A DNA stretch of 64,000 bases, from contig CANLOV010000005.1 in assembly GCA_947492955.1 (NCBI GenBank), positions 62,001 through 126,000 of the forward strand, written 5' to 3'. Below the pieces are notes generated by a model. That model was not told where the DNA came from. It saw only the letters and a list, made by a program, of their open reading frames with translations, and searched no databases. Source of the stretch: an uncultured Cellulophaga sp. Lineage in GTDB: Bacteria; Bacteroidota; Bacteroidia; Flavobacteriales; Flavobacteriaceae. Positions 1-64,000 of the stretch are shown in pieces. Positions within the stretch are counted from its first letter, which is position 1; each line of letters begins with the position of its first letter. A program made the position numbers and the translations under genes.

Positions 1-2
1 CC

Positions 3-386
3 CAAATTTTAATAACAAAACCAATAAAAAACCTACATATAAAAGGTACCTTTCATTTAGATCAAGGTTATTATTATTTTAGAAATATACACAATAGAAT
101 TTTATTTGGAGGCGCTCGTAATTTAGATTTTGCAACCGAAGAAACCTTAGAATTTGGAGAAACAGCTATTGTGCAAAATCAGTTAGAGAAAATTTTAAAA
201 AATACCATACTCCCTAATACTGTATATGAAATAGAACATAGGTGGAGTGGTATTATGGGAATGGGCAACCAAAAAAAACCGATAGTAAAACAAGTGTCTA
301 ACAATGTATACTGTGGAGTACGTTTAGGAGGTTTAGGAGTAGCCATAGGAAGCTTAATAGGAAAAGAATTAGCAGATATAGCTTAA
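3..386 (+). CDS. FAD-dependent oxidoreductase, C-terminal part (5' end outside window)
   Basis: The frame is open from the window edge, so only about the last 127 residues are present and the true start lies upstream. The segment carries an ILFGGARNLDF stretch, a HRWSGIMGMG stretch and a terminal GVRLGGLGVAIGS motif. This combination is typical of the C-terminal substrate and FAD-closing region of glycine/D-amino-acid-oxidase-like (DAO) flavoproteins, where the GGxGVA segment contacts the flavin. The N-terminal Rossmann GxGxxG motif would lie outside the window, so substrate cannot be inferred. A short hairpin (AAGCAT/ATGCTT, 390-404) follows the stop codon. The family call is fairly sure; the reaction is unknown. 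Confidence 0.7.
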   Translation, partial: QILITKPIKNLHIKGTFHLDQGYYYFRNIHNRILFGGARNLDFATEETLEFGETAIVQNQLEKILKNTILPNTVYEIEHRWSGIMGMGNQKKPIVKQVSNNVYCGVRLGGLGVAIGSLIGKELADIA

Positions 387-454
387 AAGAAGCATTATAT
401 GCTTTATATATGAGCGAAAAAATATTTGAATATAGAAATTCATGTACTTGGCAT

Positions 455-462
455 TAATTTTG
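455..462 (+). promoter_or_regulatory. candidate TAnnTTTG -7 element for the 545-4879 cassette
   Basis: TAATTTTG is an exact match to the Bacteroidota sigma-ABfr -7 consensus TAnnTTTG and lies 82 bases before the first gene. A TTTG at 425-428 could serve as the -33 box, but its spacer is about 26 bases, longer than the usual 19-21, so the call is tentative. Confidence 0.35.
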
Positions 463-544
463 AATTTTGAAATGCTTAAGGGTTAATACACAATTTTTAA
501 CCTTAAAATAAGTTAATAGAATACCAAAAACCAATACATTATAA

Positions 545-1228
545 ATGAAAAGATTTTGTAGTTACTTTTTATTACTTGTAAGCTTAACATTATGTACTAG
601 TTGTTTTGAAATTTTAGAGGAAATAACTTTAAATGAAGATGGTAGCGGAAAAATGCTAGTAACATTTAATTTAAGTAAAAGTAAATCTAAAATAGCATCA
701 GTTATGTTATTAGATAGTGTAAATGGTTACAAAGTACCATCTAAAAGCGATATTAATATTGCTTTAGAAGATGCAGAAGACCATTTAAAAACAATACCGG
801 GCATTTCTAATATTAAAAAAACTACCGATTATGATAATTACATTTTTACAATCTCTTGTAATTTTGATAAAGTAAGTAATTTAGATGCTGTTTTTAAAGA
901 CCTTATTAGTAAACAAAACAAGAAAAGCAAAACAAACTTTAATACTACTAATTTCTCTTATAATGTTGCAAACAATAGTTTTAAAAGAGTTTTTTCTTAT
1001 GATAGTAGTATAAAAAGAACATTTGATAAATTAAAACCAGAAGATCGTAAAATTTTTAAAGAGGCAAACTTCACAAGTATCTACAGGTTTCAAAATAATG
1101 TAGTAAGTACAACAAATACAAATGCTAAAATAGCACCCAATAAAAAAGCAGTATTTCTTAAAGTAGAGGCAATGTCACTTATTTTAGGAGAAAAAAATAT
1201 TGCCAATACCATACAATTATCTAAATAA
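545..1228 (+). CDS. predicted lipoprotein of unknown function
   Basis: The 227-residue product starts with a hydrophobic signal segment ending in LCTSC, so Cys20 is the likely lipidated residue. The mature part begins FEILEEITLNEDGSGK, a pattern seen in LppM-like lipoproteins where an acidic beta-rich domain follows the anchor, but I do not recognise a named family. There are no transmembrane segments after the signal. The next gene starts 9 bases after this stop, and a third follows closely, so the three are probably one operon of envelope proteins. No promoter or regulatory site specific to it beyond a candidate at 455 is visible. Function unknown. Confidence 0.75.
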   Translation: MKRFCSYFLLLVSLTLCTSCFEILEEITLNEDGSGKMLVTFNLSKSKSKIASVMLLDSVNGYKVPSKSDINIALEDAEDHLKTIPGISNIKKTTDYDNYIFTISCNFDKVSNLDAVFKDLISKQNKKSKTNFNTTNFSYNVANNSFKRVFSYDSSIKRTFDKLKPEDRKIFKEANFTSIYRFQNNVVSTTNTNAKIAPNKKAVFLKVEAMSLILGEKNIANTIQLSK

Positions 1229-1237
1229 ATACTTCAA

Positions 1238-3454
1238 ATGAAAAAATTATTATTTTTTACATGTTTCCTATGCCTTTCATTAGCTGTGAAAGCACAAGAT
1301 TTAGCATTAAAAATACCTAAAAATGCAAAAGCAGTTATAAGTTTAAAAGGTAAAAATATTACAGATTTAGTTGCTGTTCCAGAGTTTGAAAACTCTAAAA
1401 TTGGAAAATTATTTTTTAAAGAAATATTAAAAACAACAGATGGTAAAGTTTCTAATTTAAATGAATTAGGAATAGATTTAAATCGTGATTTTTATTACTA
1501 TATGGAATCTGATTCTACCGGATTTAAACATAATTTTTTAGCACCATTAAAAAACAAAGATGGTTTTGAAAGTTTAATTTCAGATAGAGAAAAGGAAAAA
1601 ACAATAACAGAAGGTGGTGTATCTTACTTTATAGATTCTTATGACGATATAATTACGATGTGGGATAGTAAAACACTATTGGTTACTATTTTACAAACCG
1701 AAGATGATCAGTATAACGATTACAGTTATCATGGTGAAGTAATAGAAGAGGCAGCGGAAGAAGTGGTAATGGAATCAGTAGAGACTTCTTATCCTGTAAT
1801 GACTTTTAAAGAGTCTACATACGATTTTGGAGATATTATAATAGGCGATGTAGTAGAGCATACGTTTAAATTTACAAATACAGGAGATACAGATTTATTA
1901 ATAACAAACGCAAAAGCTAGTTGTGGTTGCACAGTACCTAGTTATTCTAAAACACCAATAGTACCTGGAGGTTCGGGTGAAATTAAAGTAAAATTTAATA
2001 GTACCGGTAAATCTAAGCAGCAAACTAAAACAATAACTATTACTGCTAATACAGAAAGCGGAACAGAACGCCTTAAAATTAAAACATATATCCATCCAAA
2101 AGGAACAGAGATAGAAGAAACAGAGATAGAAGAGGTAATAGAATCTACAGAGGATTATGATAATGTAATAGAAGAAACGGTTGTAGAAGCTACAACATCT
2201 AATTATGATGACGATGATTACTATGAGAAAAAGAGAAAAAAGAGAGAGAAGCTACAGTTATTAAAAAACAAAGAACTTATTGCTTCAGCAAAGGCTACAA
2301 TTATGGGTAACCTTACTAATGGTTCTATTTTAACAAATGCAGCATATGTAAAAGCCATTGGAAGTGGTAAAGATGAAGCTGTTATATGGACAGATAATAT
2401 TGGAGAGGTTTATACCGATTTTTTAGAACAAAGTTTAGGAGGTATGGTAGCATCTAATTATTTAGGAATATACAATACTATAGACAATTTATACGGTAAT
2501 ATGTCTTTAATTTCTAAACTTAATTTTGATAAAACACAAGCAACTATTAAAACTAGCTATACCATGAACAATGAGATGGCTAAGTACACTAAAGCTATGT
2601 ATAATGGTAAAATGAATTCTAACTTCTTTAAGTACTTTAATGAAGATAAAATGTTAGGTTATTTTTCTGTTAACACAAGTACTAAAGGTATATTAGAAGC
2701 TTATCCAGATATGATGACAACGATGTTTGAAAACTCTGGAGATAATGAAATGGCAACATTTATTCCTATTGGAATGAAATTTTTATCATTATTAATAGAT
2801 GAAGAAGGAGCTGCAAAAATTTTAAGAGGAGATATGCTTTTTGTTTTAACAAAAATGGAGGAGAGAGAAGTAACTTATACTACATATGAGTACGATGATA
2901 ATTATGAAAGAACAGAGGTTACTAAAACAAAAACAGAAACCTTACCAGATTTTTTAATGATGGTAACTTCATCTGAAAAAGACTTGTTTCATAAGATAAT
3001 GAATGTAGCAGTGAAAGAAAGTAGAGGAGAAGTTACATTAGCAGAAAACGGAATGTATCAAATTAATACAAATGAGTTACCTTATACTGTAAATGTAATG
3101 TTTAAAGATAATGCTATATTAGTAGGAAGTTCTCCAACTGACATGATGGCAATAAGTAAAGGAACATACAAAGCTAAGATTAGTGGTAAGCATAAGAAAA
3201 TAATTGCAGGTAATTCTTCTAGTATTTATGTAAATGGAAAGCAAATTGCGACTAAGTTTCCTAGAGATATTATGCCCAGAGATTTACAAGAAAGAATAGA
3301 TTATATTGCTGATAATACAGAAGACGTTATCTTTAAGGTAGGAAAAATCAAAGGGAATATTTTAGAAGGAGAAATGATTTTAAATACCCCAGAAGAAGGA
3401 CATAAAAATAGTTTAGCTTATTTCTTAAATATGGTTAATACTCTAATAGATTAA
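1238..3454 (+). CDS. secreted protein with an internal DUF1573 domain
   Basis: The 738-residue protein has a signal peptide (residues 1-20, cleavage after KAQ). Residues about 21-165 and 340-738 look like one envelope family split in two, weakly reminiscent of DUF4836-type proteins of Bacteroidota. Between them, residues about 187-288 form a DUF1573 domain: a YDFGDIIIGD opening, FTNTGDTDLLI, an SCGC motif (C229, C231) and VPGGSGEIKVKF. This Ig-like ASPM/Hydin-type fold is usually a stand-alone module. The insert is bordered by glutamate-rich linkers (168-182 and 290-330, the latter running into a lysine-rich stretch at 331-338), which supports a true domain insertion. It is the second of three tightly spaced genes. 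Function unknown. Confidence 0.8.
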   Translation: MKKLLFFTCFLCLSLAVKAQDLALKIPKNAKAVISLKGKNITDLVAVPEFENSKIGKLFFKEILKTTDGKVSNLNELGIDLNRDFYYYMESDSTGFKHNFLAPLKNKDGFESLISDREKEKTITEGGVSYFIDSYDDIITMWDSKTLLVTILQTEDDQYNDYSYHGEVIEEAAEEVVMESVETSYPVMTFKESTYDFGDIIIGDVVEHTFKFTNTGDTDLLITNAKASCGCTVPSYSKTPIVPGGSGEIKVKFNSTGKSKQQTKTITITANTESGTERLKIKTYIHPKGTEIEETEIEEVIESTEDYDNVIEETVVEATTSNYDDDDYYEKKRKKREKLQLLKNKELIASAKATIMGNLTNGSILTNAAYVKAIGSGKDEAVIWTDNIGEVYTDFLEQSLGGMVASNYLGIYNTIDNLYGNMSLISKLNFDKTQATIKTSYTMNNEMAKYTKAMYNGKMNSNFFKYFNEDKMLGYFSVNTSTKGILEAYPDMMTTMFENSGDNEMATFIPIGMKFLSLLIDEEGAAKILRGDMLFVLTKMEEREVTYTTYEYDDNYERTEVTKTKTETLPDFLMMVTSSEKDLFHKIMNVAVKESRGEVTLAENGMYQINTNELPYTVNVMFKDNAILVGSSPTDMMAISKGTYKAKISGKHKKIIAGNSSSIYVNGKQIATKFPRDIMPRDLQERIDYIADNTEDVIFKVGKIKGNILEGEMILNTPEEGHKNSLAYFLNMVNTLID

Positions 3455-3472
3455 CTTTTTAAACCATACACA

Positions 3473-4879
3473 TTGAAAAGAATTTTTAAAATAATCCTAT
3501 CGCTACTAATTATAGTAGTGATAGGATATTTTGTTTATAATCATTTTAAAAAAACAGCTGTTTTAACAAATGTAATTCATAAAGAAGCAGAAAGTGTTTT
3601 AAAAATAGGAGTTCATGACATTAAAAAAACACTAGTTTTAGATGTACTTTCAGCTCCAAGTTATTATTGGAGTAATAGCTCTTTTTCTAAAAGAGAAACA
3701 AAAAAAGATAGTATAGAAGATAAAGGGAAAGGAATAGATTTTATGCCTTATTCTGTTGTTTTTTATACAATGAAAGAAGTTAAAAATACATTGTTTACCA
3801 CTTTTAATATTGATGACGCTATTTTATTTGAAGAGTATGTTACCAAATATGTAGCAGAAAAAAAAGGAACTATAAATAATACCAAAGATTATAAATATGT
3901 AAGTTTAGAAAAAGGCAAAGTTGCCTTAGCATGGAATTCAGAAAAATTAGCAGTGGCTATTGCGCCAGAGATAACTATGCATAAGGTGCAAGCTGTTTTT
4001 AATGATGTATTGTTATATAATAAATTAATATCAGATAAAGATGATTCACTTATAAAACAGTTAGCCAGTACAACAGATCATTTAGTTTATGTAAAAGATA
4101 AAAGCATTAGTACCATAAATTTTATAGATGGAGAAGTTCTTGTAAAGGGGAATCTTTATACTAAAAAACCAAATAAGTACTATGCGCAAACGGTTTATTA
4201 TGCAATGCCTAATAGCTCGTTACAGTTTTTCTATGATGCTAATTTTAAAAACCAACAAACTAAAAATTCGATATTACAAAGCTTAGAAGACATCTCTTTT
4301 TTTAAGAAAAATAACATAGATGTAAAAACTATATTAGATAGAACAAACGGTTTTTTTAGTTTAGAGGTTAACGGAAGTACAATGCAGAAAGATACTATCA
4401 TTACATATGAGTATGATGATAACTTTGATAAAGTAGCTACTAAAACTCTTCAGGAAAAAATAGTTCCCAAAATGCTTATTCATTTAGGAGCAGAAGACAA
4501 AAGTTTAAATACATATTTAAAGGCTCAAGGAGCTATTGAAAATAATATATTAACTGCAATGCCATATTATACCTTTTACACTAAAGAAGACCTTTTAAAT
4601 ACTTATTTTAGTACATCAAACAAAAGTATAACAACAACAAAAAAGGTAAACCCTAATTTCTTAAGCTTTAAAATAAATTTTAAGGCTTTAGCAAATGATA
4701 TAGAAATTCCTAAATTAAAAGAAGTAAGTGTTTTATTAGAAGAGTTTATACTACAAGGCAAACAAATAGAGAATACTAATAAATTAGAACTTAAAGGTAA
4801 GTTAGCAGGAGTAAAAAAAGATGTAAATATTATATCTCAACTTTTCTTTGGCTTAGAGGAAAAAGATTCTTTAAAATAA
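3473..4879 (+). CDS. membrane-anchored protein of unknown function
   Basis: The 468-residue product has one N-terminal membrane segment (about residues 5-24) with no obvious cleavage site, so it is probably anchored in the inner membrane with a large periplasmic domain. The start is a TTG; the frame carries the stop codon of the previous gene 18 bases upstream and contains no ATG in between, so a non-ATG start is needed. A TYEYDDNFDKV segment closely resembles TYEYDDNYER in the preceding protein, suggesting the two are distant relatives. No catalytic motif is visible. The gene ends 17 bases before the next start. Function unknown. Confidence 0.75.
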   Translation: MKRIFKIILSLLIIVVIGYFVYNHFKKTAVLTNVIHKEAESVLKIGVHDIKKTLVLDVLSAPSYYWSNSSFSKRETKKDSIEDKGKGIDFMPYSVVFYTMKEVKNTLFTTFNIDDAILFEEYVTKYVAEKKGTINNTKDYKYVSLEKGKVALAWNSEKLAVAIAPEITMHKVQAVFNDVLLYNKLISDKDDSLIKQLASTTDHLVYVKDKSISTINFIDGEVLVKGNLYTKKPNKYYAQTVYYAMPNSSLQFFYDANFKNQQTKNSILQSLEDISFFKKNNIDVKTILDRTNGFFSLEVNGSTMQKDTIITYEYDDNFDKVATKTLQEKIVPKMLIHLGAEDKSLNTYLKAQGAIENNILTAMPYYTFYTKEDLLNTYFSTSNKSITTTKKVNPNFLSFKINFKALANDIEIPKLKEVSVLLEEFILQGKQIENTNKLELKGKLAGVKKDVNIISQLFFGLEEKDSLK

Positions 4880-4896
4880 AATTGTAATATAAGAGT

Positions 4897-5346
4897 ATGA
4901 TCGTAAAGGAGCAGTTGTATAAATTCTGTGAAAATTTTATTGTTGATAGAATAACACGTATACAGACTAATATTGCTGGGATTCAAGAAGCACTAAGTTC
5001 CGAAACTAAAAGTAGTGCAGGAGATAAGCACGAAACTGGTAGAGCTATGCTACAATTAGAAAGAGAAAAACTGGGAAATCAATTAGCAGAAGCAGAAAAA
5101 ACAAAACAGCTATTGTCTAAGGTAACTACTCATGGTAGTATAAAAAAAGTAGGCTTAGGAAGTGTAGTATATACATCTAAAAGCAATTACTTTATTGCTA
5201 TTTCTGCAGGAGAATATAAAAAAGACGAAAAACAAGTTTATTGTATTTCTCCAAGTTCACCTATAGGAAAATTGTTATTAGGAAAATCGGTTAACGATAA
5301 AACAGTTTTTAATGGGCAGGAGATACATATTCTTGAGATAGAATAG
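4897..5346 (+). CDS. GreA/GreB C-terminal-like protein
   Basis: The 149-residue protein has an N-terminal helical, probably coiled-coil region (residues about 5-75) and a C-terminal domain with VGLGSVVYT, YFIAIS and ISPSSPIGKLLLGK. The last segment is the FKBP-like domain signature of Gre transcript-cleavage factors and Rnk. In true GreA the coiled-coil tip carries acidic residues that enter the polymerase secondary channel; here the tip region reads SSAGDKHETGRAM, which keeps an acidic D/E pair in an unusual setting. Homologues in Flavobacteriia are often mislabelled as 3-oxoacyl-ACP synthase, for which there is no support here. An RNA-polymerase-binding role is inferred, not shown. Confidence 0.65.
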   Translation: MIVKEQLYKFCENFIVDRITRIQTNIAGIQEALSSETKSSAGDKHETGRAMLQLEREKLGNQLAEAEKTKQLLSKVTTHGSIKKVGLGSVVYTSKSNYFIAISAGEYKKDEKQVYCISPSSPIGKLLLGKSVNDKTVFNGQEIHILEIE

Positions 5347-5392
5347 AGAATTAGTGATAAAAACTTAATTTTATAAGGGTTAATTAAAAAAT

Positions 5393-6523
5393 ATGAATTT
5401 TTTAGTAGTTCCAGATAAGTTTAAAGATTCACTAACAGCAAAAGAAGTAATTGCAGCAATATCTAAAGGTATTTTAGGTGTAGATAAAACTGCAAAAATA
5501 AAATCTGTTATCGCTTCTGATGGCGGCGATGGTTTTTTAGATGCTATTTCTAATAATATAGCAGTAGAAGAAATTATAATGCCAACGGTAGACCCTTTGG
5601 GCAAACCAATTAAAGCATCATATCTTTTTAATAAAGAAACAAAAGCAGCATATATAGAGTTAGCTAAAGCTTCGGGCTTAGAATTATTACAAGAAAAAGA
5701 CCGTAGTGCTATACACACTTCTACTTACGGTACAGGAATACAAATTAAAGATGCTATACTAAAAGGAGCTACAAGCATATATATTGGCTTAGGAGGGAGT
5801 GCTACTAATGATGCCGGTATTGGTATAGCCAATGCTTTAGGCTATAATTTTTTAGATGTAGATGGTAGAGTATTATTACCAATAGGAGAAAACTTATCTA
5901 AAATCTCTAAGATTGAAAATAAAGGTCTTTTTAAAAATACAGAACAGGTTTCTTTTTTTGCAGTAAATGATGTAAATAACCCATTATTTGGAACTAATGG
6001 AGCAGCACATGTTTATGCAAAACAAAAAGGAGCAACAAAAGAAGAGATTAATACTTTAGATAAAGGCTTAATTTATATAAACAAATTAGTAAGAGAACAA
6101 TTAGATAAAAACAATGCTTTTGTTTCTGGTGCAGGCGCAGCAGGAGGTGCTGCTTACGGGCTAAAAACATTTTTTAATGCAGAATATTTAAAAGGGATTA
6201 ATTTTTTATTAGACTTAGCACAAGTTTCTACTTTGTTAGAACAACAAAATATAGATTATATAATTACAGGAGAAGGTAAAATAGATAATCAAACCAAGAA
6301 TGGAAAATTAGTAAAAGGAGTGCTTCAAATAGGAGAAAAATATAATGTTCCTGTTATTACTATTTGTGGAAAATTAGAAATAGATAAAGAGCAGCAACAA
6401 GAATTAGGTTTAAAAAATGTTCTAGAAACTTTTGAGCCCTCTAAAGGAATTGAGTATAGTATAAAGAATGCATCAAAACGCATAGAATATTTAATATTTG
6501 ATTTCCTTAATCAGAAAAACTAG
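5393..6523 (+). CDS. glycerate kinase (glycerate 2-kinase family)
   Basis: The 376-residue product matches the GarK/GlxK family over its full length (usual length about 370-385). It shows the N-terminal PDKFKDSL motif, the GGSATNDAGIGI glycine-rich nucleotide-binding segment, and TGEGKIDNQT near the C-terminus. The enzyme phosphorylates D-glycerate to 2-phosphoglycerate with ATP, feeding glyoxylate, serine or sugar-acid breakdown products into glycolysis; it acts in the cytosol. It stands alone, 46 bases after the Gre-like gene and 151 bases before a sulfatase. The link to the sulfatase is only positional. Family assignment is firm. Confidence 0.92.
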   Translation: MNFLVVPDKFKDSLTAKEVIAAISKGILGVDKTAKIKSVIASDGGDGFLDAISNNIAVEEIIMPTVDPLGKPIKASYLFNKETKAAYIELAKASGLELLQEKDRSAIHTSTYGTGIQIKDAILKGATSIYIGLGGSATNDAGIGIANALGYNFLDVDGRVLLPIGENLSKISKIENKGLFKNTEQVSFFAVNDVNNPLFGTNGAAHVYAKQKGATKEEINTLDKGLIYINKLVREQLDKNNAFVSGAGAAGGAAYGLKTFFNAEYLKGINFLLDLAQVSTLLEQQNIDYIITGEGKIDNQTKNGKLVKGVLQIGEKYNVPVITICGKLEIDKEQQQELGLKNVLETFEPSKGIEYSIKNASKRIEYLIFDFLNQKN

Positions 6524-6674
6524 TAAGTAAATATTTTCCTTTCTAAAGTTTAATAATGGATCTAATATTCTATAAATCAAATTACTGTTATTTGTTTTTT
6601 GATGGAGAGGTGAATATATTGAACGATTAAAGACAGCCTTTTTTATAGAACAGTAATTTTTAAAATCAATAAAA

Positions 6675-8150
6675 ATGAAACAAGTAAAATTAATTATTGT
6701 TTTTTTCTTTTATCTAATAAGCCTTATAGCACAGGAAAAGCCAAATATAATTTGGTTAATGGCAGAAGATATAAGTTTAGATTTAGAGTGTTATGGTATG
6801 CAAGCAGTAAAAACACCCTATTTAAATAAAATGGCAGAAGAAGGCGTAAAGTTTAATAATTGTTTTGTAACTAATCCTATATGCTCTCCTAGTCGTTCTG
6901 CCATGATGGTAGGAGCCCACCAAGTAAAAATTAATGCACACCAACATCGAAGTAATAGGGAAGAGCCATTAAATAAAAATTACAAGCCTTTTACTTATTG
7001 GTTAAGAGAAGCGGGTTATAAGTGTATATTAGGGCATCATGGTGTTTTAAATAAAGGAAGAAAAATAGATGTTAATTTTAAGCATACAGCAATAGGTCCA
7101 TGGGATGGTAAAACAAGTTTTGGCTTGTTTGATAAGTATGATACATTTAAAAAAGAAGATCAACCATTTTTTGCGCAAATACAATTAAATGTTACGCACC
7201 GTGGAGATTGGTGGGATAGTGTAAGAGAAAAATCAGAGCACCCTGTAAATCCTAATGATGTTGAGTTACCTAAATTTATGGCAGACGATCCGGTAATTCG
7301 TTTAGATTGGGCAAAATACTTAGATCAGATAGAGTATATGGATAATGAGGTAGGAATGATATTTAAGGAATTAGAAGATAAGGGTATGGCAGATAATACC
7401 ATTGTTATTTTCATAGGAGATAATGGTCGTTGTAATATTCGTGGTAAAGGGTATTTACATGCTCCTGGAGTTCATATTCCGCTTATAGTGTATTATCCAA
7501 AGAAATTAAAAGGAGGAGAAATACGAGATGATGTGGTATCATCAACAGATATTACAGCAACAATTTTAGACTATGCGGGAGTAGAAATACCTAGGTATAT
7601 GACAGGTAAGCCAATATTTAATAAAAATTTTAATAGAGAATATGTATATACTGCTCGCGATTTGTGGGATGAAATAGAAGAGAAATCACGATCAATAACT
7701 TCTGGTGATTGGAAATATATTAGGAACGATATTCCAGAAACCCCTTTTGAAGCCGGGCAAGCGTATTTAGAATTTTACAGGCCAGCTGTACATATTATGC
7801 GAAAATTAAAAGCTGAAGGGAAATTAAATACCAACGAAAAAATATTTTTTCAGGATGCTAAGCCTAAAGAAGAGTTGTATAATTTAAAACAGGATCCACA
7901 AGAACTTAATAACCTTATAGCAAATAAAGAATATACTAAGGTGTTAAATAAAATGCGAAAAAGAACACAAAAATATGATAGGAAAATGAAACCTGTGAGT
8001 AATACTTATAATCCTGTTTCTCCTATTTCAGTCCCTATGTTAGAATGGATAAAGACAGATAAGCCATTATTATACCAACAAATGTTAGAAGGAGTAGAAA
8101 TAGGCTTTCAAACACTTGCTAAAGAGTACAATCAAAAAAATAAAAAGTAA
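6675..8150 (+). CDS. secreted sulfatase (arylsulfatase/sulfohydrolase family)
   Basis: The 491-residue protein has a signal peptide (1-19) and the sulfatase fold. The activation motif CSPSR is at residues 70-74, so Cys70 should be converted to formylglycine by an FGE-type maturase. Metal-binding acidic residues appear in AEDIS (E31, D32) and IGDNGR. The AED variant, in place of the common ADD, and the PICSPSRSAMMVG context resemble N-sulfoglucosamine sulfohydrolase-like branches, but the substrate (sulfated polysaccharide or glycosaminoglycan) cannot be fixed from sequence. No susCD pair, glycoside hydrolase or maturase is adjacent, so it is an orphan sulfatase. A strong palindromic terminator follows the gene. 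Confidence 0.9.
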   Translation: MKQVKLIIVFFFYLISLIAQEKPNIIWLMAEDISLDLECYGMQAVKTPYLNKMAEEGVKFNNCFVTNPICSPSRSAMMVGAHQVKINAHQHRSNREEPLNKNYKPFTYWLREAGYKCILGHHGVLNKGRKIDVNFKHTAIGPWDGKTSFGLFDKYDTFKKEDQPFFAQIQLNVTHRGDWWDSVREKSEHPVNPNDVELPKFMADDPVIRLDWAKYLDQIEYMDNEVGMIFKELEDKGMADNTIVIFIGDNGRCNIRGKGYLHAPGVHIPLIVYYPKKLKGGEIRDDVVSSTDITATILDYAGVEIPRYMTGKPIFNKNFNREYVYTARDLWDEIEEKSRSITSGDWKYIRNDIPETPFEAGQAYLEFYRPAVHIMRKLKAEGKLNTNEKIFFQDAKPKEELYNLKQDPQELNNLIANKEYTKVLNKMRKRTQKYDRKMKPVSNTYNPVSPISVPMLEWIKTDKPLLYQQMLEGVEIGFQTLAKEYNQKNKK

Positions 8151-8187
8151 GAAATAATGCTAGAGAAGAATCTAAGCTTTTAAGATT

Positions 8188-8239
8188 AAAAACACCTTCT
8201 TTTTTAAGTATGCGCATACTTAAAAAAGAAGGTGTTTTT
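8188..8239. terminator. perfect 26-bp inverted repeat, bidirectional terminator
   Basis: A 52-base perfect palindrome without loop (centre between 8213 and 8214) lies between the convergent sulfatase gene and the last ABC ATPase gene. Each arm ends in a run of A on one side and T on the other, so a U-tract follows the hairpin whichever strand is read. It should stop transcription from both sides. Confidence 0.85.
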
Positions 8240-8274
8240 TTAACAATTATGCTATAGTTTAATATCAAGTTAAA

Positions 8275-8940
8275 TTAAGACGTTTTTCTACCATCTAATA
8301 AATTAATTATTCTAGAGCCATAGGCTGCATTTTTTTCGGAGTGTGTTACTTGGATAATGGTAACGCCCTCTTTATTTAATTTTTTAAAGAGTTCCATAAT
8401 TTCTTCACTCTGCTTAGAATTAAGATTACCCGTTGGTTCATCTGCTAAAATTAATTTTGGGATAGCAATTAAAGCTCTAGCAACACCTACTAATTGTTGT
8501 TGCCCACCACTTAATTGAGCAGGAAAAAGGTCTTTTTTACCCACAATATTAAAACGGTCTAGCATATCTGCAACCATTGCTTTGCGCTCAGATGATTTGT
8601 ATTTTTTATACAATAATGGCATTTCTAAATTTTCTTTAACAGTAAGCTCATCTAATAAATGATAAGATTGAAAAACAAAACCGATATATTCTTTATAAAG
8701 GTTAGCGCGGTGTTTTTCTTTAAGCGTATGTACAGATTCATTTAAAAAATGATATTCACCTTCATCAAAATTATCTAACATACCAATAACATTTAGTAAA
8801 GTAGATTTTCCAGAACCAGAAGGCCCCATTATAGAAATAAATTCTCCTTCTTGTACAGAAAGGTTAATGTCTTTTAAAAGGAATATACGTTGCCCTCCAG
8901 AATTAACCCATTTAAAAATATTATTAAGTTGTAGTAGCAT
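8275..8940 (-). CDS. ABC transporter ATP-binding protein, LolD/MacB type (second ATPase of the array)
   Basis: The 221-residue ATPase has Walker A GPSGSGKS, a Q-loop FVFQS, Walker B LILADEPT and an H-loop VTHSEK. Its signature region reads LSGGQQQLVGVARA, where relatives have LSGGQQQRVAIARA; the usual arginine is replaced by leucine. The LSGGQ itself is intact, so hydrolysis should be possible. Proteins of this type power MacB/LolCDE/FtsX-like mechanotransmission exporters. It is the last gene of the long minus-strand run, 22 bases after the neighbouring permease, and probably serves one or more of the six permeases. Which ones it pairs with is not visible. Confidence 0.9.
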   Translation of the reverse strand: MLLQLNNIFKWVNSGGQRIFLLKDINLSVQEGEFISIMGPSGSGKSTLLNVIGMLDNFDEGEYHFLNESVHTLKEKHRANLYKEYIGFVFQSYHLLDELTVKENLEMPLLYKKYKSSERKAMVADMLDRFNIVGKKDLFPAQLSGGQQQLVGVARALIAIPKLILADEPTGNLNSKQSEEIMELFKKLNKEGVTIIQVTHSEKNAAYGSRIINLLDGRKTS

Positions 8941-8962
8941 TTTTCTTTTTTTATAGTATTAA

Positions 8963-11377
8963 TTATTCTGTTCTTAAATTTTTTGTTGGATTAGCATTAG
9001 CCGTTTTTAAACTTAATATTCCAATTATTAAAAAGGTAATCGTTAGCAGTGCTACTATGGATATAATAAAAGGTTGCGATGTAATATTTATTTTATAAGC
9101 ATAATTATATAACCATTCTTTCATAAAATAGAAAGCTAATGGAATAGCTATTATAGCTGCCGAAATAACAATAACACTAAATTCTTTAATGAATAAGAAA
9201 ATAATATTAAAAACGGAAGCCCCTAAAACTTTACGAATTCCCATTTCTTTTACTCTTTTATGAGCACTTAACGATACTAAGCTAATAATGCCCAATAACA
9301 CTATTATACAAGATAAGAAAGAAGCATAATACACTGCTTTTTTAAATCTAATCTCAGAAGCATATAATTTCTGTAAAGAGTCATCCATAAATTCATAATC
9401 AAAAACGCTATCAGGAAATAAAGTATCCCATTTATCATTAATAAGTGCAATGGTATTTTGCATATTTCCTGGGGATACTCTAAAATTTAAGTAGCGGTAT
9501 ATGGGAAAAGTTTTTAAATTAAAAAATGCTAGTGGCTCAATTTTTTGTTTTATGCTATCAAAATGAAAATCACCTACAATATTTTGTATCGTATAATTAT
9601 ATGTACCCCCTTTAATTTTAATTGTTTCACCTAAAGCATCTCTGGGGTTTTGCCAACCTAATGCTATTGCAGCTGCATTATTAATACTAATAGAATGCTT
9701 GGGTTTTATTTGAGTATTTAAGCTATCTATGATATCTACTTTATAGGTGTTAAAATAATGTTTGTCTACAACTAACGATTTCATGGGAATAGATGCCGTT
9801 TCTAGCTTGTTTATATTATGCATAGAAAAAATATTTCCAAAATTACCATTAGGAATTTCATGGGAAACCGAAGCTTTGGTAACCTGAGTCATCTTTTCAA
9901 ATTCGCTTCGTATAGTTTCTATTTTTTCAACTCCTTTATCGGTCCAGTCTCTGGGAGTTGGTACGGTTACAATATAGTCTTTGTTATAGCCTAAATCTTT
10001 TTTAAAAAAGTAATCTACCTGTTTGGTAATAATAAAGGCACTAATTAATAATAACAAGGCTATTGAAAACTGAAAACCAACCAAATATTTTTGAAAAACA
10101 GTATTTTTTGTTTGTATTTTTCCTTTTAAAGATTGTATAGATTTTAAGGACGATAAAATAAAAGCAGGGTACAATCCGGCTAATAAACTTACCAAGCCTA
10201 CAAACCCTATAAGAATAAAAACAATATAAAAAGAGAAAGATGATAATGTAGGAATGTCTGCACCAATGATTTGCCTAAAAACAGGTCGTAAAAAGATAAA
10301 AGCTACGATTGCTAATGTGGTTGCAAATAAGACTAGAATAAAAGATTCCGTTAAAAACTGAAAAATGAGTTGTTTTCGTTTACCACCTAATACTTTTCTA
10401 ACACCAATCTCTTTTATACGACTACCCGACATACTTATAGAGATATTTATAAAGTTAATAATGGCCATTAATAAAATAAAGCATCCGACTATGGATAAAG
10501 TATATAACATGCGTTTTATGGAGCCATTATCTTTTTCCAGATAAAAAGTGGATAATAAAGTGGGTTTTACCGTTAAATTTTCTGCGATTTCTTTAGAAGC
10601 ATGTTGTGAAAGAATATTTTTTATAGGTGTTTCTAACTCTTTTGCGGTAACCCCTTCTTTTAACTCAATAAAGGAGGGAATATAAATATTTGACCAATTT
10701 GTAAAACCGCCTCTATCAAAAAAAGTATACGTGCTTTCTGGGACAAAAATTTCTGGCATTAAACCGGTGTCTATATCATTTTCACTATTAATATTAACTA
10801 CAGAATTTTTAGGTAGTTCGTCTAAAACTCCAGTAATATTAAAAGGGTGTTTTTTGTTATTAAAATTCTCTAATACAATTGTTTTTCCAATAACATCATT
10901 AGTTTTGCCAAAAAATTTAAGAGCCATGTTTTTTGTTATTACAACAGAATAAGGCTCAGTTAAAGCAGTTTTAGAGTTTCCATATAATAGTTCAAAGCCA
11001 AACATAGTAAGTAAAGAATTGTCTACTATCTGTACATATTTTCTATAACGAATATCATTTTTTGAGGCTGTAGAAGAAATACCATCAAATCTATAATGGT
11101 TTTCTACTAAAGATGGATACTCTTCCTTTAATTGTTTAGCTAATGGTGCTACTGAAGTAAAATCTACGCCCATATTTGGGTCTTTCCAATCACTTAAAAG
11201 AATATACTGTCTATCGGCATTTTTAAGCTTTCTATTTACTTGTAATTCTCCCCATACATAAGTGCCAATTAACAGCGTAAACGTAATACCTGTAAATAAC
11301 CCAAGTATATTTATACCCGCATATAAACGATGTTTTTTAAGGTTTCTCCACGCGATTTTAAAATAGTTACGTATCAT
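8963..11377 (-). CDS. FtsX/MacB-type ABC permease 1 (double-core, 804 aa)
   Basis: The protein has the Bacteroidota double layout: an N-terminal cytoplasmic IAWRNL motif and membrane segment, a periplasmic MacB-PCD-like domain, a first FtsX core (three segments, about 285-430), a second periplasmic domain and a second FtsX core (about 680-800). Coupling-helix motifs are KEIGVRKVLGG in the first core and KEMGIRKVLGA in the second. The C-terminus reads NPTKNLRTE. Such permeases do not carry substrates across the inner membrane but transmit ATPase motion to the periplasm. It lies 22 bases upstream of the second ATPase and 12 bases after permease 2. Its first codons are identical at DNA level to those of permease 2. 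Substrate unknown. Confidence 0.92.
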   Translation of the reverse strand: MIRNYFKIAWRNLKKHRLYAGINILGLFTGITFTLLIGTYVWGELQVNRKLKNADRQYILLSDWKDPNMGVDFTSVAPLAKQLKEEYPSLVENHYRFDGISSTASKNDIRYRKYVQIVDNSLLTMFGFELLYGNSKTALTEPYSVVITKNMALKFFGKTNDVIGKTIVLENFNNKKHPFNITGVLDELPKNSVVNINSENDIDTGLMPEIFVPESTYTFFDRGGFTNWSNIYIPSFIELKEGVTAKELETPIKNILSQHASKEIAENLTVKPTLLSTFYLEKDNGSIKRMLYTLSIVGCFILLMAIINFINISISMSGSRIKEIGVRKVLGGKRKQLIFQFLTESFILVLFATTLAIVAFIFLRPVFRQIIGADIPTLSSFSFYIVFILIGFVGLVSLLAGLYPAFILSSLKSIQSLKGKIQTKNTVFQKYLVGFQFSIALLLLISAFIITKQVDYFFKKDLGYNKDYIVTVPTPRDWTDKGVEKIETIRSEFEKMTQVTKASVSHEIPNGNFGNIFSMHNINKLETASIPMKSLVVDKHYFNTYKVDIIDSLNTQIKPKHSISINNAAAIALGWQNPRDALGETIKIKGGTYNYTIQNIVGDFHFDSIKQKIEPLAFFNLKTFPIYRYLNFRVSPGNMQNTIALINDKWDTLFPDSVFDYEFMDDSLQKLYASEIRFKKAVYYASFLSCIIVLLGIISLVSLSAHKRVKEMGIRKVLGASVFNIIFLFIKEFSVIVISAAIIAIPLAFYFMKEWLYNYAYKINITSQPFIISIVALLTITFLIIGILSLKTANANPTKNLRTE

Positions 11378-11389
11378 TAATTATTTATT

Positions 11390-13750
11390 TTATTCCGTTC
11401 GCAAACTTTTTACTGGATTTACAATAGCAGCTTTTATTGCTTGATAACTCACTGTAATTAGCGCAATAGCCAAAGCAGATAAGCCTGCTAATACAAAAGT
11501 CCACCAAGAAATATGTATTCTATATGCAAATTCCTGAAGCCATTTATTCATCATATACCAGGAGATGGGCACGGCCAATACTATTGCTATACCAACCAAT
11601 TTCAGAAAATCTTTTGAAAGAAGTGTTGTTATACTTTGAACTGATGCTCCCAAAACTTTCCGGATACCTATTTCTTTAATTCTGTTTTCTGCCATGTAGC
11701 TTGCAAGCCCAAATAAGCCCAAACAACTAATGAAAATAGTAAGTAGAGTAAACAAACTTATTAAACTACTTGTTCTTTTTTCAGTATCGAATTTTTTAGC
11801 ATATACTTGATCTACAAATTCGTAATTGAAAGGATATTCGGGATTGTATTTTAGAAAAATTGCTTCAGCGTTTGCAAGACTTTCAGCAGTAGTTATTTTT
11901 TGGTTAAATTTAATATGAATTACATTGAACCATGCTTTTGCCCCTTCAATAACCATAGGTTCTACTTTTTGAAAAGGAGAATTTATAACAAAGTTTTTTA
12001 CTACTCCAACGATTCGCCAATCTATTCCGTTGTCTTTCACAATTTGCCCAATTGGATTCTCAAAATTCATGAGTTTTACCATAGATTCATTTACTATAGC
12101 AGCTGTAGAATCCGTTGGGTAAGTTTTCAAATCAAAATCACGACCTGCTATAATTTCCATTCTCATAGTTTTAGTTATGGCATCATCTGCAGCAAGCCTA
12201 TGAACCAATGTCATATTATCTTCACTTTTTCCTTTCCATTCAACCCCCCAAGTATTGCTCCAGGTTTCCGTTATTGGAGAATTGGTCTTGGTTACCGATT
12301 CAGCTATTCCAGAGGTAAGTAGTTCCTTTTTGATTGAAGAATAATTTTTCTCAATATCACCCTCCATAATCGTATATATCAAATTATGCTTTGAATAACC
12401 AGTTTGTCTGTCTTGCACCTTATTCAGTTGTTGTGTAACTATAATACTGGCTGTAATTAGAATAATCGCAGAAGAAAATTGTAATACAACTAAAACTTTA
12501 CGAGGTGTTACTGGGCTACTAATTTTTTTATAGGTTCCTTTTAATACAGTAGAAGGTTTAAATCTTGAAAGGTATAATGCGGGGTAACTGCCAGCCAAGA
12601 TTCCAGTAAATAAAATAACTCCGAATGCAGATAACCAAAACCAAACGTTTGTAATGTCTAGGGATATGGGTTTGGCTACAAGTGTACTAAAGGAAGGTAG
12701 CAAAGTTACCACAATCAAAAGTGCTAAGACACCTGAAATTGTAGAGATTAAAATTGATTCTCCTAAAAATTGACCAATTAGAAGTGGTCTTTCAGCCCCA
12801 ATTACTTTGCGTATACCAACTTCTTTGGCTCTTTTTTCACTTCGTGCAGTGCTAAGGTTCATGAAATTAATACAGGCTATAATTAAAATTATAGCTGCGA
12901 TGATACCAAACAATCTAATTACATCAATACGACCTCCTGTTTCCTTTCCATTTTCAAATTCTGAATACAAATACGACCTTGTGTAGGGGTATAGAAAAGT
13001 TTCCATCTCTGGAGATTCTTTATCATATGATTGTCGTAGTGTTTTTATTTTTTGGGAAAACGCATCATAATTTGTTTCTTCTTTTAATAAAACATAGGTG
13101 GCTACTGAATTATTACTCCAATTTTCATCGTGCCATCCCTTTTGCTTTAGATAGTTCCAAGGCATCAAAAATTCAAAATTAAATTCTGTGTTATTTGGTA
13201 AGTCCCTTAATACTCCTGATACCTTAAAAGTATCTACATTATCTACTTTTACTGTTTTACCAACCGCAGGCTCATTATTAAATAATTTTTTTGCAAAGGT
13301 TTCGGTGATTACGACCGAATTAACATCTTCTAACACCTTATCAATACTACCTTCTACCAATGGAAAACTAAATATATTTAAAAAGTCAGGGTCTACCATT
13401 GTACCTGTAGATTTTATTCTTTTATCACCAATCGAAAACAGAAAGGTATTATCATAATTATATCTTGATACACTTTCCACTTCTGGATAGTCTTTTTTAA
13501 TGATAGAGCCCATTATTTTTGGAGTAGAGTTCCACGTCCATATTTCACCATCTACAAAATATTCGTTGTAGACTTCGTAAATTCTATCTTTCTTTTCATG
13601 AAATTGATTAAACCCAAGTTCAAAGCTTATCCAAATCGAAATAATAGCTGTTACTGATAACCCTATAGAGAGACCAACAATATTAAGAATAGAAAAACTT
13701 TTATTTCTTAGTAAATTCCGCCACGCGATTTTAAAATAGTTACGTATCAT
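11390..13750 (-). CDS. FtsX/MacB-type ABC permease 2 (double-core, 786 aa)
   Basis: It has the same double FtsX plan as its neighbours, with an IAWRNL start, coupling motifs KEVGIRKVIGA (first core) and KEIGIRKVLGA (second core), and the C-terminal NPVKSLRTE signature. It groups by these signatures with permeases 5 and 6 and, more loosely, permease 1. Its 5' coding end shares an uninterrupted 32-base identity with permease 1 (13721-13752 versus 11348-11379), pointing to duplication or gene conversion. It lies 12 bases before permease 1 and 30 bases after permease 3 in transcription order. Length is normal and no frameshift is seen. Probably mechanotransmission export; substrate unknown. Confidence 0.92.
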   Translation of the reverse strand: MIRNYFKIAWRNLLRNKSFSILNIVGLSIGLSVTAIISIWISFELGFNQFHEKKDRIYEVYNEYFVDGEIWTWNSTPKIMGSIIKKDYPEVESVSRYNYDNTFLFSIGDKRIKSTGTMVDPDFLNIFSFPLVEGSIDKVLEDVNSVVITETFAKKLFNNEPAVGKTVKVDNVDTFKVSGVLRDLPNNTEFNFEFLMPWNYLKQKGWHDENWSNNSVATYVLLKEETNYDAFSQKIKTLRQSYDKESPEMETFLYPYTRSYLYSEFENGKETGGRIDVIRLFGIIAAIILIIACINFMNLSTARSEKRAKEVGIRKVIGAERPLLIGQFLGESILISTISGVLALLIVVTLLPSFSTLVAKPISLDITNVWFWLSAFGVILFTGILAGSYPALYLSRFKPSTVLKGTYKKISSPVTPRKVLVVLQFSSAIILITASIIVTQQLNKVQDRQTGYSKHNLIYTIMEGDIEKNYSSIKKELLTSGIAESVTKTNSPITETWSNTWGVEWKGKSEDNMTLVHRLAADDAITKTMRMEIIAGRDFDLKTYPTDSTAAIVNESMVKLMNFENPIGQIVKDNGIDWRIVGVVKNFVINSPFQKVEPMVIEGAKAWFNVIHIKFNQKITTAESLANAEAIFLKYNPEYPFNYEFVDQVYAKKFDTEKRTSSLISLFTLLTIFISCLGLFGLASYMAENRIKEIGIRKVLGASVQSITTLLSKDFLKLVGIAIVLAVPISWYMMNKWLQEFAYRIHISWWTFVLAGLSALAIALITVSYQAIKAAIVNPVKSLRTE

Positions 13751-13780
13751 TATTATTTACTTTTTAGTATCTGCTTTTGT

Positions 13781-16213
13781 TTATTCTTCTCGAATAATAG
13801 TTGCAGGGTTATGTTTTAAAACTTTTATAACAAAGTATAAAATATTGCATAGAGCAATAGTTAGTATTAGGGCTACAGCAATAATAAATTCAGTACTATG
13901 GAGTTCTATTTTATAAGCAAAATTATTAAGCCAATTTTTTAGAAAATACCATGCTATAGGAGCAGCTATGCAACCTGCTATTATAATGAGTTTTATAAAG
14001 CTTTTAGACATTAGAACAAAAACAGCTTTATTATTTGCTCCTAAAACTCTTCTAACACTTATCTCTTTTAATTTTTCTGTAGTAGTAAGAGAAATCATAG
14101 CCACAAGCCCTAAATTGGCAATTAAAATGGCTAATATGGTAAGTGCATTAAAAATAGCACCAAATTGTTTGTATTTTAGGTATTGTTGGTTAAAGTAAGT
14201 ATCAGAAAAGTGCGTTAGATAAGGATCTTCGGGGTAAATTTCTTCCCATGTAGATTTTATAAATGCAATTTGTTTAGATAGGTTTTTTGGGTCTAGTTTT
14301 ACTAAATAATATCCAAACTCATTAGGGTGTCTGTTAGCAAAGAATGTAGGTAAAATAGATTCTGATAAGGATTTCATATGAAAATTAGCAGTTACTCCTT
14401 TTATTTTCCATTCTCCATTTCCTAAAATTATAGATGCACCAATAGCATCTTTAGTAGTATTAAAACCTAATAATTTTCTTGCTTTATCATTAATTATAAT
14501 CTCGTTTTTCTGACGCTTTTCATCTTTTTCAAAATTTCCGCCTGCTAATATTTTTGCTTCATAAACAGGAAAAAAACCTTCGTCTACATGTCGTAGTTCT
14601 ATTTTGGATTGTATGTCTTCTCCTTCTTTAAGCCGAACACTATTATATCTAAAACGGTTTTCTTGCCCTGGAATATTAAAACAAGAAGCAACCTCTTTTA
14701 AAGCAGGGTTTTTTAATAGTTCTTGTTTAAAGAGATTATATTTTTGTGTTTTAAAATTAACCTTGTCATAATCGTCCCATGCAGCATTTAAAGTAGTTGG
14801 TCCTTGAAGTATTAGTACCTGGTTATTGTTAATTCCCAAATCATAATTCTCCATAAAATGTACTTGTTGGTACACTATATAAGCACCTATTGTAAGAAAG
14901 ATAGAGGCACAAAACTGGCCTACTAATAAACCTTTCTTTATATAGGTATTACTAGATTTACCTCTAATGATTTTACCTTTAATAGCAGTAGTTACATTTA
15001 CAGAAGTAAGAACAAATGCAGGATAAAAACTCACCAAGAAAACACAAATACTAAAAATAACAATAGCCCATAACCAAAAAATAGGGCTTAACAGCATGCT
15101 AAAATTAAGAGATATGTTAAAGGTCTCTTCTATAAAAGAATGACTCATAAATACTAGTATAGCAGCTGGTAGTAAGGCACTTATATTTAGTAAGAAAGCT
15201 TCTACAAAATATTGAATTTTTAATTGGTAGGTAGATGCTCCAAAAGTTTTTCTAACACCTGTATCTTTGGCTTTTCTAATAGATAATGTAGTGCTGAGGT
15301 TAATAAAATTAATAAAGACAATTAATAATATAGCTACGCCAATACCAATGATAATATAAATTTGATTTAGGCTTCCGTTTACTTCTATCTCATCGGAGTA
15401 ACTAGAATTTAAATGAATATCTTTTATAGGTTGTACTATAAATTCTAATTTTTCACCATCATTATCGCTAGGCTTTACACGTGATAGTGCTAAATTATTT
15501 AATGCTTGCTCTATAGTTTTTTTAGAATGTGTATCGTTAGTAGCAATATAATTGTAGTAAGCATTATTGTTCCAATTCCCTTTTTCTGGAATCCAATTAT
15601 AATATACAAAGGTTTTTAAGGTGGTTAGGTACTCGTATTTAAAATGGGTATTTGCAGGCGGGTCTTTAACAACACCCGTAATTTCAAAAGGCATTCCCTC
15701 ATTTACTTTTACTATTTTTCCAATAGGATTTTCGTTTCTAAATAGCGCATAAGCTTTAGATGCTGTTATTACCATTTTTAAAGCCCCGTCTAACGCTGTT
15801 TCTGGATCTCCGGCAATTAATGTTCCTTTAAAAATTTTTAAGAAGTCTTTATCTACCCAATATACTTTTTGGTCGGCATATTTTTTATACTCGCTTATAA
15901 CTAAACAAGGTTCAAAATAGGCTCTGGTAGCGTAATCTATAAAAGGAACCTCATCGGATACAACTTGTGCTAACCTATCTGGTCCTTTTGTGCCTTCCTG
16001 AATTACTTTTTCATTTTTAGACCTTTTTGTAATAACTCTATAAACTTGATCTACGTTTTCTATATGGTTTTCATAAGAAAACTCAAAATAAACATAGCCT
16101 AAGAGTAGTATACAGGTAGCAAAGCCTATAGCTAAACCACCTATATTAATAGCTGTAAAAAATTTTTCGCGTTTAAAAACTCTTAATGCAAGTTTTAAAT
16201 TATTTTTAAGCAT
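13781..16213 (-). CDS. FtsX/MacB-type ABC permease 3 (divergent subgroup, 810 aa)
   Basis: This is a double FtsX permease that departs from the IAWRNL group: its N-terminus reads LKLALRVFKREKFF and its C-terminus NPATIIREE. Coupling motifs are KDTGVRKTFGA in the first core and KEISVRRVLGA in the second, both variant relative to permeases 2, 5 and 6. The periplasmic domains are also distinct in sequence. It is intact and full length. Together with permease 4 it forms a second subtype inside the array, compatible with the presence of two ATPases and possibly two heteromeric complexes. That partition is inference. It lies 54 bases after permease 4. Confidence 0.9.
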   Translation of the reverse strand: MLKNNLKLALRVFKREKFFTAINIGGLAIGFATCILLLGYVYFEFSYENHIENVDQVYRVITKRSKNEKVIQEGTKGPDRLAQVVSDEVPFIDYATRAYFEPCLVISEYKKYADQKVYWVDKDFLKIFKGTLIAGDPETALDGALKMVITASKAYALFRNENPIGKIVKVNEGMPFEITGVVKDPPANTHFKYEYLTTLKTFVYYNWIPEKGNWNNNAYYNYIATNDTHSKKTIEQALNNLALSRVKPSDNDGEKLEFIVQPIKDIHLNSSYSDEIEVNGSLNQIYIIIGIGVAILLIVFINFINLSTTLSIRKAKDTGVRKTFGASTYQLKIQYFVEAFLLNISALLPAAILVFMSHSFIEETFNISLNFSMLLSPIFWLWAIVIFSICVFLVSFYPAFVLTSVNVTTAIKGKIIRGKSSNTYIKKGLLVGQFCASIFLTIGAYIVYQQVHFMENYDLGINNNQVLILQGPTTLNAAWDDYDKVNFKTQKYNLFKQELLKNPALKEVASCFNIPGQENRFRYNSVRLKEGEDIQSKIELRHVDEGFFPVYEAKILAGGNFEKDEKRQKNEIIINDKARKLLGFNTTKDAIGASIILGNGEWKIKGVTANFHMKSLSESILPTFFANRHPNEFGYYLVKLDPKNLSKQIAFIKSTWEEIYPEDPYLTHFSDTYFNQQYLKYKQFGAIFNALTILAILIANLGLVAMISLTTTEKLKEISVRRVLGANNKAVFVLMSKSFIKLIIIAGCIAAPIAWYFLKNWLNNFAYKIELHSTEFIIAVALILTIALCNILYFVIKVLKHNPATIIREE

Positions 16214-16267
16214 AATTTTAAATTATTTGTTAGCGTGTTTTTTGTTGTTATTCTCATTTTTTCTGTT

Positions 16268-18703
16268 TTAAACCTTAACTGATTCTGAAGGATTTCTTTT
16301 TGCTAAAGCCCATGTGTTTTTAAATATAGTTAGTAGTACTACGCTTACTAGTATTATAACAGAAACTAGTATTAATAGTGGACTTACATTTACTCTATAC
16401 GTGTAATTAGACAACCATGATTCTAATATAGAATAGCTTATCGGTAAACTTATAAAGAGTGCTATTAAGATAAGGTATGCGTATTCTTTAACAAGTAAAA
16501 TGAATATATCTTTAACCGATGCTCCTACTATTTTTCTAATAGCAGTTTCTTTTTTTCGTTGTAAAAGGGTATGTGCAGATAATCCGTAAAGTCCCATGCA
16601 GCAAATTAAAATGGCAATAAAAGATGCCGTAAAAAACAGTCTCATAAAATTATTTTCTAAAGCATATTGCTTGTTGTAATAGTCATCCATAAAAAAATAT
16701 TCGAATGTGTCATTAGGATATATGGTATTCCAAATGTCTTTAACTGCAGGAATAAGTTTTTCTGTGGCTTCCATATTAACAGCTATTGAATAATGTCCAT
16801 GTATATAATTATATTTTAAATAATATCTATATATCGTGGGATGCAATTTGGCTTTTAACCCTTGTTGATGATAATCTTTAATAACACCAATAATGGTATA
16901 CTGAATATTTTTAGGCCCTATAATATTTTGGTTTATGGCTTCTTCTGCAGAGGTAAACCCCAAGAGCTTTATTGCTGTTTCATTAATAATAATATCTGTT
17001 TTATGGTTTTCATAATTAGAAGTAAAGTTTTTACCTGCCAATAAGGAGATAGAATACGTATCAAAAAAAGTATCGTCAATAACTGCTATTTGATAATCAC
17101 TTTCAGACTCTGTTTTAGCATTTTGTCCCAACCTTTTAAAATAGGGGCTAGTATACCTCACTTGCTGTCCAGGAATACTTCTAGAAGCCGAAACATTTTC
17201 TACTTCAGGTAGCTCTAAAACCGTATTTTTAAATGCATGTATGTTAGAAAAAGCTAGTTTATGAGAATTCATAGACTTAGGTGCCCTTATTATTAATTTA
17301 TTTGAAGCATTAAACCCAAGTTTTTTATCTTTCATATGGGTTAATTGGTCATAGATGGTAAAGGTGCCGAGAATAAGTCCTATAGCCGCAATAAACTGAA
17401 AAACGATTAAACTTTTTTTAATGTAGAGGTTTTGCTGTAACACAATACCTTTTAAGGCTTTGGTTGGTGATAATTTTGATAATGAAAATGCAGGATATAC
17501 CCCCGCAAAAACAGCTCCCAGAAGCATAACTGAGACTATTTGAAACCAAAAGACACCGCTTGTCCAAATATCTTTCATAAAGGACAACTCGGGGACTTGA
17601 AATATAAATAAAGTAGCTAGTACTAATATTAAAACGGCCACTATAAAAGCGAGCACGCTCATAAAGATAGATTCTAATAAAAAATTGCGAATTAAACTTG
17701 ATTTAACAGCTCCTAATGTTTTTTTAATCCCTATTTCTAAGGTGCGTGTCATAGTTTTACCTATGGTTAAGTTTATAAAATTTACCCAAGCAACTATCAT
17801 AATTATAATAGCTATAATAGAAAGAAAATACAGACGCTCTATACTAACTCCTATGGGACGTTTTATTTCATTTTTAAAATATGTTTTTAAATGAATATCC
17901 TTTATGGGCATTAGACTTAACCGCACACTAATTTCTGGGTTTTTAGACTTATAACGCTGTTTTAGTAATGCTGATAGCCTATCTTGAAATACCGAAATGT
18001 TAGCCTCTTTTTTTAGTTTAACATAAGTTCGGTTATAAGCTCCAGGGCCATTCCAATTCCCATTTTTAGAGTCCCACCCTTTACTTATACCTGTAGCTTT
18101 GGAAACTAGAAAGTCGCATTTTATATGTGAGTTTTCTGGAATATCTTCAAAAATACCTGTTACTTCTAATGGGTAATCATCTCCGTTTAAGTTTATTATT
18201 TTTCCAATGGGATTTTCATTTTTAAAATATAATTTTGAAGTAGCTTTAGAAATAACTGTGGTAAAAGGGCGTAATAGAACTTCTTCTTTATCTCCTTGTA
18301 TAAGGTTTAAATTAAAGACTTCAAAAAACGAGTTGTCCGTCCATAAAATGTTTAAATCATTAATTTTAAATTCCTTTTCACGATAATCCATTAAGCATTT
18401 TTCATAACTTATCTGGGTAGTGGCTTCTACACCTACTGTTTCTGTTCTTAATGTTGGCGCTAGTGCACTAAAAGATGTAGCCGTTTCATTAATTACTTGT
18501 TGGTTTTTAGAAACATGTGTATTAATCCTGTAGATTTGATTGTGGTCAACAAAAAAACGGTCATAATTAGTTTGGTAACTCACATATTTAATGAGGATTA
18601 AAAAGGAAACAATACCAATGGCTAATCCCAAAACATTAATTAGTGTAAATACTTTGTTTTTTAATAAAAACCGAAGGTATATTTTAAAAAAATGTAGTTT
18701 CAT
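16268..18703 (-). CDS. FtsX/MacB-type ABC permease 4 (divergent subgroup, 811 aa)
   Basis: This is a full-length double FtsX permease with the most unusual termini of the six: it starts LHFFKIYLRFLLKNKVF and ends NPSESVKV. Coupling motifs are LEIGIKKTLGA in the first core and KETAIRKIVGA in the second. Four hydrophobic clusters fit the N-terminal segment plus the first FtsX core, and three more the second core. It lies 15 bases after permease 5 and 54 bases before permease 3. The changes are spread over the protein and there are no stops, so this is divergence rather than decay. The substrate is unknown; grouping with permease 3 rests on shared loss of the IAWRNL and LRTE signatures. Confidence 0.9.
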   Translation of the reverse strand: MKLHFFKIYLRFLLKNKVFTLINVLGLAIGIVSFLILIKYVSYQTNYDRFFVDHNQIYRINTHVSKNQQVINETATSFSALAPTLRTETVGVEATTQISYEKCLMDYREKEFKINDLNILWTDNSFFEVFNLNLIQGDKEEVLLRPFTTVISKATSKLYFKNENPIGKIINLNGDDYPLEVTGIFEDIPENSHIKCDFLVSKATGISKGWDSKNGNWNGPGAYNRTYVKLKKEANISVFQDRLSALLKQRYKSKNPEISVRLSLMPIKDIHLKTYFKNEIKRPIGVSIERLYFLSIIAIIIMIVAWVNFINLTIGKTMTRTLEIGIKKTLGAVKSSLIRNFLLESIFMSVLAFIVAVLILVLATLFIFQVPELSFMKDIWTSGVFWFQIVSVMLLGAVFAGVYPAFSLSKLSPTKALKGIVLQQNLYIKKSLIVFQFIAAIGLILGTFTIYDQLTHMKDKKLGFNASNKLIIRAPKSMNSHKLAFSNIHAFKNTVLELPEVENVSASRSIPGQQVRYTSPYFKRLGQNAKTESESDYQIAVIDDTFFDTYSISLLAGKNFTSNYENHKTDIIINETAIKLLGFTSAEEAINQNIIGPKNIQYTIIGVIKDYHQQGLKAKLHPTIYRYYLKYNYIHGHYSIAVNMEATEKLIPAVKDIWNTIYPNDTFEYFFMDDYYNKQYALENNFMRLFFTASFIAILICCMGLYGLSAHTLLQRKKETAIRKIVGASVKDIFILLVKEYAYLILIALFISLPISYSILESWLSNYTYRVNVSPLLILVSVIILVSVVLLTIFKNTWALAKRNPSESVKV

Positions 18704-18718
18704 ATTTCAAAAATTCTA

Positions 18719-21085
18719 TTATTCCGTTCGTAAACTTTTTACAGGGTTAGCTAAAGCTGCTTTTATAGCTTGAAAACTCATAGTTAATAGTGCAATTAAA
18801 AAAACACATGCACCAGCAATAGCAAAAACAACAGGCCAATTAACAGTAACTTTATATTCAAAATTTTCTAACCAATTTTGCATTATAAACCACGCAATAG
18901 GTATTGTAATTATAAAGGCAATACTTACCATAATTAAAAAATCTTTTGTTATTACTTTTATAAGTATTGCAATGTTAGCTCCTAATACTTTTTTAATACC
19001 TATTTCTCGTTTTCGTTGCTCGGCAGCAAATAAGACAGCACCTAATAAACCTAAGCAAGAGATAAATATGGCTAAAAAAGCAAAGTAATTAGAAAGGGTA
19101 TGCACAACTTGTTCACTCTCATATAGAAGAGCATATTCTTCATTAGCAAACTGATGTGCAAATGGGAAATTAGGGTTTAGTTGTTCATATAACGTTTTTA
19201 AACCTTCTAAAGCTATTTGCATTTTGTCTGACTGAACACGTACTAAGGCATATCCTTCATTATTATGAGACATTCTAATTACTAAAGGAGCAATAGGAAC
19301 ATGTAGAGAATTAAAGTGAAAATCTTTTACAACACCAATAATAGTACCTTTTTTGCCCCAAAATGTTAACGGCATTCCAATAGGGTTTTTATACCCTATT
19401 TTTTTTAGTGCTGTTTCATTAATAATATAATTATCCGTGTCTGAAAAATCTAGAGAAAAGTCTCTGCCATACAGCAAATCTGCTTGTATTGTTTTTATAA
19501 AATCGTAACCAACAGCTAGTGGTGTAAAATTAATTTTAGTATTAGGAGCTTTTTTTAACCAATCGACACTAGAAGTAGTATTATTAAGTCCCACAGGTCT
19601 ATAAGACATTATGCTAATATTATTTACTCCTGATATTTCTAGACCTTTATTCTTAAATACATCAAATTTAGCTTCAATATTACCTGTTGTTGAAATATAA
19701 ACAAGATTCTCTTTGTCGTAACCTATATTTTTAGTTTGAATGTAATTTATTTGTTTGGAGATAATAATTACTCCAACTATAAATAGTATTGATAATACAA
19801 ATTGAAAAACAACAAGTCCTTTTCTTAGAAAACCAGATTTTGGGCTTAAAGTAATATTTGTTTTTAAAACAGAAATGGGCTTAAAAGAAGAGAGTAAGAA
19901 AGCTGGATAGCTTCCGGCTATGAGTCCCGTAATAATAGTAAGCCCTAGAATATTTAGCCAAAAAGTTCCGTTTATAAACGGAGAACTAATTTGTTTGCTA
20001 GTTACATCATTAAACGTAGGTAATAAAAGACCTACTAGTAGTAAAGAGATAAAAATAGCAATAGTTGTAAATAGTAATGTTTCTGCTAAAAATTGTTTAA
20101 TTAGTTCGGGTTGTTTTGCGCCAATAACTTTACGTACTCCTATTTCTTTAGCTTTTTTTATGGATAATGCTGTGCTAAGATTTACAAAATTTATACATGC
20201 TATAAGAAGTATAAAAATAGCGATGATACTAAATAAGTTAACATATTCTATTCTTCCTTTACTAGGGATTCCATTTTCAAATTTTGAATATAGGTATGCC
20301 TCATTAAAGCGTTGTAAACCTAATTCCAATTTATCATCATCAGAGTAATTTTTATCATAATTAGAAATAAAGCTTTTAATTTTCGGTGATACAATTTCTG
20401 AAGTAACACCTGCTTTTAACTGAATGTAAGAAGTAGGACCACTATTTCCCCAATTATTAACCCATGAATGCCTTTTAATAAAAAGATTCCAATTAATGAT
20501 ATATTCAAATTTTTCTGAAACGTTATTCTTTAAATCGTCAAATACACCAGTTATTTGTAAGTCTATATAGTTTTCAAATTTTATGGTTTTATCTATAGCA
20601 TTTTCTATATTTCCAAATAGAGAAACAGCCATCTTTTTAGATATAGCAATACTTTCTGGAGATTTTAAAACTGTTTCTTTTGAACCAATTAATAATGGAT
20701 AAGAAAACATATTAAAAAAATCTGCACCAGCATAATTTCCTTTTAATTTTAATGTTTTCTCGTTTGCAGAAAATGTATGATAACTATTCCAGCCTATATT
20801 ACACCCATATTCTATTTCGGGGATTTTGTCTTTTAGTTCCTCTGCTAATAAACCCGGCGTGTCATAGGAATCAAGAATTTCATTACCAGTGTACTCTCTA
20901 CTTGTAACTATATATAATTGTTCTCCATTTTCATGAAAAGCATCTATGCCTCGTTCATCTTTTACCCATATAAAAATAAAGATGCTACATGCCAAACCTA
21001 AAGAAAGACCTACGATATTAATAAAAGAAAAACTCTTATTTCTAATTAAATTTCGCCAAGCAATTTTTATATAGTTCTTAAACAT
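18719..21085 (-). CDS. FtsX/MacB-type ABC permease 5 (double-core, 788 aa)
   Basis: A double FtsX permease of the IAWRNL/LRTE subtype: the N-terminus reads FKNYIKIAWRNLIRNKSF and the end AIKAALANPVKSLRTE. Coupling motifs are KEIGVRKVIGA (first core) and REIGIKKVLGA (second core). The periplasmic part includes the YSKFENGIPSKGRIEYVNLF stretch also recognisable in permeases 2 and 6, so these three share a periplasmic domain type. It lies 25 bases after permease 6 and 15 bases before permease 4, with no internal terminator. It probably works with an ATPase of this locus in periplasm-facing export; substrate unknown. Confidence 0.92.
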   Translation of the reverse strand: MFKNYIKIAWRNLIRNKSFSFINIVGLSLGLACSIFIFIWVKDERGIDAFHENGEQLYIVTSREYTGNEILDSYDTPGLLAEELKDKIPEIEYGCNIGWNSYHTFSANEKTLKLKGNYAGADFFNMFSYPLLIGSKETVLKSPESIAISKKMAVSLFGNIENAIDKTIKFENYIDLQITGVFDDLKNNVSEKFEYIINWNLFIKRHSWVNNWGNSGPTSYIQLKAGVTSEIVSPKIKSFISNYDKNYSDDDKLELGLQRFNEAYLYSKFENGIPSKGRIEYVNLFSIIAIFILLIACINFVNLSTALSIKKAKEIGVRKVIGAKQPELIKQFLAETLLFTTIAIFISLLLVGLLLPTFNDVTSKQISSPFINGTFWLNILGLTIITGLIAGSYPAFLLSSFKPISVLKTNITLSPKSGFLRKGLVVFQFVLSILFIVGVIIISKQINYIQTKNIGYDKENLVYISTTGNIEAKFDVFKNKGLEISGVNNISIMSYRPVGLNNTTSSVDWLKKAPNTKINFTPLAVGYDFIKTIQADLLYGRDFSLDFSDTDNYIINETALKKIGYKNPIGMPLTFWGKKGTIIGVVKDFHFNSLHVPIAPLVIRMSHNNEGYALVRVQSDKMQIALEGLKTLYEQLNPNFPFAHQFANEEYALLYESEQVVHTLSNYFAFLAIFISCLGLLGAVLFAAEQRKREIGIKKVLGANIAILIKVITKDFLIMVSIAFIITIPIAWFIMQNWLENFEYKVTVNWPVVFAIAGACVFLIALLTMSFQAIKAALANPVKSLRTE

Positions 21086-21110
21086 GATTAATGATTTTTT
21101 TGATGATGAT

Positions 21111-23510
21111 TTATTCCGTTCGCAAGCTTTTAATAGGATTAACTTTTGCTGCTTTTATAGCTTGAAAACTTACCGTTAAAACCGTTACTCCCATAGCTCC
21201 GAAAACTGCTAAAGCAAAAATCCACCACTTAAGAATTACACGATAGGGATATTCTTGAAGCCATCCGTTCATTACATAATACGCTATGGGTATAGCAATA
21301 AAACAGGATATGGTGACTAGTTTTAAAAAGTCTTTAGAAAGCATATTCCATACATTAAAGACCGTAGCTCCTAGTACTTTTCGTACGCCTATTTCTTTGG
21401 TGCGTTGTTCGGCAACAAAAGAGGTTAAGCCAAACAATCCTAGGCAACTAATTAAAATAGCCAAAGCGGTAAAAATTCCTGAAAGAGTACCAATACGTTG
21501 TTCTGCAGCAAACTTTGCCGCATATTCGTCATCTATAAAATCATATTGAAAAGGAATTGTAGGAAAGTTCTCTTTGAAAACACGTTCAACAATTGCCAGA
21601 TTTTGGCTGGCACTTTGGGCAGGGTTTAAACGTAAATTATAGTAACTAAAGTTATTGTTACGATCATATACATACCAAGCTTGCTTAATAGGGTTGTATG
21701 GTGATTGCGCAATAATATCTTCTACCACACCTAAAATTTTCATAGATGGGCCTGGTTTTTTTTGATCTAAATCACGTATAATGGTACCAACAGGGTTTTT
21801 AAGTCCCATGTATTTGGCAGCTGTTTTATTAATTAATATTCCCATAGAATCAGATGCCATATCTCTAGAAAAATCCCTGCCTTTAATAATCTTTAAGTTA
21901 AGTGTTTTTGCAAACTCTGGTGATACTGAGGTCCAAGCAAAATCTTCCTGAAATCCGTCTGGTTTCCCTTCCCAAGTATAGCCACTTCTATTAGACCAAA
22001 CAGCTGTTAATGGGCTACTAGATGTTGCCATAGCAGTAACGGCTCCAGACTTTAGAAACTGCTCGCGCATTACATCTGTTTTACCTTGAAAATCTGTTGA
22101 CCAGGTGGCTACTTGTATCAACCCATTTTTATCATAACCTATGGGTCTATTTTTAGCATGGTTAATTTGCTGCATAACAATTACGGTTCCAATAATAAAA
22201 GCTACGGAAACTGTAAACTGTAAAACCACCAATATTTTTCTTGGCAAGCTTGCATATTTCCCTGCTTTAAAAGTGCCCTTTAACACATCTACAGGTTTAA
22301 AAGAGGATAAATATAGTGCCGGGTAACTACCTGATAATAAAGAAGTAAATAGTATAAAAGCAATTGAGATTAGCCAAAAAGTGCTAAGATTCCATGGAAA
22401 GGTAATTTCTTTATTAGCAAGCTCATTAAATCCGTTTAAAGATAAAAGCACGATGCCTATTGCAATAATAAAAGCAAACAATACAACTAAAAAGGACTCG
22501 CTTAAAAATTGATATATGAGTTGGCTTTTTTGTGAACCTATAGATTTGCGAACACCTACTTCTTTGGCACGTTTCTCTGAACGTGCAGTACTAAGATTCA
22601 TAAAATTAATACATGCTAATAGTAATACAAAAGCTCCTATAATCCCAAAAAGCCAAACATACTTTATACGTCCGCCTACTTGTTTACCATTCTCAAAATT
22701 ATTACGTAAATACCAATCTTCCATAGGTAGAAGAAATAGTTGCGGGTTAAATTCAGCGGTATCTTTATTAAGGTCTTTTTTTACATTTTTAATGGCTTCG
22801 GAAACAGTTGTTATATCTACATTTTTAGCTAACTGAACAAACATTTGAAACGAGTTATTTCCCCAACTGCCTATAGATTTTTTTACCCATTCTTGATTGG
22901 TTACAAAATGATTCCATGGAATAATAAAATCGGTATCATTAAAAGTATTATTAAAAGGAATATCTTTATAAACCGCCGTTACATTTAAATCATAGGTGTT
23001 ACTTATTTTGAGTATTTTACCTATGGGGTCTTCTTTTCCGAATAATACATCTGCCGTAGATTTAGAAATCATAATAGAGTTAATTTCTCTAAGTCCATCT
23101 TTTTCACCTTTTATAATTTCTAAGTTTAGAAATTCTGGAGCTATAGCTTGCATATAATTTCCTGGACGAGAAATGCTATTTTCTTTGTATTTTATATAGT
23201 GTTCATCTGTCCAAGAGGACATCATTAAGTGTTTAAAATTATCACCATATTTATTTCGCAAAACATGTTCTAGAGGTAGAGGTATAGCAGGATCAGCATT
23301 AGTATTACCATTAAAAGTTTGTGATTGATAAACTTGAGCAATTTTATCCTTATTCTTAAAATAACTATCTCTAGTTAACTCATCGTACATCCAAAGCCCA
23401 ATAATTAATGTTACTGCCATTCCAAGGGCTAACCCACCTACATTTATGATTGTATAGCCTTTGTTTTTGATGAGGTTTCGCCAGGCTATTTTTAGATTAT
23501 TTTTAAACAT
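21111..23510 (-). CDS. FtsX/MacB-type ABC permease 6, first permease of the array (799 aa)
   Basis: The first permease to be transcribed, 52 bases after the first ATPase gene. It starts FKNNLKIAWRNLIKNKGY and ends AIKAAKVNPIKSLRTE. Coupling motifs are KEVGVRKSIGS in the first core and KEIGVRKVLGA in the second. The middle contains an RNNFENGKQVGGRIKYVWLF stretch matching permeases 2 and 5. It is the most likely direct partner of the adjacent canonical ATPase, HlyD and TolC proteins, by analogy with MacA-MacB-TolC. Full length, no oddities. Substrate unknown. Confidence 0.92.
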   Translation of the reverse strand: MFKNNLKIAWRNLIKNKGYTIINVGGLALGMAVTLIIGLWMYDELTRDSYFKNKDKIAQVYQSQTFNGNTNADPAIPLPLEHVLRNKYGDNFKHLMMSSWTDEHYIKYKENSISRPGNYMQAIAPEFLNLEIIKGEKDGLREINSIMISKSTADVLFGKEDPIGKILKISNTYDLNVTAVYKDIPFNNTFNDTDFIIPWNHFVTNQEWVKKSIGSWGNNSFQMFVQLAKNVDITTVSEAIKNVKKDLNKDTAEFNPQLFLLPMEDWYLRNNFENGKQVGGRIKYVWLFGIIGAFVLLLACINFMNLSTARSEKRAKEVGVRKSIGSQKSQLIYQFLSESFLVVLFAFIIAIGIVLLSLNGFNELANKEITFPWNLSTFWLISIAFILFTSLLSGSYPALYLSSFKPVDVLKGTFKAGKYASLPRKILVVLQFTVSVAFIIGTVIVMQQINHAKNRPIGYDKNGLIQVATWSTDFQGKTDVMREQFLKSGAVTAMATSSSPLTAVWSNRSGYTWEGKPDGFQEDFAWTSVSPEFAKTLNLKIIKGRDFSRDMASDSMGILINKTAAKYMGLKNPVGTIIRDLDQKKPGPSMKILGVVEDIIAQSPYNPIKQAWYVYDRNNNFSYYNLRLNPAQSASQNLAIVERVFKENFPTIPFQYDFIDDEYAAKFAAEQRIGTLSGIFTALAILISCLGLFGLTSFVAEQRTKEIGVRKVLGATVFNVWNMLSKDFLKLVTISCFIAIPIAYYVMNGWLQEYPYRVILKWWIFALAVFGAMGVTVLTVSFQAIKAAKVNPIKSLRTE

Positions 23511-23562
23511 GATAGTTCGTTTTTTGATTAATGATGATGATTAATGAATAAACTCTTTACAT

Positions 23563-24258
23563 TTAAATGGTAGCTCCTATAGCCCTATTTTGACTTTCTG
23601 TTATAATTTGACCATCAAAAAGATTTACTACCCTGTGCGCGTAATGAGAATCTCTGTCTGAGTGTGTTACCATTACTATGGTAGCTCCTTCTTGGTTTAG
23701 CTCTGTTAAAAGATTCATTACTTCAATACCGTTTTTAGAATCTAAGTTTCCTGTAGGTTCATCTGCCAAAATAAGTTTAGGATTGGTAACAACTGCTCTT
23801 GCTATAGCTACACGCTGTTGTTGTCCTCCAGATAATTGTTGTGGAAAATGTTTTTCTCTGTGCGCAATTTTCATACGCTCTAAAACTGCCATTACTTTTT
23901 TCTTACGCTCTGCTTTACTCATTTTTAAATAAATTAAAGGCAGCTCTACATTTTCATATACCGTAAGCTCATCAATTAAATTAAAACTTTGGAAAACAAA
24001 ACCTAGATTTCCTTTACGTAATTGTGTGCGTTGGCTTTCTTTTAGGTTTGCAACCTCATGTGTAGCAAAAACATAGCTCCCTTCTGTTGGGTTATCTAAC
24101 ATGCCTACAATATTTAGTAAAGTAGATTTTCCACATCCAGATGGCCCCATTATAGCTACAAATTCTCCTTGCTCTACTTTTAAGTTTACATTGTTTAGCG
24201 CTAATGTTTCTACTTCTTCAGTTCTAAAACTTTTCTTTAAGTTCTTTATCTGTATCAT
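23563..24258 (-). CDS. ABC transporter ATP-binding protein, MacB/LolD type (first ATPase of the array)
   Basis: The 231-residue ATPase has canonical motifs throughout: Walker A GPSGCGKS, Q-loop FVFQSFN, signature LSGGQQQRVAIARA, Walker B LILADEPTGN and H-loop VTHSDR. It is typical of the type VII ABC superfamily (LolD, MacB NBD, FtsE). The stop of the preceding secreted-protein gene is 2 bases away, so translation may be coupled. It is most likely the energising subunit for permease 6 and perhaps other permeases downstream. A second ATPase with a variant signature closes the same run at 8275. Confidence 0.95.
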   Translation of the reverse strand: MIQIKNLKKSFRTEEVETLALNNVNLKVEQGEFVAIMGPSGCGKSTLLNIVGMLDNPTEGSYVFATHEVANLKESQRTQLRKGNLGFVFQSFNLIDELTVYENVELPLIYLKMSKAERKKKVMAVLERMKIAHREKHFPQQLSGGQQQRVAIARAVVTNPKLILADEPTGNLDSKNGIEVMNLLTELNQEGATIVMVTHSDRDSHYAHRVVNLFDGQIITESQNRAIGATI

Positions 24259-24260
24259 TT

Positions 24261-24908
24261 TTATTTTTTTATACTTAAGTTTTTATATCTGCCAGATGAG
24301 TTATAACCTGTCCATAGACCTATTTTATCTGATTTAGTTTCTGTTAGTCTTGTTACTACTAAATCGGGTTTTTGAGATTCGTTTACAAATACCCTAACTT
24401 CTTTTTCTTTAATAATTATTTTTACAGAAAACCAATAATCTGGATTAGGTGGGTTTGCAATTTCATTTTCGTATTCCCCTGTTTTTTCTGTTCTTAATTT
24501 TTTCCAAGTATATTCTGGATGGTATATGTATTGAACCATATGTTTTTTACGTGCTTTTTCTGTTGCTTTAAAATTAAATGGCCTAAAATAGATGGCCTCA
24601 TAGGTAGAATCGTTTTGTATGTTAAACGCAATACCAACAAAGCTTCTTCCGCGTAAATTCTTGCCAGCTAGTTCTAATTTAATTTCTCCTTTTGTAAAAG
24701 AAACATTCTCTAAAACACCTATACCGTCGCCAATTTTACTATTAATAAATAATGCTTTTTTATTAAGTGAATCAAGGTTTATATCTCTATTAATTGCTTT
24801 TATTGCATTTTTTTTAAAGTTTTTAGTAAGCGATATTTTCTGTGCTTTTACAGTAAAACTTGTTAATGAAATGAATAGTATGCTTAGTAAAAGATGGTGT
24901 TTTTTCAT
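24261..24908 (-). CDS. secreted beta-sandwich-like (DUF1080/LamG-type) protein inside the export operon
   Basis: The 215-residue product has a signal peptide (1-22, ending VKAQ). The mature part shows the alternating pattern of concanavalin-like sandwiches: GRSFVGIAFNIQNDSTYEAI, then YFRPFNF, a YHPEYTWKKLR segment, a WFSVKIIIKEKEVRVFVN strand pair, and a terminal DKIGLWTGYNSSGRYKNL. This resembles DUF1080/LamG-type carbohydrate-associated domains, but I see no catalytic residues and the fold assignment is by pattern only. It sits 12 bases after hlyD and 2 bases before the ATPase, which is unusual for a MacAB-TolC-type operon and suggests a periplasmic accessory or substrate-binding role. That role is inference. 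Confidence 0.7.
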   Translation of the reverse strand: MKKHHLLLSILFISLTSFTVKAQKISLTKNFKKNAIKAINRDINLDSLNKKALFINSKIGDGIGVLENVSFTKGEIKLELAGKNLRGRSFVGIAFNIQNDSTYEAIYFRPFNFKATEKARKKHMVQYIYHPEYTWKKLRTEKTGEYENEIANPPNPDYWFSVKIIIKEKEVRVFVNESQKPDLVVTRLTETKSDKIGLWTGYNSSGRYKNLSIKK

Positions 24909-24920
24909 GTTTGTTACTTT

Positions 24921-26171
24921 TTATTTTAATACAATTTGTTCTGCATCTCCAAAATTATCATAGCTACTGGTAATTATTTTTTCATCGGCATCTAAACCTT
25001 CCAATACTTCGTAGTACCTAGAGTTTTGTTTTCCTATTCTAATAGTTCTTTTTATAGCTTTTTCTTCTTCCGAGTCAACCACAAAAATCCATTGTCCTCC
25101 GGTACTTTGAAAAAAGCTTCCTTTAGGGATTAATAAAGCATCATTAGAAGCTCCTAGTTGTAATTTAATATTATAGCTCTGCCCTGTACGTATAGTTGTT
25201 GGCCTATTTTCGGTAAATACTAAATCTACTTTAAATTTTCCGTTACGAACTTCTGGGTATACCTTACGTAGTCTTAAGTTATAAAGTTTTTCGTTTCTTT
25301 CCAATACTGCGGTTAAGCCTCTTTTAACACGATCTATATAGTGCTCATCAATATCTGCTTCAATTTTATAATTGGTTAATACATTTATTTGACCTATGCG
25401 TTGTCCTTTAGATATATTTTGTCCTATTTCAGCATCTAAAAACCCTAATTGACCATCTGCGGGTGCTCGTACATTTAAATGATCTAACCTTTCATATACC
25501 ATAGATAAGGTTTTTTGCATTCTACTTAGATCAGTATCTAAACTAGATAAAGAGGTTTTCCTTAATTTATCATCTTGTATGGTTTGTAGTTTAATTATTT
25601 CGTGCTGTTTTTTAGATAATTCATAATCTTCTTTTGCGGTTAAATAGGCTTCTTTAGCTATTAATTCATCTTTATATAATTCGCTATTTTGTTCAAAAGT
25701 TCGTTTTAGGCGTATTAAATTATATTTTGCATCTGCCAATGATTTTCTTCCGTTTACTTGCCTAGTATCAAAAGTTAGTTTTGTAGATCTAAGGTCGTTT
25801 TGTTTTAATGCTAAATTACTTTCACTTGCTAATATTTGCTCATATAAATTAGTGTTTTCTAGTTTTAAGATAATATCTCCTTTTTTAACCATAGCACCTT
25901 CTTCAATTAATTTTTCGGTAACTCTACCACCCTCGTAAGCATCCATATATATGGTGGTAATAGGAGCAACTAGCCCGTTAATAGCTATATAATCGTCGAA
26001 CTTTCCCTGAGTAACTTTTGCAATAGATAGTTTCTCCTTTTCGGTTCTAAAAGTTTTAGCAGAATTTCCAAAAATTATTTTCCATCCCATAAAAAGTAAA
26101 AACAACCCTAAAACAATGTATCCGTAGTGTTTTGGGCGTAATCCTTTTTTCTTCTCTAATTGTATATCCAT
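24921..26171 (-). CDS. HlyD/MacA-family periplasmic adaptor
   Basis: The 416-residue protein has a short cytoplasmic tail, one membrane segment (about 16-34), a lipoyl half-motif around YEGGRVTEKLIEEGAMVKKG, a coiled-coil hairpin (about 105-220), the second lipoyl half at VRAPADGQLGFL, then beta-barrel and membrane-proximal domains ending near IVLK. This is the membrane fusion protein of tripartite efflux, linking the inner-membrane permease to TolC. It starts 6 bases after the tolC-like gene and precedes the secreted sandwich protein by 12 bases. Only one adaptor is present for six permeases. Confidence 0.92.
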   Translation of the reverse strand: MDIQLEKKKGLRPKHYGYIVLGLFLLFMGWKIIFGNSAKTFRTEKEKLSIAKVTQGKFDDYIAINGLVAPITTIYMDAYEGGRVTEKLIEEGAMVKKGDIILKLENTNLYEQILASESNLALKQNDLRSTKLTFDTRQVNGRKSLADAKYNLIRLKRTFEQNSELYKDELIAKEAYLTAKEDYELSKKQHEIIKLQTIQDDKLRKTSLSSLDTDLSRMQKTLSMVYERLDHLNVRAPADGQLGFLDAEIGQNISKGQRIGQINVLTNYKIEADIDEHYIDRVKRGLTAVLERNEKLYNLRLRKVYPEVRNGKFKVDLVFTENRPTTIRTGQSYNIKLQLGASNDALLIPKGSFFQSTGGQWIFVVDSEEEKAIKRTIRIGKQNSRYYEVLEGLDADEKIITSSYDNFGDAEQIVLK

Positions 26172-26177
26172 TGTGTA

Positions 26178-27533
26178 TTAGTAAGTATCATTAATATTAA
26201 AAACAGGTAAGCCCATATAAAAATCTAAGGTGCTTTTGTTAACTTTTAACCTTGTTTCTACCTGTAAGTTTTTATTTTGTGCATCTACAAAAAGGTTTTT
26301 TGCTGTAAATAATTCTAAAGTAGTAATTAGTCCTTTTTCATATTTTTTTTGCGCAATAGAAAAGGCCAATTGCTGTAGTTGTACTTGTGAATTACTCTGA
26401 GCTAATTCTGTAATTAAAGAATTGTTATCCAATATTAATTGTTGTATAGTTTTATAGAGTTCTTGCTTTTGCATACTTAAATTATTTTTTGCCTGTAAGT
26501 GTGCTATTTTTTGTTGTTTTATTCTGGAACGGGCAGACCATTTATTACTAATGGGAATTCTTAAGGATACACCAACAAACCTAGAGGCATTGTCTTTTAT
26601 TTGTGTTCTAAAAGGAATAACTTCTCCAGTATCATCATTTGTATTGGTTTCATAATATCCTGTTCCATATCCTGCGTTTAAGGATAATGAAGGAGATAGG
26701 TTTCCTTTGCTTATGGCTACATTTTTTTTTGCTGCTTTTGTTCTTAATTCTTGTGCTTTTATTAAGGGAATAAAATTTTTAGCCTTATAAAATACAGAGT
26801 CTTGTTCTAAGCTAGTTGTTTCTTTAGTATTTAGTTTAACCAAGCTAGGTTGTATGTTAATACCATTGGGTTCTTCTAAATTCATTTCTTGTAGTAGTGT
26901 TAAACGGTTGGCTTGTAAGCTATTTTTGTTTTGAACAACTGTAAGTTGATCGCTTAACCATAAAGATTCTGCTTCGTACAAATCTGCGCCAGCTTTTAAG
27001 CCAAGTTCAATTTGTTTTTTTACCAATTCGTAGTTTGTTTTAGAAATAGCTTGTTGCTCTATAGAAATTGCTAATAGCCCTTCTGAAAATTGAATATTGT
27101 AAAAAGCTGTCATTACTCTAAATGCTAAAAGATATTTTTGTTGTTCTATATCTTTTATGGCGGCTTTGTATAAAAATTTGGAGACTTTAATAGTGTTTAA
27201 TTTCTGAAAGCCTTGAAATAAATCTAGCGATGAGTTAAGCGAATAATTATTGTAGAAAAAATCAGAATTTACAAAAGTACCAGTATTTGGGTTTTCCGAT
27301 CGACCAAAGCGAAGTCCATAATCTGAGGATCCAGAAATGCCCGGCAATAAATCTCTAATAGCTTGCCTGTGGGTTTCTTTATTAGAATTTTTGTTAAACT
27401 CTAAATCTTTAATCCTTAGGTTGTTATTAATAGCGTAAGTAATGCAATCGTCTAAAGACCATGTTTGCTGAGCTAATAGAGATTTAGATACTAATAATAG
27501 TATAAATAATAAGAGTCCACTTTTAAGTTTCAT
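26178..27533 (-). CDS. TolC-family outer-membrane efflux protein
   Basis: The outer-membrane component (about 450 residues) has a signal peptide and two repeats of the OEP helical/beta pattern, for example LNNSLDLFQ-like and RVPISNKWSAR-like segments, with long helices rich in Q, N and L. I start at the ATG at 27533 because MKLKSGLLLFILLLVSKSLL is a clean signal peptide; an in-frame ATG at 27560 would add nine residues (MIPKMILQP). It is the first gene of the long minus-strand run and starts about 260 bases from the divergent activator gene. Family call is firm; the start is less sure. Confidence 0.88.
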   Translation of the reverse strand: MKLKSGLLLFILLLVSKSLLAQQTWSLDDCITYAINNNLRIKDLEFNKNSNKETHRQAIRDLLPGISGSSDYGLRFGRSENPNTGTFVNSDFFYNNYSLNSSLDLFQGFQKLNTIKVSKFLYKAAIKDIEQQKYLLAFRVMTAFYNIQFSEGLLAISIEQQAISKTNYELVKKQIELGLKAGADLYEAESLWLSDQLTVVQNKNSLQANRLTLLQEMNLEEPNGINIQPSLVKLNTKETTSLEQDSVFYKAKNFIPLIKAQELRTKAAKKNVAISKGNLSPSLSLNAGYGTGYYETNTNDDTGEVIPFRTQIKDNASRFVGVSLRIPISNKWSARSRIKQQKIAHLQAKNNLSMQKQELYKTIQQLILDNNSLITELAQSNSQVQLQQLAFSIAQKKYEKGLITTLELFTAKNLFVDAQNKNLQVETRLKVNKSTLDFYMGLPVFNINDTY

Positions 27534-27574
27534 TGGTTGTAGTATCATTTTCGGTATCATTCTTCACTAATTTT

Positions 27575-27613
27575 TAGAATGATGGTACCAAAAGCTATTC
27601 TATTAGTATGCCA
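27575..27613 (-). promoter_or_regulatory. two weak -24/-12-like (sigma-54) candidates upstream of the tolC-led operon
   Basis: Reading the minus strand, TGGCATACTAATAGAA (27613-27598) and TGGTACCATCATTCTA (27590-27575) both carry a good -24 half (TGGCA, TGGTAC) but poor -12 halves (TAGA, TTCT instead of TTGC). They are noted because the divergent gene is a sigma-54 activator. The evidence is weak. Confidence 0.25.
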
Positions 27614-27696
27614 TGATTTTAATTAATTAAAAATCAGTCATTTATGTGTTTTTGTTTCGTTTTGTAAAATTTATATTGTAAAATAGTTGTACAGAT

Positions 27697-27717
27697 AGTG
27701 TCTAATAATTGGACACT
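27697..27717. promoter_or_regulatory. AGTGTC-N9-GACACT dyad, candidate activator-binding site
   Basis: This 21-base dyad has 6-bp perfect arms (27697-27702 and 27712-27717) and internal AA/TT symmetry. It lies between the divergent tolC-led operon and the NtrC-type activator gene, 79 bases before the activator start. The position and symmetry fit an upstream activating site for that dimeric protein. On the plus strand the right arm runs into TGGACACTTTTTTGAA (27710-27725), a -24/-12-like sequence with GA for GC. Confidence 0.45.
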
Positions 27718-27795
27718 TTTTTGAAAACATGAATTTCGATTTGTAGTTTTAGAAGTGCTTTGTAAGTACAATTATTTATTAGACGTAGTTTTTTT

Positions 27796-29160
27796 ATGAT
27801 TGATGGTAAAATTTTAGTGATAGATGACAACAAGAGTATTTTAAGCGCTTTAGAGATTTTATTGCAGTTTGAATATAAGCAGGTAAATACTATTTCTAAT
27901 CCAAATCAGATTACGTCATTTCCCAATTTAAAAGAATTTGATATTGCGCTATTAGATATGAATTTTTCTGCAGGCGTAAATACAGGAAACGAAGGTTTGT
28001 ACTGGCTAAGAGAACTAAAGAAAAAAGCGCCACATATTTCGGTAATTATGATGACGGCTTATGGTGCTGTAGATTTAGCAGTACAGGCTTTAAAAGAAGG
28101 AGCAGCAGATTTTGTTTTAAAACCTTGGAATAACGAAAAGTTACTGGTAACAGTAAAATCGGCATATTCGTTAAGGCAATCTAGGCAAGAGATACAACAA
28201 TTAAAAAAGAAAGAAAGTCATTTAAAACAAGTAATAAATCAGGATAAAAACTACATCATAGGAGCATCTAAGTCCTTAACTAAGGTGTTAAATCTTACCA
28301 GAAAAGTAGCAAAGACAGATGTAAATGTTTTAATTACAGGAGAAAATGGTACAGGAAAAGAACTTATTGCTCGCGAATTACATAGAATGTCTCATAGAAA
28401 AGAAGAAGTTTTTATAGGAGTAGATATGGGGTCTATTTCTGAAAATTTATTCGAAAGTGAGCTTTTTGGGCATACAAAAGGAGCTTTTACAGATGCCAAA
28501 GAAGACCGTGCAGGTAAATTTGAAGCAGCTAATGGAGGAACATTGTTTTTAGATGAAATAGGAAACCTATCATTACAAACACAAGCAAAACTATTATCGG
28601 CTATTCAAAATAAAGTAGTAGTAAGAGTAGGCTCTAATAAACCCATACCTGTAGCTATTAGATTGGTATGTGCTACTAATTGTAATTTAGATGCAATGGT
28701 AGCAGAGGGACTTTTTAGAGAAGATTTATTATACCGTATAAATACCATACATATAGAAGTTCCTGCTTTGCGAGACCGAGAGGGGGATGTATTGGTATTA
28801 GCCGATTTTTACTTAAAACGCTTTGCAAATAAATACGATAAGGCCGGACTAAGAATTAATAGTATGGCTCAAGAAAAATTATTAGAATATACTTGGCCCG
28901 GAAATGTTAGAGAGCTGCAACATACCATAGAAAGAGCTGTAATTTTATGCGAAGGAAATGTGTTAAAACCAACCGATTTTTTATTGAACACCAATACAAA
29001 AATGACATTGGAAACGGGTCCTGCTACTTTAGATGAAATGGAACAGTTTATGATCACAAATGCGTTAAATAAACACGATGGTAATTATAGTGCAGCAGCA
29101 AATGAATTAGGAATTTCTAGGCAAACACTCTACAATAAGTTAAAAAAGAATAAAAAATGA
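27796..29160 (+). CDS. sigma-54-dependent response regulator, NtrC family
   Basis: The 454-residue protein has a receiver domain (about 1-125; D10/D11, phosphoacceptor D54, T87, K109), an AAA+ domain (about 150-385) with Walker A GENGTGKE (183-190) and Walker B TLFLDE, and a Fis-type helix-turn-helix near NYSAAANELGISRQTLY. The sigma-54 contact loop reads GAFTDA (229-234) instead of GAFTGA, a variant I know to be common in this phylum. It should activate sigma-54 promoters when phosphorylated by the kinase encoded immediately downstream, whose ATG overlaps this stop codon by 4 bases. The divergent export operon is the likely target. Confidence 0.95.
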   Translation: MIDGKILVIDDNKSILSALEILLQFEYKQVNTISNPNQITSFPNLKEFDIALLDMNFSAGVNTGNEGLYWLRELKKKAPHISVIMMTAYGAVDLAVQALKEGAADFVLKPWNNEKLLVTVKSAYSLRQSRQEIQQLKKKESHLKQVINQDKNYIIGASKSLTKVLNLTRKVAKTDVNVLITGENGTGKELIARELHRMSHRKEEVFIGVDMGSISENLFESELFGHTKGAFTDAKEDRAGKFEAANGGTLFLDEIGNLSLQTQAKLLSAIQNKVVVRVGSNKPIPVAIRLVCATNCNLDAMVAEGLFREDLLYRINTIHIEVPALRDREGDVLVLADFYLKRFANKYDKAGLRINSMAQEKLLEYTWPGNVRELQHTIERAVILCEGNVLKPTDFLLNTNTKMTLETGPATLDEMEQFMITNALNKHDGNYSAAANELGISRQTLYNKLKKNKK

Positions 29161-30506
29161 TAGCTAGCAAAAGTTTTTATTTTCAGCTTATTTTTAGGGT
29201 TGTAATGATATCCGTAACAGCGTTAGTTACGGCTTTTTTGTATACAATTAACTATGTTATTTTTTCTTTTTTTGTTGGTATAACTATTGTTTTTCAGACC
29301 TTATTTTTAATTAAATATGTAAATACAACTAATACTAAAATAGCTTATTTCTTTAATTCTATTAAGAACGAAGATTTTACGTTACGGTTTCCCGAAAATG
29401 TAAATAATAAGTCATTAAAAGAATTGAATCAAAGCCTTAATATGTTTAATGGCATGATTCAGGAAGTTTATATAAAAAACCAATCTCAAGAGCAATATTA
29501 CCAAGAAATTTTAAAGCAAGCAGCCATTGGAATTTTAACATTGAATGATAGAGGTCATATTCTTTTTGCAAATCCTACAGTTGAAAAATTATTAAATTAT
29601 ACGCCTCTTAACCATATAAAACAGCTGCAACAGATAGATACTAAATTGTATAATTTATTTGTAGATTTAAAACCTTTTGAACGAAAATTATTTGAATTAA
29701 CTAATGAAAGAGGGAAAAGGCAATTGGCATTAAAATCTACAGCAATAAGCTTAAATAAAGAAGCTTTGTTATTGGTTGTAATACAAGATATACATAAGGA
29801 ATTAGATGAAAAAGAAGCCGATTCTTGGGAGCGCCTTATTAGAGTATTAACCCATGAGATAATGAATAGTGTTGCTCCTATAACCTCCATATCAGAATCA
29901 ATCTTAAAATACTTTAAAAAACAAGAAGAATTGGTGTCTATAGATGTGTTTAACGAAAATCATTTAAAAAACACGGCGAAAGGCTTAGAAGTAATTAAAG
30001 ACCAAGGAAATAATTTAATGAGTTTTGTACAATCGTACAGAAGCTTTTTAAATGTACCCAAACCAGATAAAGAAATTGTTTTAGCACAAAAATTATTAGA
30101 GAAGGTTAAGGTATTAATGATGCAGCAGCATAATACAATTACTTTTAATATAGTTACAGAACCAGATGATTTAGAGTTTTTTGTAGACGAAAAGTTAATT
30201 ATGCAAGTGCTTATAAATTTAAGTAAAAACGCCTATGAATCTATTAAAAATAAAGAGGATGGACTTATTAAAATTATAGCAGGAATTAATAATGAAGGAA
30301 AGAAATATATTGAGGTATATGATAATGGCCTTGGAATACCAGAAGACTTATTAGATAAAATTTTTATCCCTTTTTTTACTACTAAAAATACAGGAACAGG
30401 TATTGGTTTAAGTTTATCTAAACAAATTTTAAGAATGCACGATGGTACTTTAAAGGTAGTTTCTATTCCAAATAAAGAAACTAAATTTAGTATGGTTTTT
30501 AATTAA
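29157..30506 (+). CDS. sensor histidine kinase (PAS-like domain, NtrB type)
   Basis: The 449-residue protein has two membrane segments (about 10-30 and 34-52) with almost no periplasmic loop, a PAS-like domain (about 118-220; AAIGILTLNDRGHILFANPT), a dimerisation/phosphoacceptor region with H-box LTHEIMNSVAPI, and an HATPase domain with N-box NLSKNAYES, G1 DNGLGIP and G2 GTGIGLSL. The lack of a large periplasmic sensor suggests it senses a membrane or cytoplasmic signal, perhaps envelope stress. It is translationally coupled to the NtrC-type regulator (4-base overlap). Its stop lies 4 bases from the convergent ABC ATPase gene with no visible terminator. Confidence 0.95.
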   Translation: MIASKSFYFQLIFRVVMISVTALVTAFLYTINYVIFSFFVGITIVFQTLFLIKYVNTTNTKIAYFFNSIKNEDFTLRFPENVNNKSLKELNQSLNMFNGMIQEVYIKNQSQEQYYQEILKQAAIGILTLNDRGHILFANPTVEKLLNYTPLNHIKQLQQIDTKLYNLFVDLKPFERKLFELTNERGKRQLALKSTAISLNKEALLLVVIQDIHKELDEKEADSWERLIRVLTHEIMNSVAPITSISESILKYFKKQEELVSIDVFNENHLKNTAKGLEVIKDQGNNLMSFVQSYRSFLNVPKPDKEIVLAQKLLEKVKVLMMQQHNTITFNIVTEPDDLEFFVDEKLIMQVLINLSKNAYESIKNKEDGLIKIIAGINNEGKKYIEVYDNGLGIPEDLLDKIFIPFFTTKNTGTGIGLSLSKQILRMHDGTLKVVSIPNKETKFSMVFN

Positions 30507-30510
30507 AAAC

Positions 30511-31488
30511 CTAAGCCTTTAAGCGAGTATTAATGGTTTCTAAGGAAACATTTAAAAATAACTCAGTTTCTACTTCATGTGCTGTTTGCGAATTAAAAAA
30601 CAAGGTTTTATCTTCATTTACCATACCTTCTATAAGGTAGTGGCTTCCCTTAAAATAACAATTTTTAACCCATACTTTTAGTCCCGATTCTGTTGAGGTT
30701 TGAAACTCGTGCGGGTATACTAAAATAGATTTATTAATCTCTGCATAAGGTTTTAGTAATTGTATAGGAATTATATTAGCCTCACCAAAAAGAGATGCGA
30801 TATAATTGTTTTTAGGATTATTATACAATGCTACGGGTGTTCCTTTGGTTAAAATAGTATGGTCTTTTAATACTATAATTTCATCGGCAAAAGATAAAAC
30901 ATCTGTAGAATCGTGTGATGCTACAATACAAGTAATACCCTTCTTTTTTAAATGTGCAAATAGTTTTCTTCTTAGACTATTTTTTCTAAAGTTATCAATA
31001 TGACTAAAAGGTTCATCTAATAATAAAACTTCGGGTTCCTGAGCCAATACTCTAGCAAGAGCTACACGTTGTTGTTGTCCACCGCTTAAGTTTTTAACCA
31101 TTGTTTTAGCATCATCTACCATCTCTATCATTTCTAATAACTCTAGTGTACGTTGTTTTAATTCATCAGGATAAAAAACAGATAAATACTGACTTACGTT
31201 TTCTTCTACAGTAATAAAAGGCATTAAATCAAAATCCTGAGATAGGTATTTCATGTATAACTCGCCAGGGACTAGATTGTAGTTTGGCCCCAAAACCTGA
31301 GTATCATTCCAAAAAACAGAGCCTTTATCTATATGTAAAAGGCCGTATATAATTTTTAATAAAGTGCTTTTTCCGCAACCACTTTCCCCAATAATAGAAA
31401 TATGGCTGCCTTTATCGGCTTTAAAGTCGATGTTCTCTAATACTTTTTTATTGCTATAGGAGAACGATATATTGTTTACTTGTAACAT
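30511..31488 (-). CDS. orphan ABC ATPase, PotA/FbpC type
   Basis: The 325-residue protein has Walker A GESGCGKS, signature LSGGQQQRVALARV, Walker B VLLLDEPFSHID and H-loop ASHDSTD. A C-terminal extension (about 225-325) resembles the regulatory/TOBE-like region of importer ATPases for iron, spermidine or molybdate. No permease or binding protein is adjacent, so the transporter is split or this ATPase has another role. It follows the prolyl oligopeptidase gene by 51 bases on the same strand. Function beyond ATPase is uncertain. Confidence 0.85.
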   Translation of the reverse strand: MLQVNNISFSYSNKKVLENIDFKADKGSHISIIGESGCGKSTLLKIIYGLLHIDKGSVFWNDTQVLGPNYNLVPGELYMKYLSQDFDLMPFITVEENVSQYLSVFYPDELKQRTLELLEMIEMVDDAKTMVKNLSGGQQQRVALARVLAQEPEVLLLDEPFSHIDNFRKNSLRRKLFAHLKKKGITCIVASHDSTDVLSFADEIIVLKDHTILTKGTPVALYNNPKNNYIASLFGEANIIPIQLLKPYAEINKSILVYPHEFQTSTESGLKVWVKNCYFKGSHYLIEGMVNEDKTLFFNSQTAHEVETELFLNVSLETINTRLKA

Positions 31489-31539
31489 AATAGATTTGGT
31501 AAAAATTGGGTTTTGGTTTGGTATATATGATATAGAATT

Positions 31540-33663
31540 TTACAGGCCCATGTGGTATAATGTAAAAGCATAAATATCTGCATATTGTGCTATTGTTTTA
31601 CTTACTGGGGTACCAGCGCCATGCCCTGCATTGGTTTCTATACGTATTAATATAGGGTTTTTGCCATTATTTTTTTCCTGTAGCGTAGCTGCAAATTTAA
31701 AACTATGTGCAGGTACTACACGATCATCATGATCTCCTGTAGTTACTAAAGTTGCAGGGTAACTAGTGCCTTTTTTTATGGCGTGTAGTGGCGAGTAAGC
31801 TAATAAATACTCAAACATTTCTTTACTTTCTTCTGCAGTACCATAGTCGTAATCCCAACCAGCACCTGCTGTAAATGTATGGTAACGTAGCATATCTAAA
31901 ACACCAACTGCGGGCAGAGCTACTTTCATTAAATCTGGTCGTTGCGTCATAGTAGCACCTACTAATAAACCTCCGTTAGAACCTCCACGAATTGCTAAAT
32001 AATCCGATGAGGTATAATTGTTTTCTATTAAGTATTCGGCTGCGGCTATAAAATCATCAAAAACATTCTGCTTTTTTGTTTTAACACCAGCATTATGCCA
32101 TTTTTTACCATATTCTCCACCTCCACGAAGGTTTGGAACAGCGTAAATACCACCTTGTTCCATCCAAACGGCATTTCCAATACTAAAAGATGGGGTAAGG
32201 CTAACATTAAAACCACCATAACCATATAGTATAGTGGGGTTTTTACCATTTAGTTTTAGCCCTTTTTTATGGGTAATTATCATGGGTATTTTAGTACCAT
32301 CTTTAGAGGTGTAAAATACTTGTTTAGAAGTGTAGTTGTTAGATTCAAAATCTATTTCGGGCTGCCAATATAAACTGTATGTTCCTGTTTCTACATTGTA
32401 TTTGTAAGAAGATGTGGGAGTATTGTAATTGGTAAATGAGAAATAGAATTCTTTTTCCTCTTTTTTTCCTCCAAATCCATTTGCGGTACCCACTCCTGGC
32501 AGTGTTATTTCTCTAATTAATTCTCCTTCGTAATTATATTGATATACTTTTGAAATAGCATCTACCATATATTCCGTAAAAAAGTATCCACCTCCTTTGT
32601 TAGGAGAAAGAACATTTGTAGTTTCAGGAATAAAATCTACCCAATTTTCGGGAATTGGATTGGCTGCATCTACTGTAACTATTTTTTTATTTGGAGCTCC
32701 AAAATTAGTAACAAGGTATAGTTTAGAACCTACATTTTCTATAATATAAGTATCAGAATTTGTATGATTTAAAATAGTAACTAAAGCACTGTTGGGCTTA
32801 GATAAATCTTTTATAAATAATTTATTTCCAGAGGTAGATACTGCTGCAGAAATAATTAAATAGCGTTGGTCTTTAGTAACTTGTCCGCTTACATAACGGT
32901 GTTTTTCTTCATTGGTGCCTCCAAAAACTACAATATCTTTTTCTTGTGATGTTCCTAATTTATGATAGTATAATTTATGCTGGTCTGTTTTAGCGGAAAG
33001 CTCACTTCCTAAAGGCTTATCATAGCTAGAATAATAAAAACCTTCGTTTCCTTTCCAAGAAATACCACTAAATTTTACATCTATAATGGTATCTCCTACT
33101 TTTTCTAATGTTTCAGTATTTAGTACTATAATTTTTCTCCAATCACTACCGCCTTCAGAAATAGCGTAGGCAGCTAAAGAACCGTCTTTGGTAAAATTAA
33201 TTCCGGCTAAAGAAGTTGTGCCATCTTTAGAAAAGGTATTAGGATTTAGAAATATTTTAGGAGTTTTGTTTTCTTTTTTTCTATAGAGCACATATTGGTT
33301 TTGTAAACCATCATTTTTATAAAAATAAGTATAGTTTCCTTCAGTGAAAGGTGTACCTAGTTTTTCATAATTCCATAACTTTTCTAATCTATCTTTAATA
33401 ATATTTCTAGACGGAATTTTATGTAAATGGCTAAAAGTTAATTTATTCTGTGCTTTTACCCAGTCTTTAGTCTCTAAACTCCTATCATCTTCTAACCAAC
33501 GATAAGGGTCTTTAACCTCAGTTCCAAAGTAAGTAGTTGTAATAGTTTGTTTTTTAGTAGGGGGGTAATTCATTGGGGTAGCTTTTGTTTGGCTTACTAC
33601 ATGTAAACTAATATTACTAACTAATAAGAATAGTAAATATTTTATTTGTTGATAATTTACCAT
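31540..33663 (-). CDS. prolyl oligopeptidase, family S9A
   Basis: The 707-residue protein has a signal peptide (about 1-24), a seven-bladed propeller (about 100-430) and an alpha/beta-hydrolase domain. The catalytic triad is visible: Ser about 562 in GGSNGGLL, Asp in GDHDDRVVP (about 646-647) and His about 681 in NAGHGAGTP. The N-terminal PPTKKQ and [11 protein letters not shown] segment is also typical. It cleaves short peptides after proline and should act in the periplasm or at the envelope in this organism. It is separated from asd by a terminator and followed by the orphan ATPase gene. Confidence 0.95.
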
Positions 33664-33681
33664 GTGACTAAAATAACATAA

Positions 33682-33717
33682 AAAAACCTTTGAAACAGGA
33701 TTGTTCCAAAGGTTTTT
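33682..33717 (-). terminator. rho-independent terminator after asd
   Basis: Inverted repeat with AAAAACCTTTG and CAAAGGTTTTT arms, extendable to 15 bp with one mismatch. On the minus strand the hairpin is followed by a run of T. It lies between the asd stop and the prolyl oligopeptidase start. Confidence 0.8.
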
Positions 33718-33743
33718 AGATTGTTTATTCTATGTGTAGTGTT

Positions 33744-34733
33744 CTACACTAATGCATTTTCTATTAAATACTCGCCAATTTGTACGGCATTAGTCGCAGC
33801 TCCTTTTCTTAAGTTATCTGCAACTATCCACATATTTAATGTGTTTCTTTGTGTTTCATCTCTACGTAAACGACCTACAAATACATCATCTTTACCATGT
33901 GCGTATATTGGCATAGGGTATGTGTTTGTATCTGTATTATCTTGTAAAACAACACCTGGAGTTTCACTTAATAGTTTACGAACATCCGTAAGCTCAAAAT
34001 CATTTTCGAACTCTACATTTACAGATTCAGAATGTCCACCAGCTGTTGGTATACGTACAGCAGTAGCACTTACAGAAAATGTTTTATCGTTAAATATTTT
34101 TTGTGGCTCTCTAGCCAGTTTCATTTCTTCTTTAGTATAACCGTTTTCTAAGAAAACATCGCAATGAGGAAGCGCATTTCTACCAATAGGATAAGGGTAA
34201 GCCATTTCTCCTTTAATACCTGCAATTTCGTTTTCTAATTGCTCTACTGCTTTTACACCAGTACCAGAAACAGATTGGTATGTAGATACAACAATACGTT
34301 TCATATTATATTTTTCATGCAACGGAGCCAATGCCATTACCATTTGTATGGTAGAGCAATTAGGGTTTGCAATAATTTTATCTTCTTTGGTTAACTCATT
34401 GGCATTAATTTCTGGTACTACTAATTTTTTAGTAGGATCCATACGCCAAGCAGAAGAATTATCTATTACAGTAGTTCCTGCAGCTGCAAATTTAGGAGCC
34501 CATTCTAAAGAAGTGTCTCCACCAGCTGAAAAAATAGCAATTTGTGGCTTTGCAGCAACTGCGTCTGCTAAGCCTATAATAGTATAATCTTCACCTTTAT
34601 ATTTTAATTTTTTACCTACAGAACGTTCTGAGGCAACTAATAATAATTCGGTAATTGGAAAATTACGTTCTTCCAATACTTTTAGCATAACTTCGCCAAC
34701 CATTCCAGTGGCTCCAACAACTGCTACTTTCAT
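33744..34733 (-). CDS. asd: aspartate-semialdehyde dehydrogenase
   Basis: The 329-residue enzyme has the NADP-binding GATGMVGEV motif (7-15), catalytic Cys126 in NPNCST, and His234 in the AGGHSES segment. It reduces aspartyl phosphate to aspartate semialdehyde, the branch point to lysine/diaminopimelate, threonine and methionine. Length and motifs are standard. It is a single-gene unit: a strong -7/-33 promoter lies just upstream (34753-34783) and a terminator just downstream. Confidence 0.97.
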   Translation of the reverse strand: MKVAVVGATGMVGEVMLKVLEERNFPITELLLVASERSVGKKLKYKGEDYTIIGLADAVAAKPQIAIFSAGGDTSLEWAPKFAAAGTTVIDNSSAWRMDPTKKLVVPEINANELTKEDKIIANPNCSTIQMVMALAPLHEKYNMKRIVVSTYQSVSGTGVKAVEQLENEIAGIKGEMAYPYPIGRNALPHCDVFLENGYTKEEMKLAREPQKIFNDKTFSVSATAVRIPTAGGHSESVNVEFENDFELTDVRKLLSETPGVVLQDNTDTNTYPMPIYAHGKDDVFVGRLRRDETQRNTLNMWIVADNLRKGAATNAVQIGEYLIENALV

Positions 34734-34752
34734 CTCTTAAAAATTTAGGCAA

Positions 34753-34783
34753 CAAAAGTACTCTAATAGTGCTTATTGTACAA
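34753..34783 (-). promoter_or_regulatory. promoter of asd (TTG-N20-TACTTTTG)
   Basis: On the minus strand TACTTTTG (34760-34753) is an exact TAnnTTTG -7 box and TTG at 34783-34781 sits 20 bases upstream, the expected -33 spacing for Bacteroidota. The start codon is 19 bases beyond the -7 box. Confidence 0.75.
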
Positions 34784-34885
34784 GTGTTTTTCTTTTTGAT
34801 ATTAAAAATATAACAAAATGTTACAAAAACAACAAAACTTTTATAATCTTTAGTGTTATATAGTATAATAAAACGTAGTAAATTG

Positions 34886-34893
34886 TAAATTTG
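34886..34893 (+). promoter_or_regulatory. -7 element TAAATTTG of the receiver-protein gene
   Basis: Exact TAnnTTTG match, 22 bases before the ATG at 34916. No clear -33 TTTG is visible. Confidence 0.55.
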
Positions 34894-34915
34894 TGTCGAA
34901 AATTGAGCGAACTAT

Positions 34916-35299
34916 ATGAATATTTGGGTTATTGATGATGATTTAGTATCACAATTTGCTACGCAATACAGAATAGAACAATCTAATGTTTCATGTTATG
35001 TTGCTACATATGATAGTGCTACAAAGGCATTAAGAAGTATAAAAGACATATTAGCTAATGAGGAAGAAATGCCAAATATCTTATTATTAGATTTGGTTAT
35101 GCCATTAATGGATGGGTGGAAATTTCTTGAAGAGTTAGAAAGAATATATACGGTTAAGAATAATATGAAAGTATATGTTTTATCTGCTTTTAATAATTAC
35201 AAGGACCGTGATTTGGCTAAAAAACACCCTTTAGTTCATGGTTATTTTGATAAACCTTTATCTGAGGTTGACATGAATGAAATTCTAAATGACTTATAA
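34916..35299 (+). CDS. stand-alone receiver-domain response regulator
   Basis: The 127-residue protein consists only of a CheY-like receiver domain: acidic residues D7-D9, phosphoacceptor D59 in LLLDLVMP, S90 and K113 in FDKPLS. There is no output domain, so it probably works by protein-protein contact or as a phosphorelay intermediate. No kinase is adjacent. It is a single-gene unit convergent with mscL. The family is clear; the partner is unknown. Confidence 0.9.
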   Translation: MNIWVIDDDLVSQFATQYRIEQSNVSCYVATYDSATKALRSIKDILANEEEMPNILLLDLVMPLMDGWKFLEELERIYTVKNNMKVYVLSAFNNYKDRDLAKKHPLVHGYFDKPLSEVDMNEILNDL

Positions 35300-35304
35300 A
35301 AAAA

Positions 35305-35337
35305 CCGTTTATACTATTAGCGAAATAGTATAAACGG
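35305..35337 (-). terminator. terminator between mscL and the receiver-protein gene
   Basis: Perfect 14-bp stem (CCGTTTATACTATT and its complement) with a 5-base loop. On the minus strand it is followed by a run of seven T, so it mainly terminates mscL transcripts; on the plus strand the T-run is missing. A second 11-bp palindrome (35367-35389) lies between it and the mscL stop. Confidence 0.8.
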
Positions 35338-35393
35338 CATTAAGTTAACTACAATAGTGTAGCGGTAATACTCTAAATTTTAGAGTATTAATA

Positions 35394-35798
35394 TTATTTC
35401 TTAGATAATAAATCTCTGATTTCTGCTAATAAATCTTCTTGAGAAGGACCTGCTGGTTCTTCAGCTGGAGCCTCTTCTGGTTTTTTCATTTTATTAACAC
35501 CTTTTACTACTAAGAACATTACAAATGCTACAATAATAAAGTCTAATACATTTGTAATAAACTGTCCATGCTCTAAGTAAACTTCTCCAACTATTTTCCC
35601 TGTTTCATCGGCAACACCATCTCTTAATTTCATTCTTAAATCTTTGAAATCAGTATCGAATAATAATCCAATTAATGGAGAAACAATTCCTCCTGTAAAA
35701 GAAGTTACTACATCTTTAAATGCAGCACCCATTACAAAACCAACGGCAATATCTACAAGATTGCCTTTCATTGCAAACTCTTTAAATTCTTTTAACAT
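35394..35798 (-). CDS. mscL: large-conductance mechanosensitive channel MscL
   Basis: The 134-residue protein matches MscL end to end: N-terminal amphipathic FKEFAMKGNLVDIAVGFVMG, the first pore helix AAFKDVVTSFTGGIVSPLIG, a periplasmic loop, a second membrane helix FLVVKGV-side, and a charged C-terminal bundle (EEAPAEEPAGPS). It forms a pentameric channel that opens under hypo-osmotic membrane tension. It lies 85 bases after alr on the same strand and is followed by a terminator. Confidence 0.97.
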   Translation of the reverse strand: MLKEFKEFAMKGNLVDIAVGFVMGAAFKDVVTSFTGGIVSPLIGLLFDTDFKDLRMKLRDGVADETGKIVGEVYLEHGQFITNVLDFIIVAFVMFLVVKGVNKMKKPEEAPAEEPAGPSQEDLLAEIRDLLSKK

Positions 35799-35883
35799 TT
35801 CTGTGTTTTTAAATTAGTTAATGTGTTTAAGAGTTGCAATGTAGCTAAAAAAAGAACTCATAACAAAATGTTAATTAACATTT

Positions 35884-36996
35884 TTAATTATCTACAAACG
35901 TTCTTTTTACTCTTTGCGAGATTCCTGTAAGTAATTCGTAAGATATTGTTTTAGCACTATTTGCTAATTCTTCTGCAGAAAAGTCAGGACCAAAAATGAT
36001 AACTTCATCCCCTTCATTACAATCAATATTGGTAATATCTATCATAATCATATCCATACAAACATTCCCAATAATTGGTGCTTTTTTTCCATTTACAGTA
36101 ACAAAGGATTTTCCATTGCCGTATTGCCTTCCAATGCCATCGGCATGTCCTAAGGGCAGTGTTGCCGTTTTAGTTGTGTTAGTAGCAGAAAATGCTCTGT
36201 TGTAACCCACACTTTGCTTGGGTTCTATAGTATGTATTTGCGAAATAATGGTTTTAAATGTAGCAATAGGTATTAATTTGGCGTCAATCTTAGCTTCGTT
36301 TCCAAAACCATAGAGTCCAATACCTGTACGTACCATATTAAACTGGGCTTCATTGGCATAATTTATAATGCCAGAAGTATTCAGAAGATGTTTAAATGGT
36401 TTGTAATTTAATTTACGATCTAATAAAGTAGTTATTTTTTTAAAATGTGCTATCTGATTTAGTGTAAATTCTTTTTCATTATGGTCTTCAGATGCTGCTA
36501 AATGAGAAAAAACAGAAGTAATTTTTAAAAAATTAGTCTTTTTTAATTCTTCTATTATATAATCAATATCATTATCAATAAAACCTAGCCTATTTAAACC
36601 GGTATTAAACTTCAGATGAATAGGGTAATCTTTTATTTTTTGCTTTTCAGATTCTTTAATAAAAGCATCTAATATTCTTTTAGAGTAAATACTAGGCTCT
36701 AAATGGTGTTTAATAATATCTTTAAAGTTAACACTTAAAGGGTGTAGTACTAAAATAGGAGTTTTAATACCGACTTCCCTTAAAGAAATACCTTCGGCAG
36801 CGTAGGCTACGGCAAAATAATCTACCCCTAAAAGTTCTAATTTTTTTGCAACTGTAATAGCATCGCTACCATATGCAAATGCTTTTACAACACTTAATAA
36901 TTTGGTAGAAGCCTTTATTTTGGAACGTAAATAGGTATAATTATGTTCTAAAGATTTTAAATTTATTTCTAAAACAGTTTCAGTGGCTTTAGGCAT
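35884..36996 (-). CDS. alr: alanine racemase
   Basis: The 370-residue PLP enzyme has the cofactor lysine in [10 protein letters not shown] (K38), and the catalytic tyrosine of the opposite face in [10 protein letters not shown]. The typical active-site VKANAYG is altered to VKAFAYG, a change found in this phylum. It interconverts L- and D-alanine for peptidoglycan. It overlaps the end of tdk by 8 bases, so the two are co-transcribed and probably translationally coupled. Stand-alone Alr rather than the MurF-Alr fusion found in some Bacteroidota. Confidence 0.95.
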
Positions 36997-37633
36997 TTTT
37001 ATCTTTTTTATTCGCCAATACGTCCTCTTTTATAACCTCTATATCACTTATTTTTTCTCTTAGCATAGCTTTGTAATATGCAGCTCTACTTAGTGGCTCG
37101 TACTCTTCGGTTTCACCAAGCATTACAATATTATCATTGCTAGATTTTCTAAAACTGTAATGCGCTAAATTCCCAGTTCTAGTGCATACAGCATGTACTT
37201 TAGTTACATATTCAGCAGTAGCCATTAAAGCAGGCATAGGACCAAAAGGATTACCTTTAAAATCCATATCTAAACCAGCAACAACAACCCTAATGCCTTT
37301 ATTGGCTAAATCGTTACAAACAGAGATTATTTCATCATCAAAAAACTGAGCTTCATCTATGCCCACAACATCACAATTGTCTGCTAAAAGTCTAATATTA
37401 GCAGCTGCAGGTACAGGTGTAGAACGTATTTCATTGGCATCATGCGAAACCACCATTTCTTCATCGTACCTAGTATCTACTTGTGGCTTAAAAATTTCTA
37501 CTTTTTGTTTAGCAAACTGTGCCCGTTTTAGCCTTCTGATAAGCTCTTCGGTTTTACCAGAAAACATAGAACCACAGATAACTTCTATCCAGCCGAATTG
37601 TTCTTTATGATTAACGGTATTTTCGAGAAACAT
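36989..37633 (-). CDS. tdk: thymidine kinase (type II)
   Basis: The 214-residue kinase has the P-loop [11 protein letters not shown], the DEAQFF Walker-B-like segment ([10 protein letters not shown]) and a late YEPLSRAAY substrate lasso region. It phosphorylates thymidine to dTMP in the salvage pathway. Of the four zinc-site cysteines usual in type II enzymes, only one is obvious in the region [10 protein letters not shown], so the zinc finger is reduced, as in many relatives. It overlaps alr by 8 bases. A candidate -7 element TACTTTCG (one mismatch) lies just upstream. Confidence 0.95.
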
Positions 37634-37706
37634 TTTGTAATTTTAGACGAAAGTAATGCGTTTTTCGTTTTTATTATAGGTAAATGTAAATTTATTAAAA
37701 AAGAAA

Positions 37707-37714
37707 TACCTTTC
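37707..37714 (+). promoter_or_regulatory. candidate -7 element TACCTTTC for the gene at 37744
   Basis: Seven of eight matches to TAnnTTTG, 29 bases before the ATG at 37744, within the divergent tdk/37744 intergenic region. Confidence 0.35.
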
Positions 37715-37743
37715 TAAAAAAGTAACAGATAAAGGCTCGTGGC

Positions 37744-38421
37744 ATGAAAAGTAAATTAAAAGAGGAGTTAATACGTTTATCTACAGATATTATTACGTCT
37801 AGAGAAGCAGATGATATAACAGGCTTGTATGAAAAAGCTAAGGATTTATATGAGAAACTAGCCGTTTTAAAATTTATAGAAGAAAAATTAAGTGATATAG
37901 AGATTGATGTTTCTAAAAATGCAATTGCTAGTAAATTTGAAAAATTAGCGAATGCCGTTATAAACGAGAATCATGAAATACCAGAAAGTAATCCGCACGA
38001 GGAAGATATTATGACGCCAGGAATGGATACCATAAAAGATATGGTTTCTGAAATGCCTAATATGGATGAGTTATTTTCTGAGATAGAAGGACCAGAAAAT
38101 TTTATGAAGAACGATATGGATTTATTTGTGCCAGAAGCGTCCGAATTAAAAGAAAATAAATCTTCAAAATCTTTAAATGATAGGTTAGTAGCTAATGATT
38201 TAAAGGTAGATTTAAATAACCGTATTGCGTTTGTAAAACACCTTTTTAATGATAGTACCGAAGATTATAACAGAGTAATTTCTCAGTTAAATACAATAGA
38301 TTCGCAAGAGAGAGCAGTTTCTTTTATAGAAAATATGGTAAAACCAGATTATAATAATTGGGAAGGTAAAGAGGAGTACGAAACCCGATTAATGAATTTA
38401 TTAGAACGTAAATTTTCTTAG
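37744..38421 (+). CDS. conserved flavobacterial protein of unknown function
   Basis: A soluble, acidic 225-residue protein with an N-terminal helical region (1-85), a low-complexity methionine- and glutamate-rich linker (about 85-145) and a conserved-looking C-terminal domain with DLNNRIAFVKHLFN, SFIENMVKPDYNNWEGK and LLERKF. No signal peptide, membrane segment or catalytic motif is seen. The C-terminal pattern recurs in Flavobacteriia next to rsmI, as far as I recall, but without a known function. It is divergent from tdk and 64 bases upstream of rsmI. Confidence 0.8.
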   Translation: MKSKLKEELIRLSTDIITSREADDITGLYEKAKDLYEKLAVLKFIEEKLSDIEIDVSKNAIASKFEKLANAVINENHEIPESNPHEEDIMTPGMDTIKDMVSEMPNMDELFSEIEGPENFMKNDMDLFVPEASELKENKSSKSLNDRLVANDLKVDLNNRIAFVKHLFNDSTEDYNRVISQLNTIDSQERAVSFIENMVKPDYNNWEGKEEYETRLMNLLERKFS

Positions 38422-38432
38422 CAAATAGAACT

Positions 38433-38440
38433 TACCTTTG
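38433..38440 (+). promoter_or_regulatory. -7 element TACCTTTG of rsmI
   Basis: Exact TAnnTTTG match, 45 bases before the rsmI ATG and just after the stop of the preceding gene. This suggests rsmI has its own start despite being co-directional. Confidence 0.6.
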
Positions 38441-38485
38441 TGGTTTTTAACAAAGACTGTTTTAATTTATTTTTTTTGAAACTAC

Positions 38486-39157
38486 ATGGGAAAACTATAT
38501 TTAGTTCCAACACCAATAGGCAATTTAGAGGATATTACCTATAGAGCATTAAAAGTGCTTAAAGAAGTAGACCTTATTTTAGCAGAAGATACACGTACTA
38601 GTGGTAAATTATTACACCACTACGAAATAAGTACACCAATGCAAAGCCATCATATGCATAACGAGCATAAAACGGTAGATGGTATTATAAGAAAATTACA
38701 GGCAGGAGATACTATTGCGTTAATATCCGATGCGGGAACTCCTGCAATATCCGACCCAGGATTTTTACTAACTAGAGCCTGTGTAGAAAGCAATATAGAA
38801 GTAGATTGTTTGCCAGGAGCTACTGCCTTTGTGCCAGCATTGGTAAATAGTGGTTTGCCTAACGATAAGTTTGTATTCGAAGGTTTTTTACCTGTAAAAA
38901 AAGGAAGACAAACGAGATTAAAACTGTTAGCAGAAGAAACCAGAACTATTATTTTTTACGAATCTCCCCATAAATTGGTAAAAACATTAGGTCATTTTGC
39001 TGAATATTTTGGAGCGGACAGACCTGTTTCGGTATCTAGAGAACTTACTAAAATGTTCGAAGAAACTGTTCGCGGAACAGCAACAGAAGTTTTAGAACAT
39101 TATACCAATAAACCACCAAAAGGAGAAATAGTTATTATCGTTGGCGGTAAAAAGTAG
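38486..39157 (+). CDS. rsmI: 16S rRNA (cytidine-1402 2'-O)-methyltransferase
   Basis: The 223-residue SAM-dependent enzyme of the tetrapyrrole-methylase fold shows KLYLVPTPIGNLEDIT at the start, LAEDTRTSGKLL, ISDAGTPAISDPG and the terminal GEIVIIVGG. It methylates the 2'-OH of C1402 in the 30S decoding centre together with RsmH. Slightly shorter than the E. coli protein, as in other Bacteroidota, lacking the C-terminal extension. Assignment is firm. Confidence 0.96.
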   Translation: MGKLYLVPTPIGNLEDITYRALKVLKEVDLILAEDTRTSGKLLHHYEISTPMQSHHMHNEHKTVDGIIRKLQAGDTIALISDAGTPAISDPGFLLTRACVESNIEVDCLPGATAFVPALVNSGLPNDKFVFEGFLPVKKGRQTRLKLLAEETRTIIFYESPHKLVKTLGHFAEYFGADRPVSVSRELTKMFEETVRGTATEVLEHYTNKPPKGEIVIIVGGKK

Positions 39158-39248
39158 ACTGCCTTGGGGTGTACATAAGGTATTTAATAGAATAATAATA
39201 TAGGTTTTGACGTAAGCGTCGGAGCATTTAAATCTCGATTATAGAGTA

Positions 39249-39824
39249 ATGCAAGAATTATTATCAAAAATTAGTGCTTGTGAAGTCTGTAAAGACCATT
39301 TGCTATTAGGGCCAAGACCCGTAGTAACAGCAAATCCTAGTGCTAAAATTATGATAGTGGGTCAGGCGCCAGGAACCAAAGTACATGCATCTGGTATTCC
39401 TTGGGACGATGTCAGTGGAAAACAATTAAGAAAGTGGTTAAATATTAGTAACGAAACTTTTTACGACGAAACAAAAATTGCCATTGTACCTATGGGTTTT
39501 TGTTATCCAGGAAAAGGAAAAACGGGCGATTTACCACCAAGACCAGAATGTGCACCTTTATGGCACCAATCATTAGTAGATAAAATGCCAAATATAGAGT
39601 TGGTATTACTTATTGGTATGTATGCGCAAAAGTATTATTTAAAAGAAAAGGCTAAAAAAACACTAACTGAAACAGTAGATAATTTTAAGGAATTCTTGCC
39701 CAAGTATTTGCCATTACCACACCCATCTCCCAGAAATAGATTTTGGCTTACTAAAAACCCTTGGTTTGATGTTGAGGTAGTGCCTGAATTGCAAAAAAGG
39801 ATTGCGAAAATTTTAGACATATAA
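39249..39824 (+). CDS. uracil-DNA glycosylase superfamily protein
   Basis: The 191-residue protein has motif 1 GQAPGTKVHASG and motif 2 HPSPRN, the two active-site signatures of the UDG superfamily (COG1573 branch). A CEVC pair sits at residues 11-14 and a further cysteine pair in GFCYPG and PECAP, so an iron-sulfur cluster like that of family 4 is possible, although spacing differs. It probably removes uracil or a related base from DNA, but the catalytic Asp/Glu of motif 1 is not the one of classic family 1. Exact specificity is uncertain. Confidence 0.85.
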   Translation: MQELLSKISACEVCKDHLLLGPRPVVTANPSAKIMIVGQAPGTKVHASGIPWDDVSGKQLRKWLNISNETFYDETKIAIVPMGFCYPGKGKTGDLPPRPECAPLWHQSLVDKMPNIELVLLIGMYAQKYYLKEKAKKTLTETVDNFKEFLPKYLPLPHPSPRNRFWLTKNPWFDVEVVPELQKRIAKILDI

Positions 39825-39830
39825 TAAGTA

Positions 39831-40010
39831 CTATTGTTGTTTTTTAAATCGATTTATAAAACTTGATTTTTTCTCATAATTACCAATAGCTTCAATTTTA
39901 GAACTGTCTATTTCGTTAAGTTTTTCAATCCTTTTGTTCTTAAAAAACTCACATATATATGTTCTGATTAAATAACAAAGGGCAATTATTATAGATGCTA
40001 TTATTTCCAT
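39831..40010 (-). CDS. small membrane-anchored protein (59 aa)
   Basis: A 60-codon frame beginning with ATG at 40010 encodes a protein whose first about 20 residues (MEIIASIIIALCYLIRTYIC) form one membrane helix, followed by a basic, hydrophilic tail ending RFKKQQ. The composition (helix plus Lys/Glu tail) is typical of real small membrane proteins and unlike random AT-rich translation. It lies between the UDG-family gene and osmC and its stop is 7 bases from the convergent UDG stop. No relative is recognised. Moderately confident it is real. Confidence 0.5.
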   Translation of the reverse strand: MEIIASIIIALCYLIRTYICEFFKNKRIEKLNEIDSSKIEAIGNYEKKSSFINRFKKQQ

Positions 40011-40329
40011 TTTTTAAAATTTTTGTATCAATCTATAAAATGAGATAATAATTTAAAAGGACACTTTTTAATTTACTCATTTTTAATGAATTAATAATTT
40101 TATTTGTGAATTCAAACACAGCATAAAGCTAAAAAACTCTTGACTGTACTTTAGAATCTGTATAAAAGTAGAGTGATTTTACTATTAATATGTCTTCTAA
40201 AAATCATTATGAAGACAATGATTAGAATTTATAAATTAAACATAAACTTCTATATTCTAAAAGCATAGCGTTCTAACTTCTAACATCTATTTAGAAATCG
40301 TATTTTTACCCCCTACAAAAACAAAAACT
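40011..40329. other. gene-free stretch upstream of the OsmC gene
   Basis: About 320 AT-rich bases without a credible reading frame on either strand. The part next to the OsmC start contains TATTTTTA (one mismatch to TAnnTTTG) about 15-25 bases before the ATG. I see no RNA gene, repeat or strong hairpin. Confidence 0.4.
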
Positions 40330-40758
40330 ATGAGTACAACAAATCATATATCTACAAAGTGGTTAGGCAACATGACATTTGAAAGCACTAACCCATCTGG
40401 TAATAATTTACAAATAGACATTGCTAAAGAAGATGGCGGCGATGGTAATGGCTATAGACCAAAAGCCCTAATGCTTTCTGGTTTAGCAGGCTGTTCTGGT
40501 TTAGACGTAGCAGCATTAATAAAAAAAATGAAGTTAGATGTGGCAGCATTTAATATAGAAACTATTGCTAATTTAACAGATGAACACCCAAAGTATTACG
40601 ATAAGGTAGTTATAGAATACCATTTTCATGGAGATAATTTGGTAGAGAAAAAATTGCAAAGAGCAGTAGATTTATCCGTAGAAAAATACTGTGGTGTAAT
40701 GGAAATGTTTCGCAAGTTTGCTGAGTTAGAGATAAAGACTATTTTTCATCATCAATAA
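40330..40758 (+). CDS. OsmC family protein
   Basis: The 142-residue protein has the OsmC/Ohr fold pattern with two conserved cysteines: one in LAGCSGLDVAALI and one in KYCGVMEMF. These act as a peroxidatic/resolving pair in thiol-dependent reduction of organic hydroperoxides. The KPKALMLSGLAGC and KVVIEYHFHG segments match the YhfA-like branch more than Ohr itself. Cytosolic, single-gene unit. Substrate range is inferred from family. Confidence 0.88.
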   Translation: MSTTNHISTKWLGNMTFESTNPSGNNLQIDIAKEDGGDGNGYRPKALMLSGLAGCSGLDVAALIKKMKLDVAAFNIETIANLTDEHPKYYDKVVIEYHFHGDNLVEKKLQRAVDLSVEKYCGVMEMFRKFAELEIKTIFHHQ

Positions 40759-40816
40759 AGAGTAAAAGTTCAAGTACAAGTACAAGAGTCAAATTAACCT
40801 AATCTACATTAAAAAG

Positions 40817-40862
40817 CGTCACTTCGAGTGATTTCGACGGTAGGAGAAATTGTATCGAGAAG
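40817..40862 (+). repeat. REP-like unit A upstream of the GIY-YIG gene
   Basis: The unit runs from CGTCACTTCGAGTGATTTC to AAATTGTATCGAGAAG. It shares its two ends with units B and C on the other side of the nuclease gene. The ends can pair with each other through G-T-tolerant base pairing, giving an imperfect hairpin. Confidence 0.65.
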
Positions 40863-40880
40863 CATGTTATGTAATTAAGT

Positions 40881-41171
40881 ATGAAATTATCCTATGTCTA
40901 TATTCTTAAGTGTTCAGATGGGACATTTTACACAGGAGTAACTTCAAATTTGGAGAAGCGATTTTTAGAACATCAAACAGGAAAACATAAAGAAAGCTAT
41001 ACTTTTTCACGAAGACCTTTAGCATTAGTTTTCTACTGTGAGTTTACAGATATAAATATTGCTATTGAAAAAGAAAAACAAATAAAGAAATGGTCACAAG
41101 CAAAGAAGAAAGCATTAATTAATGATGAGTACGATTTGTTACCGAATCTTGCAAAGAAGAAATTTAAATAA
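40881..41171 (+). CDS. single-domain GIY-YIG endonuclease
   Basis: The 96-residue protein is a bare GIY-YIG domain (UvrC/YhbQ-like subgroup). It has YVYILKCSDG and FYTGVTSN (the GIY and YIG strands), the catalytic arginine in NLEKRFLEH (R27) and the metal-binding glutamate in IEKEKQIKKW. A basic tail LPNLAKKKFK follows. There is no attached DNA-binding domain. It is bracketed by three related repeat units (A at 40817, B and C at 41196-41315), suggesting a functional link between nuclease and repeats. Biochemical role unknown; not a UvrC. Confidence 0.88.
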   Translation: MKLSYVYILKCSDGTFYTGVTSNLEKRFLEHQTGKHKESYTFSRRPLALVFYCEFTDINIAIEKEKQIKKWSQAKKKALINDEYDLLPNLAKKKFK

Positions 41172-41195
41172 TATTTAGTTACTGTAAAAACGATA

Positions 41196-41242
41196 CGTCA
41201 GTCCGAGTGATTCTGATTTTTCTTCAGAATTGTATCGAGAAC
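41196..41242 (+). repeat. REP-like unit B
   Basis: This copy runs from CGTCAGTCCGAGTGATT to AATTGTATCGAGAAC and contains a perfect 7-bp hairpin (ATTCTGA/TCAGAAT). It is in the same orientation as unit A and inverted relative to unit C, 17 bases away. Confidence 0.7.
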
Positions 41243-41259
41243 CTTTTTAAGTCAGCAAA

Positions 41260-41315
41260 GTTCTCGATACAATTTCTTTTTCACTAAGGCTCTAAAGAAA
41301 TCACTCGAACTGACG
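41260..41315 (-). repeat. REP-like unit C, inverted relative to B
   Basis: On the minus strand it reads CGTCAGTTCGAGTGATTTC to AAATTGTATCGAGAAC with a different centre. B and C together form a 120-base imperfect palindrome between the GIY-YIG stop and recJ, like a REPIN pair. Confidence 0.7.
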
Positions 41316-41354
41316 AATAAGATTTAATAAATTTAAACCTTGAATATTAAACCT

Positions 41355-43043
41355 ATGCGCTGGACGCTTAAACCAAAACCTGAAGAAGAAAAAGTAAAAG
41401 TATTAGCGCAGGCGCTAGGGGTAGAGCAGTTGGTGGCGCAATTATTAATTCAAAGAGGTATTACTACTTTTGAGGAGGCCAAACTGTTTTTTAGACCTCA
41501 ATTATCTCATTTACACGATCCATTTCTAATGAAAGATATGGAGATTGCTGTAGAGCGCATAGAGCAAGCTATGGCTATGGGGGAAAATATCTTAGTTTAT
41601 GGCGATTATGATGTAGATGGTACTACGGCAGTAGCTTTGGTATCTTCCTATTTACAAACCTATTACCCTAATGTAGCAACCTATATTCCAGATAGGTACG
41701 CAGAGGGTTATGGAGTGTCTTATAGAGGAATAGATTTTGCCGAAGACAACGGTTTTTCGCTTATTATAGCTTTGGATTGTGGAATAAAGGCCATAGATAA
41801 AGTGGCTTATGCTAAAGAAAAAGGCATAGATTTTATTATTTGTGATCACCATAGACCTGGTAAAGAAATTCCTGAAGCAGTTGCGGTTTTAGACCCTAAA
41901 AGAGAAGACTGTAACTACCCCTATGATGAGTTGTGTGGTTGCGGTGTTGGTTTTAAATTAATACAAGCATTAGGCTCCAAAAACGGAGAAACAATAGAAG
42001 ATTTAATTCCGTATTTAGATTTAGTAGCAACAGCTATAGGAGCAGATATTGTACCTATAACAGGCGAAAATAGAGTGTTGGCTTATTATGGGCTTAAAGT
42101 AATAAATTCTAACCCTAGAATAGGATTTAAATCAATTATAAACCAAGTAAAAAAAGATACATTAAGCATTACTGATGTAGTCTTTATTATAGCTCCACGT
42201 ATTAATGCGGCTGGTAGAATAAAACATGGGCAACATGCCGTAAATTTACTTACCGAAACTAATATTGACCAGGCAGAACAATTTGCAAAAGAAATAGAAG
42301 CGTTTAATACAGATAGAAGAGGCTTAGATCGAGAAATTACGGTAGAAGCTCTACAGCAGATACAGGACAATAAAGAAGAAGAAAAATTTACTTCGGTGGT
42401 GTATAAAGAAACTTGGCATAAAGGAGTTATAGGTATTGTAGCTTCTAGATTAACCGAAACTTATTATAGACCTACCTTAGTTTTTACTAAGAGTGGAGAT
42501 AAGTTAGCAGCATCTGCACGCTCTGTAAAAGGTTATGATGTTTACAATGCATTAGAAGGTTGTGCCGATTGCATAGAGCAGTTTGGAGGGCATAAATATG
42601 CGGCAGGACTTACTTTGCTAGAAGATCAGTACGAGAATTTTAAAAAGCAGTTCGAGAAAGTAGTTGCAGAAACTATTGATCCCAACTTATTAACTCCAGA
42701 AATTACGATAGACTCCCAAATAGAGCTAAAACAAGTAAGTCCAAAATTATTGCGAATTATTCGTCAGTTTGGACCTTTTGGTCCAGGAAATATGTCTCCC
42801 GTTTTTATGGCAGAAAAGCTGCAAGATACGGGCTATGCCAAAGGAGTAGGACAAGACAGTAAACATTTAAAGTTTGCGGTAACACAGAATAACTCACCAA
42901 GTATTGGAGGTATTGGTTTTAATTTAGGCGATAAATTAGACTTAGTTACCCACAAAAAACCTTTTAGCGCTGTATTTTCTATAGATGAAAATGAGTGGCA
43001 AGGCAATGTAAGCTTACAATTAAAAGTAAGAGATATAAAATAA
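41355..43043 (+). CDS. recJ: single-stranded-DNA-specific exonuclease RecJ
   Basis: The enzyme (562 residues from the chosen start) has the DHH phosphoesterase motifs YGDYDVDGTTAV, ALDCGI and DHHRPGKE, the DHHA1 domain with QFGGHKYAAGLTL, and a C-terminal OB-like domain. It degrades single-stranded DNA 5' to 3' in recombination and mismatch repair. The frame is open from a TTG at 41340, but the ATG at 41355 gives MRWTLKPKPEEEKV, the usual start in relatives. It lies 40 bases downstream of a REP-like palindrome. Confidence 0.95.
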   Translation: MRWTLKPKPEEEKVKVLAQALGVEQLVAQLLIQRGITTFEEAKLFFRPQLSHLHDPFLMKDMEIAVERIEQAMAMGENILVYGDYDVDGTTAVALVSSYLQTYYPNVATYIPDRYAEGYGVSYRGIDFAEDNGFSLIIALDCGIKAIDKVAYAKEKGIDFIICDHHRPGKEIPEAVAVLDPKREDCNYPYDELCGCGVGFKLIQALGSKNGETIEDLIPYLDLVATAIGADIVPITGENRVLAYYGLKVINSNPRIGFKSIINQVKKDTLSITDVVFIIAPRINAAGRIKHGQHAVNLLTETNIDQAEQFAKEIEAFNTDRRGLDREITVEALQQIQDNKEEEKFTSVVYKETWHKGVIGIVASRLTETYYRPTLVFTKSGDKLAASARSVKGYDVYNALEGCADCIEQFGGHKYAAGLTLLEDQYENFKKQFEKVVAETIDPNLLTPEITIDSQIELKQVSPKLLRIIRQFGPFGPGNMSPVFMAEKLQDTGYAKGVGQDSKHLKFAVTQNNSPSIGGIGFNLGDKLDLVTHKKPFSAVFSIDENEWQGNVSLQLKVRDIK

Positions 43044-43096
43044 GCTTTACACTACTTAGTTAATTTTTTTTGGTGCATTAGTTTTAAATTATTATT

Positions 43097-43115
43097 TTTA
43101 TTTAGTCTAAATAAA
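43097..43115. promoter_or_regulatory. operator a: perfect 19-bp palindrome before the DUF6686-type gene
   Basis: TTTATTTAGTCTAAATAAA is a perfect 9+1+9 palindrome ending 7 bases before the ATG at 43123. The same 17-base core TTATTTAG..TAA.TAA occurs upstream of 43615 and 49299. It is probably the binding site of the metal-responsive repressor of this island. TATTTTTA (43094-43101) overlapping it may be the -7 box. Confidence 0.65.
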
Positions 43116-43122
43116 TAAAAAT

Positions 43123-43485
43123 ATGCACGAACAACAAATAAATACCATATACTACAATAATTATGGGGTTGCATTCCAATGGAAAAGAGGTGAAGTAAAA
43201 TATATAGGAAAAATACAGATAGTATTTAGAGATATGGGGTTTTTATTTTCTAATAATGACCTTGCTACTTTCCTAAGTCACATAAAAAAATCTAAAAAAG
43301 AAGGCTTTTTATGTGCTAATTGCCCAAATCATGAATCTTGTCGTGGTTTACTTTTAGAAACCCCTTTGCTGCAACTTAGTTTGGTTGTTAGCCTTAAGGA
43401 ATTAAACGATTTACAAGACTTAATAGAAGGTACTATTTTTCAATTGAATTTAGATAATTTAATAGGAGACGTCTGCGGATTATAA
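43123..43485 (+). CDS. DUF6686-type protein with CxxCx5C motif (first copy)
   Basis: A soluble 120-residue protein. Its layout is an N-terminal strand region, an IQIVFRDMGFLFSNNDLATF segment, a cysteine cluster CANCPNHESC (C-x2-C-x5-C), and a C-terminal LQLSLVVSLKELNDLQDLI segment. The last two non-cysteine segments align with HLTFNNLYIEFTQEEMKAF and NLSMMFNRQELASLRSLI of the protein encoded at 48812, so the two are distant paralogues at either side of the reductase operon. The cysteines could bind iron, zinc or heme. It is its own transcription unit behind operator a. Function unknown. Confidence 0.7.
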   Translation: MHEQQINTIYYNNYGVAFQWKRGEVKYIGKIQIVFRDMGFLFSNNDLATFLSHIKKSKKEGFLCANCPNHESCRGLLLETPLLQLSLVVSLKELNDLQDLIEGTIFQLNLDNLIGDVCGL

Positions 43486-43547
43486 TCTGTTTAAAAAAAT
43501 ATAGTGCAGACTAAAAATGTTAAATGCTAAAAAATAATTTATTATTC

Positions 43548-43564
43548 TTATTTAGAATAAATAA
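43548..43564. promoter_or_regulatory. operator b upstream of the DUF6607-led operon
   Basis: TTATTTAGAATAAATAA (7+3+7 palindrome) lies just upstream of the -7 box at 43572 and matches operators a and c in the outer bases. Confidence 0.6.
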
Positions 43565-43571
43565 AAATAAG

Positions 43572-43579
43572 TATTTTTG
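43572..43579 (+). promoter_or_regulatory. -7 element TATTTTTG of the DUF6607-led operon
   Basis: Exact TAnnTTTG match, 35 bases before the ATG at 43615 and 7 bases after operator b, which therefore covers the -33 region. Repressor binding there would block RNA polymerase. Confidence 0.65.
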
Positions 43580-43614
43580 ACTCATCAATTTTTATTCATA
43601 AATAATACAACAAG

Positions 43615-44517
43615 ATGAAAACGAAAATATGTTTACTAGCTTCATTTTTTATAGTATGCTCTATTAATGCTCAACGAAAGAAAAAGCAAGATTCAGAAAC
43701 TATAAAAAAAATGTGTGGTTGTTACGAGGTAACTTTCAACTTTGCAGAAACTTTTAGTTACAGTAACGATTCCCTTTATAAACCATCTAAAAATAAAGTA
43801 GCAGAAGCATTAGAATGGGCACAATTAGTAGCGGATACTAATGGCAAAATATCAATTCAGCATTTATTACAAGTAGGAGACCCTTCAAAACCACATATTG
43901 TAAAGCATTGGAGGCAAGATTGGGTATATGAAAATCAAGATTTTTATATGTACAACGGAGATAATAATTGGAAATATGTACAAAAACCCAAAGAGGAAGT
44001 AAAGGGGCAATGGACACAAAAAGTGTATCAGGTAGACGATAGCCCTCGCTACGAAGGTTCTGCAACATGGGTACATGTAGATGGAAAAAGTTTTTGGGAA
44101 AATACTACCGATGCACCTTTACCACGAAGAGAATATACTACACGTAGCGATTATAATATAACAGAAAGAGGAAATCGCCATGAAATTACTTCTTTCGGAT
44201 GGATTCATGATCAAGACAATAAAAAAGTGGTAAGAGAAAGCGGTAAAGAAGATATTATTGTAGCCAAAGAGAAAGGGTATAATGTATATAAAAAAGTAGC
44301 AGATAGCCGTTGCCAAGCAGCTGCCAAATGGTGGAAAGAAAATAATGAAAAATGGGTGCTAGTCCGTAATAAATGGGATGAGGTTTTTGCCAGAAAGACC
44401 AATTTATCTTTAAAACCAAAAGTAGCTAATAAAGCACTTTACAAGCATCTTTTTACTGATGATTATCAGGCAGTAAATGATATTAATACAATTATAGAAT
44501 CTTTTGTAAATAAATAA
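43615..44517 (+). CDS. DUF6607-family secreted protein
   Basis: The 300-residue protein has a signal peptide (1-19, ending INAQ) and a mature domain beginning MCGCYEVTFNFAETFSYS, with aromatic-rich stretches such as VKHWRQDWVYENQDFYMYNG and KWWKENNEKWVLVRNKW. It matches my memory of DUF6607, a periplasmic family of Bacteroidota and proteobacteria often found near TonB receptors. The CGC near the start and the many Trp/His residues would suit heme or metal contact, but no ligand is proven. First gene of the 43615-49165 operon; the next start is 4 bases away. Confidence 0.75.
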   Translation: MKTKICLLASFFIVCSINAQRKKKQDSETIKKMCGCYEVTFNFAETFSYSNDSLYKPSKNKVAEALEWAQLVADTNGKISIQHLLQVGDPSKPHIVKHWRQDWVYENQDFYMYNGDNNWKYVQKPKEEVKGQWTQKVYQVDDSPRYEGSATWVHVDGKSFWENTTDAPLPRREYTTRSDYNITERGNRHEITSFGWIHDQDNKKVVRESGKEDIIVAKEKGYNVYKKVADSRCQAAAKWWKENNEKWVLVRNKWDEVFARKTNLSLKPKVANKALYKHLFTDDYQAVNDINTIIESFVNK

Positions 44518-44521
44518 TTAT

Positions 44522-46018
44522 ATGAGATTTAAAGTAATAACAATTGTATGCTTATCATTCCTGTTTTCATTGCAATTAGTTGCACAAAAAAATGTGTTTT
44601 TAAAAAGAGAATATTGGAAAGCAAATCCATCTATTTTAAAGGTAAAGGAAGATATTAATAAAGGCAATGATCCAACAAAGCTTAACAAACATGGTTTCGA
44701 TGCTGTTGTATATAGCATATTAGAAAAAGCAGATAACGATGTAATAAAGTACCTCTTAACAAAAGAAGGAAACAGTGTTAACAAATTAACTCATGATAAA
44801 CGTACCTATATTTTTTGGGCTGCATATAAAGATAATCTCGATTTAATGAAGCACCTTTTAAGCAAAGGAGCAAAAACAGATTTAATAGATAGTCATGGCT
44901 ATTCTGTTTTAAATTTTGCAGCAGCTACAGGGCAACAAAATATAAAATTATATGATTTCCTTATAGAAAATGGCGCTAATGTTACAGAAGATAAAGATGA
45001 GCATGGTGCTAATGCCTTACTACTTGTAACGCCTTCTTTAAAAGAGACTAAACTTATAGACTATTTTATATCAAAAGGCTTAGCTTTTTCGAGTATGGAT
45101 GCCAATAAAAACGGCATATTTAATTATGCTGCTAAAGGCGGAAATATAGCATTTATGAAAAAACTAATAAGCTTAGGAGCGCTGTTTAATTCGTCAACAG
45201 AAGATGGGGCAAATGCTATGATATATGCTAGTAGAGGAACTAGGCATAATACAAATTCTTTAGAAACATTTAAATATTTAGAAACATTGGGAATTTCACC
45301 AAATACCACAACAAAAGAAGGTTTTACTCCTTTACACGCCTTATCTTATAAGAGTAAAGACGTCTCTATTTTCGAATATTTTATAGAAAACGGAGTAGAT
45401 GTAAACCAACAAGATCAAGAAGGAAATACTGCCTTTTTAAATGCAGCATACCGTAACGATATTAAAATTATTAAATTTTTATTGCAATATATTACAGATA
45501 TCAATACAAGTAATAAAGAAGGAAAGTCTGCTTTAATGATAGCGCTTAGCAGAAATAGTCTAGAAACTGTTGAGTTTCTTTTAGAAAAAGGCGCTAAGGT
45601 TAATGTTAAAGATGCAAAAGGAAATACCCTTTCGTATTATTTGTTAGATGCTTTTAGAGCAGATAATGAGGAAGATTTTGATAAAAAACTAAAGGCATTA
45701 ACAAGTGTAGGCTTTAATTTTTTAGAAACACAAGCAGAAGGTAATACCTTATATCATTTAGCGGTTCAGAAAAATGACATAGCACTTTTAAAAAAATTGG
45801 CAGCATATAAAATTCCTATAAATGCTAAAAATAAGGAGGGTATTACAGCACTACACCTAGCTGCTATGAAGGCTAAAGACGATAAAATTTTAAAGTATTT
45901 ATTAGCACAAGGAGCAAATAAAGCTATTAAAACAGATTTTGAAGAAACCGTTTTTAGTCTTGCTAAAGAGAATGAAATATTACAAAAAACAAAAACAGAA
46001 TTAAACTTCCTACGCTAA
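44522..46018 (+). CDS. periplasmic ankyrin-repeat protein
   Basis: The 498-residue protein has a signal peptide (1-22, ending LVAQ) and about 12 ankyrin repeats covering most of the chain, with clear units such as GYSVLNFAAATGQQN, GFTPLHALSYKSKD, GKSALMIALSRNSLETVEFL and GITALHLAAMKAKDDK. Exported ankyrin proteins are rare; AnkB of Pseudomonas is a periplasm-facing example needed for full catalase activity. Here it lies between DUF6607 and DUF2271 genes in the heme island and probably scaffolds a periplasmic complex. Role inferred. Confidence 0.88.
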   Translation: MRFKVITIVCLSFLFSLQLVAQKNVFLKREYWKANPSILKVKEDINKGNDPTKLNKHGFDAVVYSILEKADNDVIKYLLTKEGNSVNKLTHDKRTYIFWAAYKDNLDLMKHLLSKGAKTDLIDSHGYSVLNFAAATGQQNIKLYDFLIENGANVTEDKDEHGANALLLVTPSLKETKLIDYFISKGLAFSSMDANKNGIFNYAAKGGNIAFMKKLISLGALFNSSTEDGANAMIYASRGTRHNTNSLETFKYLETLGISPNTTTKEGFTPLHALSYKSKDVSIFEYFIENGVDVNQQDQEGNTAFLNAAYRNDIKIIKFLLQYITDINTSNKEGKSALMIALSRNSLETVEFLLEKGAKVNVKDAKGNTLSYYLLDAFRADNEEDFDKKLKALTSVGFNFLETQAEGNTLYHLAVQKNDIALLKKLAAYKIPINAKNKEGITALHLAAMKAKDDKILKYLLAQGANKAIKTDFEETVFSLAKENEILQKTKTELNFLR

Positions 46019-46041
46019 AGTGTTAATTAATTTAGGGAGGT

Positions 46042-46070
46042 AGACCTGCTTGTACTTTTCAGGCAGGTCT
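46042..46070 (+). repeat. intergenic hairpin AGACCTGC/GCAGGTCT
   Basis: An 8-bp perfect stem with a 13-base loop between the ankyrin and DUF2271 genes. No T-run follows, so it is not a standard terminator. It resembles the AGACCTG palindromes scattered in intergenic regions of this phylum and could also set mRNA stability within the operon. Confidence 0.5.
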
Positions 46071-46088
46071 TAACTAATAGCTATTAAA

Positions 46089-46577
46089 ATGAAAACAATT
46101 TTTAAAATATTTCCGATACTAACTATAGTATGCTACCTATTATTAGGTTTTACTCCATTTACAGAAACAACGGAGGTAAAATGTATGATCCAAATGTCTA
46201 ATTACGTTGGGGAAGGTGCTTATGTTGTAGTTTCTCTTTTAAATGCAGAGGACGAATACGAAGAAACCTTATATGTACAAGGAAAAGATGCGGAGTGGTA
46301 TAGTGATATTACCGAGTGGTGGAAATTTTATGGGAAACGCCGCCCAGCTATAGATGCAATATCCGGAGAAACTATTAGCGGAGGAGAACGTAGCATAAGT
46401 GTTCTGAAAATACCAAAAGACAAAATAAATACAGGCTATAGTATTCGTTTTGAAACTGCAGTAGAAGACCAAGAATATTATGTAGATGATGTGCAATTTA
46501 AGCTTACATCAGACAATATAACCACTAAAGTAGAAGGTAAAGGCTTTATTAGATATATACGTATGATGCCACAATAA
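46089..46577 (+). CDS. DUF2271-type secreted protein
   Basis: The 162-residue protein has a signal peptide (about 1-26) and a single beta-rich domain: VKCMIQMSNYVGEGAYVVVSL, a YVQGKDAEWYSDITEWWKFYG segment, GERSISVLKIP and a late YIRYIRMMPQ-like end. The pattern fits DUF2271, a periplasmic family regularly encoded next to PepSY proteins, as here. It precedes the PepSY-reductase by 26 bases. A supporting role in periplasmic electron transfer or iron reduction is likely by association but not shown. Confidence 0.75.
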   Translation: MKTIFKIFPILTIVCYLLLGFTPFTETTEVKCMIQMSNYVGEGAYVVVSLLNAEDEYEETLYVQGKDAEWYSDITEWWKFYGKRRPAIDAISGETISGGERSISVLKIPKDKINTGYSIRFETAVEDQEYYVDDVQFKLTSDNITTKVEGKGFIRYIRMMPQ

Positions 46578-46603
46578 GAAAAAAGAAGTTTAAGATAATT
46601 TGT

Positions 46604-48802
46604 ATGACACTTTCAATTTGGAGATATAGTCACTTGGTATTATCAATAGCTGCTGCTTTTTTTCTGGTTATCGCATCTGTAACAGGTATTATTTTAGCTT
46701 TTGAGCCTATATCTAACTCACTAAAGCCTTATGCTATTAGTAATTTAGATAAAATTGCTCTTGAGCATACTGTAGTAGTTCTACAAGATAATTATAACGA
46801 AGTATTAGCATTAGAAGTATTAGCATCAAATTATGTAGCGGCTTCTATTATTACTAAAAAAGGAGAGAATAAGCATATATACATAAACCCAATAACAGGG
46901 GAATATATAGCAGATGTTAAGAAACGTTCCCCCTTATTTAATTGGACAACCAATTTACATAGATCTCTATTTTTAAAAAGTACAGGACGTTTTTTTGTAG
47001 GTCTTTTTTCTTTTTTATTATGTTTAATTGCAGTAACAGGTTTTTTACTTCTTATTAAAAGGCAGGGAAGTGTATTTAAATTATATAGTAAAATAAAAGA
47101 AACAGACTTTGCTCAACGTTATCATGTGCAATTAGGACGTTGGTTGTTACTTCCAATTATTATTATAGCTGCAACAGGTGTTTATCTTTCTGCCGAGAAG
47201 TTTTCGTTACTACCACAACATTCTATAAATCATGATTGGAATAATATAGTAACAGAGCCATTAAGTGAAAATAATGTAGATACTTTTAAAACGTTTAAAA
47301 AACTACCTCTAGGTAAGGTACAAAAAATCATTTTTCCTTTTTCTAAAGATGCAGAGGACTATTACCAGGTATCATTAAAAGATAAGGAGCTATTAGTACA
47401 CCAATATACAGGAGAAATTATAAGTGAAGTAGTATATCCATTTGTGAAATTAGCTTCTCAATGGAGTTTGCAGTTACATACAGGAAAAGGCAATATACTA
47501 TGGTCTATAATATTACTTATAGCAAGCGCTAGCATTTTGTTTTTTATCTATTCAGGTTTTGTAATGACTTTGAGAAGAAGAAAACAATCCAAAAAAATCC
47601 TTCCAAAAATAAATAAAGATGATTGTGAGTATGTTATTTTGGTAGGATCAGAAACAGGAAGCACTTATACTTTTGCAAATGCTTTTTACAAGGCACTTGT
47701 ACATAAGGGTAAAAAAGTATTTATAGCAGCACTTAACGAGTATACTACCTACAAAAAAGCAAAACACCTTATTGTTTTTACAGCTACTTATGGCGATGGC
47801 GATGCTCCTACTAATGCACGTAATTTCGAAACACTTTTTAATGGAATTAAACCAATACAAAAAATGCAATTTTCAGTTGTTGGTTTTGGAGAGTTATTAT
47901 ACCCACATTACTGTCGTTATGCTATTACTATAGATGCTCTTTTACGGGGTAATGCTAATTTTACGCCTAGCCTATCGTTAGAAAAAATTAATGATAAATC
48001 TATAAACTCCTTTAAAAATTGGTCTAAAAAATGGGCTAAACAAAAAGGATTATCGCTTCAGTTAGATTTAAAAAATAACTCCCCAAAGAAAGTAAAAGAA
48101 CAGTATTTTAAAATAAGAGAAAAGACCAACCTTAATACCGACGATACCTTTTTACTCTCAATAGAACCCGTTAAAAAAGTAAAATTTCAATCAGGAGATT
48201 TAATAGGTGTTTTTCCACAAAACCAAAAGAAAGAGCGTTTGTATTCTATTGCCAAATTAGATAATACGGTATTATTAAGTATTAAAAAGCATAAAAAAGG
48301 AATTTGTTCTTCTTATTTAAGTACGCTTAATAACGGTGATCAATTAAAAGGATTTATAGTAAAGAATAAAACATTTCATTTTCCTAGAAAAACTCCATCG
48401 GTGGTTTTAATTGCTAATGGTACTGGTGTTGCTCCATTTTTAGGAATGATTACAGAAAATAAAAATAATATCCCAGTACATTTATTTTGGGGAGGACGCA
48501 CCCAGGCTTCTTTTGATTTGTACAGAGATAAAATAGAAAAAGCACTGACAAAAAAACAGCTACAAACATTTAATGTAGCCTATTCGCAAGAATACCAAAA
48601 ACAATATGTACAAGATGTTTTAATAAAAGAGGCATCGTTAATAGTAAAAGTTCTTAATGATGGCGGAAAAATAATGCTCTGCGGTTCTTTAGTAATGCAA
48701 CATAGTGTATTAGATGCCTTAGAAAAAATTTCAAAAGAAAAACTAAAAAAAACATTAAGCAATTTTGAAAATAACGAACAGTTGGTAATGGACTGTTATT
48801 AA
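46604..48802 (+). CDS. PepSY-TM / flavodoxin / ferredoxin-reductase-type fusion (membrane iron reductase candidate)
   Basis: The 732-residue protein has an N-terminal PepSY-associated membrane part (about 1-335) with four or so helices and conserved histidines (RYSHLV, NLHRSLF, RYHVQLGRW, QLHTGKGN) suited to bind b-type heme. A flavodoxin domain follows (about 345-490; LVGSETGSTYTFANA and TATYGDGDAPTNARNF), then a sulfite-reductase-type FAD/NADPH domain (about 510-732; RLYSIA for FAD, NGTGVAPFLG for NADPH). The layout should move electrons from cytosolic NADPH via FAD and FMN to heme and on to the periplasm, reducing ferric siderophore, heme or free iron. Central enzyme of the island. Confidence 0.9.
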   Translation: MTLSIWRYSHLVLSIAAAFFLVIASVTGIILAFEPISNSLKPYAISNLDKIALEHTVVVLQDNYNEVLALEVLASNYVAASIITKKGENKHIYINPITGEYIADVKKRSPLFNWTTNLHRSLFLKSTGRFFVGLFSFLLCLIAVTGFLLLIKRQGSVFKLYSKIKETDFAQRYHVQLGRWLLLPIIIIAATGVYLSAEKFSLLPQHSINHDWNNIVTEPLSENNVDTFKTFKKLPLGKVQKIIFPFSKDAEDYYQVSLKDKELLVHQYTGEIISEVVYPFVKLASQWSLQLHTGKGNILWSIILLIASASILFFIYSGFVMTLRRRKQSKKILPKINKDDCEYVILVGSETGSTYTFANAFYKALVHKGKKVFIAALNEYTTYKKAKHLIVFTATYGDGDAPTNARNFETLFNGIKPIQKMQFSVVGFGELLYPHYCRYAITIDALLRGNANFTPSLSLEKINDKSINSFKNWSKKWAKQKGLSLQLDLKNNSPKKVKEQYFKIREKTNLNTDDTFLLSIEPVKKVKFQSGDLIGVFPQNQKKERLYSIAKLDNTVLLSIKKHKKGICSSYLSTLNNGDQLKGFIVKNKTFHFPRKTPSVVLIANGTGVAPFLGMITENKNNIPVHLFWGGRTQASFDLYRDKIEKALTKKQLQTFNVAYSQEYQKQYVQDVLIKEASLIVKVLNDGGKIMLCGSLVMQHSVLDALEKISKEKLKKTLSNFENNEQLVMDCY

Positions 48803-48811
48803 AAATAATAT

Positions 48812-49165
48812 ATGTGTCACCAAGTAAAAACAATAGCTAAAAATTGTAATGGACAACTCTCTTTCTGTGAAAATTGTAAAGTATATCATTTAACATTTAA
48901 TAATCTGTATATAGAGTTTACACAAGAGGAAATGAAAGCATTTCAGAATGTTGTAGAAGCGGTTGAAATAGAATACTGGGGAATGAGGTATGAAGGTGTT
49001 GCCATGAAACGAAAAATAGTTATCAATACAATGCAGCAAAATCTTTCCATGATGTTTAATAGGCAAGAACTAGCTTCTTTAAGAAGCTTAATTATGGAGA
49101 CTACTGTTAAACCCTTTTGTGAGCTTTCTGTACAAGAGATAGATTACCTATTTTTTTATAATTAA
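48812..49165 (+). CDS. DUF6686-type protein with CxxC motif (second copy)
   Basis: A soluble 117-residue protein, starting 9 bases after the reductase. N-terminal cysteines are at 2, 12, 19 and 22 (the last two as CENC), followed by HLTFNNLYIEFTQEEMKAF and a KRKIVINTMQQNL, NLSMMFNRQELASLRSLI segment. It is a distant paralogue of the protein at 43123, with the cysteine cluster moved to the N-terminus. A metal-binding or metal-sensing role is plausible. Last gene of the 43615-49165 operon. Confidence 0.72.
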   Translation: MCHQVKTIAKNCNGQLSFCENCKVYHLTFNNLYIEFTQEEMKAFQNVVEAVEIEYWGMRYEGVAMKRKIVINTMQQNLSMMFNRQELASLRSLIMETTVKPFCELSVQEIDYLFFYN

Positions 49166-49232
49166 GAAAATATAGCGTTACAATTACCTTGTGTTTTAGT
49201 TTTAAAATAAAAAGCGATTAATTATATTAAAT

Positions 49233-49249
49233 TTATTTAGACTAATTAA
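49233..49249. promoter_or_regulatory. operator c upstream of the TonB receptor gene
   Basis: TTATTTAGACTAATTAA, an imperfect palindrome sharing TTATTTAG..TAA.TAA with operators a and b, placed 11 bases before the -7 box. Confidence 0.6.
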
Positions 49250-49260
49250 AAATAAATAAA

Positions 49261-49268
49261 TACATTTG
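49261..49268 (+). promoter_or_regulatory. -7 element TACATTTG of the receptor/HmuY operon
   Basis: Exact TAnnTTTG match, 30 bases before the ATG at 49299 and enclosed by operators c and d. Confidence 0.65.
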
Positions 49269-49275
49269 CTAAATA

Positions 49276-49298
49276 TTATTTAGAATTATTCTAATTAG
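49276..49298. promoter_or_regulatory. operator d at the receptor transcription start
   Basis: TTATTTAGAATTATTCTAATTAG; its core TTAGAAT-T-ATTCTAA (49280-49294) is a perfect 7+1+7 palindrome. It lies directly downstream of the -7 box and ends at the start codon. Together with operator c it brackets the promoter. Confidence 0.6.
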
Positions 49299-51473
49299 AT
49301 GAAAAGCATAGTATTATATAAGGCATTTTACAAGCGTGTAATTTATTTACTTTTAGGTTTCCTTTTTTTTGTAAATAAAATAAGTGCGCAGAAAAGTAAA
49401 AAGATAGATACTACAAGAGTTACCAAGCTTTCGGAAGTTATTGTTACCGGAGAAAATAAGGTGATGTCTTTAAGTAAAAAATTATTTTCTGTTGGCGTTA
49501 TAGATAGTACAGATATAGCTAAAGTAGCGGGTAATAATTTAGCAGATGTACTTCAATTTACCTTAAATATTTCAGTATTACCAGATGCAGCAACAGGCAG
49601 ATCTACAGTAAGTTTATTTGGTTTAGATGGGCAATATGTAAAAATATTACTCGATGGAATACCAATGGCAAGTGACAATGGCATAGGGAATAATATAGAT
49701 ATAACACAGATAAATTTAGAAGATGTAGAGCGTGTAGAAATTGTAGAAGGAGCTACAGGGGTTTTATATGGTGATAATGCAGTTGCAGGAGTTATAAATA
49801 TTGTATCTAAAAAAAATATAAAACACAAGTGGGAAATACAAACCTCTTTACAAGAAGAAACTGTAGGGAACGAATATGCTTGGTTTAATAAGGGCAGACA
49901 TATTCAAAATATAAAAATAGGGCATAAATACAATGATAACATATCGGCCAATATAGGAGTATCTAGAAACGATTTTAAAGGCTTTTTTCATACGTTTAAA
50001 GGGCAAAATTATGTTAATATAGTTGATGGTGTTGTAGAAAATGATGGATTACGAGGAGCAGAATGGAACCCTAAAAATCAGCTTACACTTTTTGGTAATT
50101 TAAATATAAAAATAAAAAAGCACACTCTTTTATATAAGCTACAATCATATAAAGAGGTTTTAGATGTATACGGACATACCGTTAATGGCCGTTTAGATGC
50201 TTTAGGAAATGTAAATCCTACTGCAACAGATGAGATATATACAACAAATCGTCTTGTAAATAATTTAAATGTTTATGGCCCTTTTTTAGGCAAGAGTACC
50301 TATAACCTTTCTTTATCCTTACAAACTCAAAAAAGATATATAGAGGAATATGTATACAATATTTTACAACAGGGTATAGAAGTATATACTAAAGATTTGT
50401 TAAACCAATCTAGTGATATTTTGTACTCCAAAGGCTTTGTTAGTAATATACTACCACAATATAAAAAAGTAAACTTACAATTAGGCTACGAGTTTACCAA
50501 TCAATCTGGTTTTGATGCTATTGCATCTGGCAATCAATCCTCTAATATAGTAGAAGAACGATTAGAAAACTATGATTTTTTTGGTTCTGCCGATTTTTAT
50601 ATTATAAATAAACTGGCATTATACCCAGGAGCACGTTTTACTACAAATTCGCAATTTGGAAATAAACTAATATGGTCTTTATCATCAACATACGATTTTA
50701 CAAAAAAAACAAAGTTAAAAGCGGTATTGGGCTCGGCATTTAGAGCGCCAAATTTTACAGAACTTTTTTACTTTTTTGTAGATAGTAACCACAATATACA
50801 GGGGAATCCAAATTTACAACCAGAGGATGGTGTTTCTTATTTTTTAGCCTTAGAAAATATATTCCCAATACAAGATAAAGGATTTTTAAAATCTTCTTTT
50901 AAATCGTTCTTTTTTGATATTCAAGATAAAATAGAATTTACGGTAGCAGATGATGACGATGAGATACAGTTTACCTATAAAAATATAGACGAATTTAAAA
51001 CCTTAGGCCTTTCTTTAGAAAACAGCTTTAGGTACAATAATTGGCAAATTAATCTGGGAGCAACTTACCGTGGAGAATCTAGTTCTGTAATAGACTTAAC
51101 AGAAGATTTGGATGCTTACTTATGGACTTTTAATCTAAACTCTGGAGTCTCTTATACTTTTCCTAAATTAAATACAACACTATCTAGCTCTTTAAAATAT
51201 AATGGGAAGTCTCAAATTTATGTGTTAGATAATAATGATGAGGTAGCAGTAAGACAAACAAATGCTTTTACTTGGATAGATGCTTCTATAAAAACAAGCC
51301 TATTAAAAAATTTAGAGTTAACCGCAGGCGCAAGAAACATTGCAGATATTATTAGGGTTAATGCTACAGATATTGCAACAGGAGCTCATGATTCTTCTAC
51401 AGGAGGCTCTAGATTACTTGGATATGGAAAATCTTATTATATAAAAATTTTATACAATTTAAACCTTAATTAA
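49299..51473 (+). CDS. TonB-dependent outer-membrane receptor, heme type
   Basis: The 724-residue protein has a signal peptide (about 1-30), a plug domain (about 45-165; NNLADVLQF, VKILLDGIPMASD, VERVEIVEGATGVLYGDNAV) and a 22-strand barrel ending in an aromatic C-terminus. The barrel carries FRAP (FRAPNFTEL) and NPNL boxes with a histidine between them (SNHNIQGNPNL), the arrangement characteristic of heme and hemoglobin receptors such as HmuR and HemR, though FRAP-like boxes also occur elsewhere. The HmuY-type lipoprotein encoded 11 bases downstream supports heme as ligand. Regulated by operators c and d. Confidence 0.92.
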   Translation: MKSIVLYKAFYKRVIYLLLGFLFFVNKISAQKSKKIDTTRVTKLSEVIVTGENKVMSLSKKLFSVGVIDSTDIAKVAGNNLADVLQFTLNISVLPDAATGRSTVSLFGLDGQYVKILLDGIPMASDNGIGNNIDITQINLEDVERVEIVEGATGVLYGDNAVAGVINIVSKKNIKHKWEIQTSLQEETVGNEYAWFNKGRHIQNIKIGHKYNDNISANIGVSRNDFKGFFHTFKGQNYVNIVDGVVENDGLRGAEWNPKNQLTLFGNLNIKIKKHTLLYKLQSYKEVLDVYGHTVNGRLDALGNVNPTATDEIYTTNRLVNNLNVYGPFLGKSTYNLSLSLQTQKRYIEEYVYNILQQGIEVYTKDLLNQSSDILYSKGFVSNILPQYKKVNLQLGYEFTNQSGFDAIASGNQSSNIVEERLENYDFFGSADFYIINKLALYPGARFTTNSQFGNKLIWSLSSTYDFTKKTKLKAVLGSAFRAPNFTELFYFFVDSNHNIQGNPNLQPEDGVSYFLALENIFPIQDKGFLKSSFKSFFFDIQDKIEFTVADDDDEIQFTYKNIDEFKTLGLSLENSFRYNNWQINLGATYRGESSSVIDLTEDLDAYLWTFNLNSGVSYTFPKLNTTLSSSLKYNGKSQIYVLDNNDEVAVRQTNAFTWIDASIKTSLLKNLELTAGARNIADIIRVNATDIATGAHDSSTGGSRLLGYGKSYYIKILYNLNLN

Positions 51474-51484
51474 AAATTACAATC

Positions 51485-53020
51485 ATGAAAAAGTTATTAC
51501 TATACAATGTATTATTGGTTCTGTTTTTACTCACATCTTGTAATGATGATGATAAAGACAATTTTATTGATTTTTCTGTTGCTTTTACAGCAGAAACAAA
51601 CAGTTTATTAGCAACAGATATAGATAAAGAAATAACACTTACCTACTCTAGAGCGGCAACTGAAGCTGGTACTATAACTATTAACTATACATTAGATAAT
51701 GCTGTTTATGGAGAAGATTTTACAACCAATCCTTCTGGCGCAAATGGTTCAATAGTTATACCAGTAGCAGTAGGAGATATAAGCTCTAAATTAACTTTTA
51801 CAAAGTTAAAAGATGCTATAGAAGGAACTACAAAAACGGTAACCTTTACGGTAAATAGTTTTGACCAAACAGCATGGGAAAAAGGGACTACAGTGTCTTC
51901 TTTATTAAGTTTTACACCAACAGCTTCTAAAGGAGGTGTTATAGATGTATTATTAGGAGGACCTAATGAGCCTAACCAAGTATATATAGATTTAAGTACT
52001 GGGCAGCAAAAAGCGGTAAAAAGAGATACTTGGGAAATAGGACTTTATAATGGTATCGAAAATAGAGTATTCTTAAATTCCGCATTATTAGTTTCTGCAG
52101 CAGAACTAAAAGGAATTACAGATTTAAATGCGGTTACTAAAGCAACAGTATTAACAGAAGCATTAACTTTAAACTCAATAAATCCAGATTTTTCTCCAAA
52201 ACAAGTTACCGTTACCACTGTAGAGGAATTAATAGAGGGCTTACCTTTAGGTTATGGTCAGTATTCTAACCATGCAGAAGGCTATGTTTTTACAGATTCG
52301 CAAGATGGCGAAATAGAGGGTACAGCATTTTCTGCCATTTCTGCTACAGCAGCAAATAATAATGTATTTGTTGTAGGCTTAGGGAATGCGATACCAACAG
52401 AAACACCAGATGCGGGAAGTATTTTAACTTCAGGAGATCATAAAGGTTTTGTAAAAGTGCGTGTGCTAACAGATGGTAACAGTTACACCATACAATATGC
52501 TCCTTTAGACGCTACTACTTTTTCTGAAGTAACAGTAAATAAAGATACTTCTAAAATACTAACAGCTTTTAGTTTAAGTACAGGGACAGCAGTAGATGTA
52601 CAACCAGCAACAGAAAGTTGGGATATAAACTTTACGGGTGTATTTTCTGTGAATACCAGTAGTGGATTTGGATTTGCTTATTCAGATTATGCATTACACA
52701 ATACTTTAGGAAACGTAAGCTTATACCAGCAAACATTATATACGATAGATAGAGAAACTAAAGAAAGAACAGATTATCCTATTCCTAGTTATACAGACTT
52801 TACTGCTAGTGATATAGAAGAATCTTTATTAGTTGCCAATGACCATAGTATTATTGGCAGCGGATGGAGGAATGCTTTTAGTGATCCGGCAAGTGTTAAA
52901 GATGATCGTTATTTTGTTTTAAAAGATGCAGCAGGTAATTTTTATAAAATAAAATTTACAGCAGTATTAAATAGTGAAGGGCATAGAGGTTATCCACAGT
53001 TTATTTATGAAAAATTATAG
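51485..53020 (+). CDS. HmuY-family heme-binding lipoprotein (enlarged)
   Basis: The 511-residue protein has a lipobox (LLTSC, residues 15-19) followed by a DDDK-rich tether. Residues about 30-125 form a Calx-beta/Ig-like domain, then two HmuY-like domains follow: the first from about 150 (VYIDLSTGQQ, RDTWEIGLYNG), the second from about 310 (VKVRVLTDGNSYTIQYAPLD, ESWDINFTGVFS). HmuY of Porphyromonas is a single domain of about 200 residues that takes heme from host proteins and passes it to HmuR. The doubled form may bind two hemes or different porphyrins. Last gene of its operon; a terminator follows. Confidence 0.85.
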   Translation: MKKLLLYNVLLVLFLLTSCNDDDKDNFIDFSVAFTAETNSLLATDIDKEITLTYSRAATEAGTITINYTLDNAVYGEDFTTNPSGANGSIVIPVAVGDISSKLTFTKLKDAIEGTTKTVTFTVNSFDQTAWEKGTTVSSLLSFTPTASKGGVIDVLLGGPNEPNQVYIDLSTGQQKAVKRDTWEIGLYNGIENRVFLNSALLVSAAELKGITDLNAVTKATVLTEALTLNSINPDFSPKQVTVTTVEELIEGLPLGYGQYSNHAEGYVFTDSQDGEIEGTAFSAISATAANNNVFVVGLGNAIPTETPDAGSILTSGDHKGFVKVRVLTDGNSYTIQYAPLDATTFSEVTVNKDTSKILTAFSLSTGTAVDVQPATESWDINFTGVFSVNTSSGFGFAYSDYALHNTLGNVSLYQQTLYTIDRETKERTDYPIPSYTDFTASDIEESLLVANDHSIIGSGWRNAFSDPASVKDDRYFVLKDAAGNFYKIKFTAVLNSEGHRGYPQFIYEKL

Positions 53021-53049
53021 ATTTTAGTTTTAATTATTTATTAAAGAGC

Positions 53050-53074
53050 CCTTGCAGTGATGTAAGGTTTTTTT
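53050..53074 (+). terminator. terminator after the HmuY gene
   Basis: CCTTGCA/TGTAAGG stem (7 bp, one G-T pair), 4-base loop and a following run of T. It separates the heme operon from the MFS gene. Confidence 0.7.
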
Positions 53075-53128
53075 CGTTGTTTAAGATAATATTGGGTACT
53101 TTTACAATCTACTTTTTAGCCTATTATT

Positions 53129-54391
53129 TTGGATCCATACGCAGCTTTACGGTTTAAAGAATTCAACATTTTTTTATTGTTGCGTTTGTTTTTGGTATTT
53201 GGATGGTCTATGCAATTTATTGTAATAGAATGGCAAGTGTATAGTATAACTAAAGACCCTTGGAATTTAGCATTAATAGGTGCTTGCGAATTTATACCTG
53301 CATTTTTTGTTGCACCAATTGCAGGGCACATTGTAGACCAAAGAGAAAAACGAAATTTGCTAGCAGTTTGTATTGCGGCATTTTCACTCATAAGCTTAGG
53401 GTTGTTTTTATTAACCTCAGATAAGTTTGTTGGAGGCTGGTCTACAAAAGCTATTTTGTATGGTATTTATGCATTGGTGTTTTTTGGAGGGTTTATGCGT
53501 TCGTTTTTTGGCCCTATTATATTTTCTTTAATAGCATTACTAGTACCTAAAAAAGTATACCCTAATGCTGCTACTTGGAGTACAAGTACTTGGAAATCGG
53601 CAGCTGTTTTAGGGGCTCTTTTTGGCGGTTTTTCTATAAGTTGGATAGGTGTTGCTAATACCCTATGCATTGTTTTTGTGTTGGTTTTATTAGCATTTTT
53701 GGTTGTTTTTTTAATAAAAAAGAAACCAATTTTAAATAAGAAAATTGGAGAACCTATAAAGGAAAGTTTAAAAGTTGGTATTCGTTTTGTATTTCAAAAT
53801 AAAGCTGTTTTAGGCGCTTTAACTTTAGATATGATTGCGGTTTTATTTGGTGGTACGGTTGCTATACTTACTGTTTTTGCACAAGATATATTAGAAGTAG
53901 GAAGTACAGGATTTGGAATATTAAACGCATCAATCTCTTTGGGTAGTATTTTAACCATGTTTGTAACTACTTATATTCCTATTAGTAAAAATACGGGTAA
54001 GAAGTTACTTGTAGCCGTATTTATATTTGGTATAAGCCTTATTGGTTTTGGCTTGTCGTCTATTTTTTGGGTAAGTGTTTTATTATTATTTATAAGTGGT
54101 GCTGCAGATGGTATTTCAATGATAATTCGCCAAACAATACTTCAATTAAAAACACCAGACCATATGCGAGGACGCGTATCATCTGTAAACTCCATGTTTG
54201 TGGGTTCTTCTAATGAATTAGGTGCTTTTGAGAGTGGTTTGGCTACGAAATTAGTAGGGCCTGTTGCAGCTGTGGTTTTTGGAGGATGTATGACATTACT
54301 AACCGTGTTAACCATAGGAATTAAAAACCAAACACTTAGAAACTTAGATTTAACTAAGGATATGGAAAACCAAGAAAATAATGATGAATAG
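53129..54391 (+). CDS. MFS transporter, EntS-like (MFS_3) family
   Basis: The 420-residue protein has 12 predicted membrane segments and typical MFS loops (VDQREKRN between helices 2 and 3). It resembles the EntS/MFS_3 group, which includes enterobactin exporter and drug-efflux members, so a siderophore link to the neighbouring iron island is conceivable, but a terminator separates the two. The start is a TTG; an in-frame stop 12 bases upstream excludes a longer ATG start, and DPYAALRFKEFN is the usual N-terminus. Its stop lies 5 bases from the convergent esterase gene. Confidence 0.88.
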   Translation: MDPYAALRFKEFNIFLLLRLFLVFGWSMQFIVIEWQVYSITKDPWNLALIGACEFIPAFFVAPIAGHIVDQREKRNLLAVCIAAFSLISLGLFLLTSDKFVGGWSTKAILYGIYALVFFGGFMRSFFGPIIFSLIALLVPKKVYPNAATWSTSTWKSAAVLGALFGGFSISWIGVANTLCIVFVLVLLAFLVVFLIKKKPILNKKIGEPIKESLKVGIRFVFQNKAVLGALTLDMIAVLFGGTVAILTVFAQDILEVGSTGFGILNASISLGSILTMFVTTYIPISKNTGKKLLVAVFIFGISLIGFGLSSIFWVSVLLLFISGAADGISMIIRQTILQLKTPDHMRGRVSSVNSMFVGSSNELGAFESGLATKLVGPVAAVVFGGCMTLLTVLTIGIKNQTLRNLDLTKDMENQENNDE

Positions 54392-54396
54392 CGTTT

Positions 54397-55263
54397 TTAT
54401 TCTAATTTAAATTGAGATAAAAATTCCCATATTATTGGTGCAGCCTCAAGACTTGTATTCCCTTCTCTACCGGGCCATAAATGTGTGCCACCCTTAATTT
54501 TATAGTGTACAACGATTGCCTTTTTTTCAGCATTAAAAAATTGATGCTTTTCTACCGTTTGATCATCAGCAGTATTAGCATCTAAAACAGATGTAACTAT
54601 TGGTTTGTTATTACACTTATTATAAGTTACCCAATATTTTAAAGATTGTGTTGTAGATTTTACATTTTCATTTCCATGGTAAGGAACAGCATTATCCTTA
54701 TCGCCATTAATTACCAAAGCAGGAGTTGTATGAGTGGGTTCACATTTAAAGAAACTTGAAGTTGGCATAGCACCAGATACTGGAGCAATTGCAGCAATTC
54801 TGCTACTTAGTTGGCAACCAGCTAAAAAGCTCATGTAGCCTCCTTGAGAAAACCCAGTGATATATATCCTTTTTTTGTCTATGGAATAATCATTTATAAG
54901 TTTATCCATGAAAGAATTTATATAAGTAACATCTTTAATTTCTCCTTTATCATTGGTATCGTAAAAATTCCATGCGGGTACTTTTGTAGCATTTATTTTA
55001 CCTTCTGGGCAAGCAATAATAAAACCGTATTTATCGGCTAAGGGTTTAAATTTAGTGTATTCTAAAATCCATTTGGAAGGTTCGCTATACCCATGAATAA
55101 GTAATAATAAGGGAGCTAGTTTTTCTTTAGTATACGAACTTGGAATATAAATTTGATGCGTACGTTCTGTACTATCGTGCAGCATTGTACCCGTAACCGT
55201 TTCTTGTGCCGTTGTTAAAAATGATATTGCAACTAATAAGGAGAAGATTACTTTTTTCATCAA
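54397..55263 (-). CDS. secreted alpha/beta hydrolase, PHB-depolymerase/feruloyl-esterase type
   Basis: The 288-residue protein has a signal peptide (1-19), the nucleophile motif GFSQGG, an acid residue in NGDKDNAVPY and the catalytic histidine in GGTHLWPG. The family hydrolyses esters such as polyhydroxybutyrate oligomers or feruloyl groups on plant xylan; the substrate here is unknown. Convergent with the MFS gene and 8 bases downstream of lpxH on the minus strand, possibly co-transcribed with it. Confidence 0.88.
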   Translation of the reverse strand: MMKKVIFSLLVAISFLTTAQETVTGTMLHDSTERTHQIYIPSSYTKEKLAPLLLLIHGYSEPSKWILEYTKFKPLADKYGFIIACPEGKINATKVPAWNFYDTNDKGEIKDVTYINSFMDKLINDYSIDKKRIYITGFSQGGYMSFLAGCQLSSRIAAIAPVSGAMPTSSFFKCEPTHTTPALVINGDKDNAVPYHGNENVKSTTQSLKYWVTYNKCNNKPIVTSVLDANTADDQTVEKHQFFNAEKKAIVVHYKIKGGTHLWPGREGNTSLEAAPIIWEFLSQFKLE

Positions 55264-55271
55264 TATATATT

Positions 55272-56033
55272 TTAATATTCTTTTAATTCAAGTTTCTTAC
55301 CATCAAAAACACCGTAGGTATAATAACTAACCCAATCGCCAAGATTAATATATTTTGCTTTTTCGTTGAGCTCTATAGTTAAAGGCAAGTGTCTATGGCC
55401 AAATACAAAATAATCATAATGTTTAGTCTCTAGTTTTCGTTTGGCATATTGTACCAGCCATTCATTTTCTTCGCCAAGAAAAATAGCATCATCATCTCCA
55501 GAAATTAGCTTGTTTTTTACAGATAAATGTTGTGCTAATTTAACACCAATATCTGGGTGTAGCCATCTAAAAAACCACTTTGCTATGGGGTTGGTAAATA
55601 CTTTTTTCATACGTTTATAGCCTTTGTCTCCAGGCCCTAAACCATCACCATGACCAATAAAAAAAGAAGTATTATTAATCGTAAACTGTTGTGGTTCGTG
55701 AAAAACGGGGATATTTAGTTCTTCTTCAAAGTAACCATTCATCCAAAGATCATGATTCCCTACAAAAAAGTAAATAGGGATACCGGCATCACTTAATTCT
55801 GCTAGTTTTCCTAAGGTACGGGTAAATCCTTTTGGAACAACGGTTTTATAGTCAATCCAAAAATCAAATAAATCACCTAACAAAAAAATAGCTGCGGCAT
55901 CATCTTTAATAGTATCTAACCAAGCCACAAATTTTTTTTCGCGAGGATAGCTCTGTTTCATAGTGGGCGCACCTAAGTGATTATCACTTGAAAAATATAC
56001 CTTTTTGCCTTCTGGAATGCTAATTGTTGTCAT
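55272..56033 (-). CDS. lpxH: UDP-2,3-diacylglucosamine hydrolase
   Basis: The 253-residue metallophosphoesterase has the metal motifs SSDNHLG, LGDLFDFW, GNHDLWM, HGDGLGPGD and GHRH. The DFW extension after GDLFD and the overall length fit LpxH, which releases lipid X in lipid A biosynthesis at the inner membrane. Related Bacteroidota paralogues act on other pyrophosphates, so the exact role rests on family. A candidate -7 TATATTTA lies just upstream on the minus strand. Confidence 0.9.
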   Translation of the reverse strand: MTTISIPEGKKVYFSSDNHLGAPTMKQSYPREKKFVAWLDTIKDDAAAIFLLGDLFDFWIDYKTVVPKGFTRTLGKLAELSDAGIPIYFFVGNHDLWMNGYFEEELNIPVFHEPQQFTINNTSFFIGHGDGLGPGDKGYKRMKKVFTNPIAKWFFRWLHPDIGVKLAQHLSVKNKLISGDDDAIFLGEENEWLVQYAKRKLETKHYDYFVFGHRHLPLTIELNEKAKYINLGDWVSYYTYGVFDGKKLELKEY

Positions 56034-56058
56034 TTACTTGTAAATATAATAAATGATG

Positions 56059-56508
56059 TTAATTATCACTTGCATACCACTCTGCAAACGAAGTGTCTGT
56101 TTCTTGTAGTTTAAGAGAGTGTAGTTTTATATTTTCTGGTAGACGTGCTTTTATTTTTGAAGCAAAATCTATCACCATATTTTCACTAGTAGGTTGGTAA
56201 TCTGCTAAAATTACATTGTGTCCACGATTGGTAAGTTCTTTGGCTAATTCTTTATGGGGTGTATTTTTATTGAAAACCGTAGCATGATCAAACTGATTTA
56301 CAATTTCTTCTTGTACAATTTTTTTAAGGTCGCCAAAATCTATGACCATTCCTAGTTTTACATGTGAGGTATCTGTAATTGGTGTGCCTATAACTGTTAC
56401 AGATAGTTTATAGCTATGTCCGTGTACATTTCTACATTTTCCGTCATAACCATATAGCGCATGACCTGTTTCAAAATTAAATTGCTTGGTAATTCTAATA
56501 TTCCCCAT
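56059..56508 (-). CDS. queD: 6-carboxytetrahydropterin synthase (QueD/PTPS family)
   Basis: The 149-residue enzyme has the PTPS fold motifs FNFETGHALYGYDGKCRNVHGH, including the catalytic cysteine in GKC and zinc histidines, plus the conserved DFGDLKK, FDHATVFN and PTSENMV segments. It makes 6-carboxytetrahydropterin from dihydroneopterin triphosphate for queuosine. I chose the ATG at 56508 because MGNIRITKQFNFETGH is the usual start; an upstream ATG at 56538 would add ten unlikely residues. It lies 25 bases upstream of lpxH on the minus strand. Confidence 0.92.
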   Translation of the reverse strand: MGNIRITKQFNFETGHALYGYDGKCRNVHGHSYKLSVTVIGTPITDTSHVKLGMVIDFGDLKKIVQEEIVNQFDHATVFNKNTPHKELAKELTNRGHNVILADYQPTSENMVIDFASKIKARLPENIKLHSLKLQETDTSFAEWYASDN

Positions 56509-56595
56509 AATATGTATTTGCGTTGCAAAGGTATGCATTGCAATTATAATGGAATAAGATTGCAGTTAGTTACTTATCTAATTAAGTAAAGGAAA

Positions 56596-56832
56596 TTATT
56601 TCCCAATAGTTTTTAAGTATAATTTTTCTACTTTGTCTCTAGCCCAAGGTGTTCGGCGTAAAAACTTAAGACTAGATTTTATGGATGGGTTGCTATTAAA
56701 ACAATTAATTGTTATTTCTGCGCCTAATTCTTTCCAGCCAAGTTTTTCTACTAAATGTTCTAATATATCTGCTAATTTAACGCCATGTAGTGGGTCGTTA
56801 GATTGTTGTTGAGGTTTTTTATTATTCTCCAT
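56596..56832 (-). CDS. VF530-family protein (DUF2132)
   Basis: A protein of about 78 residues with the VF530 pattern: [42 protein letters not shown] and [14 protein letters not shown]. Members are small basic winged-helix-like proteins thought to bind DNA, of unknown role. Start placement is unsure: ATG at 56832 overlaps the end of the glyoxalase-like gene by 11 bases, while ATG at 56850 overlaps it more. Co-transcribed with that gene. Confidence 0.85.
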
Positions 56833-57247
56833 GAGCGTTTCCATTTTCATCTAAAGGTAAAAATGGATTATATGCTATTTCCCATAAATTACCATCTGGG
56901 TCGGCAATATAACTACTATAACCTCCCCAAAAAACTTCTTCGGGCTTTTTTACAATAGTTACACCTTTGTTTTCTAATTCTGCTATTAGCGTATCTACTT
57001 CTTCTTTACTTCTGGTATTATAGGCAAGAGAAAAACCTTTAAAGCCTTCTCCTTTTGGACTTACAGTAGCATCTTCTGCTAATTTTTCGCGTGGATATAA
57101 GGATAATAAAATTCCATTCAACTGAAAAAAGGTAATGTTATCATTGCTAGAGGCTAGTTTTTTCCAACCCAATTTATCTTCATAAAAAGCATTGGCTATT
57201 TTTAAATCTGATACTCCTAAACCAACAATGGTTAACCTTTGTTCCAT
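56822..57247 (-). CDS. VOC-superfamily (glyoxalase/bleomycin-resistance-like) protein
   Basis: The 141-residue protein has the two-module VOC pattern: [20 protein letters not shown] in the first module and [17 protein letters not shown] then [16 protein letters not shown] in the second. The DPDGNLWE segment supplies a metal-site glutamate. Such proteins range from dioxygenases to drug-binding proteins; no specific substrate can be named. Its stop overlaps the start of the VF530 gene. Confidence 0.85.
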
Positions 57248-57252
57248 AGTGT

Positions 57253-57366
57253 TTATCGTTTGTATTTACGTTTTGTTCTTAGCCTATTTATAAAATACAT
57301 TACAACTACAAAAAGAGCTAGTAATGGGAAAATAAGGTCTCCGTTTAAGAAAGATAATATATCCAT
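57253..57366 (-). CDS. 37-residue single-helix membrane protein
   Basis: ATG at 57366 opens a 37-codon frame: an N-terminal DILSFLNGD cap, a membrane helix (about 9-27, LIFPLLALFVVVMYFINRL), and a strongly basic tail RTKRKYKR. This charge layout (neutral outside, basic inside) is that of a genuine small inner-membrane protein. It lies between DUF4199 and the glyoxalase-like gene on the same strand, its stop 5 bases from the next start. No function known. Confidence 0.65.
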   Translation of the reverse strand: MDILSFLNGDLIFPLLALFVVVMYFINRLRTKRKYKR

Positions 57367-57403
57367 GATTCAATTTTTTAATGTAACGACAAAAGTAGTA
57401 TGC

Positions 57404-57880
57404 TTATTGTTTTTTTACAAAGAAAGCAACAATTGCTGCGGTTACAATACCCATGGTTAAAGCACCAAAAGCACTTTGTACCATATAGCTTTTAAGATTA
57501 AAATAGGTTTCAGCTGCTTCTTGTGTCATTTTTCCTTTGCCTACAACATATTTAATAACATTAGGAAAATACTCTGGGCTTATGATTGTACTGGTAATAT
57601 ATTGTGTTAATGGGCTTATTAAGGCTATAATAGCACTTAGTGCAATACCACTAATAAAACCTTGTTTCCAGTTCATTTTTCCATCAAAAAAATGGTTTCT
57701 TTTATCTAGTAATGCCAACACATATATAATAATAGCAATAAGTGCAAAGAAGTTGGTGTAAATAGCGTGTTTACTAATATGGGTACTGTGCCAACCCACA
57801 CTTTTTTCTAAATACATCCAGAGTAGTGTTAAAACAGAGAATATAATACCCCATTTTATTTCAATTTTAAACTTTTTCAT
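57404..57880 (-). CDS. DUF4199-family membrane protein
   Basis: The 158-residue protein has four membrane segments (about 9-26, 38-57, 72-93 and 136-155) and the FKIEIKWGIIFSVLTLLWMY start typical of DUF4199, a Bacteroidota family of unknown role. The loop KRNHFFDGKMNWKQGFISG between helices 2 and 3 is the usual signature. It is 17 bases downstream of the enoyl-CoA hydratase-like gene and probably in its operon. Confidence 0.85.
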   Translation of the reverse strand: MKKFKIEIKWGIIFSVLTLLWMYLEKSVGWHSTHISKHAIYTNFFALIAIIIYVLALLDKRNHFFDGKMNWKQGFISGIALSAIIALISPLTQYITSTIISPEYFPNVIKYVVGKGKMTQEAAETYFNLKSYMVQSAFGALTMGIVTAAIVAFFVKKQ

Positions 57881-57897
57881 CTTTAATAATTAGAAAA

Positions 57898-58665
57898 TTA
57901 TTTTTTAAATTTTTCTAGCGCTGCTTTTGTATAGGGAGATAAAGCTAATTTACCTGTACGTTTTGCTCGTTCTATTAATAATGTATCCCAATGTGCTGTT
58001 CCTTCCCAAAGCACATTTTTCATTTCCTCTAAGGCATTTATATTATAGGACGCTAGTTTTTGGGAGAAGAAACCGAGTTCTTTATCCATTTCAGAAATAG
58101 TTTCGAATACTTTAGAAAATAAGCCTTTTTCTTTTGCCCAATATGCATTTTTCCATTCGGTAGGTGCAAAAGCCAATTCTGCCAATCCAGATTTTCCTAT
58201 TTTACGTTCTACAGCGGGTGCAATTACTAGTGGGGCAATACCAATGGTAATTTCTGATAATTTTATAGCAGCTGCTTCTACGGCATATACGTAATCGCAA
58301 GCCGCAATAAGACCAACACCGCCGCCTACAGATTTTCCTTGAATACGACCAATAATAGGTTTTTTACAGGTACGCATAGCGTTTATAACATTAGCAAAGC
58401 CACTAAAAAAACGATGTCCTTCTTCTGGAGTACTTACGGCTACTAACTCATCAAAAGAGGCACCTGCACAAAAAGCTTTTTCTCCCTCAGATTTTAATAT
58501 AATAACTGCAACATCTTTATTTTCCGAAATTTTGTGGAGTTCTTTTGTTAGCCTATCTAACAGGTCTATTACAAAAGAATTGCTTGCTGGGTGTCCAAAT
58601 TCTATAGTTGCAATAGAATTTTGGATACTTGTATATAAACTTCCGTTAGGTCTGTGCGTACTCAT
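57898..58665 (-). CDS. enoyl-CoA hydratase/isomerase family protein
   Basis: The 255-residue crotonase-fold protein has AFCAGASFDEL (first oxyanion-hole strand) and GKSVGGGVGLIAACDYVYA (second). The helix normally carrying the catalytic glutamate reads SEITIGIAPLVIAPAVERK, so the position of the general base differs from classical hydratases. The exact reaction (hydration, isomerisation, thioester hydrolysis) is therefore open. A clean TAATTTTG promoter element lies 20 bases upstream of the start. Confidence 0.88.
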   Translation of the reverse strand: MSTHRPNGSLYTSIQNSIATIEFGHPASNSFVIDLLDRLTKELHKISENKDVAVIILKSEGEKAFCAGASFDELVAVSTPEEGHRFFSGFANVINAMRTCKKPIIGRIQGKSVGGGVGLIAACDYVYAVEAAAIKLSEITIGIAPLVIAPAVERKIGKSGLAELAFAPTEWKNAYWAKEKGLFSKVFETISEMDKELGFFSQKLASYNINALEEMKNVLWEGTAHWDTLLIERAKRTGKLALSPYTKAALEKFKK

Positions 58666-58684
58666 AGGTGTTTTTGTTTAATGC

Positions 58685-58692
58685 CAAAATTA
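58685..58692 (-). promoter_or_regulatory. -7 element TAATTTTG of the 58665-56059 minus-strand genes
   Basis: Exact TAnnTTTG match on the minus strand, 19 bases before the hydratase-family start. It shares the intergenic region with the divergent BlaI operator. Confidence 0.6.
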
Positions 58693-58701
58693 AGAGTTTT
58701 G

Positions 58702-58748
58702 TTTTAACAGACCATTATTAAAGACAAAAAGCTAAAGTCCTGTTAAAA
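58702..58748. promoter_or_regulatory. outer inverted repeat TTTTAACAG-N29-CTGTTAAAA
   Basis: Two perfect 9-base arms (58702-58710 and 58740-58748) flank the divergent promoter region. They resemble the GTTAAAC half-sites of the adjacent BlaI operator and may be extra binding sites. Confidence 0.4.
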
Positions 58749-58782
58749 TAGTTAAACAACTATTTTTGTAGTTGTTTAACTA
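58749..58782. promoter_or_regulatory. BlaI-type operator with embedded -7 promoter element
   Basis: A perfect 14-bp inverted repeat (TAGTTAAACAACTA and complement) with a 6-base spacer. The -7 box TATTTTTG (58761-58768) consists of the last TA of the left arm plus the spacer, so a bound dimer would cover the promoter of blaI itself. The operator lies 38 bases before the ATG at 58821. Confidence 0.75.
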
Positions 58783-58820
58783 AAAAAATAGTATTAAGTT
58801 TGATTCAAAAGAAATATACC

Positions 58821-59180
58821 ATGCAAAAATTAACGAATAAAGAGGAGGAAATAATGAAGCTATTTTGGCAATTGGAAAAAGCTTTTGTTAAAGAAATAAG
58901 AGCTGCATTAAAAGGAGATAAACCTCATTACAATACGCTTTCGACTATAATTCGTAACCTGGAAGATAAAAAGTATTTAGGGCACGAGGCTTTTGGGAAT
59001 ACGCACAGGTATTTTCCTATAATAACAAAAGAAGATTATCGTAAAAAATTTATTAATTCTACGATAGTAGATTTCTATGATAATTCGTATAAAAGTTTAG
59101 TTTCTTTTTTTGCGAAAGAGCAGAAAATCTCTGTAGAAGAGCTTAAAGAAATTATAGATGTAATAGAGAAAAACAAATAA
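58821..59180 (+). CDS. BlaI/MecI/CopY-family repressor
   Basis: The 119-residue protein has a winged-helix DNA-binding domain (about 1-75; LTNKEEEIMKLFWQLEKAFV, HYNTLSTIIRNLEDKKYLG) and a helical dimerisation tail. It represses promoters until cleaved after activation of a partner M56 protease, which is encoded 3 bases downstream. I start at the ATG at 58821 (MQKLTNKEEE); an upstream TTG at 58800 is less likely. Autoregulation through the operator at 58749 is probable. Confidence 0.92.
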   Translation: MQKLTNKEEEIMKLFWQLEKAFVKEIRAALKGDKPHYNTLSTIIRNLEDKKYLGHEAFGNTHRYFPIITKEDYRKKFINSTIVDFYDNSYKSLVSFFAKEQKISVEELKEIIDVIEKNK

Positions 59181-59183
59181 TTT

Positions 59184-60521
59184 ATGGAGGACTTTCTTAT
59201 ATATCTATTAAAATCTTCGGGAGTAGTATTTCTTTTTGCAGTTTGTTATCAATTATTTCTTAGGAAAGAAACTTTTTTTAATACTAATAGATGGTTTTTA
59301 CTGTTGGGTTTATTTGCAGCTATAATTATTCCATTTGTTAGTATAACAAAGACCATTTTAGTAGAAAACACAACGCACATAATACACTCTGTTACTCCTG
59401 CTACAGAATTAGTTGTGTTAGAAAAAACGATAAATTGGTGGATGCTGTTAACCATTATTTATGTATTGGGAGTAGTGCTATTAGTATTAAAATTTATAGC
59501 TCAATTATTTTCGTTACGTAAGCTTATATCGGCAGGAAAAACATCTCGTGCACAAAACTATTGCATTGTAGAAGTTCATAAAGATATTTCTCCTTTTTCA
59601 TTTCTAAATTATATAGTGGTTAACCCTAAAAAGTATAATGTATTAGAGTTAGAAACGATTTTAAATCATGAAAAATTTCATGTAAAGCAATGGCATTCTT
59701 TAGATGTTGTTTTAGGACATTTAATGTTAATTTTTTTATGGTTTAACCCATTTGTTTGGTGGTATAAAAAGTTAATACAACAAAATTTAGAATTTATTAC
59801 AGATAAAGAAACTACTGCAGTAGGAGTAGATAAAAAAGAATACCAATACTTATTATTAAAAGAAAATATCAATCAAGGCGATTTTTTATTTGCCAACACA
59901 TTTTTTAATTCATTAATCAAAAAACGAATCATCATGTTAAACAAAGAACAATCAAAAAAGCAAAATGTAGTTAAGTATTCATTTATAATCCCGTTACTTC
60001 TTGGGTTTGTATTTCTATTTAATGTAGAGACTATTGCGCAATCTAGTGCAAATAATACTATAAAAGTAGTTGGATATGCAGATAGTAAAAGCAACCCTAT
60101 ATACATAATAGATGGTATATTAAGAGATAAGGAATATTTAGAACAATTAGATAAGGATGATAATATAAGATCAATAAATGTTATTAAAGGAAAAAAAGCC
60201 ATTGAAAAATACGGAGAAAAAGGTAAAAATGGTGTTATTGAAGTTACAACTAAGAATAAAAACCAATGGAAAGTAGGAGTAGGAGTAACGCCATCAGATG
60301 AAAAAGGAAGTTCAGCAGAAAGTCATAAGTCTTCAAATATTATATATGATATAAAAAAAGCTCTAATTATAATAGATAAAAAAGAATCTACGATAGAAGA
60401 AATGAGAAAATTAGATAAGGATAATGCTATTGAGTCTGTAAATGTCTTAAAAGGAGAAAAAGCAACAGTTAAATATGGGGATAAGGCAAAACACGGTGTT
60501 ATAGAAATTACTACTAAATAA
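59184..60521 (+). CDS. M56 (BlaR1-type) membrane metalloprotease with two TonB-plug-like repeats
   Basis: The 445-residue protein has four membrane segments, with the gluzincin motif HEKFH (162-166) on the cytosolic side between helices 3 and 4, followed by LEFITDKET. Instead of a penicillin-binding sensor it has a periplasmic tail with two copies of a TonB-receptor plug-like repeat: residues about 300-355 (SINVIKGKKAIEKYGEKGKNG) and 395-445 (SVNVLKGEKATVKYGDKAKHG). It probably cleaves BlaI when the tail senses a signal, perhaps through TonB-like protein contacts. Substrate and signal are inferred. Confidence 0.88.
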   Translation: MEDFLIYLLKSSGVVFLFAVCYQLFLRKETFFNTNRWFLLLGLFAAIIIPFVSITKTILVENTTHIIHSVTPATELVVLEKTINWWMLLTIIYVLGVVLLVLKFIAQLFSLRKLISAGKTSRAQNYCIVEVHKDISPFSFLNYIVVNPKKYNVLELETILNHEKFHVKQWHSLDVVLGHLMLIFLWFNPFVWWYKKLIQQNLEFITDKETTAVGVDKKEYQYLLLKENINQGDFLFANTFFNSLIKKRIIMLNKEQSKKQNVVKYSFIIPLLLGFVFLFNVETIAQSSANNTIKVVGYADSKSNPIYIIDGILRDKEYLEQLDKDDNIRSINVIKGKKAIEKYGEKGKNGVIEVTTKNKNQWKVGVGVTPSDEKGSSAESHKSSNIIYDIKKALIIIDKKESTIEEMRKLDKDNAIESVNVLKGEKATVKYGDKAKHGVIEITTK

Positions 60522-60526
60522 AATTA

Positions 60527-60552
60527 CAAACCGGCTATAATTAGCCGGTTTG
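60527..60552. terminator. bidirectional terminator between M56 and MATE genes
   Basis: Perfect 10-bp stem (CAAACCGGCT and complement) with a 6-base loop, followed by T-rich sequence on the plus strand. It serves the two convergent genes. Confidence 0.75.
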
Positions 60553-60557
60553 GCTTT

Positions 60558-61892
60558 TTAGGATGTTTTTATTAATGTTTTATACTTTGTATTAAATTTC
60601 CAAACTAAAGAACCCCCACGTATAAGCATCCATAGTGTAAGGGCAAACCATATTCCGTAAAGGTTCCAATTGGCTATTTTTCCTAGATATAAAACAGGGA
60701 TAAAAATTAAAAAAGTAGCAATTAATAATACATTTCTTAAGTATTTCATTTCTCCTAAGCCTTTAAAAAGCCCATCAAAAATAAAAGCAATGGCATTTAT
60801 TGGTAATCCAATAATTAAGATAAAAAATATACTATAAAATATTTCTAGTACTAATGTTTCTTTAGAAAAGAATAAACCTATAGGTTTGTAAAAAATAGTA
60901 GCTAGTACCATTAATACAGTGGCTGTAACTAAGCCATACAGGATAACCTTTTTGGCTAATAACCAAAGTTGATTGTAATTTTTTTCGCCTAATAATTTCC
61001 CTCCCATACTGTTAGCAGCAGTAGCATAACCATCTATAAAAAAAGCAGAAAACAACCATAAATTTATAGCAATAGTATGCGCTCCAATATAATTGTTGCC
61101 AAGTGCAGTTGCTTCCCTAACGGCTAATAATAATGCTACGTTTAAAGATAGTGCCCTAACAAAAAGATTTAAACTCATGCCCACTAATCTTTTTAATTCT
61201 GGATGTAAGGGGAAGTATACTTTTAAACTAATATCTGTTTTGGTAAGTAATAAGATAAAAGCAAGAATAGCCATTACTGCTTGGGAAATTAAACTGGCCC
61301 ATGCAGCACCTTCTAAATACATGGGTTCTATAATATTAGATATGCCATAGACCAATATAAAATCTAAAACAATATTTAGTATAGCACCAACAATAGCAAT
61401 TAGCATAGGCCAATAGGTATTTTGTAAACCACCAAAAATTCCCATTACGGCAAAAACAAATAGTGTTAACGGAAATCCCCAAACACGAATAGCATAATAT
61501 TGAACGCAGTATTCTAAAACTTTACCAGAGGCATTAAGTAAACTAAAAATTTCATCTATCATAAAAATGGTAGAAAATAGCACAAGAATACTCAGTATAA
61601 TATTTAAAAAAATAGCTTGTGCTGGTAAGGATTTTATTTCACTTAGTTTATTAGCTCCTAAGTATTGAGAAACAATAGCAGATATTGCATTACGCGTTTG
61701 TCCTAATACCCAAATAAGCATAGAAAGAAAAGAACCAACAATACCTACCGCAGCTAAGGATGCTGTGCCATTAATAGGAATGTTGCCAACTATGGCTGTA
61801 TCTGTTATGGAAAGTATAGGTTCTGCAATGCCAGCAATAGTTGCAGGGATTGCCAATTTATTTATAGATTTAAAAGAAACTATGGTTTTCAA
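60558..61892 (-). CDS. MATE-family efflux transporter
   Basis: The 444-residue protein has 12 membrane segments in the MATE pattern (INKLAIPATIAGIAEPILSITD at the start, GILQNTYWPM-like loop, NAIAFIFDGLFKGLG near the end). It resembles the DinF branch, exporters of drugs or metabolites using Na+ or H+. The start is a TTG at 61892; no in-frame ATG lies close upstream. Convergent with the M56 gene. Confidence 0.92.
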   Translation of the reverse strand: MKTIVSFKSINKLAIPATIAGIAEPILSITDTAIVGNIPINGTASLAAVGIVGSFLSMLIWVLGQTRNAISAIVSQYLGANKLSEIKSLPAQAIFLNIILSILVLFSTIFMIDEIFSLLNASGKVLEYCVQYYAIRVWGFPLTLFVFAVMGIFGGLQNTYWPMLIAIVGAILNIVLDFILVYGISNIIEPMYLEGAAWASLISQAVMAILAFILLLTKTDISLKVYFPLHPELKRLVGMSLNLFVRALSLNVALLLAVREATALGNNYIGAHTIAINLWLFSAFFIDGYATAANSMGGKLLGEKNYNQLWLLAKKVILYGLVTATVLMVLATIFYKPIGLFFSKETLVLEIFYSIFFILIIGLPINAIAFIFDGLFKGLGEMKYLRNVLLIATFLIFIPVLYLGKIANWNLYGIWFALTLWMLIRGGSLVWKFNTKYKTLIKTS

Positions 61893-61963
61893 TTTTTGAT
61901 AAAGAATAAAATTTAATCATAAGTTCAGCGTTGAAATTAAGATTAAATATGAGTAATTTCAGA

Positions 61964-61971
61964 TATCTTTG
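61964..61971 (+). promoter_or_regulatory. -7 element TATCTTTG of the universal stress protein gene
   Basis: Exact TAnnTTTG match, 45 bases before the ATG at 62017. Confidence 0.55.
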
Positions 61972-62016
61972 TATTACTTTGTAAATTTAGATTATTAATT
62001 AACAATTTTTAATATC

Positions 62017-62814
62017 ATGAAAAACATTTTAGTTCCTGTAGGTACATCTCCTAACTCTCATGAAACATTGCAGTATGCGGTTGATTTTGCTGCTAAATTT
62101 TCTGCACAAATTTATGTAATGGAAGTTTTTAACTTAAAAACAGGAGCAGGAAGTTTATCTAATATTACAGAGAAAGTTATAGAGAATACCAAAGAGCATT
62201 TAAAAGGGATTATAGATAGAGTAAATGCTAAAGATGTTGCCATAAAAATTGTTACCTATAATGGAAACCTTGTAGATGGTATAAAAGGCATAGATAGGGA
62301 GTTAGGTATAGATTTAATTATTCTAGCGCCAAAGAGTAATGATATTACAGAAGAGATGTATTTAGGACCTACATCTGGACGAATTATAAAAAGAACAGAT
62401 ATACCTACTTTAATAGTTCCTAAAGGAACCGTTTTTAAACCTGCAAAAACAATTATGACAGCGTTTAAATCTGGAATATTAAAACGAAATAGAATTTTAA
62501 ATCCACTATTAGAGATTAAAAAAAGTTTTGGAGCTAAGGTAAATCTTTTGTTAGTAAAAACACCTGGTTATACAGATGAGGATTTACAAGTAAATACGGC
62601 ATTAATGGATGTGAGCTCTCAGCTTACTTTTTCCGAAAACTCTACTACTTATTTAGGAGTACTAGAACATTTTCAGGCACAAAAACCAGAAATGTTATGT
62701 GTATTTAGAAGAAGAAGAGGTTTTTTTAAAAAATTATGGGAAAAGAATAATATTTCTAAATCAGAATTTTTTGTGCCCGTTCCTGTTTTAGTCTTAAGTG
62801 TTAAGAAAGATTAA
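62017..62814 (+). CDS. universal stress protein, two UspA domains
   Basis: The 265-residue protein has two tandem UspA-like halves. The first (1-140) starts KNILVPVGTSPNSHETLQYAVDFAAKF and ends with LGPTSGRIIKRTDIPTLIVP, close to the ATP-binding G-x2-G-x9-G pattern. The second half (about 145-265) is more divergent and lacks the motif. Two-domain forms are common in Bacteroidota and act in stress and stationary-phase survival. Single-gene unit. Confidence 0.92.
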   Translation: MKNILVPVGTSPNSHETLQYAVDFAAKFSAQIYVMEVFNLKTGAGSLSNITEKVIENTKEHLKGIIDRVNAKDVAIKIVTYNGNLVDGIKGIDRELGIDLIILAPKSNDITEEMYLGPTSGRIIKRTDIPTLIVPKGTVFKPAKTIMTAFKSGILKRNRILNPLLEIKKSFGAKVNLLLVKTPGYTDEDLQVNTALMDVSSQLTFSENSTTYLGVLEHFQAQKPEMLCVFRRRRGFFKKLWEKNNISKSEFFVPVPVLVLSVKKD

Positions 62815-62891
62815 TTTTTACAAGATATTAGTTTGGTTAAGATAATGGGTTTAATTCCATTTCGCTTTTTAACAAAAGTCTATTTTATATC

Positions 62892-62918
62892 TTAATAAGC
62901 TTTCTTATTAAAGAAAGC
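62892..62918. promoter_or_regulatory. two overlapping palindromes before the LacI-family gene
   Basis: TTAATAAG-CTTT-CTTATTAA (62892-62911) and GCTTTCTT-ATTA-AAGAAAGC (62899-62918) are both perfect 8+4+8 inverted repeats and share 13 bases, so only one can form at a time. They end 18 bases before the start codon. They could be an autoregulatory operator or mutually exclusive mRNA hairpins. Confidence 0.5.
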
Positions 62919-62936
62919 ATTATAATAAACGTTAGA

Positions 62937-63974
62937 TTGAAAACGATTAAAGACATAGCAATAGAAGCTAAAGTATCTCCAGGAACTGTAGATAGAGTAT
63001 TGCATAATAGACCGGGAGTATCTCTTAAAACAAAGGAAAAAGTACAAAAGCTCCTTACTAAATATAATTTTGAAAAAAATGTATTTGCAAGTACGTTGGC
63101 CTTTAAAAATAAATTTACCATAGCTACTATTATTCCTTCTGCTAAATCTGAAAAAGAATTTTGGCAAGAACCCGATAAAGGAATTAAAGCAGCAATAAAA
63201 GAAATACAAAAATATGGTATAGAAACCCAGTGTTTTTATTTTGATAAGTATGATTTAGACTCCTACGAAAAAGCATTTGAAGAAATGCTAAAAGTAAACC
63301 CTAATGGTGTTTTAATGACTCCTTTTTTTTATAAAAAAACAGTAGAGCTTACAGCAAAATTAAATGCTAAAAAAATACCTTATGTTTTTATAAATATTGA
63401 TGTTGAATCTATGGATAATATTGCATTCATAGGTCAAAATTCTTATCAAAGTGGCTACTTAGCAGGGAAATTGTTAAGTTTAAAACTAGAAGATAACAAA
63501 GAAGTTTTAATTATTAGGTCTAAGAAATATGTAGATAACCATGGAGCTATTAGTTCTCGTATTAAAGGCTTCTTATCGTATTTTAAAGAAAAAAACACAT
63601 CAGTAGCTGTAAAAGAAGTTTATTTAGAGACTTTTGATACTGATGAGGTAGCTATGATATTAGCAAAAGAGTTTTCTGAGAATGAGCAGCTAAAAGGAGT
63701 TTTTGTTCCATCTAGTGCTGCCTTTAAAGTTGCTGAGTATTTAGAGACAATTCCTAAAAAAGAAATAAGTTTAATAGGCTACGATTCTCATGAGGATAAT
63801 ATAAAGTATTTAAAAAATGAAACTATAGATTTTTTAATTTCTCAAAACCCTTATGAACAAGGATATATGGGAGTTAAAATAATTTTTGAATACTTATTAT
63901 TTAATAAAATACCTAATAAAAAATATAGTTCTCCAATTCATATTATTACCAAGGAGAATTCCGATTATATATAA
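62937..63974 (+). CDS. LacI-family transcriptional regulator
   Basis: The 345-residue protein has a LacI helix-turn-helix (about 1-50; TIKDIAIEAKVSPGTVDRVLHNRPGVS) and a periplasmic-binding-protein-like sensor domain (about 60-340) of the ribose-binding type, including FINIDVESMDNIAFIGQNSYQSGYLAG. It binds a sugar-like effector and probably controls a polysaccharide or sugar pathway outside this window. The start is a TTG at 62937; no ATG fits. Overlapping palindromes lie just upstream and a terminator follows. Confidence 0.92.
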   Translation: MKTIKDIAIEAKVSPGTVDRVLHNRPGVSLKTKEKVQKLLTKYNFEKNVFASTLAFKNKFTIATIIPSAKSEKEFWQEPDKGIKAAIKEIQKYGIETQCFYFDKYDLDSYEKAFEEMLKVNPNGVLMTPFFYKKTVELTAKLNAKKIPYVFINIDVESMDNIAFIGQNSYQSGYLAGKLLSLKLEDNKEVLIIRSKKYVDNHGAISSRIKGFLSYFKEKNTSVAVKEVYLETFDTDEVAMILAKEFSENEQLKGVFVPSSAAFKVAEYLETIPKKEISLIGYDSHEDNIKYLKNETIDFLISQNPYEQGYMGVKIIFEYLLFNKIPNKKYSSPIHIITKENSDYI

Positions 63975-63978
63975 AAAA

Positions 63979-64000
63979 TGCTCCAATTATAGTTGGAGCA
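63979..64000 (+). terminator. terminator after the LacI-family gene (at the window edge)
   Basis: TGCTCCAA/TTGGAGCA 8-bp stem with a 6-base loop, preceded by an A-run. The following T-run, if present, lies outside the window. Confidence 0.65.

Follow-up and report, generated by a model that had tools for sequence, protein, structure and literature searches.

Six type VII permeases beside a single chassis in Cellulophaga: a candidate modular transporter locus of Bacteroidota

Described systems and the layout of the locus

Several described transporters resemble parts of a locus that we analyzed in a 64,000-nucleotide stretch of DNA (the window) from an uncultured Cellulophaga sp. MacB carries its ATPase and one four-helix half on the same chain. 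The locus shares with MacAB-TolC the tripartite parts and with MacB the periplasmic and FtsX domains, and MacB was among the top PDB matches, but this match is confined to half of the profile and to the second half of the chain, and the ATPases are separate here and each permease chain contains two FtsX halves. The genes for DarBCD adjoin those for the darobactin precursor and a radical-SAM protein. DarBCD consists of the same kinds of part; the DarD and DarC models were top-scoring for both ATPases and the adaptor, respectively, and the DarB model (NF038008) scored second for the permeases. However, 110–146 bits for the permeases, 208 for the adaptor and 249 and 299 for the ATPases did not reach the cut-offs for DarB, DarC and DarD (700, 450 and 375; NF038008, NF038010 and NF038007), and DarBCD differs from the six-permease row. 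The name ADOP stands for orphan permeases without an ATPase nearby. Its model TIGR03434 was the best NCBIfam model for all six permeases, nearly full length in most, but with 193.7–303.3 bits against a cut-off of 622; since ATPases, adaptor and duct adjoin them, the permeases are not orphan.

According to the accessible part of its description, the type VII ABC system YbbAP-TesA of E. coli has a one-chain pseudo-symmetric permease with two MacB-like halves, a separate ATPase and a periplasmic esterase partner, TesA, which YbbAP is proposed to feed (PMC12646458). Esterases are likewise encoded in some of the arrays described below. In contrast to the locus, the same part of the source gives YbbP 10 transmembrane (TM) helices (PMC12646458). 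The complex comprises one kind of permease and one kind of ATPase, without TolC, HlyD or NtrBC. In BceAB-BceS, as far as the available text goes, an FtsX-type permease stands beside a kinase without a sensor domain (PMC7828314), and BceAB was among the PDB matches of permease P1. The locus differs by its NtrC-type activator, TolC, HlyD and row of eight-TM permeases, and co-sensing is here a candidate function only.

Open reading frames and Pfam domains confirmed what an earlier note had listed for the locus (Table 1): an uninterrupted minus-strand run of 11 genes, six intact, full-length permeases of 786–811 residues, one HlyD, one TolC, two different ATPases (52% identical to each other) and a divergent NtrC/NtrB pair. 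Only the 215-aa accessory protein had been left unnamed in the title of that list. From ATPase2 to tolC the gaps measure 22, 12, 30, 54, 15, 25, 52, 2, 12 and 6 nt, and the six permeases stand in a row flanked by the two ATPases. Comparable runs recur in relatives, and the arrangement is therefore not due to chance. The accessory protein matched PF06439 below the Pfam cut-off, and its low-confidence AF2 model (pLDDT 65) resembled lectin/glucanase-like beta sandwiches in Foldseek. Among the loci read, relatives of this protein were found in G019, L098 and L132 and a weak one in G119.

Table 1. Genes and putative regulatory elements of the locus (positions in the window).
Feature	Position	Strand	Remarks
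NtrB-type histidine kinase	29157..30506	+	PAS, HATPase (Pfam); retained in relatives' frames
NtrC-type sigma-54 activator	27796..29160	+	receiver, sigma-54 interaction AAA+, Fis-type HTH (Pfam)
Candidate activator-binding palindrome AGTGTC-N9-GACACT	27697..27717	.	sequence pattern
Second dyad TGTA-N9-TACA	27677..27693	.	sequence pattern
Sigma-54-like promoter	27599..27613	-	TGGCAT (-24) + N7 + GA at -12 place
TolC-family outer-membrane duct	26178..27560	-	Pfam OEP
HlyD/MacA/DarC-like periplasmic adaptor	24921..26171	-	Pfam and NCBIfam models
215-aa accessory protein	24261..24908	-	apparent signal peptide
ATPase1	23563..24258	-	LSGGQQQR, D-loop D
Permease P1, 799 aa	21111..23510	-	nearest relative 87%, L141
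Permease P2, 788 aa	18719..21085	-	nearest relative 94%, L141
Permease P3, 811 aa	16268..18703	-	nearest relative 67%, G017
Permease P4, 810 aa	13781..16213	-	nearest relative 89%, L066
Permease P5, 786 aa	11390..13750	-	nearest relative 82%, L074
Permease P6, 804 aa	8963..11377	-	nearest relative 65%, L106
ATPase2	8275..8940	-	LSGGQQQL, D-loop N

The activator has the domains of its type, and rpoN is present in the genome. In the kinase, whose hydropathy was read along with that of related kinases, two hydrophobic segments stand close together at the N-terminus, and neither hydropathy nor Pfam revealed an evident periplasmic sensor domain; this would fit the intramembrane-sensing type with two TM helices and a minimal loop. 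The tolC-ntrC gap contains a -24-like element and dyads, together with a degenerate -12 element in place of the canonical GC. The combined -24/dyad pattern, which was derived from the window itself, occurred in the same genome only in this gap and once inside an ORF. TGGCAY was found in 48 of 56 frame promoters, in 35 of 145 gaps inside arrays (80–600 nt) and in 17 of 336 control gaps. In combination with the dyad, whose pattern was written after the alignments had been seen, it occurred in 26, 21 and none of these, respectively; dyads are also present in relatives. TGGCAY-N7-G[CT] was limited to 22/56 frame promoters, 1/145 internal gaps and 1/336 controls, and the -12 element is poor. The earlier note placed a shared adaptor and duct under a dedicated two-component system. 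One adaptor and one duct do adjoin the array, NtrBC is kept in most relatives, and the promoter-like elements lie in the tolC-ntrC gap, while sharing and control themselves we still infer; control by the NtrBC pair is very probable. The locus would provide a concrete operon behind the sigma-54 enrichment that the accessible part of PMC12316311 reports for such permeases in Bacteroidia.

Conserved chassis and variable permease set in relatives

The reading of array genes covered 26 genomes from the family and 11 from elsewhere in the phylum, as well as 80 named loci with flanks of up to 10 kb. With few exceptions, a chassis of NtrB-NtrC, HlyD, ATPase1 and usually ATPase2 recurred, usually also with a TolC, and was accompanied by 1 to 27 permeases, which vary in kind and order as well. 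Between the window and six array-bearing congeners, NtrC is 79%, HlyD 76–80%, ATPase1 87–89% and ATPase2 85–86% identical, and no permease is common to them at ≥50% identity. Similarly, G019 and G017 have frames that are 78–96% identical and only three permeases in common, from arrays of 10 and 5. Across 12 type A frames NtrC is 72–99% identical. The 26 genomes, the window among them, together contain 133 permeases, which fall into 55 families at 50%. Single permeases were gained and lost even among the close kin G063, G064, G065, G067 and G072. The chassis is thus the conserved and the permease set the variable element, and a frame with a variable array is practically certain. The frame tree groups the window with L066 and L118, with a support of only 0.76. 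As exceptions in gene order, G021 and G057 have a permease gene between those for HlyD and ATPase1. Outside the family, the same layout was found in G141, G218 and G202; permease rows without a chassis in the stretch read occurred elsewhere in the phylum in G129, G119 and G268 and at many loci of Mucilaginibacter, Terrimonas, Dyadobacter and others. Two Dyadobacter genomes have 28 and 33 copies of such permeases according to the accessible part of PMC11573002. We found no description of such arrays in the literature searched, which took in few subscription papers.

On balance we favor a common-chassis system with exchangeable permeases as the best explanation. Each permease would dock separately onto the common ATPases, either an ATPase1/ATPase2 heterodimer or an ATPase1 homodimer, and onto the common adaptor and duct, resulting in a set of pumps with different specificities. 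The transporters might inform the kinase of their load, as in BceAB-BceS, and the activator would then turn on the operon. Least surely, the substrates may be noxious molecules active on the envelope, and the repertoire would be retuned when permeases are exchanged. A role in inducible efflux or envelope defense is accordingly proposed with some reserve, at slightly less than even chances. That the permeases act as co-sensors, as the comparison with BceAB-BceS might suggest, is rather doubtful. Equally speculative is a modular repertoire throughout the Bacteroidota, in which one inducible chassis reads and serves swappable receptor-transporter permeases that each double as sensor for the common kinase, with an asymmetric ATPase pair and an envelope defense that is retuned by swapping whole genes. 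If this were true, permease swaps would resemble the swapping of immunity or glycan-use cassettes at other loci. With the common-chassis explanation, the unexplained permease expansion in Bacteroidota becomes a testable design of a recurring chassis with variable cartridges, and the arrays may be regarded as natural swap experiments on substrate choice by type VII permeases.

Alternatively, the permeases could move or deliver different endogenous cargoes, such as lipids, lipoproteins or proteins of the envelope, in part to enzymes encoded between the permeases. Such housekeeping would agree with the esterases, alpha/beta-hydrolase, S41 peptidase and DUF2807 proteins inside some arrays, with the esterase gene directly upstream of a P4 relative in both L066 and G019, and with YbbAP as top full-length fold, which works with an esterase (PMC12646458, accessible part). 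However, matches at 1e-20 were patchy (6 of 17 other congeners; 20 of 60 sampled genera, own included), the content varies within a genus and the window's own array contains no such enzyme, which makes housekeeping unlikely. Secretion of compounds that the cell itself makes, after the manner of DarBCD and darobactin, is suggested by the ranking of the Dar models. It is improbable because all Dar scores remained below the curated cut-offs, a Pfam domain scan of 7 neighbors, which did not extend to small precursor ORFs, found no radical-SAM domain or biosynthetic enzyme, and the largest array, with 27 permeases, would require as many products.

Permease architecture and the ATPase pair

Pfam detected FtsX twice in each of the six permeases and MacB_PCD twice in P1, P3, P4 and P5 and once in P2 and P6, so that type VII (MacB/FtsX) features are present in all six. 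P2 has a weak second MacB_PCD stretch; in P6 a second periplasmic domain was not detected by Pfam. Similarity between N- and C-terminal halves reached z values of 5 to 24 in five permeases and 2.6 in P3. A structure was modeled for P1, which is predicted to form one chain with eight long TM helices, two coupling helices and a large domain between TM helices 1 and 2, the type VII topology. Its best full-length solved match was the pseudo-dimeric YbbP, also a single chain with two coupling helices, and the P1 model is a complete pseudo-dimer of this kind. Conservation peaks at the N-terminus, both coupling helices and the C-terminus, whereas the periplasmic parts are the most variable regions.

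The earlier note had proposed heteromeric or combinatorial complexes in which different permeases pair around one adaptor, a reading that fits a run in which six dissimilar permeases are accompanied by only one adaptor and one duct. If P1 is a complete one-chain pseudo-dimer like YbbP, heteromers are unnecessary; two FtsX halves are already present in each chain, and loci with one permease exist (G005, G025 and L070). The need for heteromers was thus not borne out, we consider them very improbable, and the permeases are likely to act singly. The two subtypes that had been distinguished by their termini are not natural groups either: P1, P2 and P5 are mutually 38–40% identical, but P6 shares only 30–31% with them despite the same termini, a distance like that which separates P3 and P4 from the other permeases (27–31% identity).

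All 50 copies of ATPase2 have the D-loop changes, as do 7 of 8 from other parts of the phylum, the remaining one being an unreadable fragment. Some genomes lack ATPase2, including G016 with at least five permeases, and a heterodimer of ATPase1 and ATPase2 is therefore not obligatory; we consider the chances of its formation about even. Arrays with ATPase2 (42) and without it (6) differed in size (Mann-Whitney p 0.00014), in a test without correction for kinship, in which near-identical strains were counted and long arrays at named loci escaped because of the 10 kb flanks. The test excluded G016, G057, G015, L070 and named copies of G genomes; no ATPase2 was found in G016, where the contig ends and which would be a counter-example if complete, and none in the flank of L070, which has one permease. 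Two classes of coupling helices matched to the two ATPases were considered and rejected, since clustering showed no split that follows ATPase2. When three permeases, the two ATPases, the accessory protein and the kinase were compared with a defense library, only the two ATPases gave matches, all of generic ATPase type. ATPase2, a conserved protein whose D-loop is altered, offers material for the study of asymmetric ABC engines.

Origin and exchange of permease genes

With 27–40% mutual identity and nearest relatives in other genomes at 65–94%, recent tandem duplication was rejected as the source of the six permeases. The earlier note had set recent duplication without conserved order against its reading: recent duplication does not apply to the six, yet relatives preserve neither copy number nor order. 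Tandem duplicates with little function that expand and decay, for which the variable copy number and the close paralogs and stop-containing fragments in G016 might speak, are hardly credible, given the conserved coupling helices, a median within-genome identity of 31% (15 of 584 pairs at ≥50%) and nearest relatives that lie in the own array for only 18 of 488 unique permeases and for none of the window's six.

Between genera, some permeases are far more similar in DNA sequence than other common genes of otherwise similar arrays. P2 is 93.3% identical to its counterpart in the Maribacter array L141, versus 81.2% for P1 and 79.6% for ATPase2. P4 and its counterpart in L066 are 86.3% identical, compared to 74.5% for HlyD, 75.8% for NtrC and 66.2% for TolC; ATPase1, ATPase2 and P1 reach 80.9%, 78.8% and 82.1% between these two arrays. 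Single permease genes thus seem to be exchanged between arrays, and we regard exchange of whole genes as likely, although strong signals of exchange are few. In type A pairs the chassis is for the most part more similar than the common permeases, and long-standing vertical inheritance combined with loss could thus account for most of the sharing. When permease and HlyD identity were compared in 1953 array pairs, there were 1013 outliers; in the 40 listed, HlyD is 36–41% identical. These were read as pairs of type A with type B, and the comparison was accordingly not used as proof of transfer. In a plasmid search with P4 as the only query, all 19 records were below 60% identity.

The recombination route is only hinted at. 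A protein-level search for intragenic chimeras was uninformative, since its 810 matches were dominated by the generally conserved C-terminus. A BLAST block that runs from P2 into its upstream neighbor in L141 raised the suspicion of a transferred 3' end, which was dropped because 60-column blocks contained only 31–42 matches each. At DNA level, seven chimera matches were obtained; four were taken as artefacts of overlapping ORFs, and the three candidates left lie at the 3' end in G021 and G016 and at the 5' end in L144.

The locus and its recurrence

The uninterrupted minus-strand gene run described in the earlier note is present in the window, as are the activator and kinase genes that diverge from it (see table). 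In each of its six permeases, P1 to P6, an FtsX stretch occurs twice and a MacB_PCD stretch once or twice, and the top NCBIfam model for all of them is ADOP (TIGR03434), followed by the DarB model, with all scores far under the cut-offs. The HlyD adaptor and the two ATPases flanking the permease row, ATPase1 and ATPase2, are closest to the models of the darobactin exporter, yet their scores also remain under the cut-offs. The 215-aa protein appears lectin-like in a low-confidence model (pLDDT 65). A second cluster, with half-size permeases, is found elsewhere in the 3.87 Mb genome.

Coordinates of the genes discussed
Feature	Locus	Position	Strand or orientation
Gene run tolC - hlyD - 215-aa protein - ATPase1 - P1 to P6 - ATPase2	Window	27560 down to 8275	minus
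Activator and kinase genes	Window	27796-30506	divergent from tolC run
Glycerate kinase and sulfatase genes, between array and conserved flank	Window	5393-8150	
Second cluster, four MacB_PCD permeases (413-435 aa frame)	Own genome	G000:C2:33673-40108	minus
DUF2807 protein between permeases	L009 (G064)	13602-14354	
PF00756 esterase immediately upstream of P4 relative	L021 (G019)	10762-11589	
PF00756 esterase immediately upstream of P4 relative	L066	12421-13263	
Second NtrB/NtrC-like pair (29%, 38%), few genes past ATPase2 end of array	L009 (G064)	1288365-1290782	

With P4 as query, matches at 1e-20 were obtained in 20 of 60 genomes from different Flavobacteriaceae genera and in 7 of 18 congeners, own genome included in both counts. 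The genes around the permeases were read in 26 genomes, the window among them; contigs of G015, G016, G037 and G057 end in or near the array. A chassis of a divergent NtrB-NtrC pair, HlyD and ATPase1 usually precedes the permeases, which are mostly followed by ATPase2; exceptions are G021 and G057, where one permease lies between HlyD and ATPase1. TolC precedes HlyD in type A arrays such as the window's, and a weak TolC relative follows ATPase2 in type B. Arrays terminated by ATPase2 carry from 2 (L086) to 27 permeases (G018, where the array crosses a stretch edge and that part was checked separately). Among matches to 1e-50, ATPase2 was not found in six genomes (G005, G025, G001, G011, G033 and G021), which each have one to three permeases and in which nothing besides ATPase1 exceeded 46% to ATPase2, and likewise not in G016, where at least five permeases and contig ends were seen. 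Of 29 arrays complete within their flanks, from 80 named loci around P1 relatives, 26 terminate in ATPase2 and carry 2 to 8 permeases, and three, with 1 or 2 permeases, lack it within the flanks.

In the six array-bearing congeners, ATPase1 is 87-89% and NtrC 79% identical to the window's, and five arrays lie at a common chromosomal flank, which carries ABC ATPase, prolyl oligopeptidase and argC genes; the contig of the sixth, G071, stops short of it. Ten of the 11 array-less congeners were examined (G073 was left out): only three small genes separate the flanking genes in seven, one has a contig end and two have other genes at the site. The window's glycerate kinase and sulfatase genes are missing at the compact site of these seven.

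In a phylum sample of 198 genomes (own included, at least 90% complete, at most five candidates scored per genome), P1 matches at 1e-80 occurred in 51, and 11 of these, picked for having several hits, were read. The chassis order is unchanged in G141, G218 and G202, with 9, 14 and 9 permeases respectively, the array start is the same in G206 and G196, and G171 has HlyD, the ATPases and a row of three permeases. Of the chassis, ATPase2 alone was seen in G188 and G265, and none within the stretch read around the permeases of G129, G119 and G268. Weaker matches (Mucilaginibacter, Chitinophaga, Terrimonas, Dyadobacter, Runella and others) have permeases singly or in rows, with flanks lacking the chassis. 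Because of such loci the chassis-linked form, which recurs over the phylum, is not the sole form. Two ATPase2-like genes within a single array were observed in L078 and L165 (G196).

Permease architecture and the ATPase pair

The AlphaFold2 model of P1, the only one of the six modeled (80 rows; pLDDT 87.4, pTM 0.82), predicts eight long TM helices, two periplasmic domains and two coupling helices. Its top full-length Foldseek match was E. coli YbbAP (E 3.6e-20, TM 0.46), followed by MacB, a Porphyromonas gingivalis permease domain, LolCDE and BceAB; the profile search gave MacB first and also recovered YbbP. The YbbP chain is described as pseudo-symmetric, with one YbbA engaged at each of its two coupling helices (PMC12646458). 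According to a review, BceAB-type permeases presumably act as single units, and MacB/FtsX coupling helices contact their own ATPase only (PMC8277102). Given this background and the predicted P1 fold, each window permease would most simply be one transporter. The heteromeric permease complexes proposed in the earlier note are thereby its least needed part, as the P1 model and the likeness to YbbP suit a one-chain transporter. Among 79 representatives, conservation peaks at the two termini and in the two coupling helices, and is minimal (0.7-1.0) in blocks of the periplasmic domains, where other blocks are moderate (to 1.8); two TM-region blocks are also low (1.1-1.35).

Comparison of 70 ATPase1 and 50 ATPase2 sequences, picked by >60% identity to the window's and including some genomes twice, revealed 25 positions with a fixed or near-fixed difference. 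Without exception, the residue after LSGGQQQ is R in ATPase1 and L in ATPase2, and the D-loop has D in ATPase1 and N in ATPase2. Of eight ATPase2 copies from elsewhere in the phylum, seven carry N or H as the D-loop residue and L, I or V in the position following LSGGQQQ; the eighth is an unreadable fragment. Altered D-loops are a mark of asymmetric ABC dimers. In our reading, ATPase2 may be a specialised partner of ATPase1.

Diversity and probable exchange of permeases

P1 to P6 are pairwise 27-40% identical. At 50%, 133 permeases from 26 genomes fell into 55 families, 34 of them single-member, and only 15 of 584 within-genome pairs reached this level. Among 488 unique permeases (503 before removal of identical copies), 18 have their nearest relative inside their own array. 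All six window permeases have theirs outside it: P1 (87%) and P2 (94%) in L141 and P4 (89%) in L066, both from uncultured Maribacter, P3 (67%) in G017, P5 (82%) in L074 and P6 (65%) in L106. The six array-bearing congeners contain no relatives of P1-P6 at 50%. Local permease duplication and decay was observed in G016, where one of the contigs C158 and C194 has permease matches bearing several in-frame stops and the other four array permeases grouped at 50%.

At the DNA level, P2 of L141 is 93.3% identical to the window's, compared with 81.2% for P1 and 79.6% for ATPase2 as the other common genes. In L066, P4 reaches 86.3%, in an aligned block beginning 3 bases 5' of the start codon and ending at the stop codon, compared with P1 82.1%, ATPase1 80.9%, ATPase2 78.8%, NtrC 75.8%, HlyD 74.5% and TolC 66.2%. 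The type B arrays of G017 and G044 have one permease in common at 86%, with HlyD at 71% and NtrC at 68%. In type A pairs, shared permeases are generally below HlyD identity (medians 62-75% at HlyD bins 75-90%), as would be expected of fast vertical change, and we therefore claim probable whole-gene exchange solely for L141 P2, L066 P4 and the G017/G044 permease. Between G064 and G067 a single permease is absent, start to start, where both genes have ~90 bases in common, and the ends of the window permease genes form direct repeats. Silent-site identity within arrays is nominally slightly higher at the gene ends (0.367 and 0.357 vs 0.312 in the second periplasmic domain); the corresponding values between genomes are 0.284, 0.302 and 0.278.

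Probable control and possible role

The gap between tolC or hlyD and ntrC contains a TGGCAY element with dyads upstream. We compared 56 such frame gaps (a few genomes counted twice) with 145 array-internal gaps of 80-600 nt (mean 148 nt) and 336 control gaps (mean 208 nt). TGGCAY occurred in 48, 35 and 17 of these, respectively, the dyad, by patterns composed after the alignments had been seen, in 29, 23 and 20, both together in 26, 21 and 0, and TGGCAY-N7-G[CT] in 22, 1 and 1. TGGCAY sites have T at position 12 in 98-100% and G at position 14 in 58-66%, then C, T or A. These counts and base frequencies support a putative -24 half and the dyad, and indicate that the -12 half is degenerate, most of all within arrays. 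The window's combined pattern has two occurrences in its own genome, in the tolC-ntrC gap and within an ORF, and rpoN is present. Enrichment of sigma-54 for this permease class in Bacteroidia was already reported (PMC12316311). The window kinase and the listed frame kinases have two close N-terminal hydrophobic segments by hydropathy, and Pfam found no sensor domain in the window kinase, which in this resembles BceS (PMC7828314). A shared chassis with dedicated control is the better-supported part of the earlier note.

We tentatively favour efflux or envelope defence over housekeeping as the role of the arrays, given the duct, the probably inducible promoter, the exchange of permeases, their patchy distribution and the variability of their periplasmic faces. 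Genes inside arrays encode DUF2807 (GIN domain) proteins (G064, G018, G019), esterases (G019, L066) and an alpha/beta-hydrolase (G018), and an S41 peptidase and a DUF4440 protein adjoin ATPase1 in G017. The esterase preceding the P4 relative in the two distant arrays of L066 and G019 recalls YbbAP-TesA, whereas the window has none immediately before P4. DUF2807 proteins recur between permeases of several arrays (L009 and relatives), and C. lytica and its kin have a second NtrB/NtrC-like pair past the end of the array marked by ATPase2.
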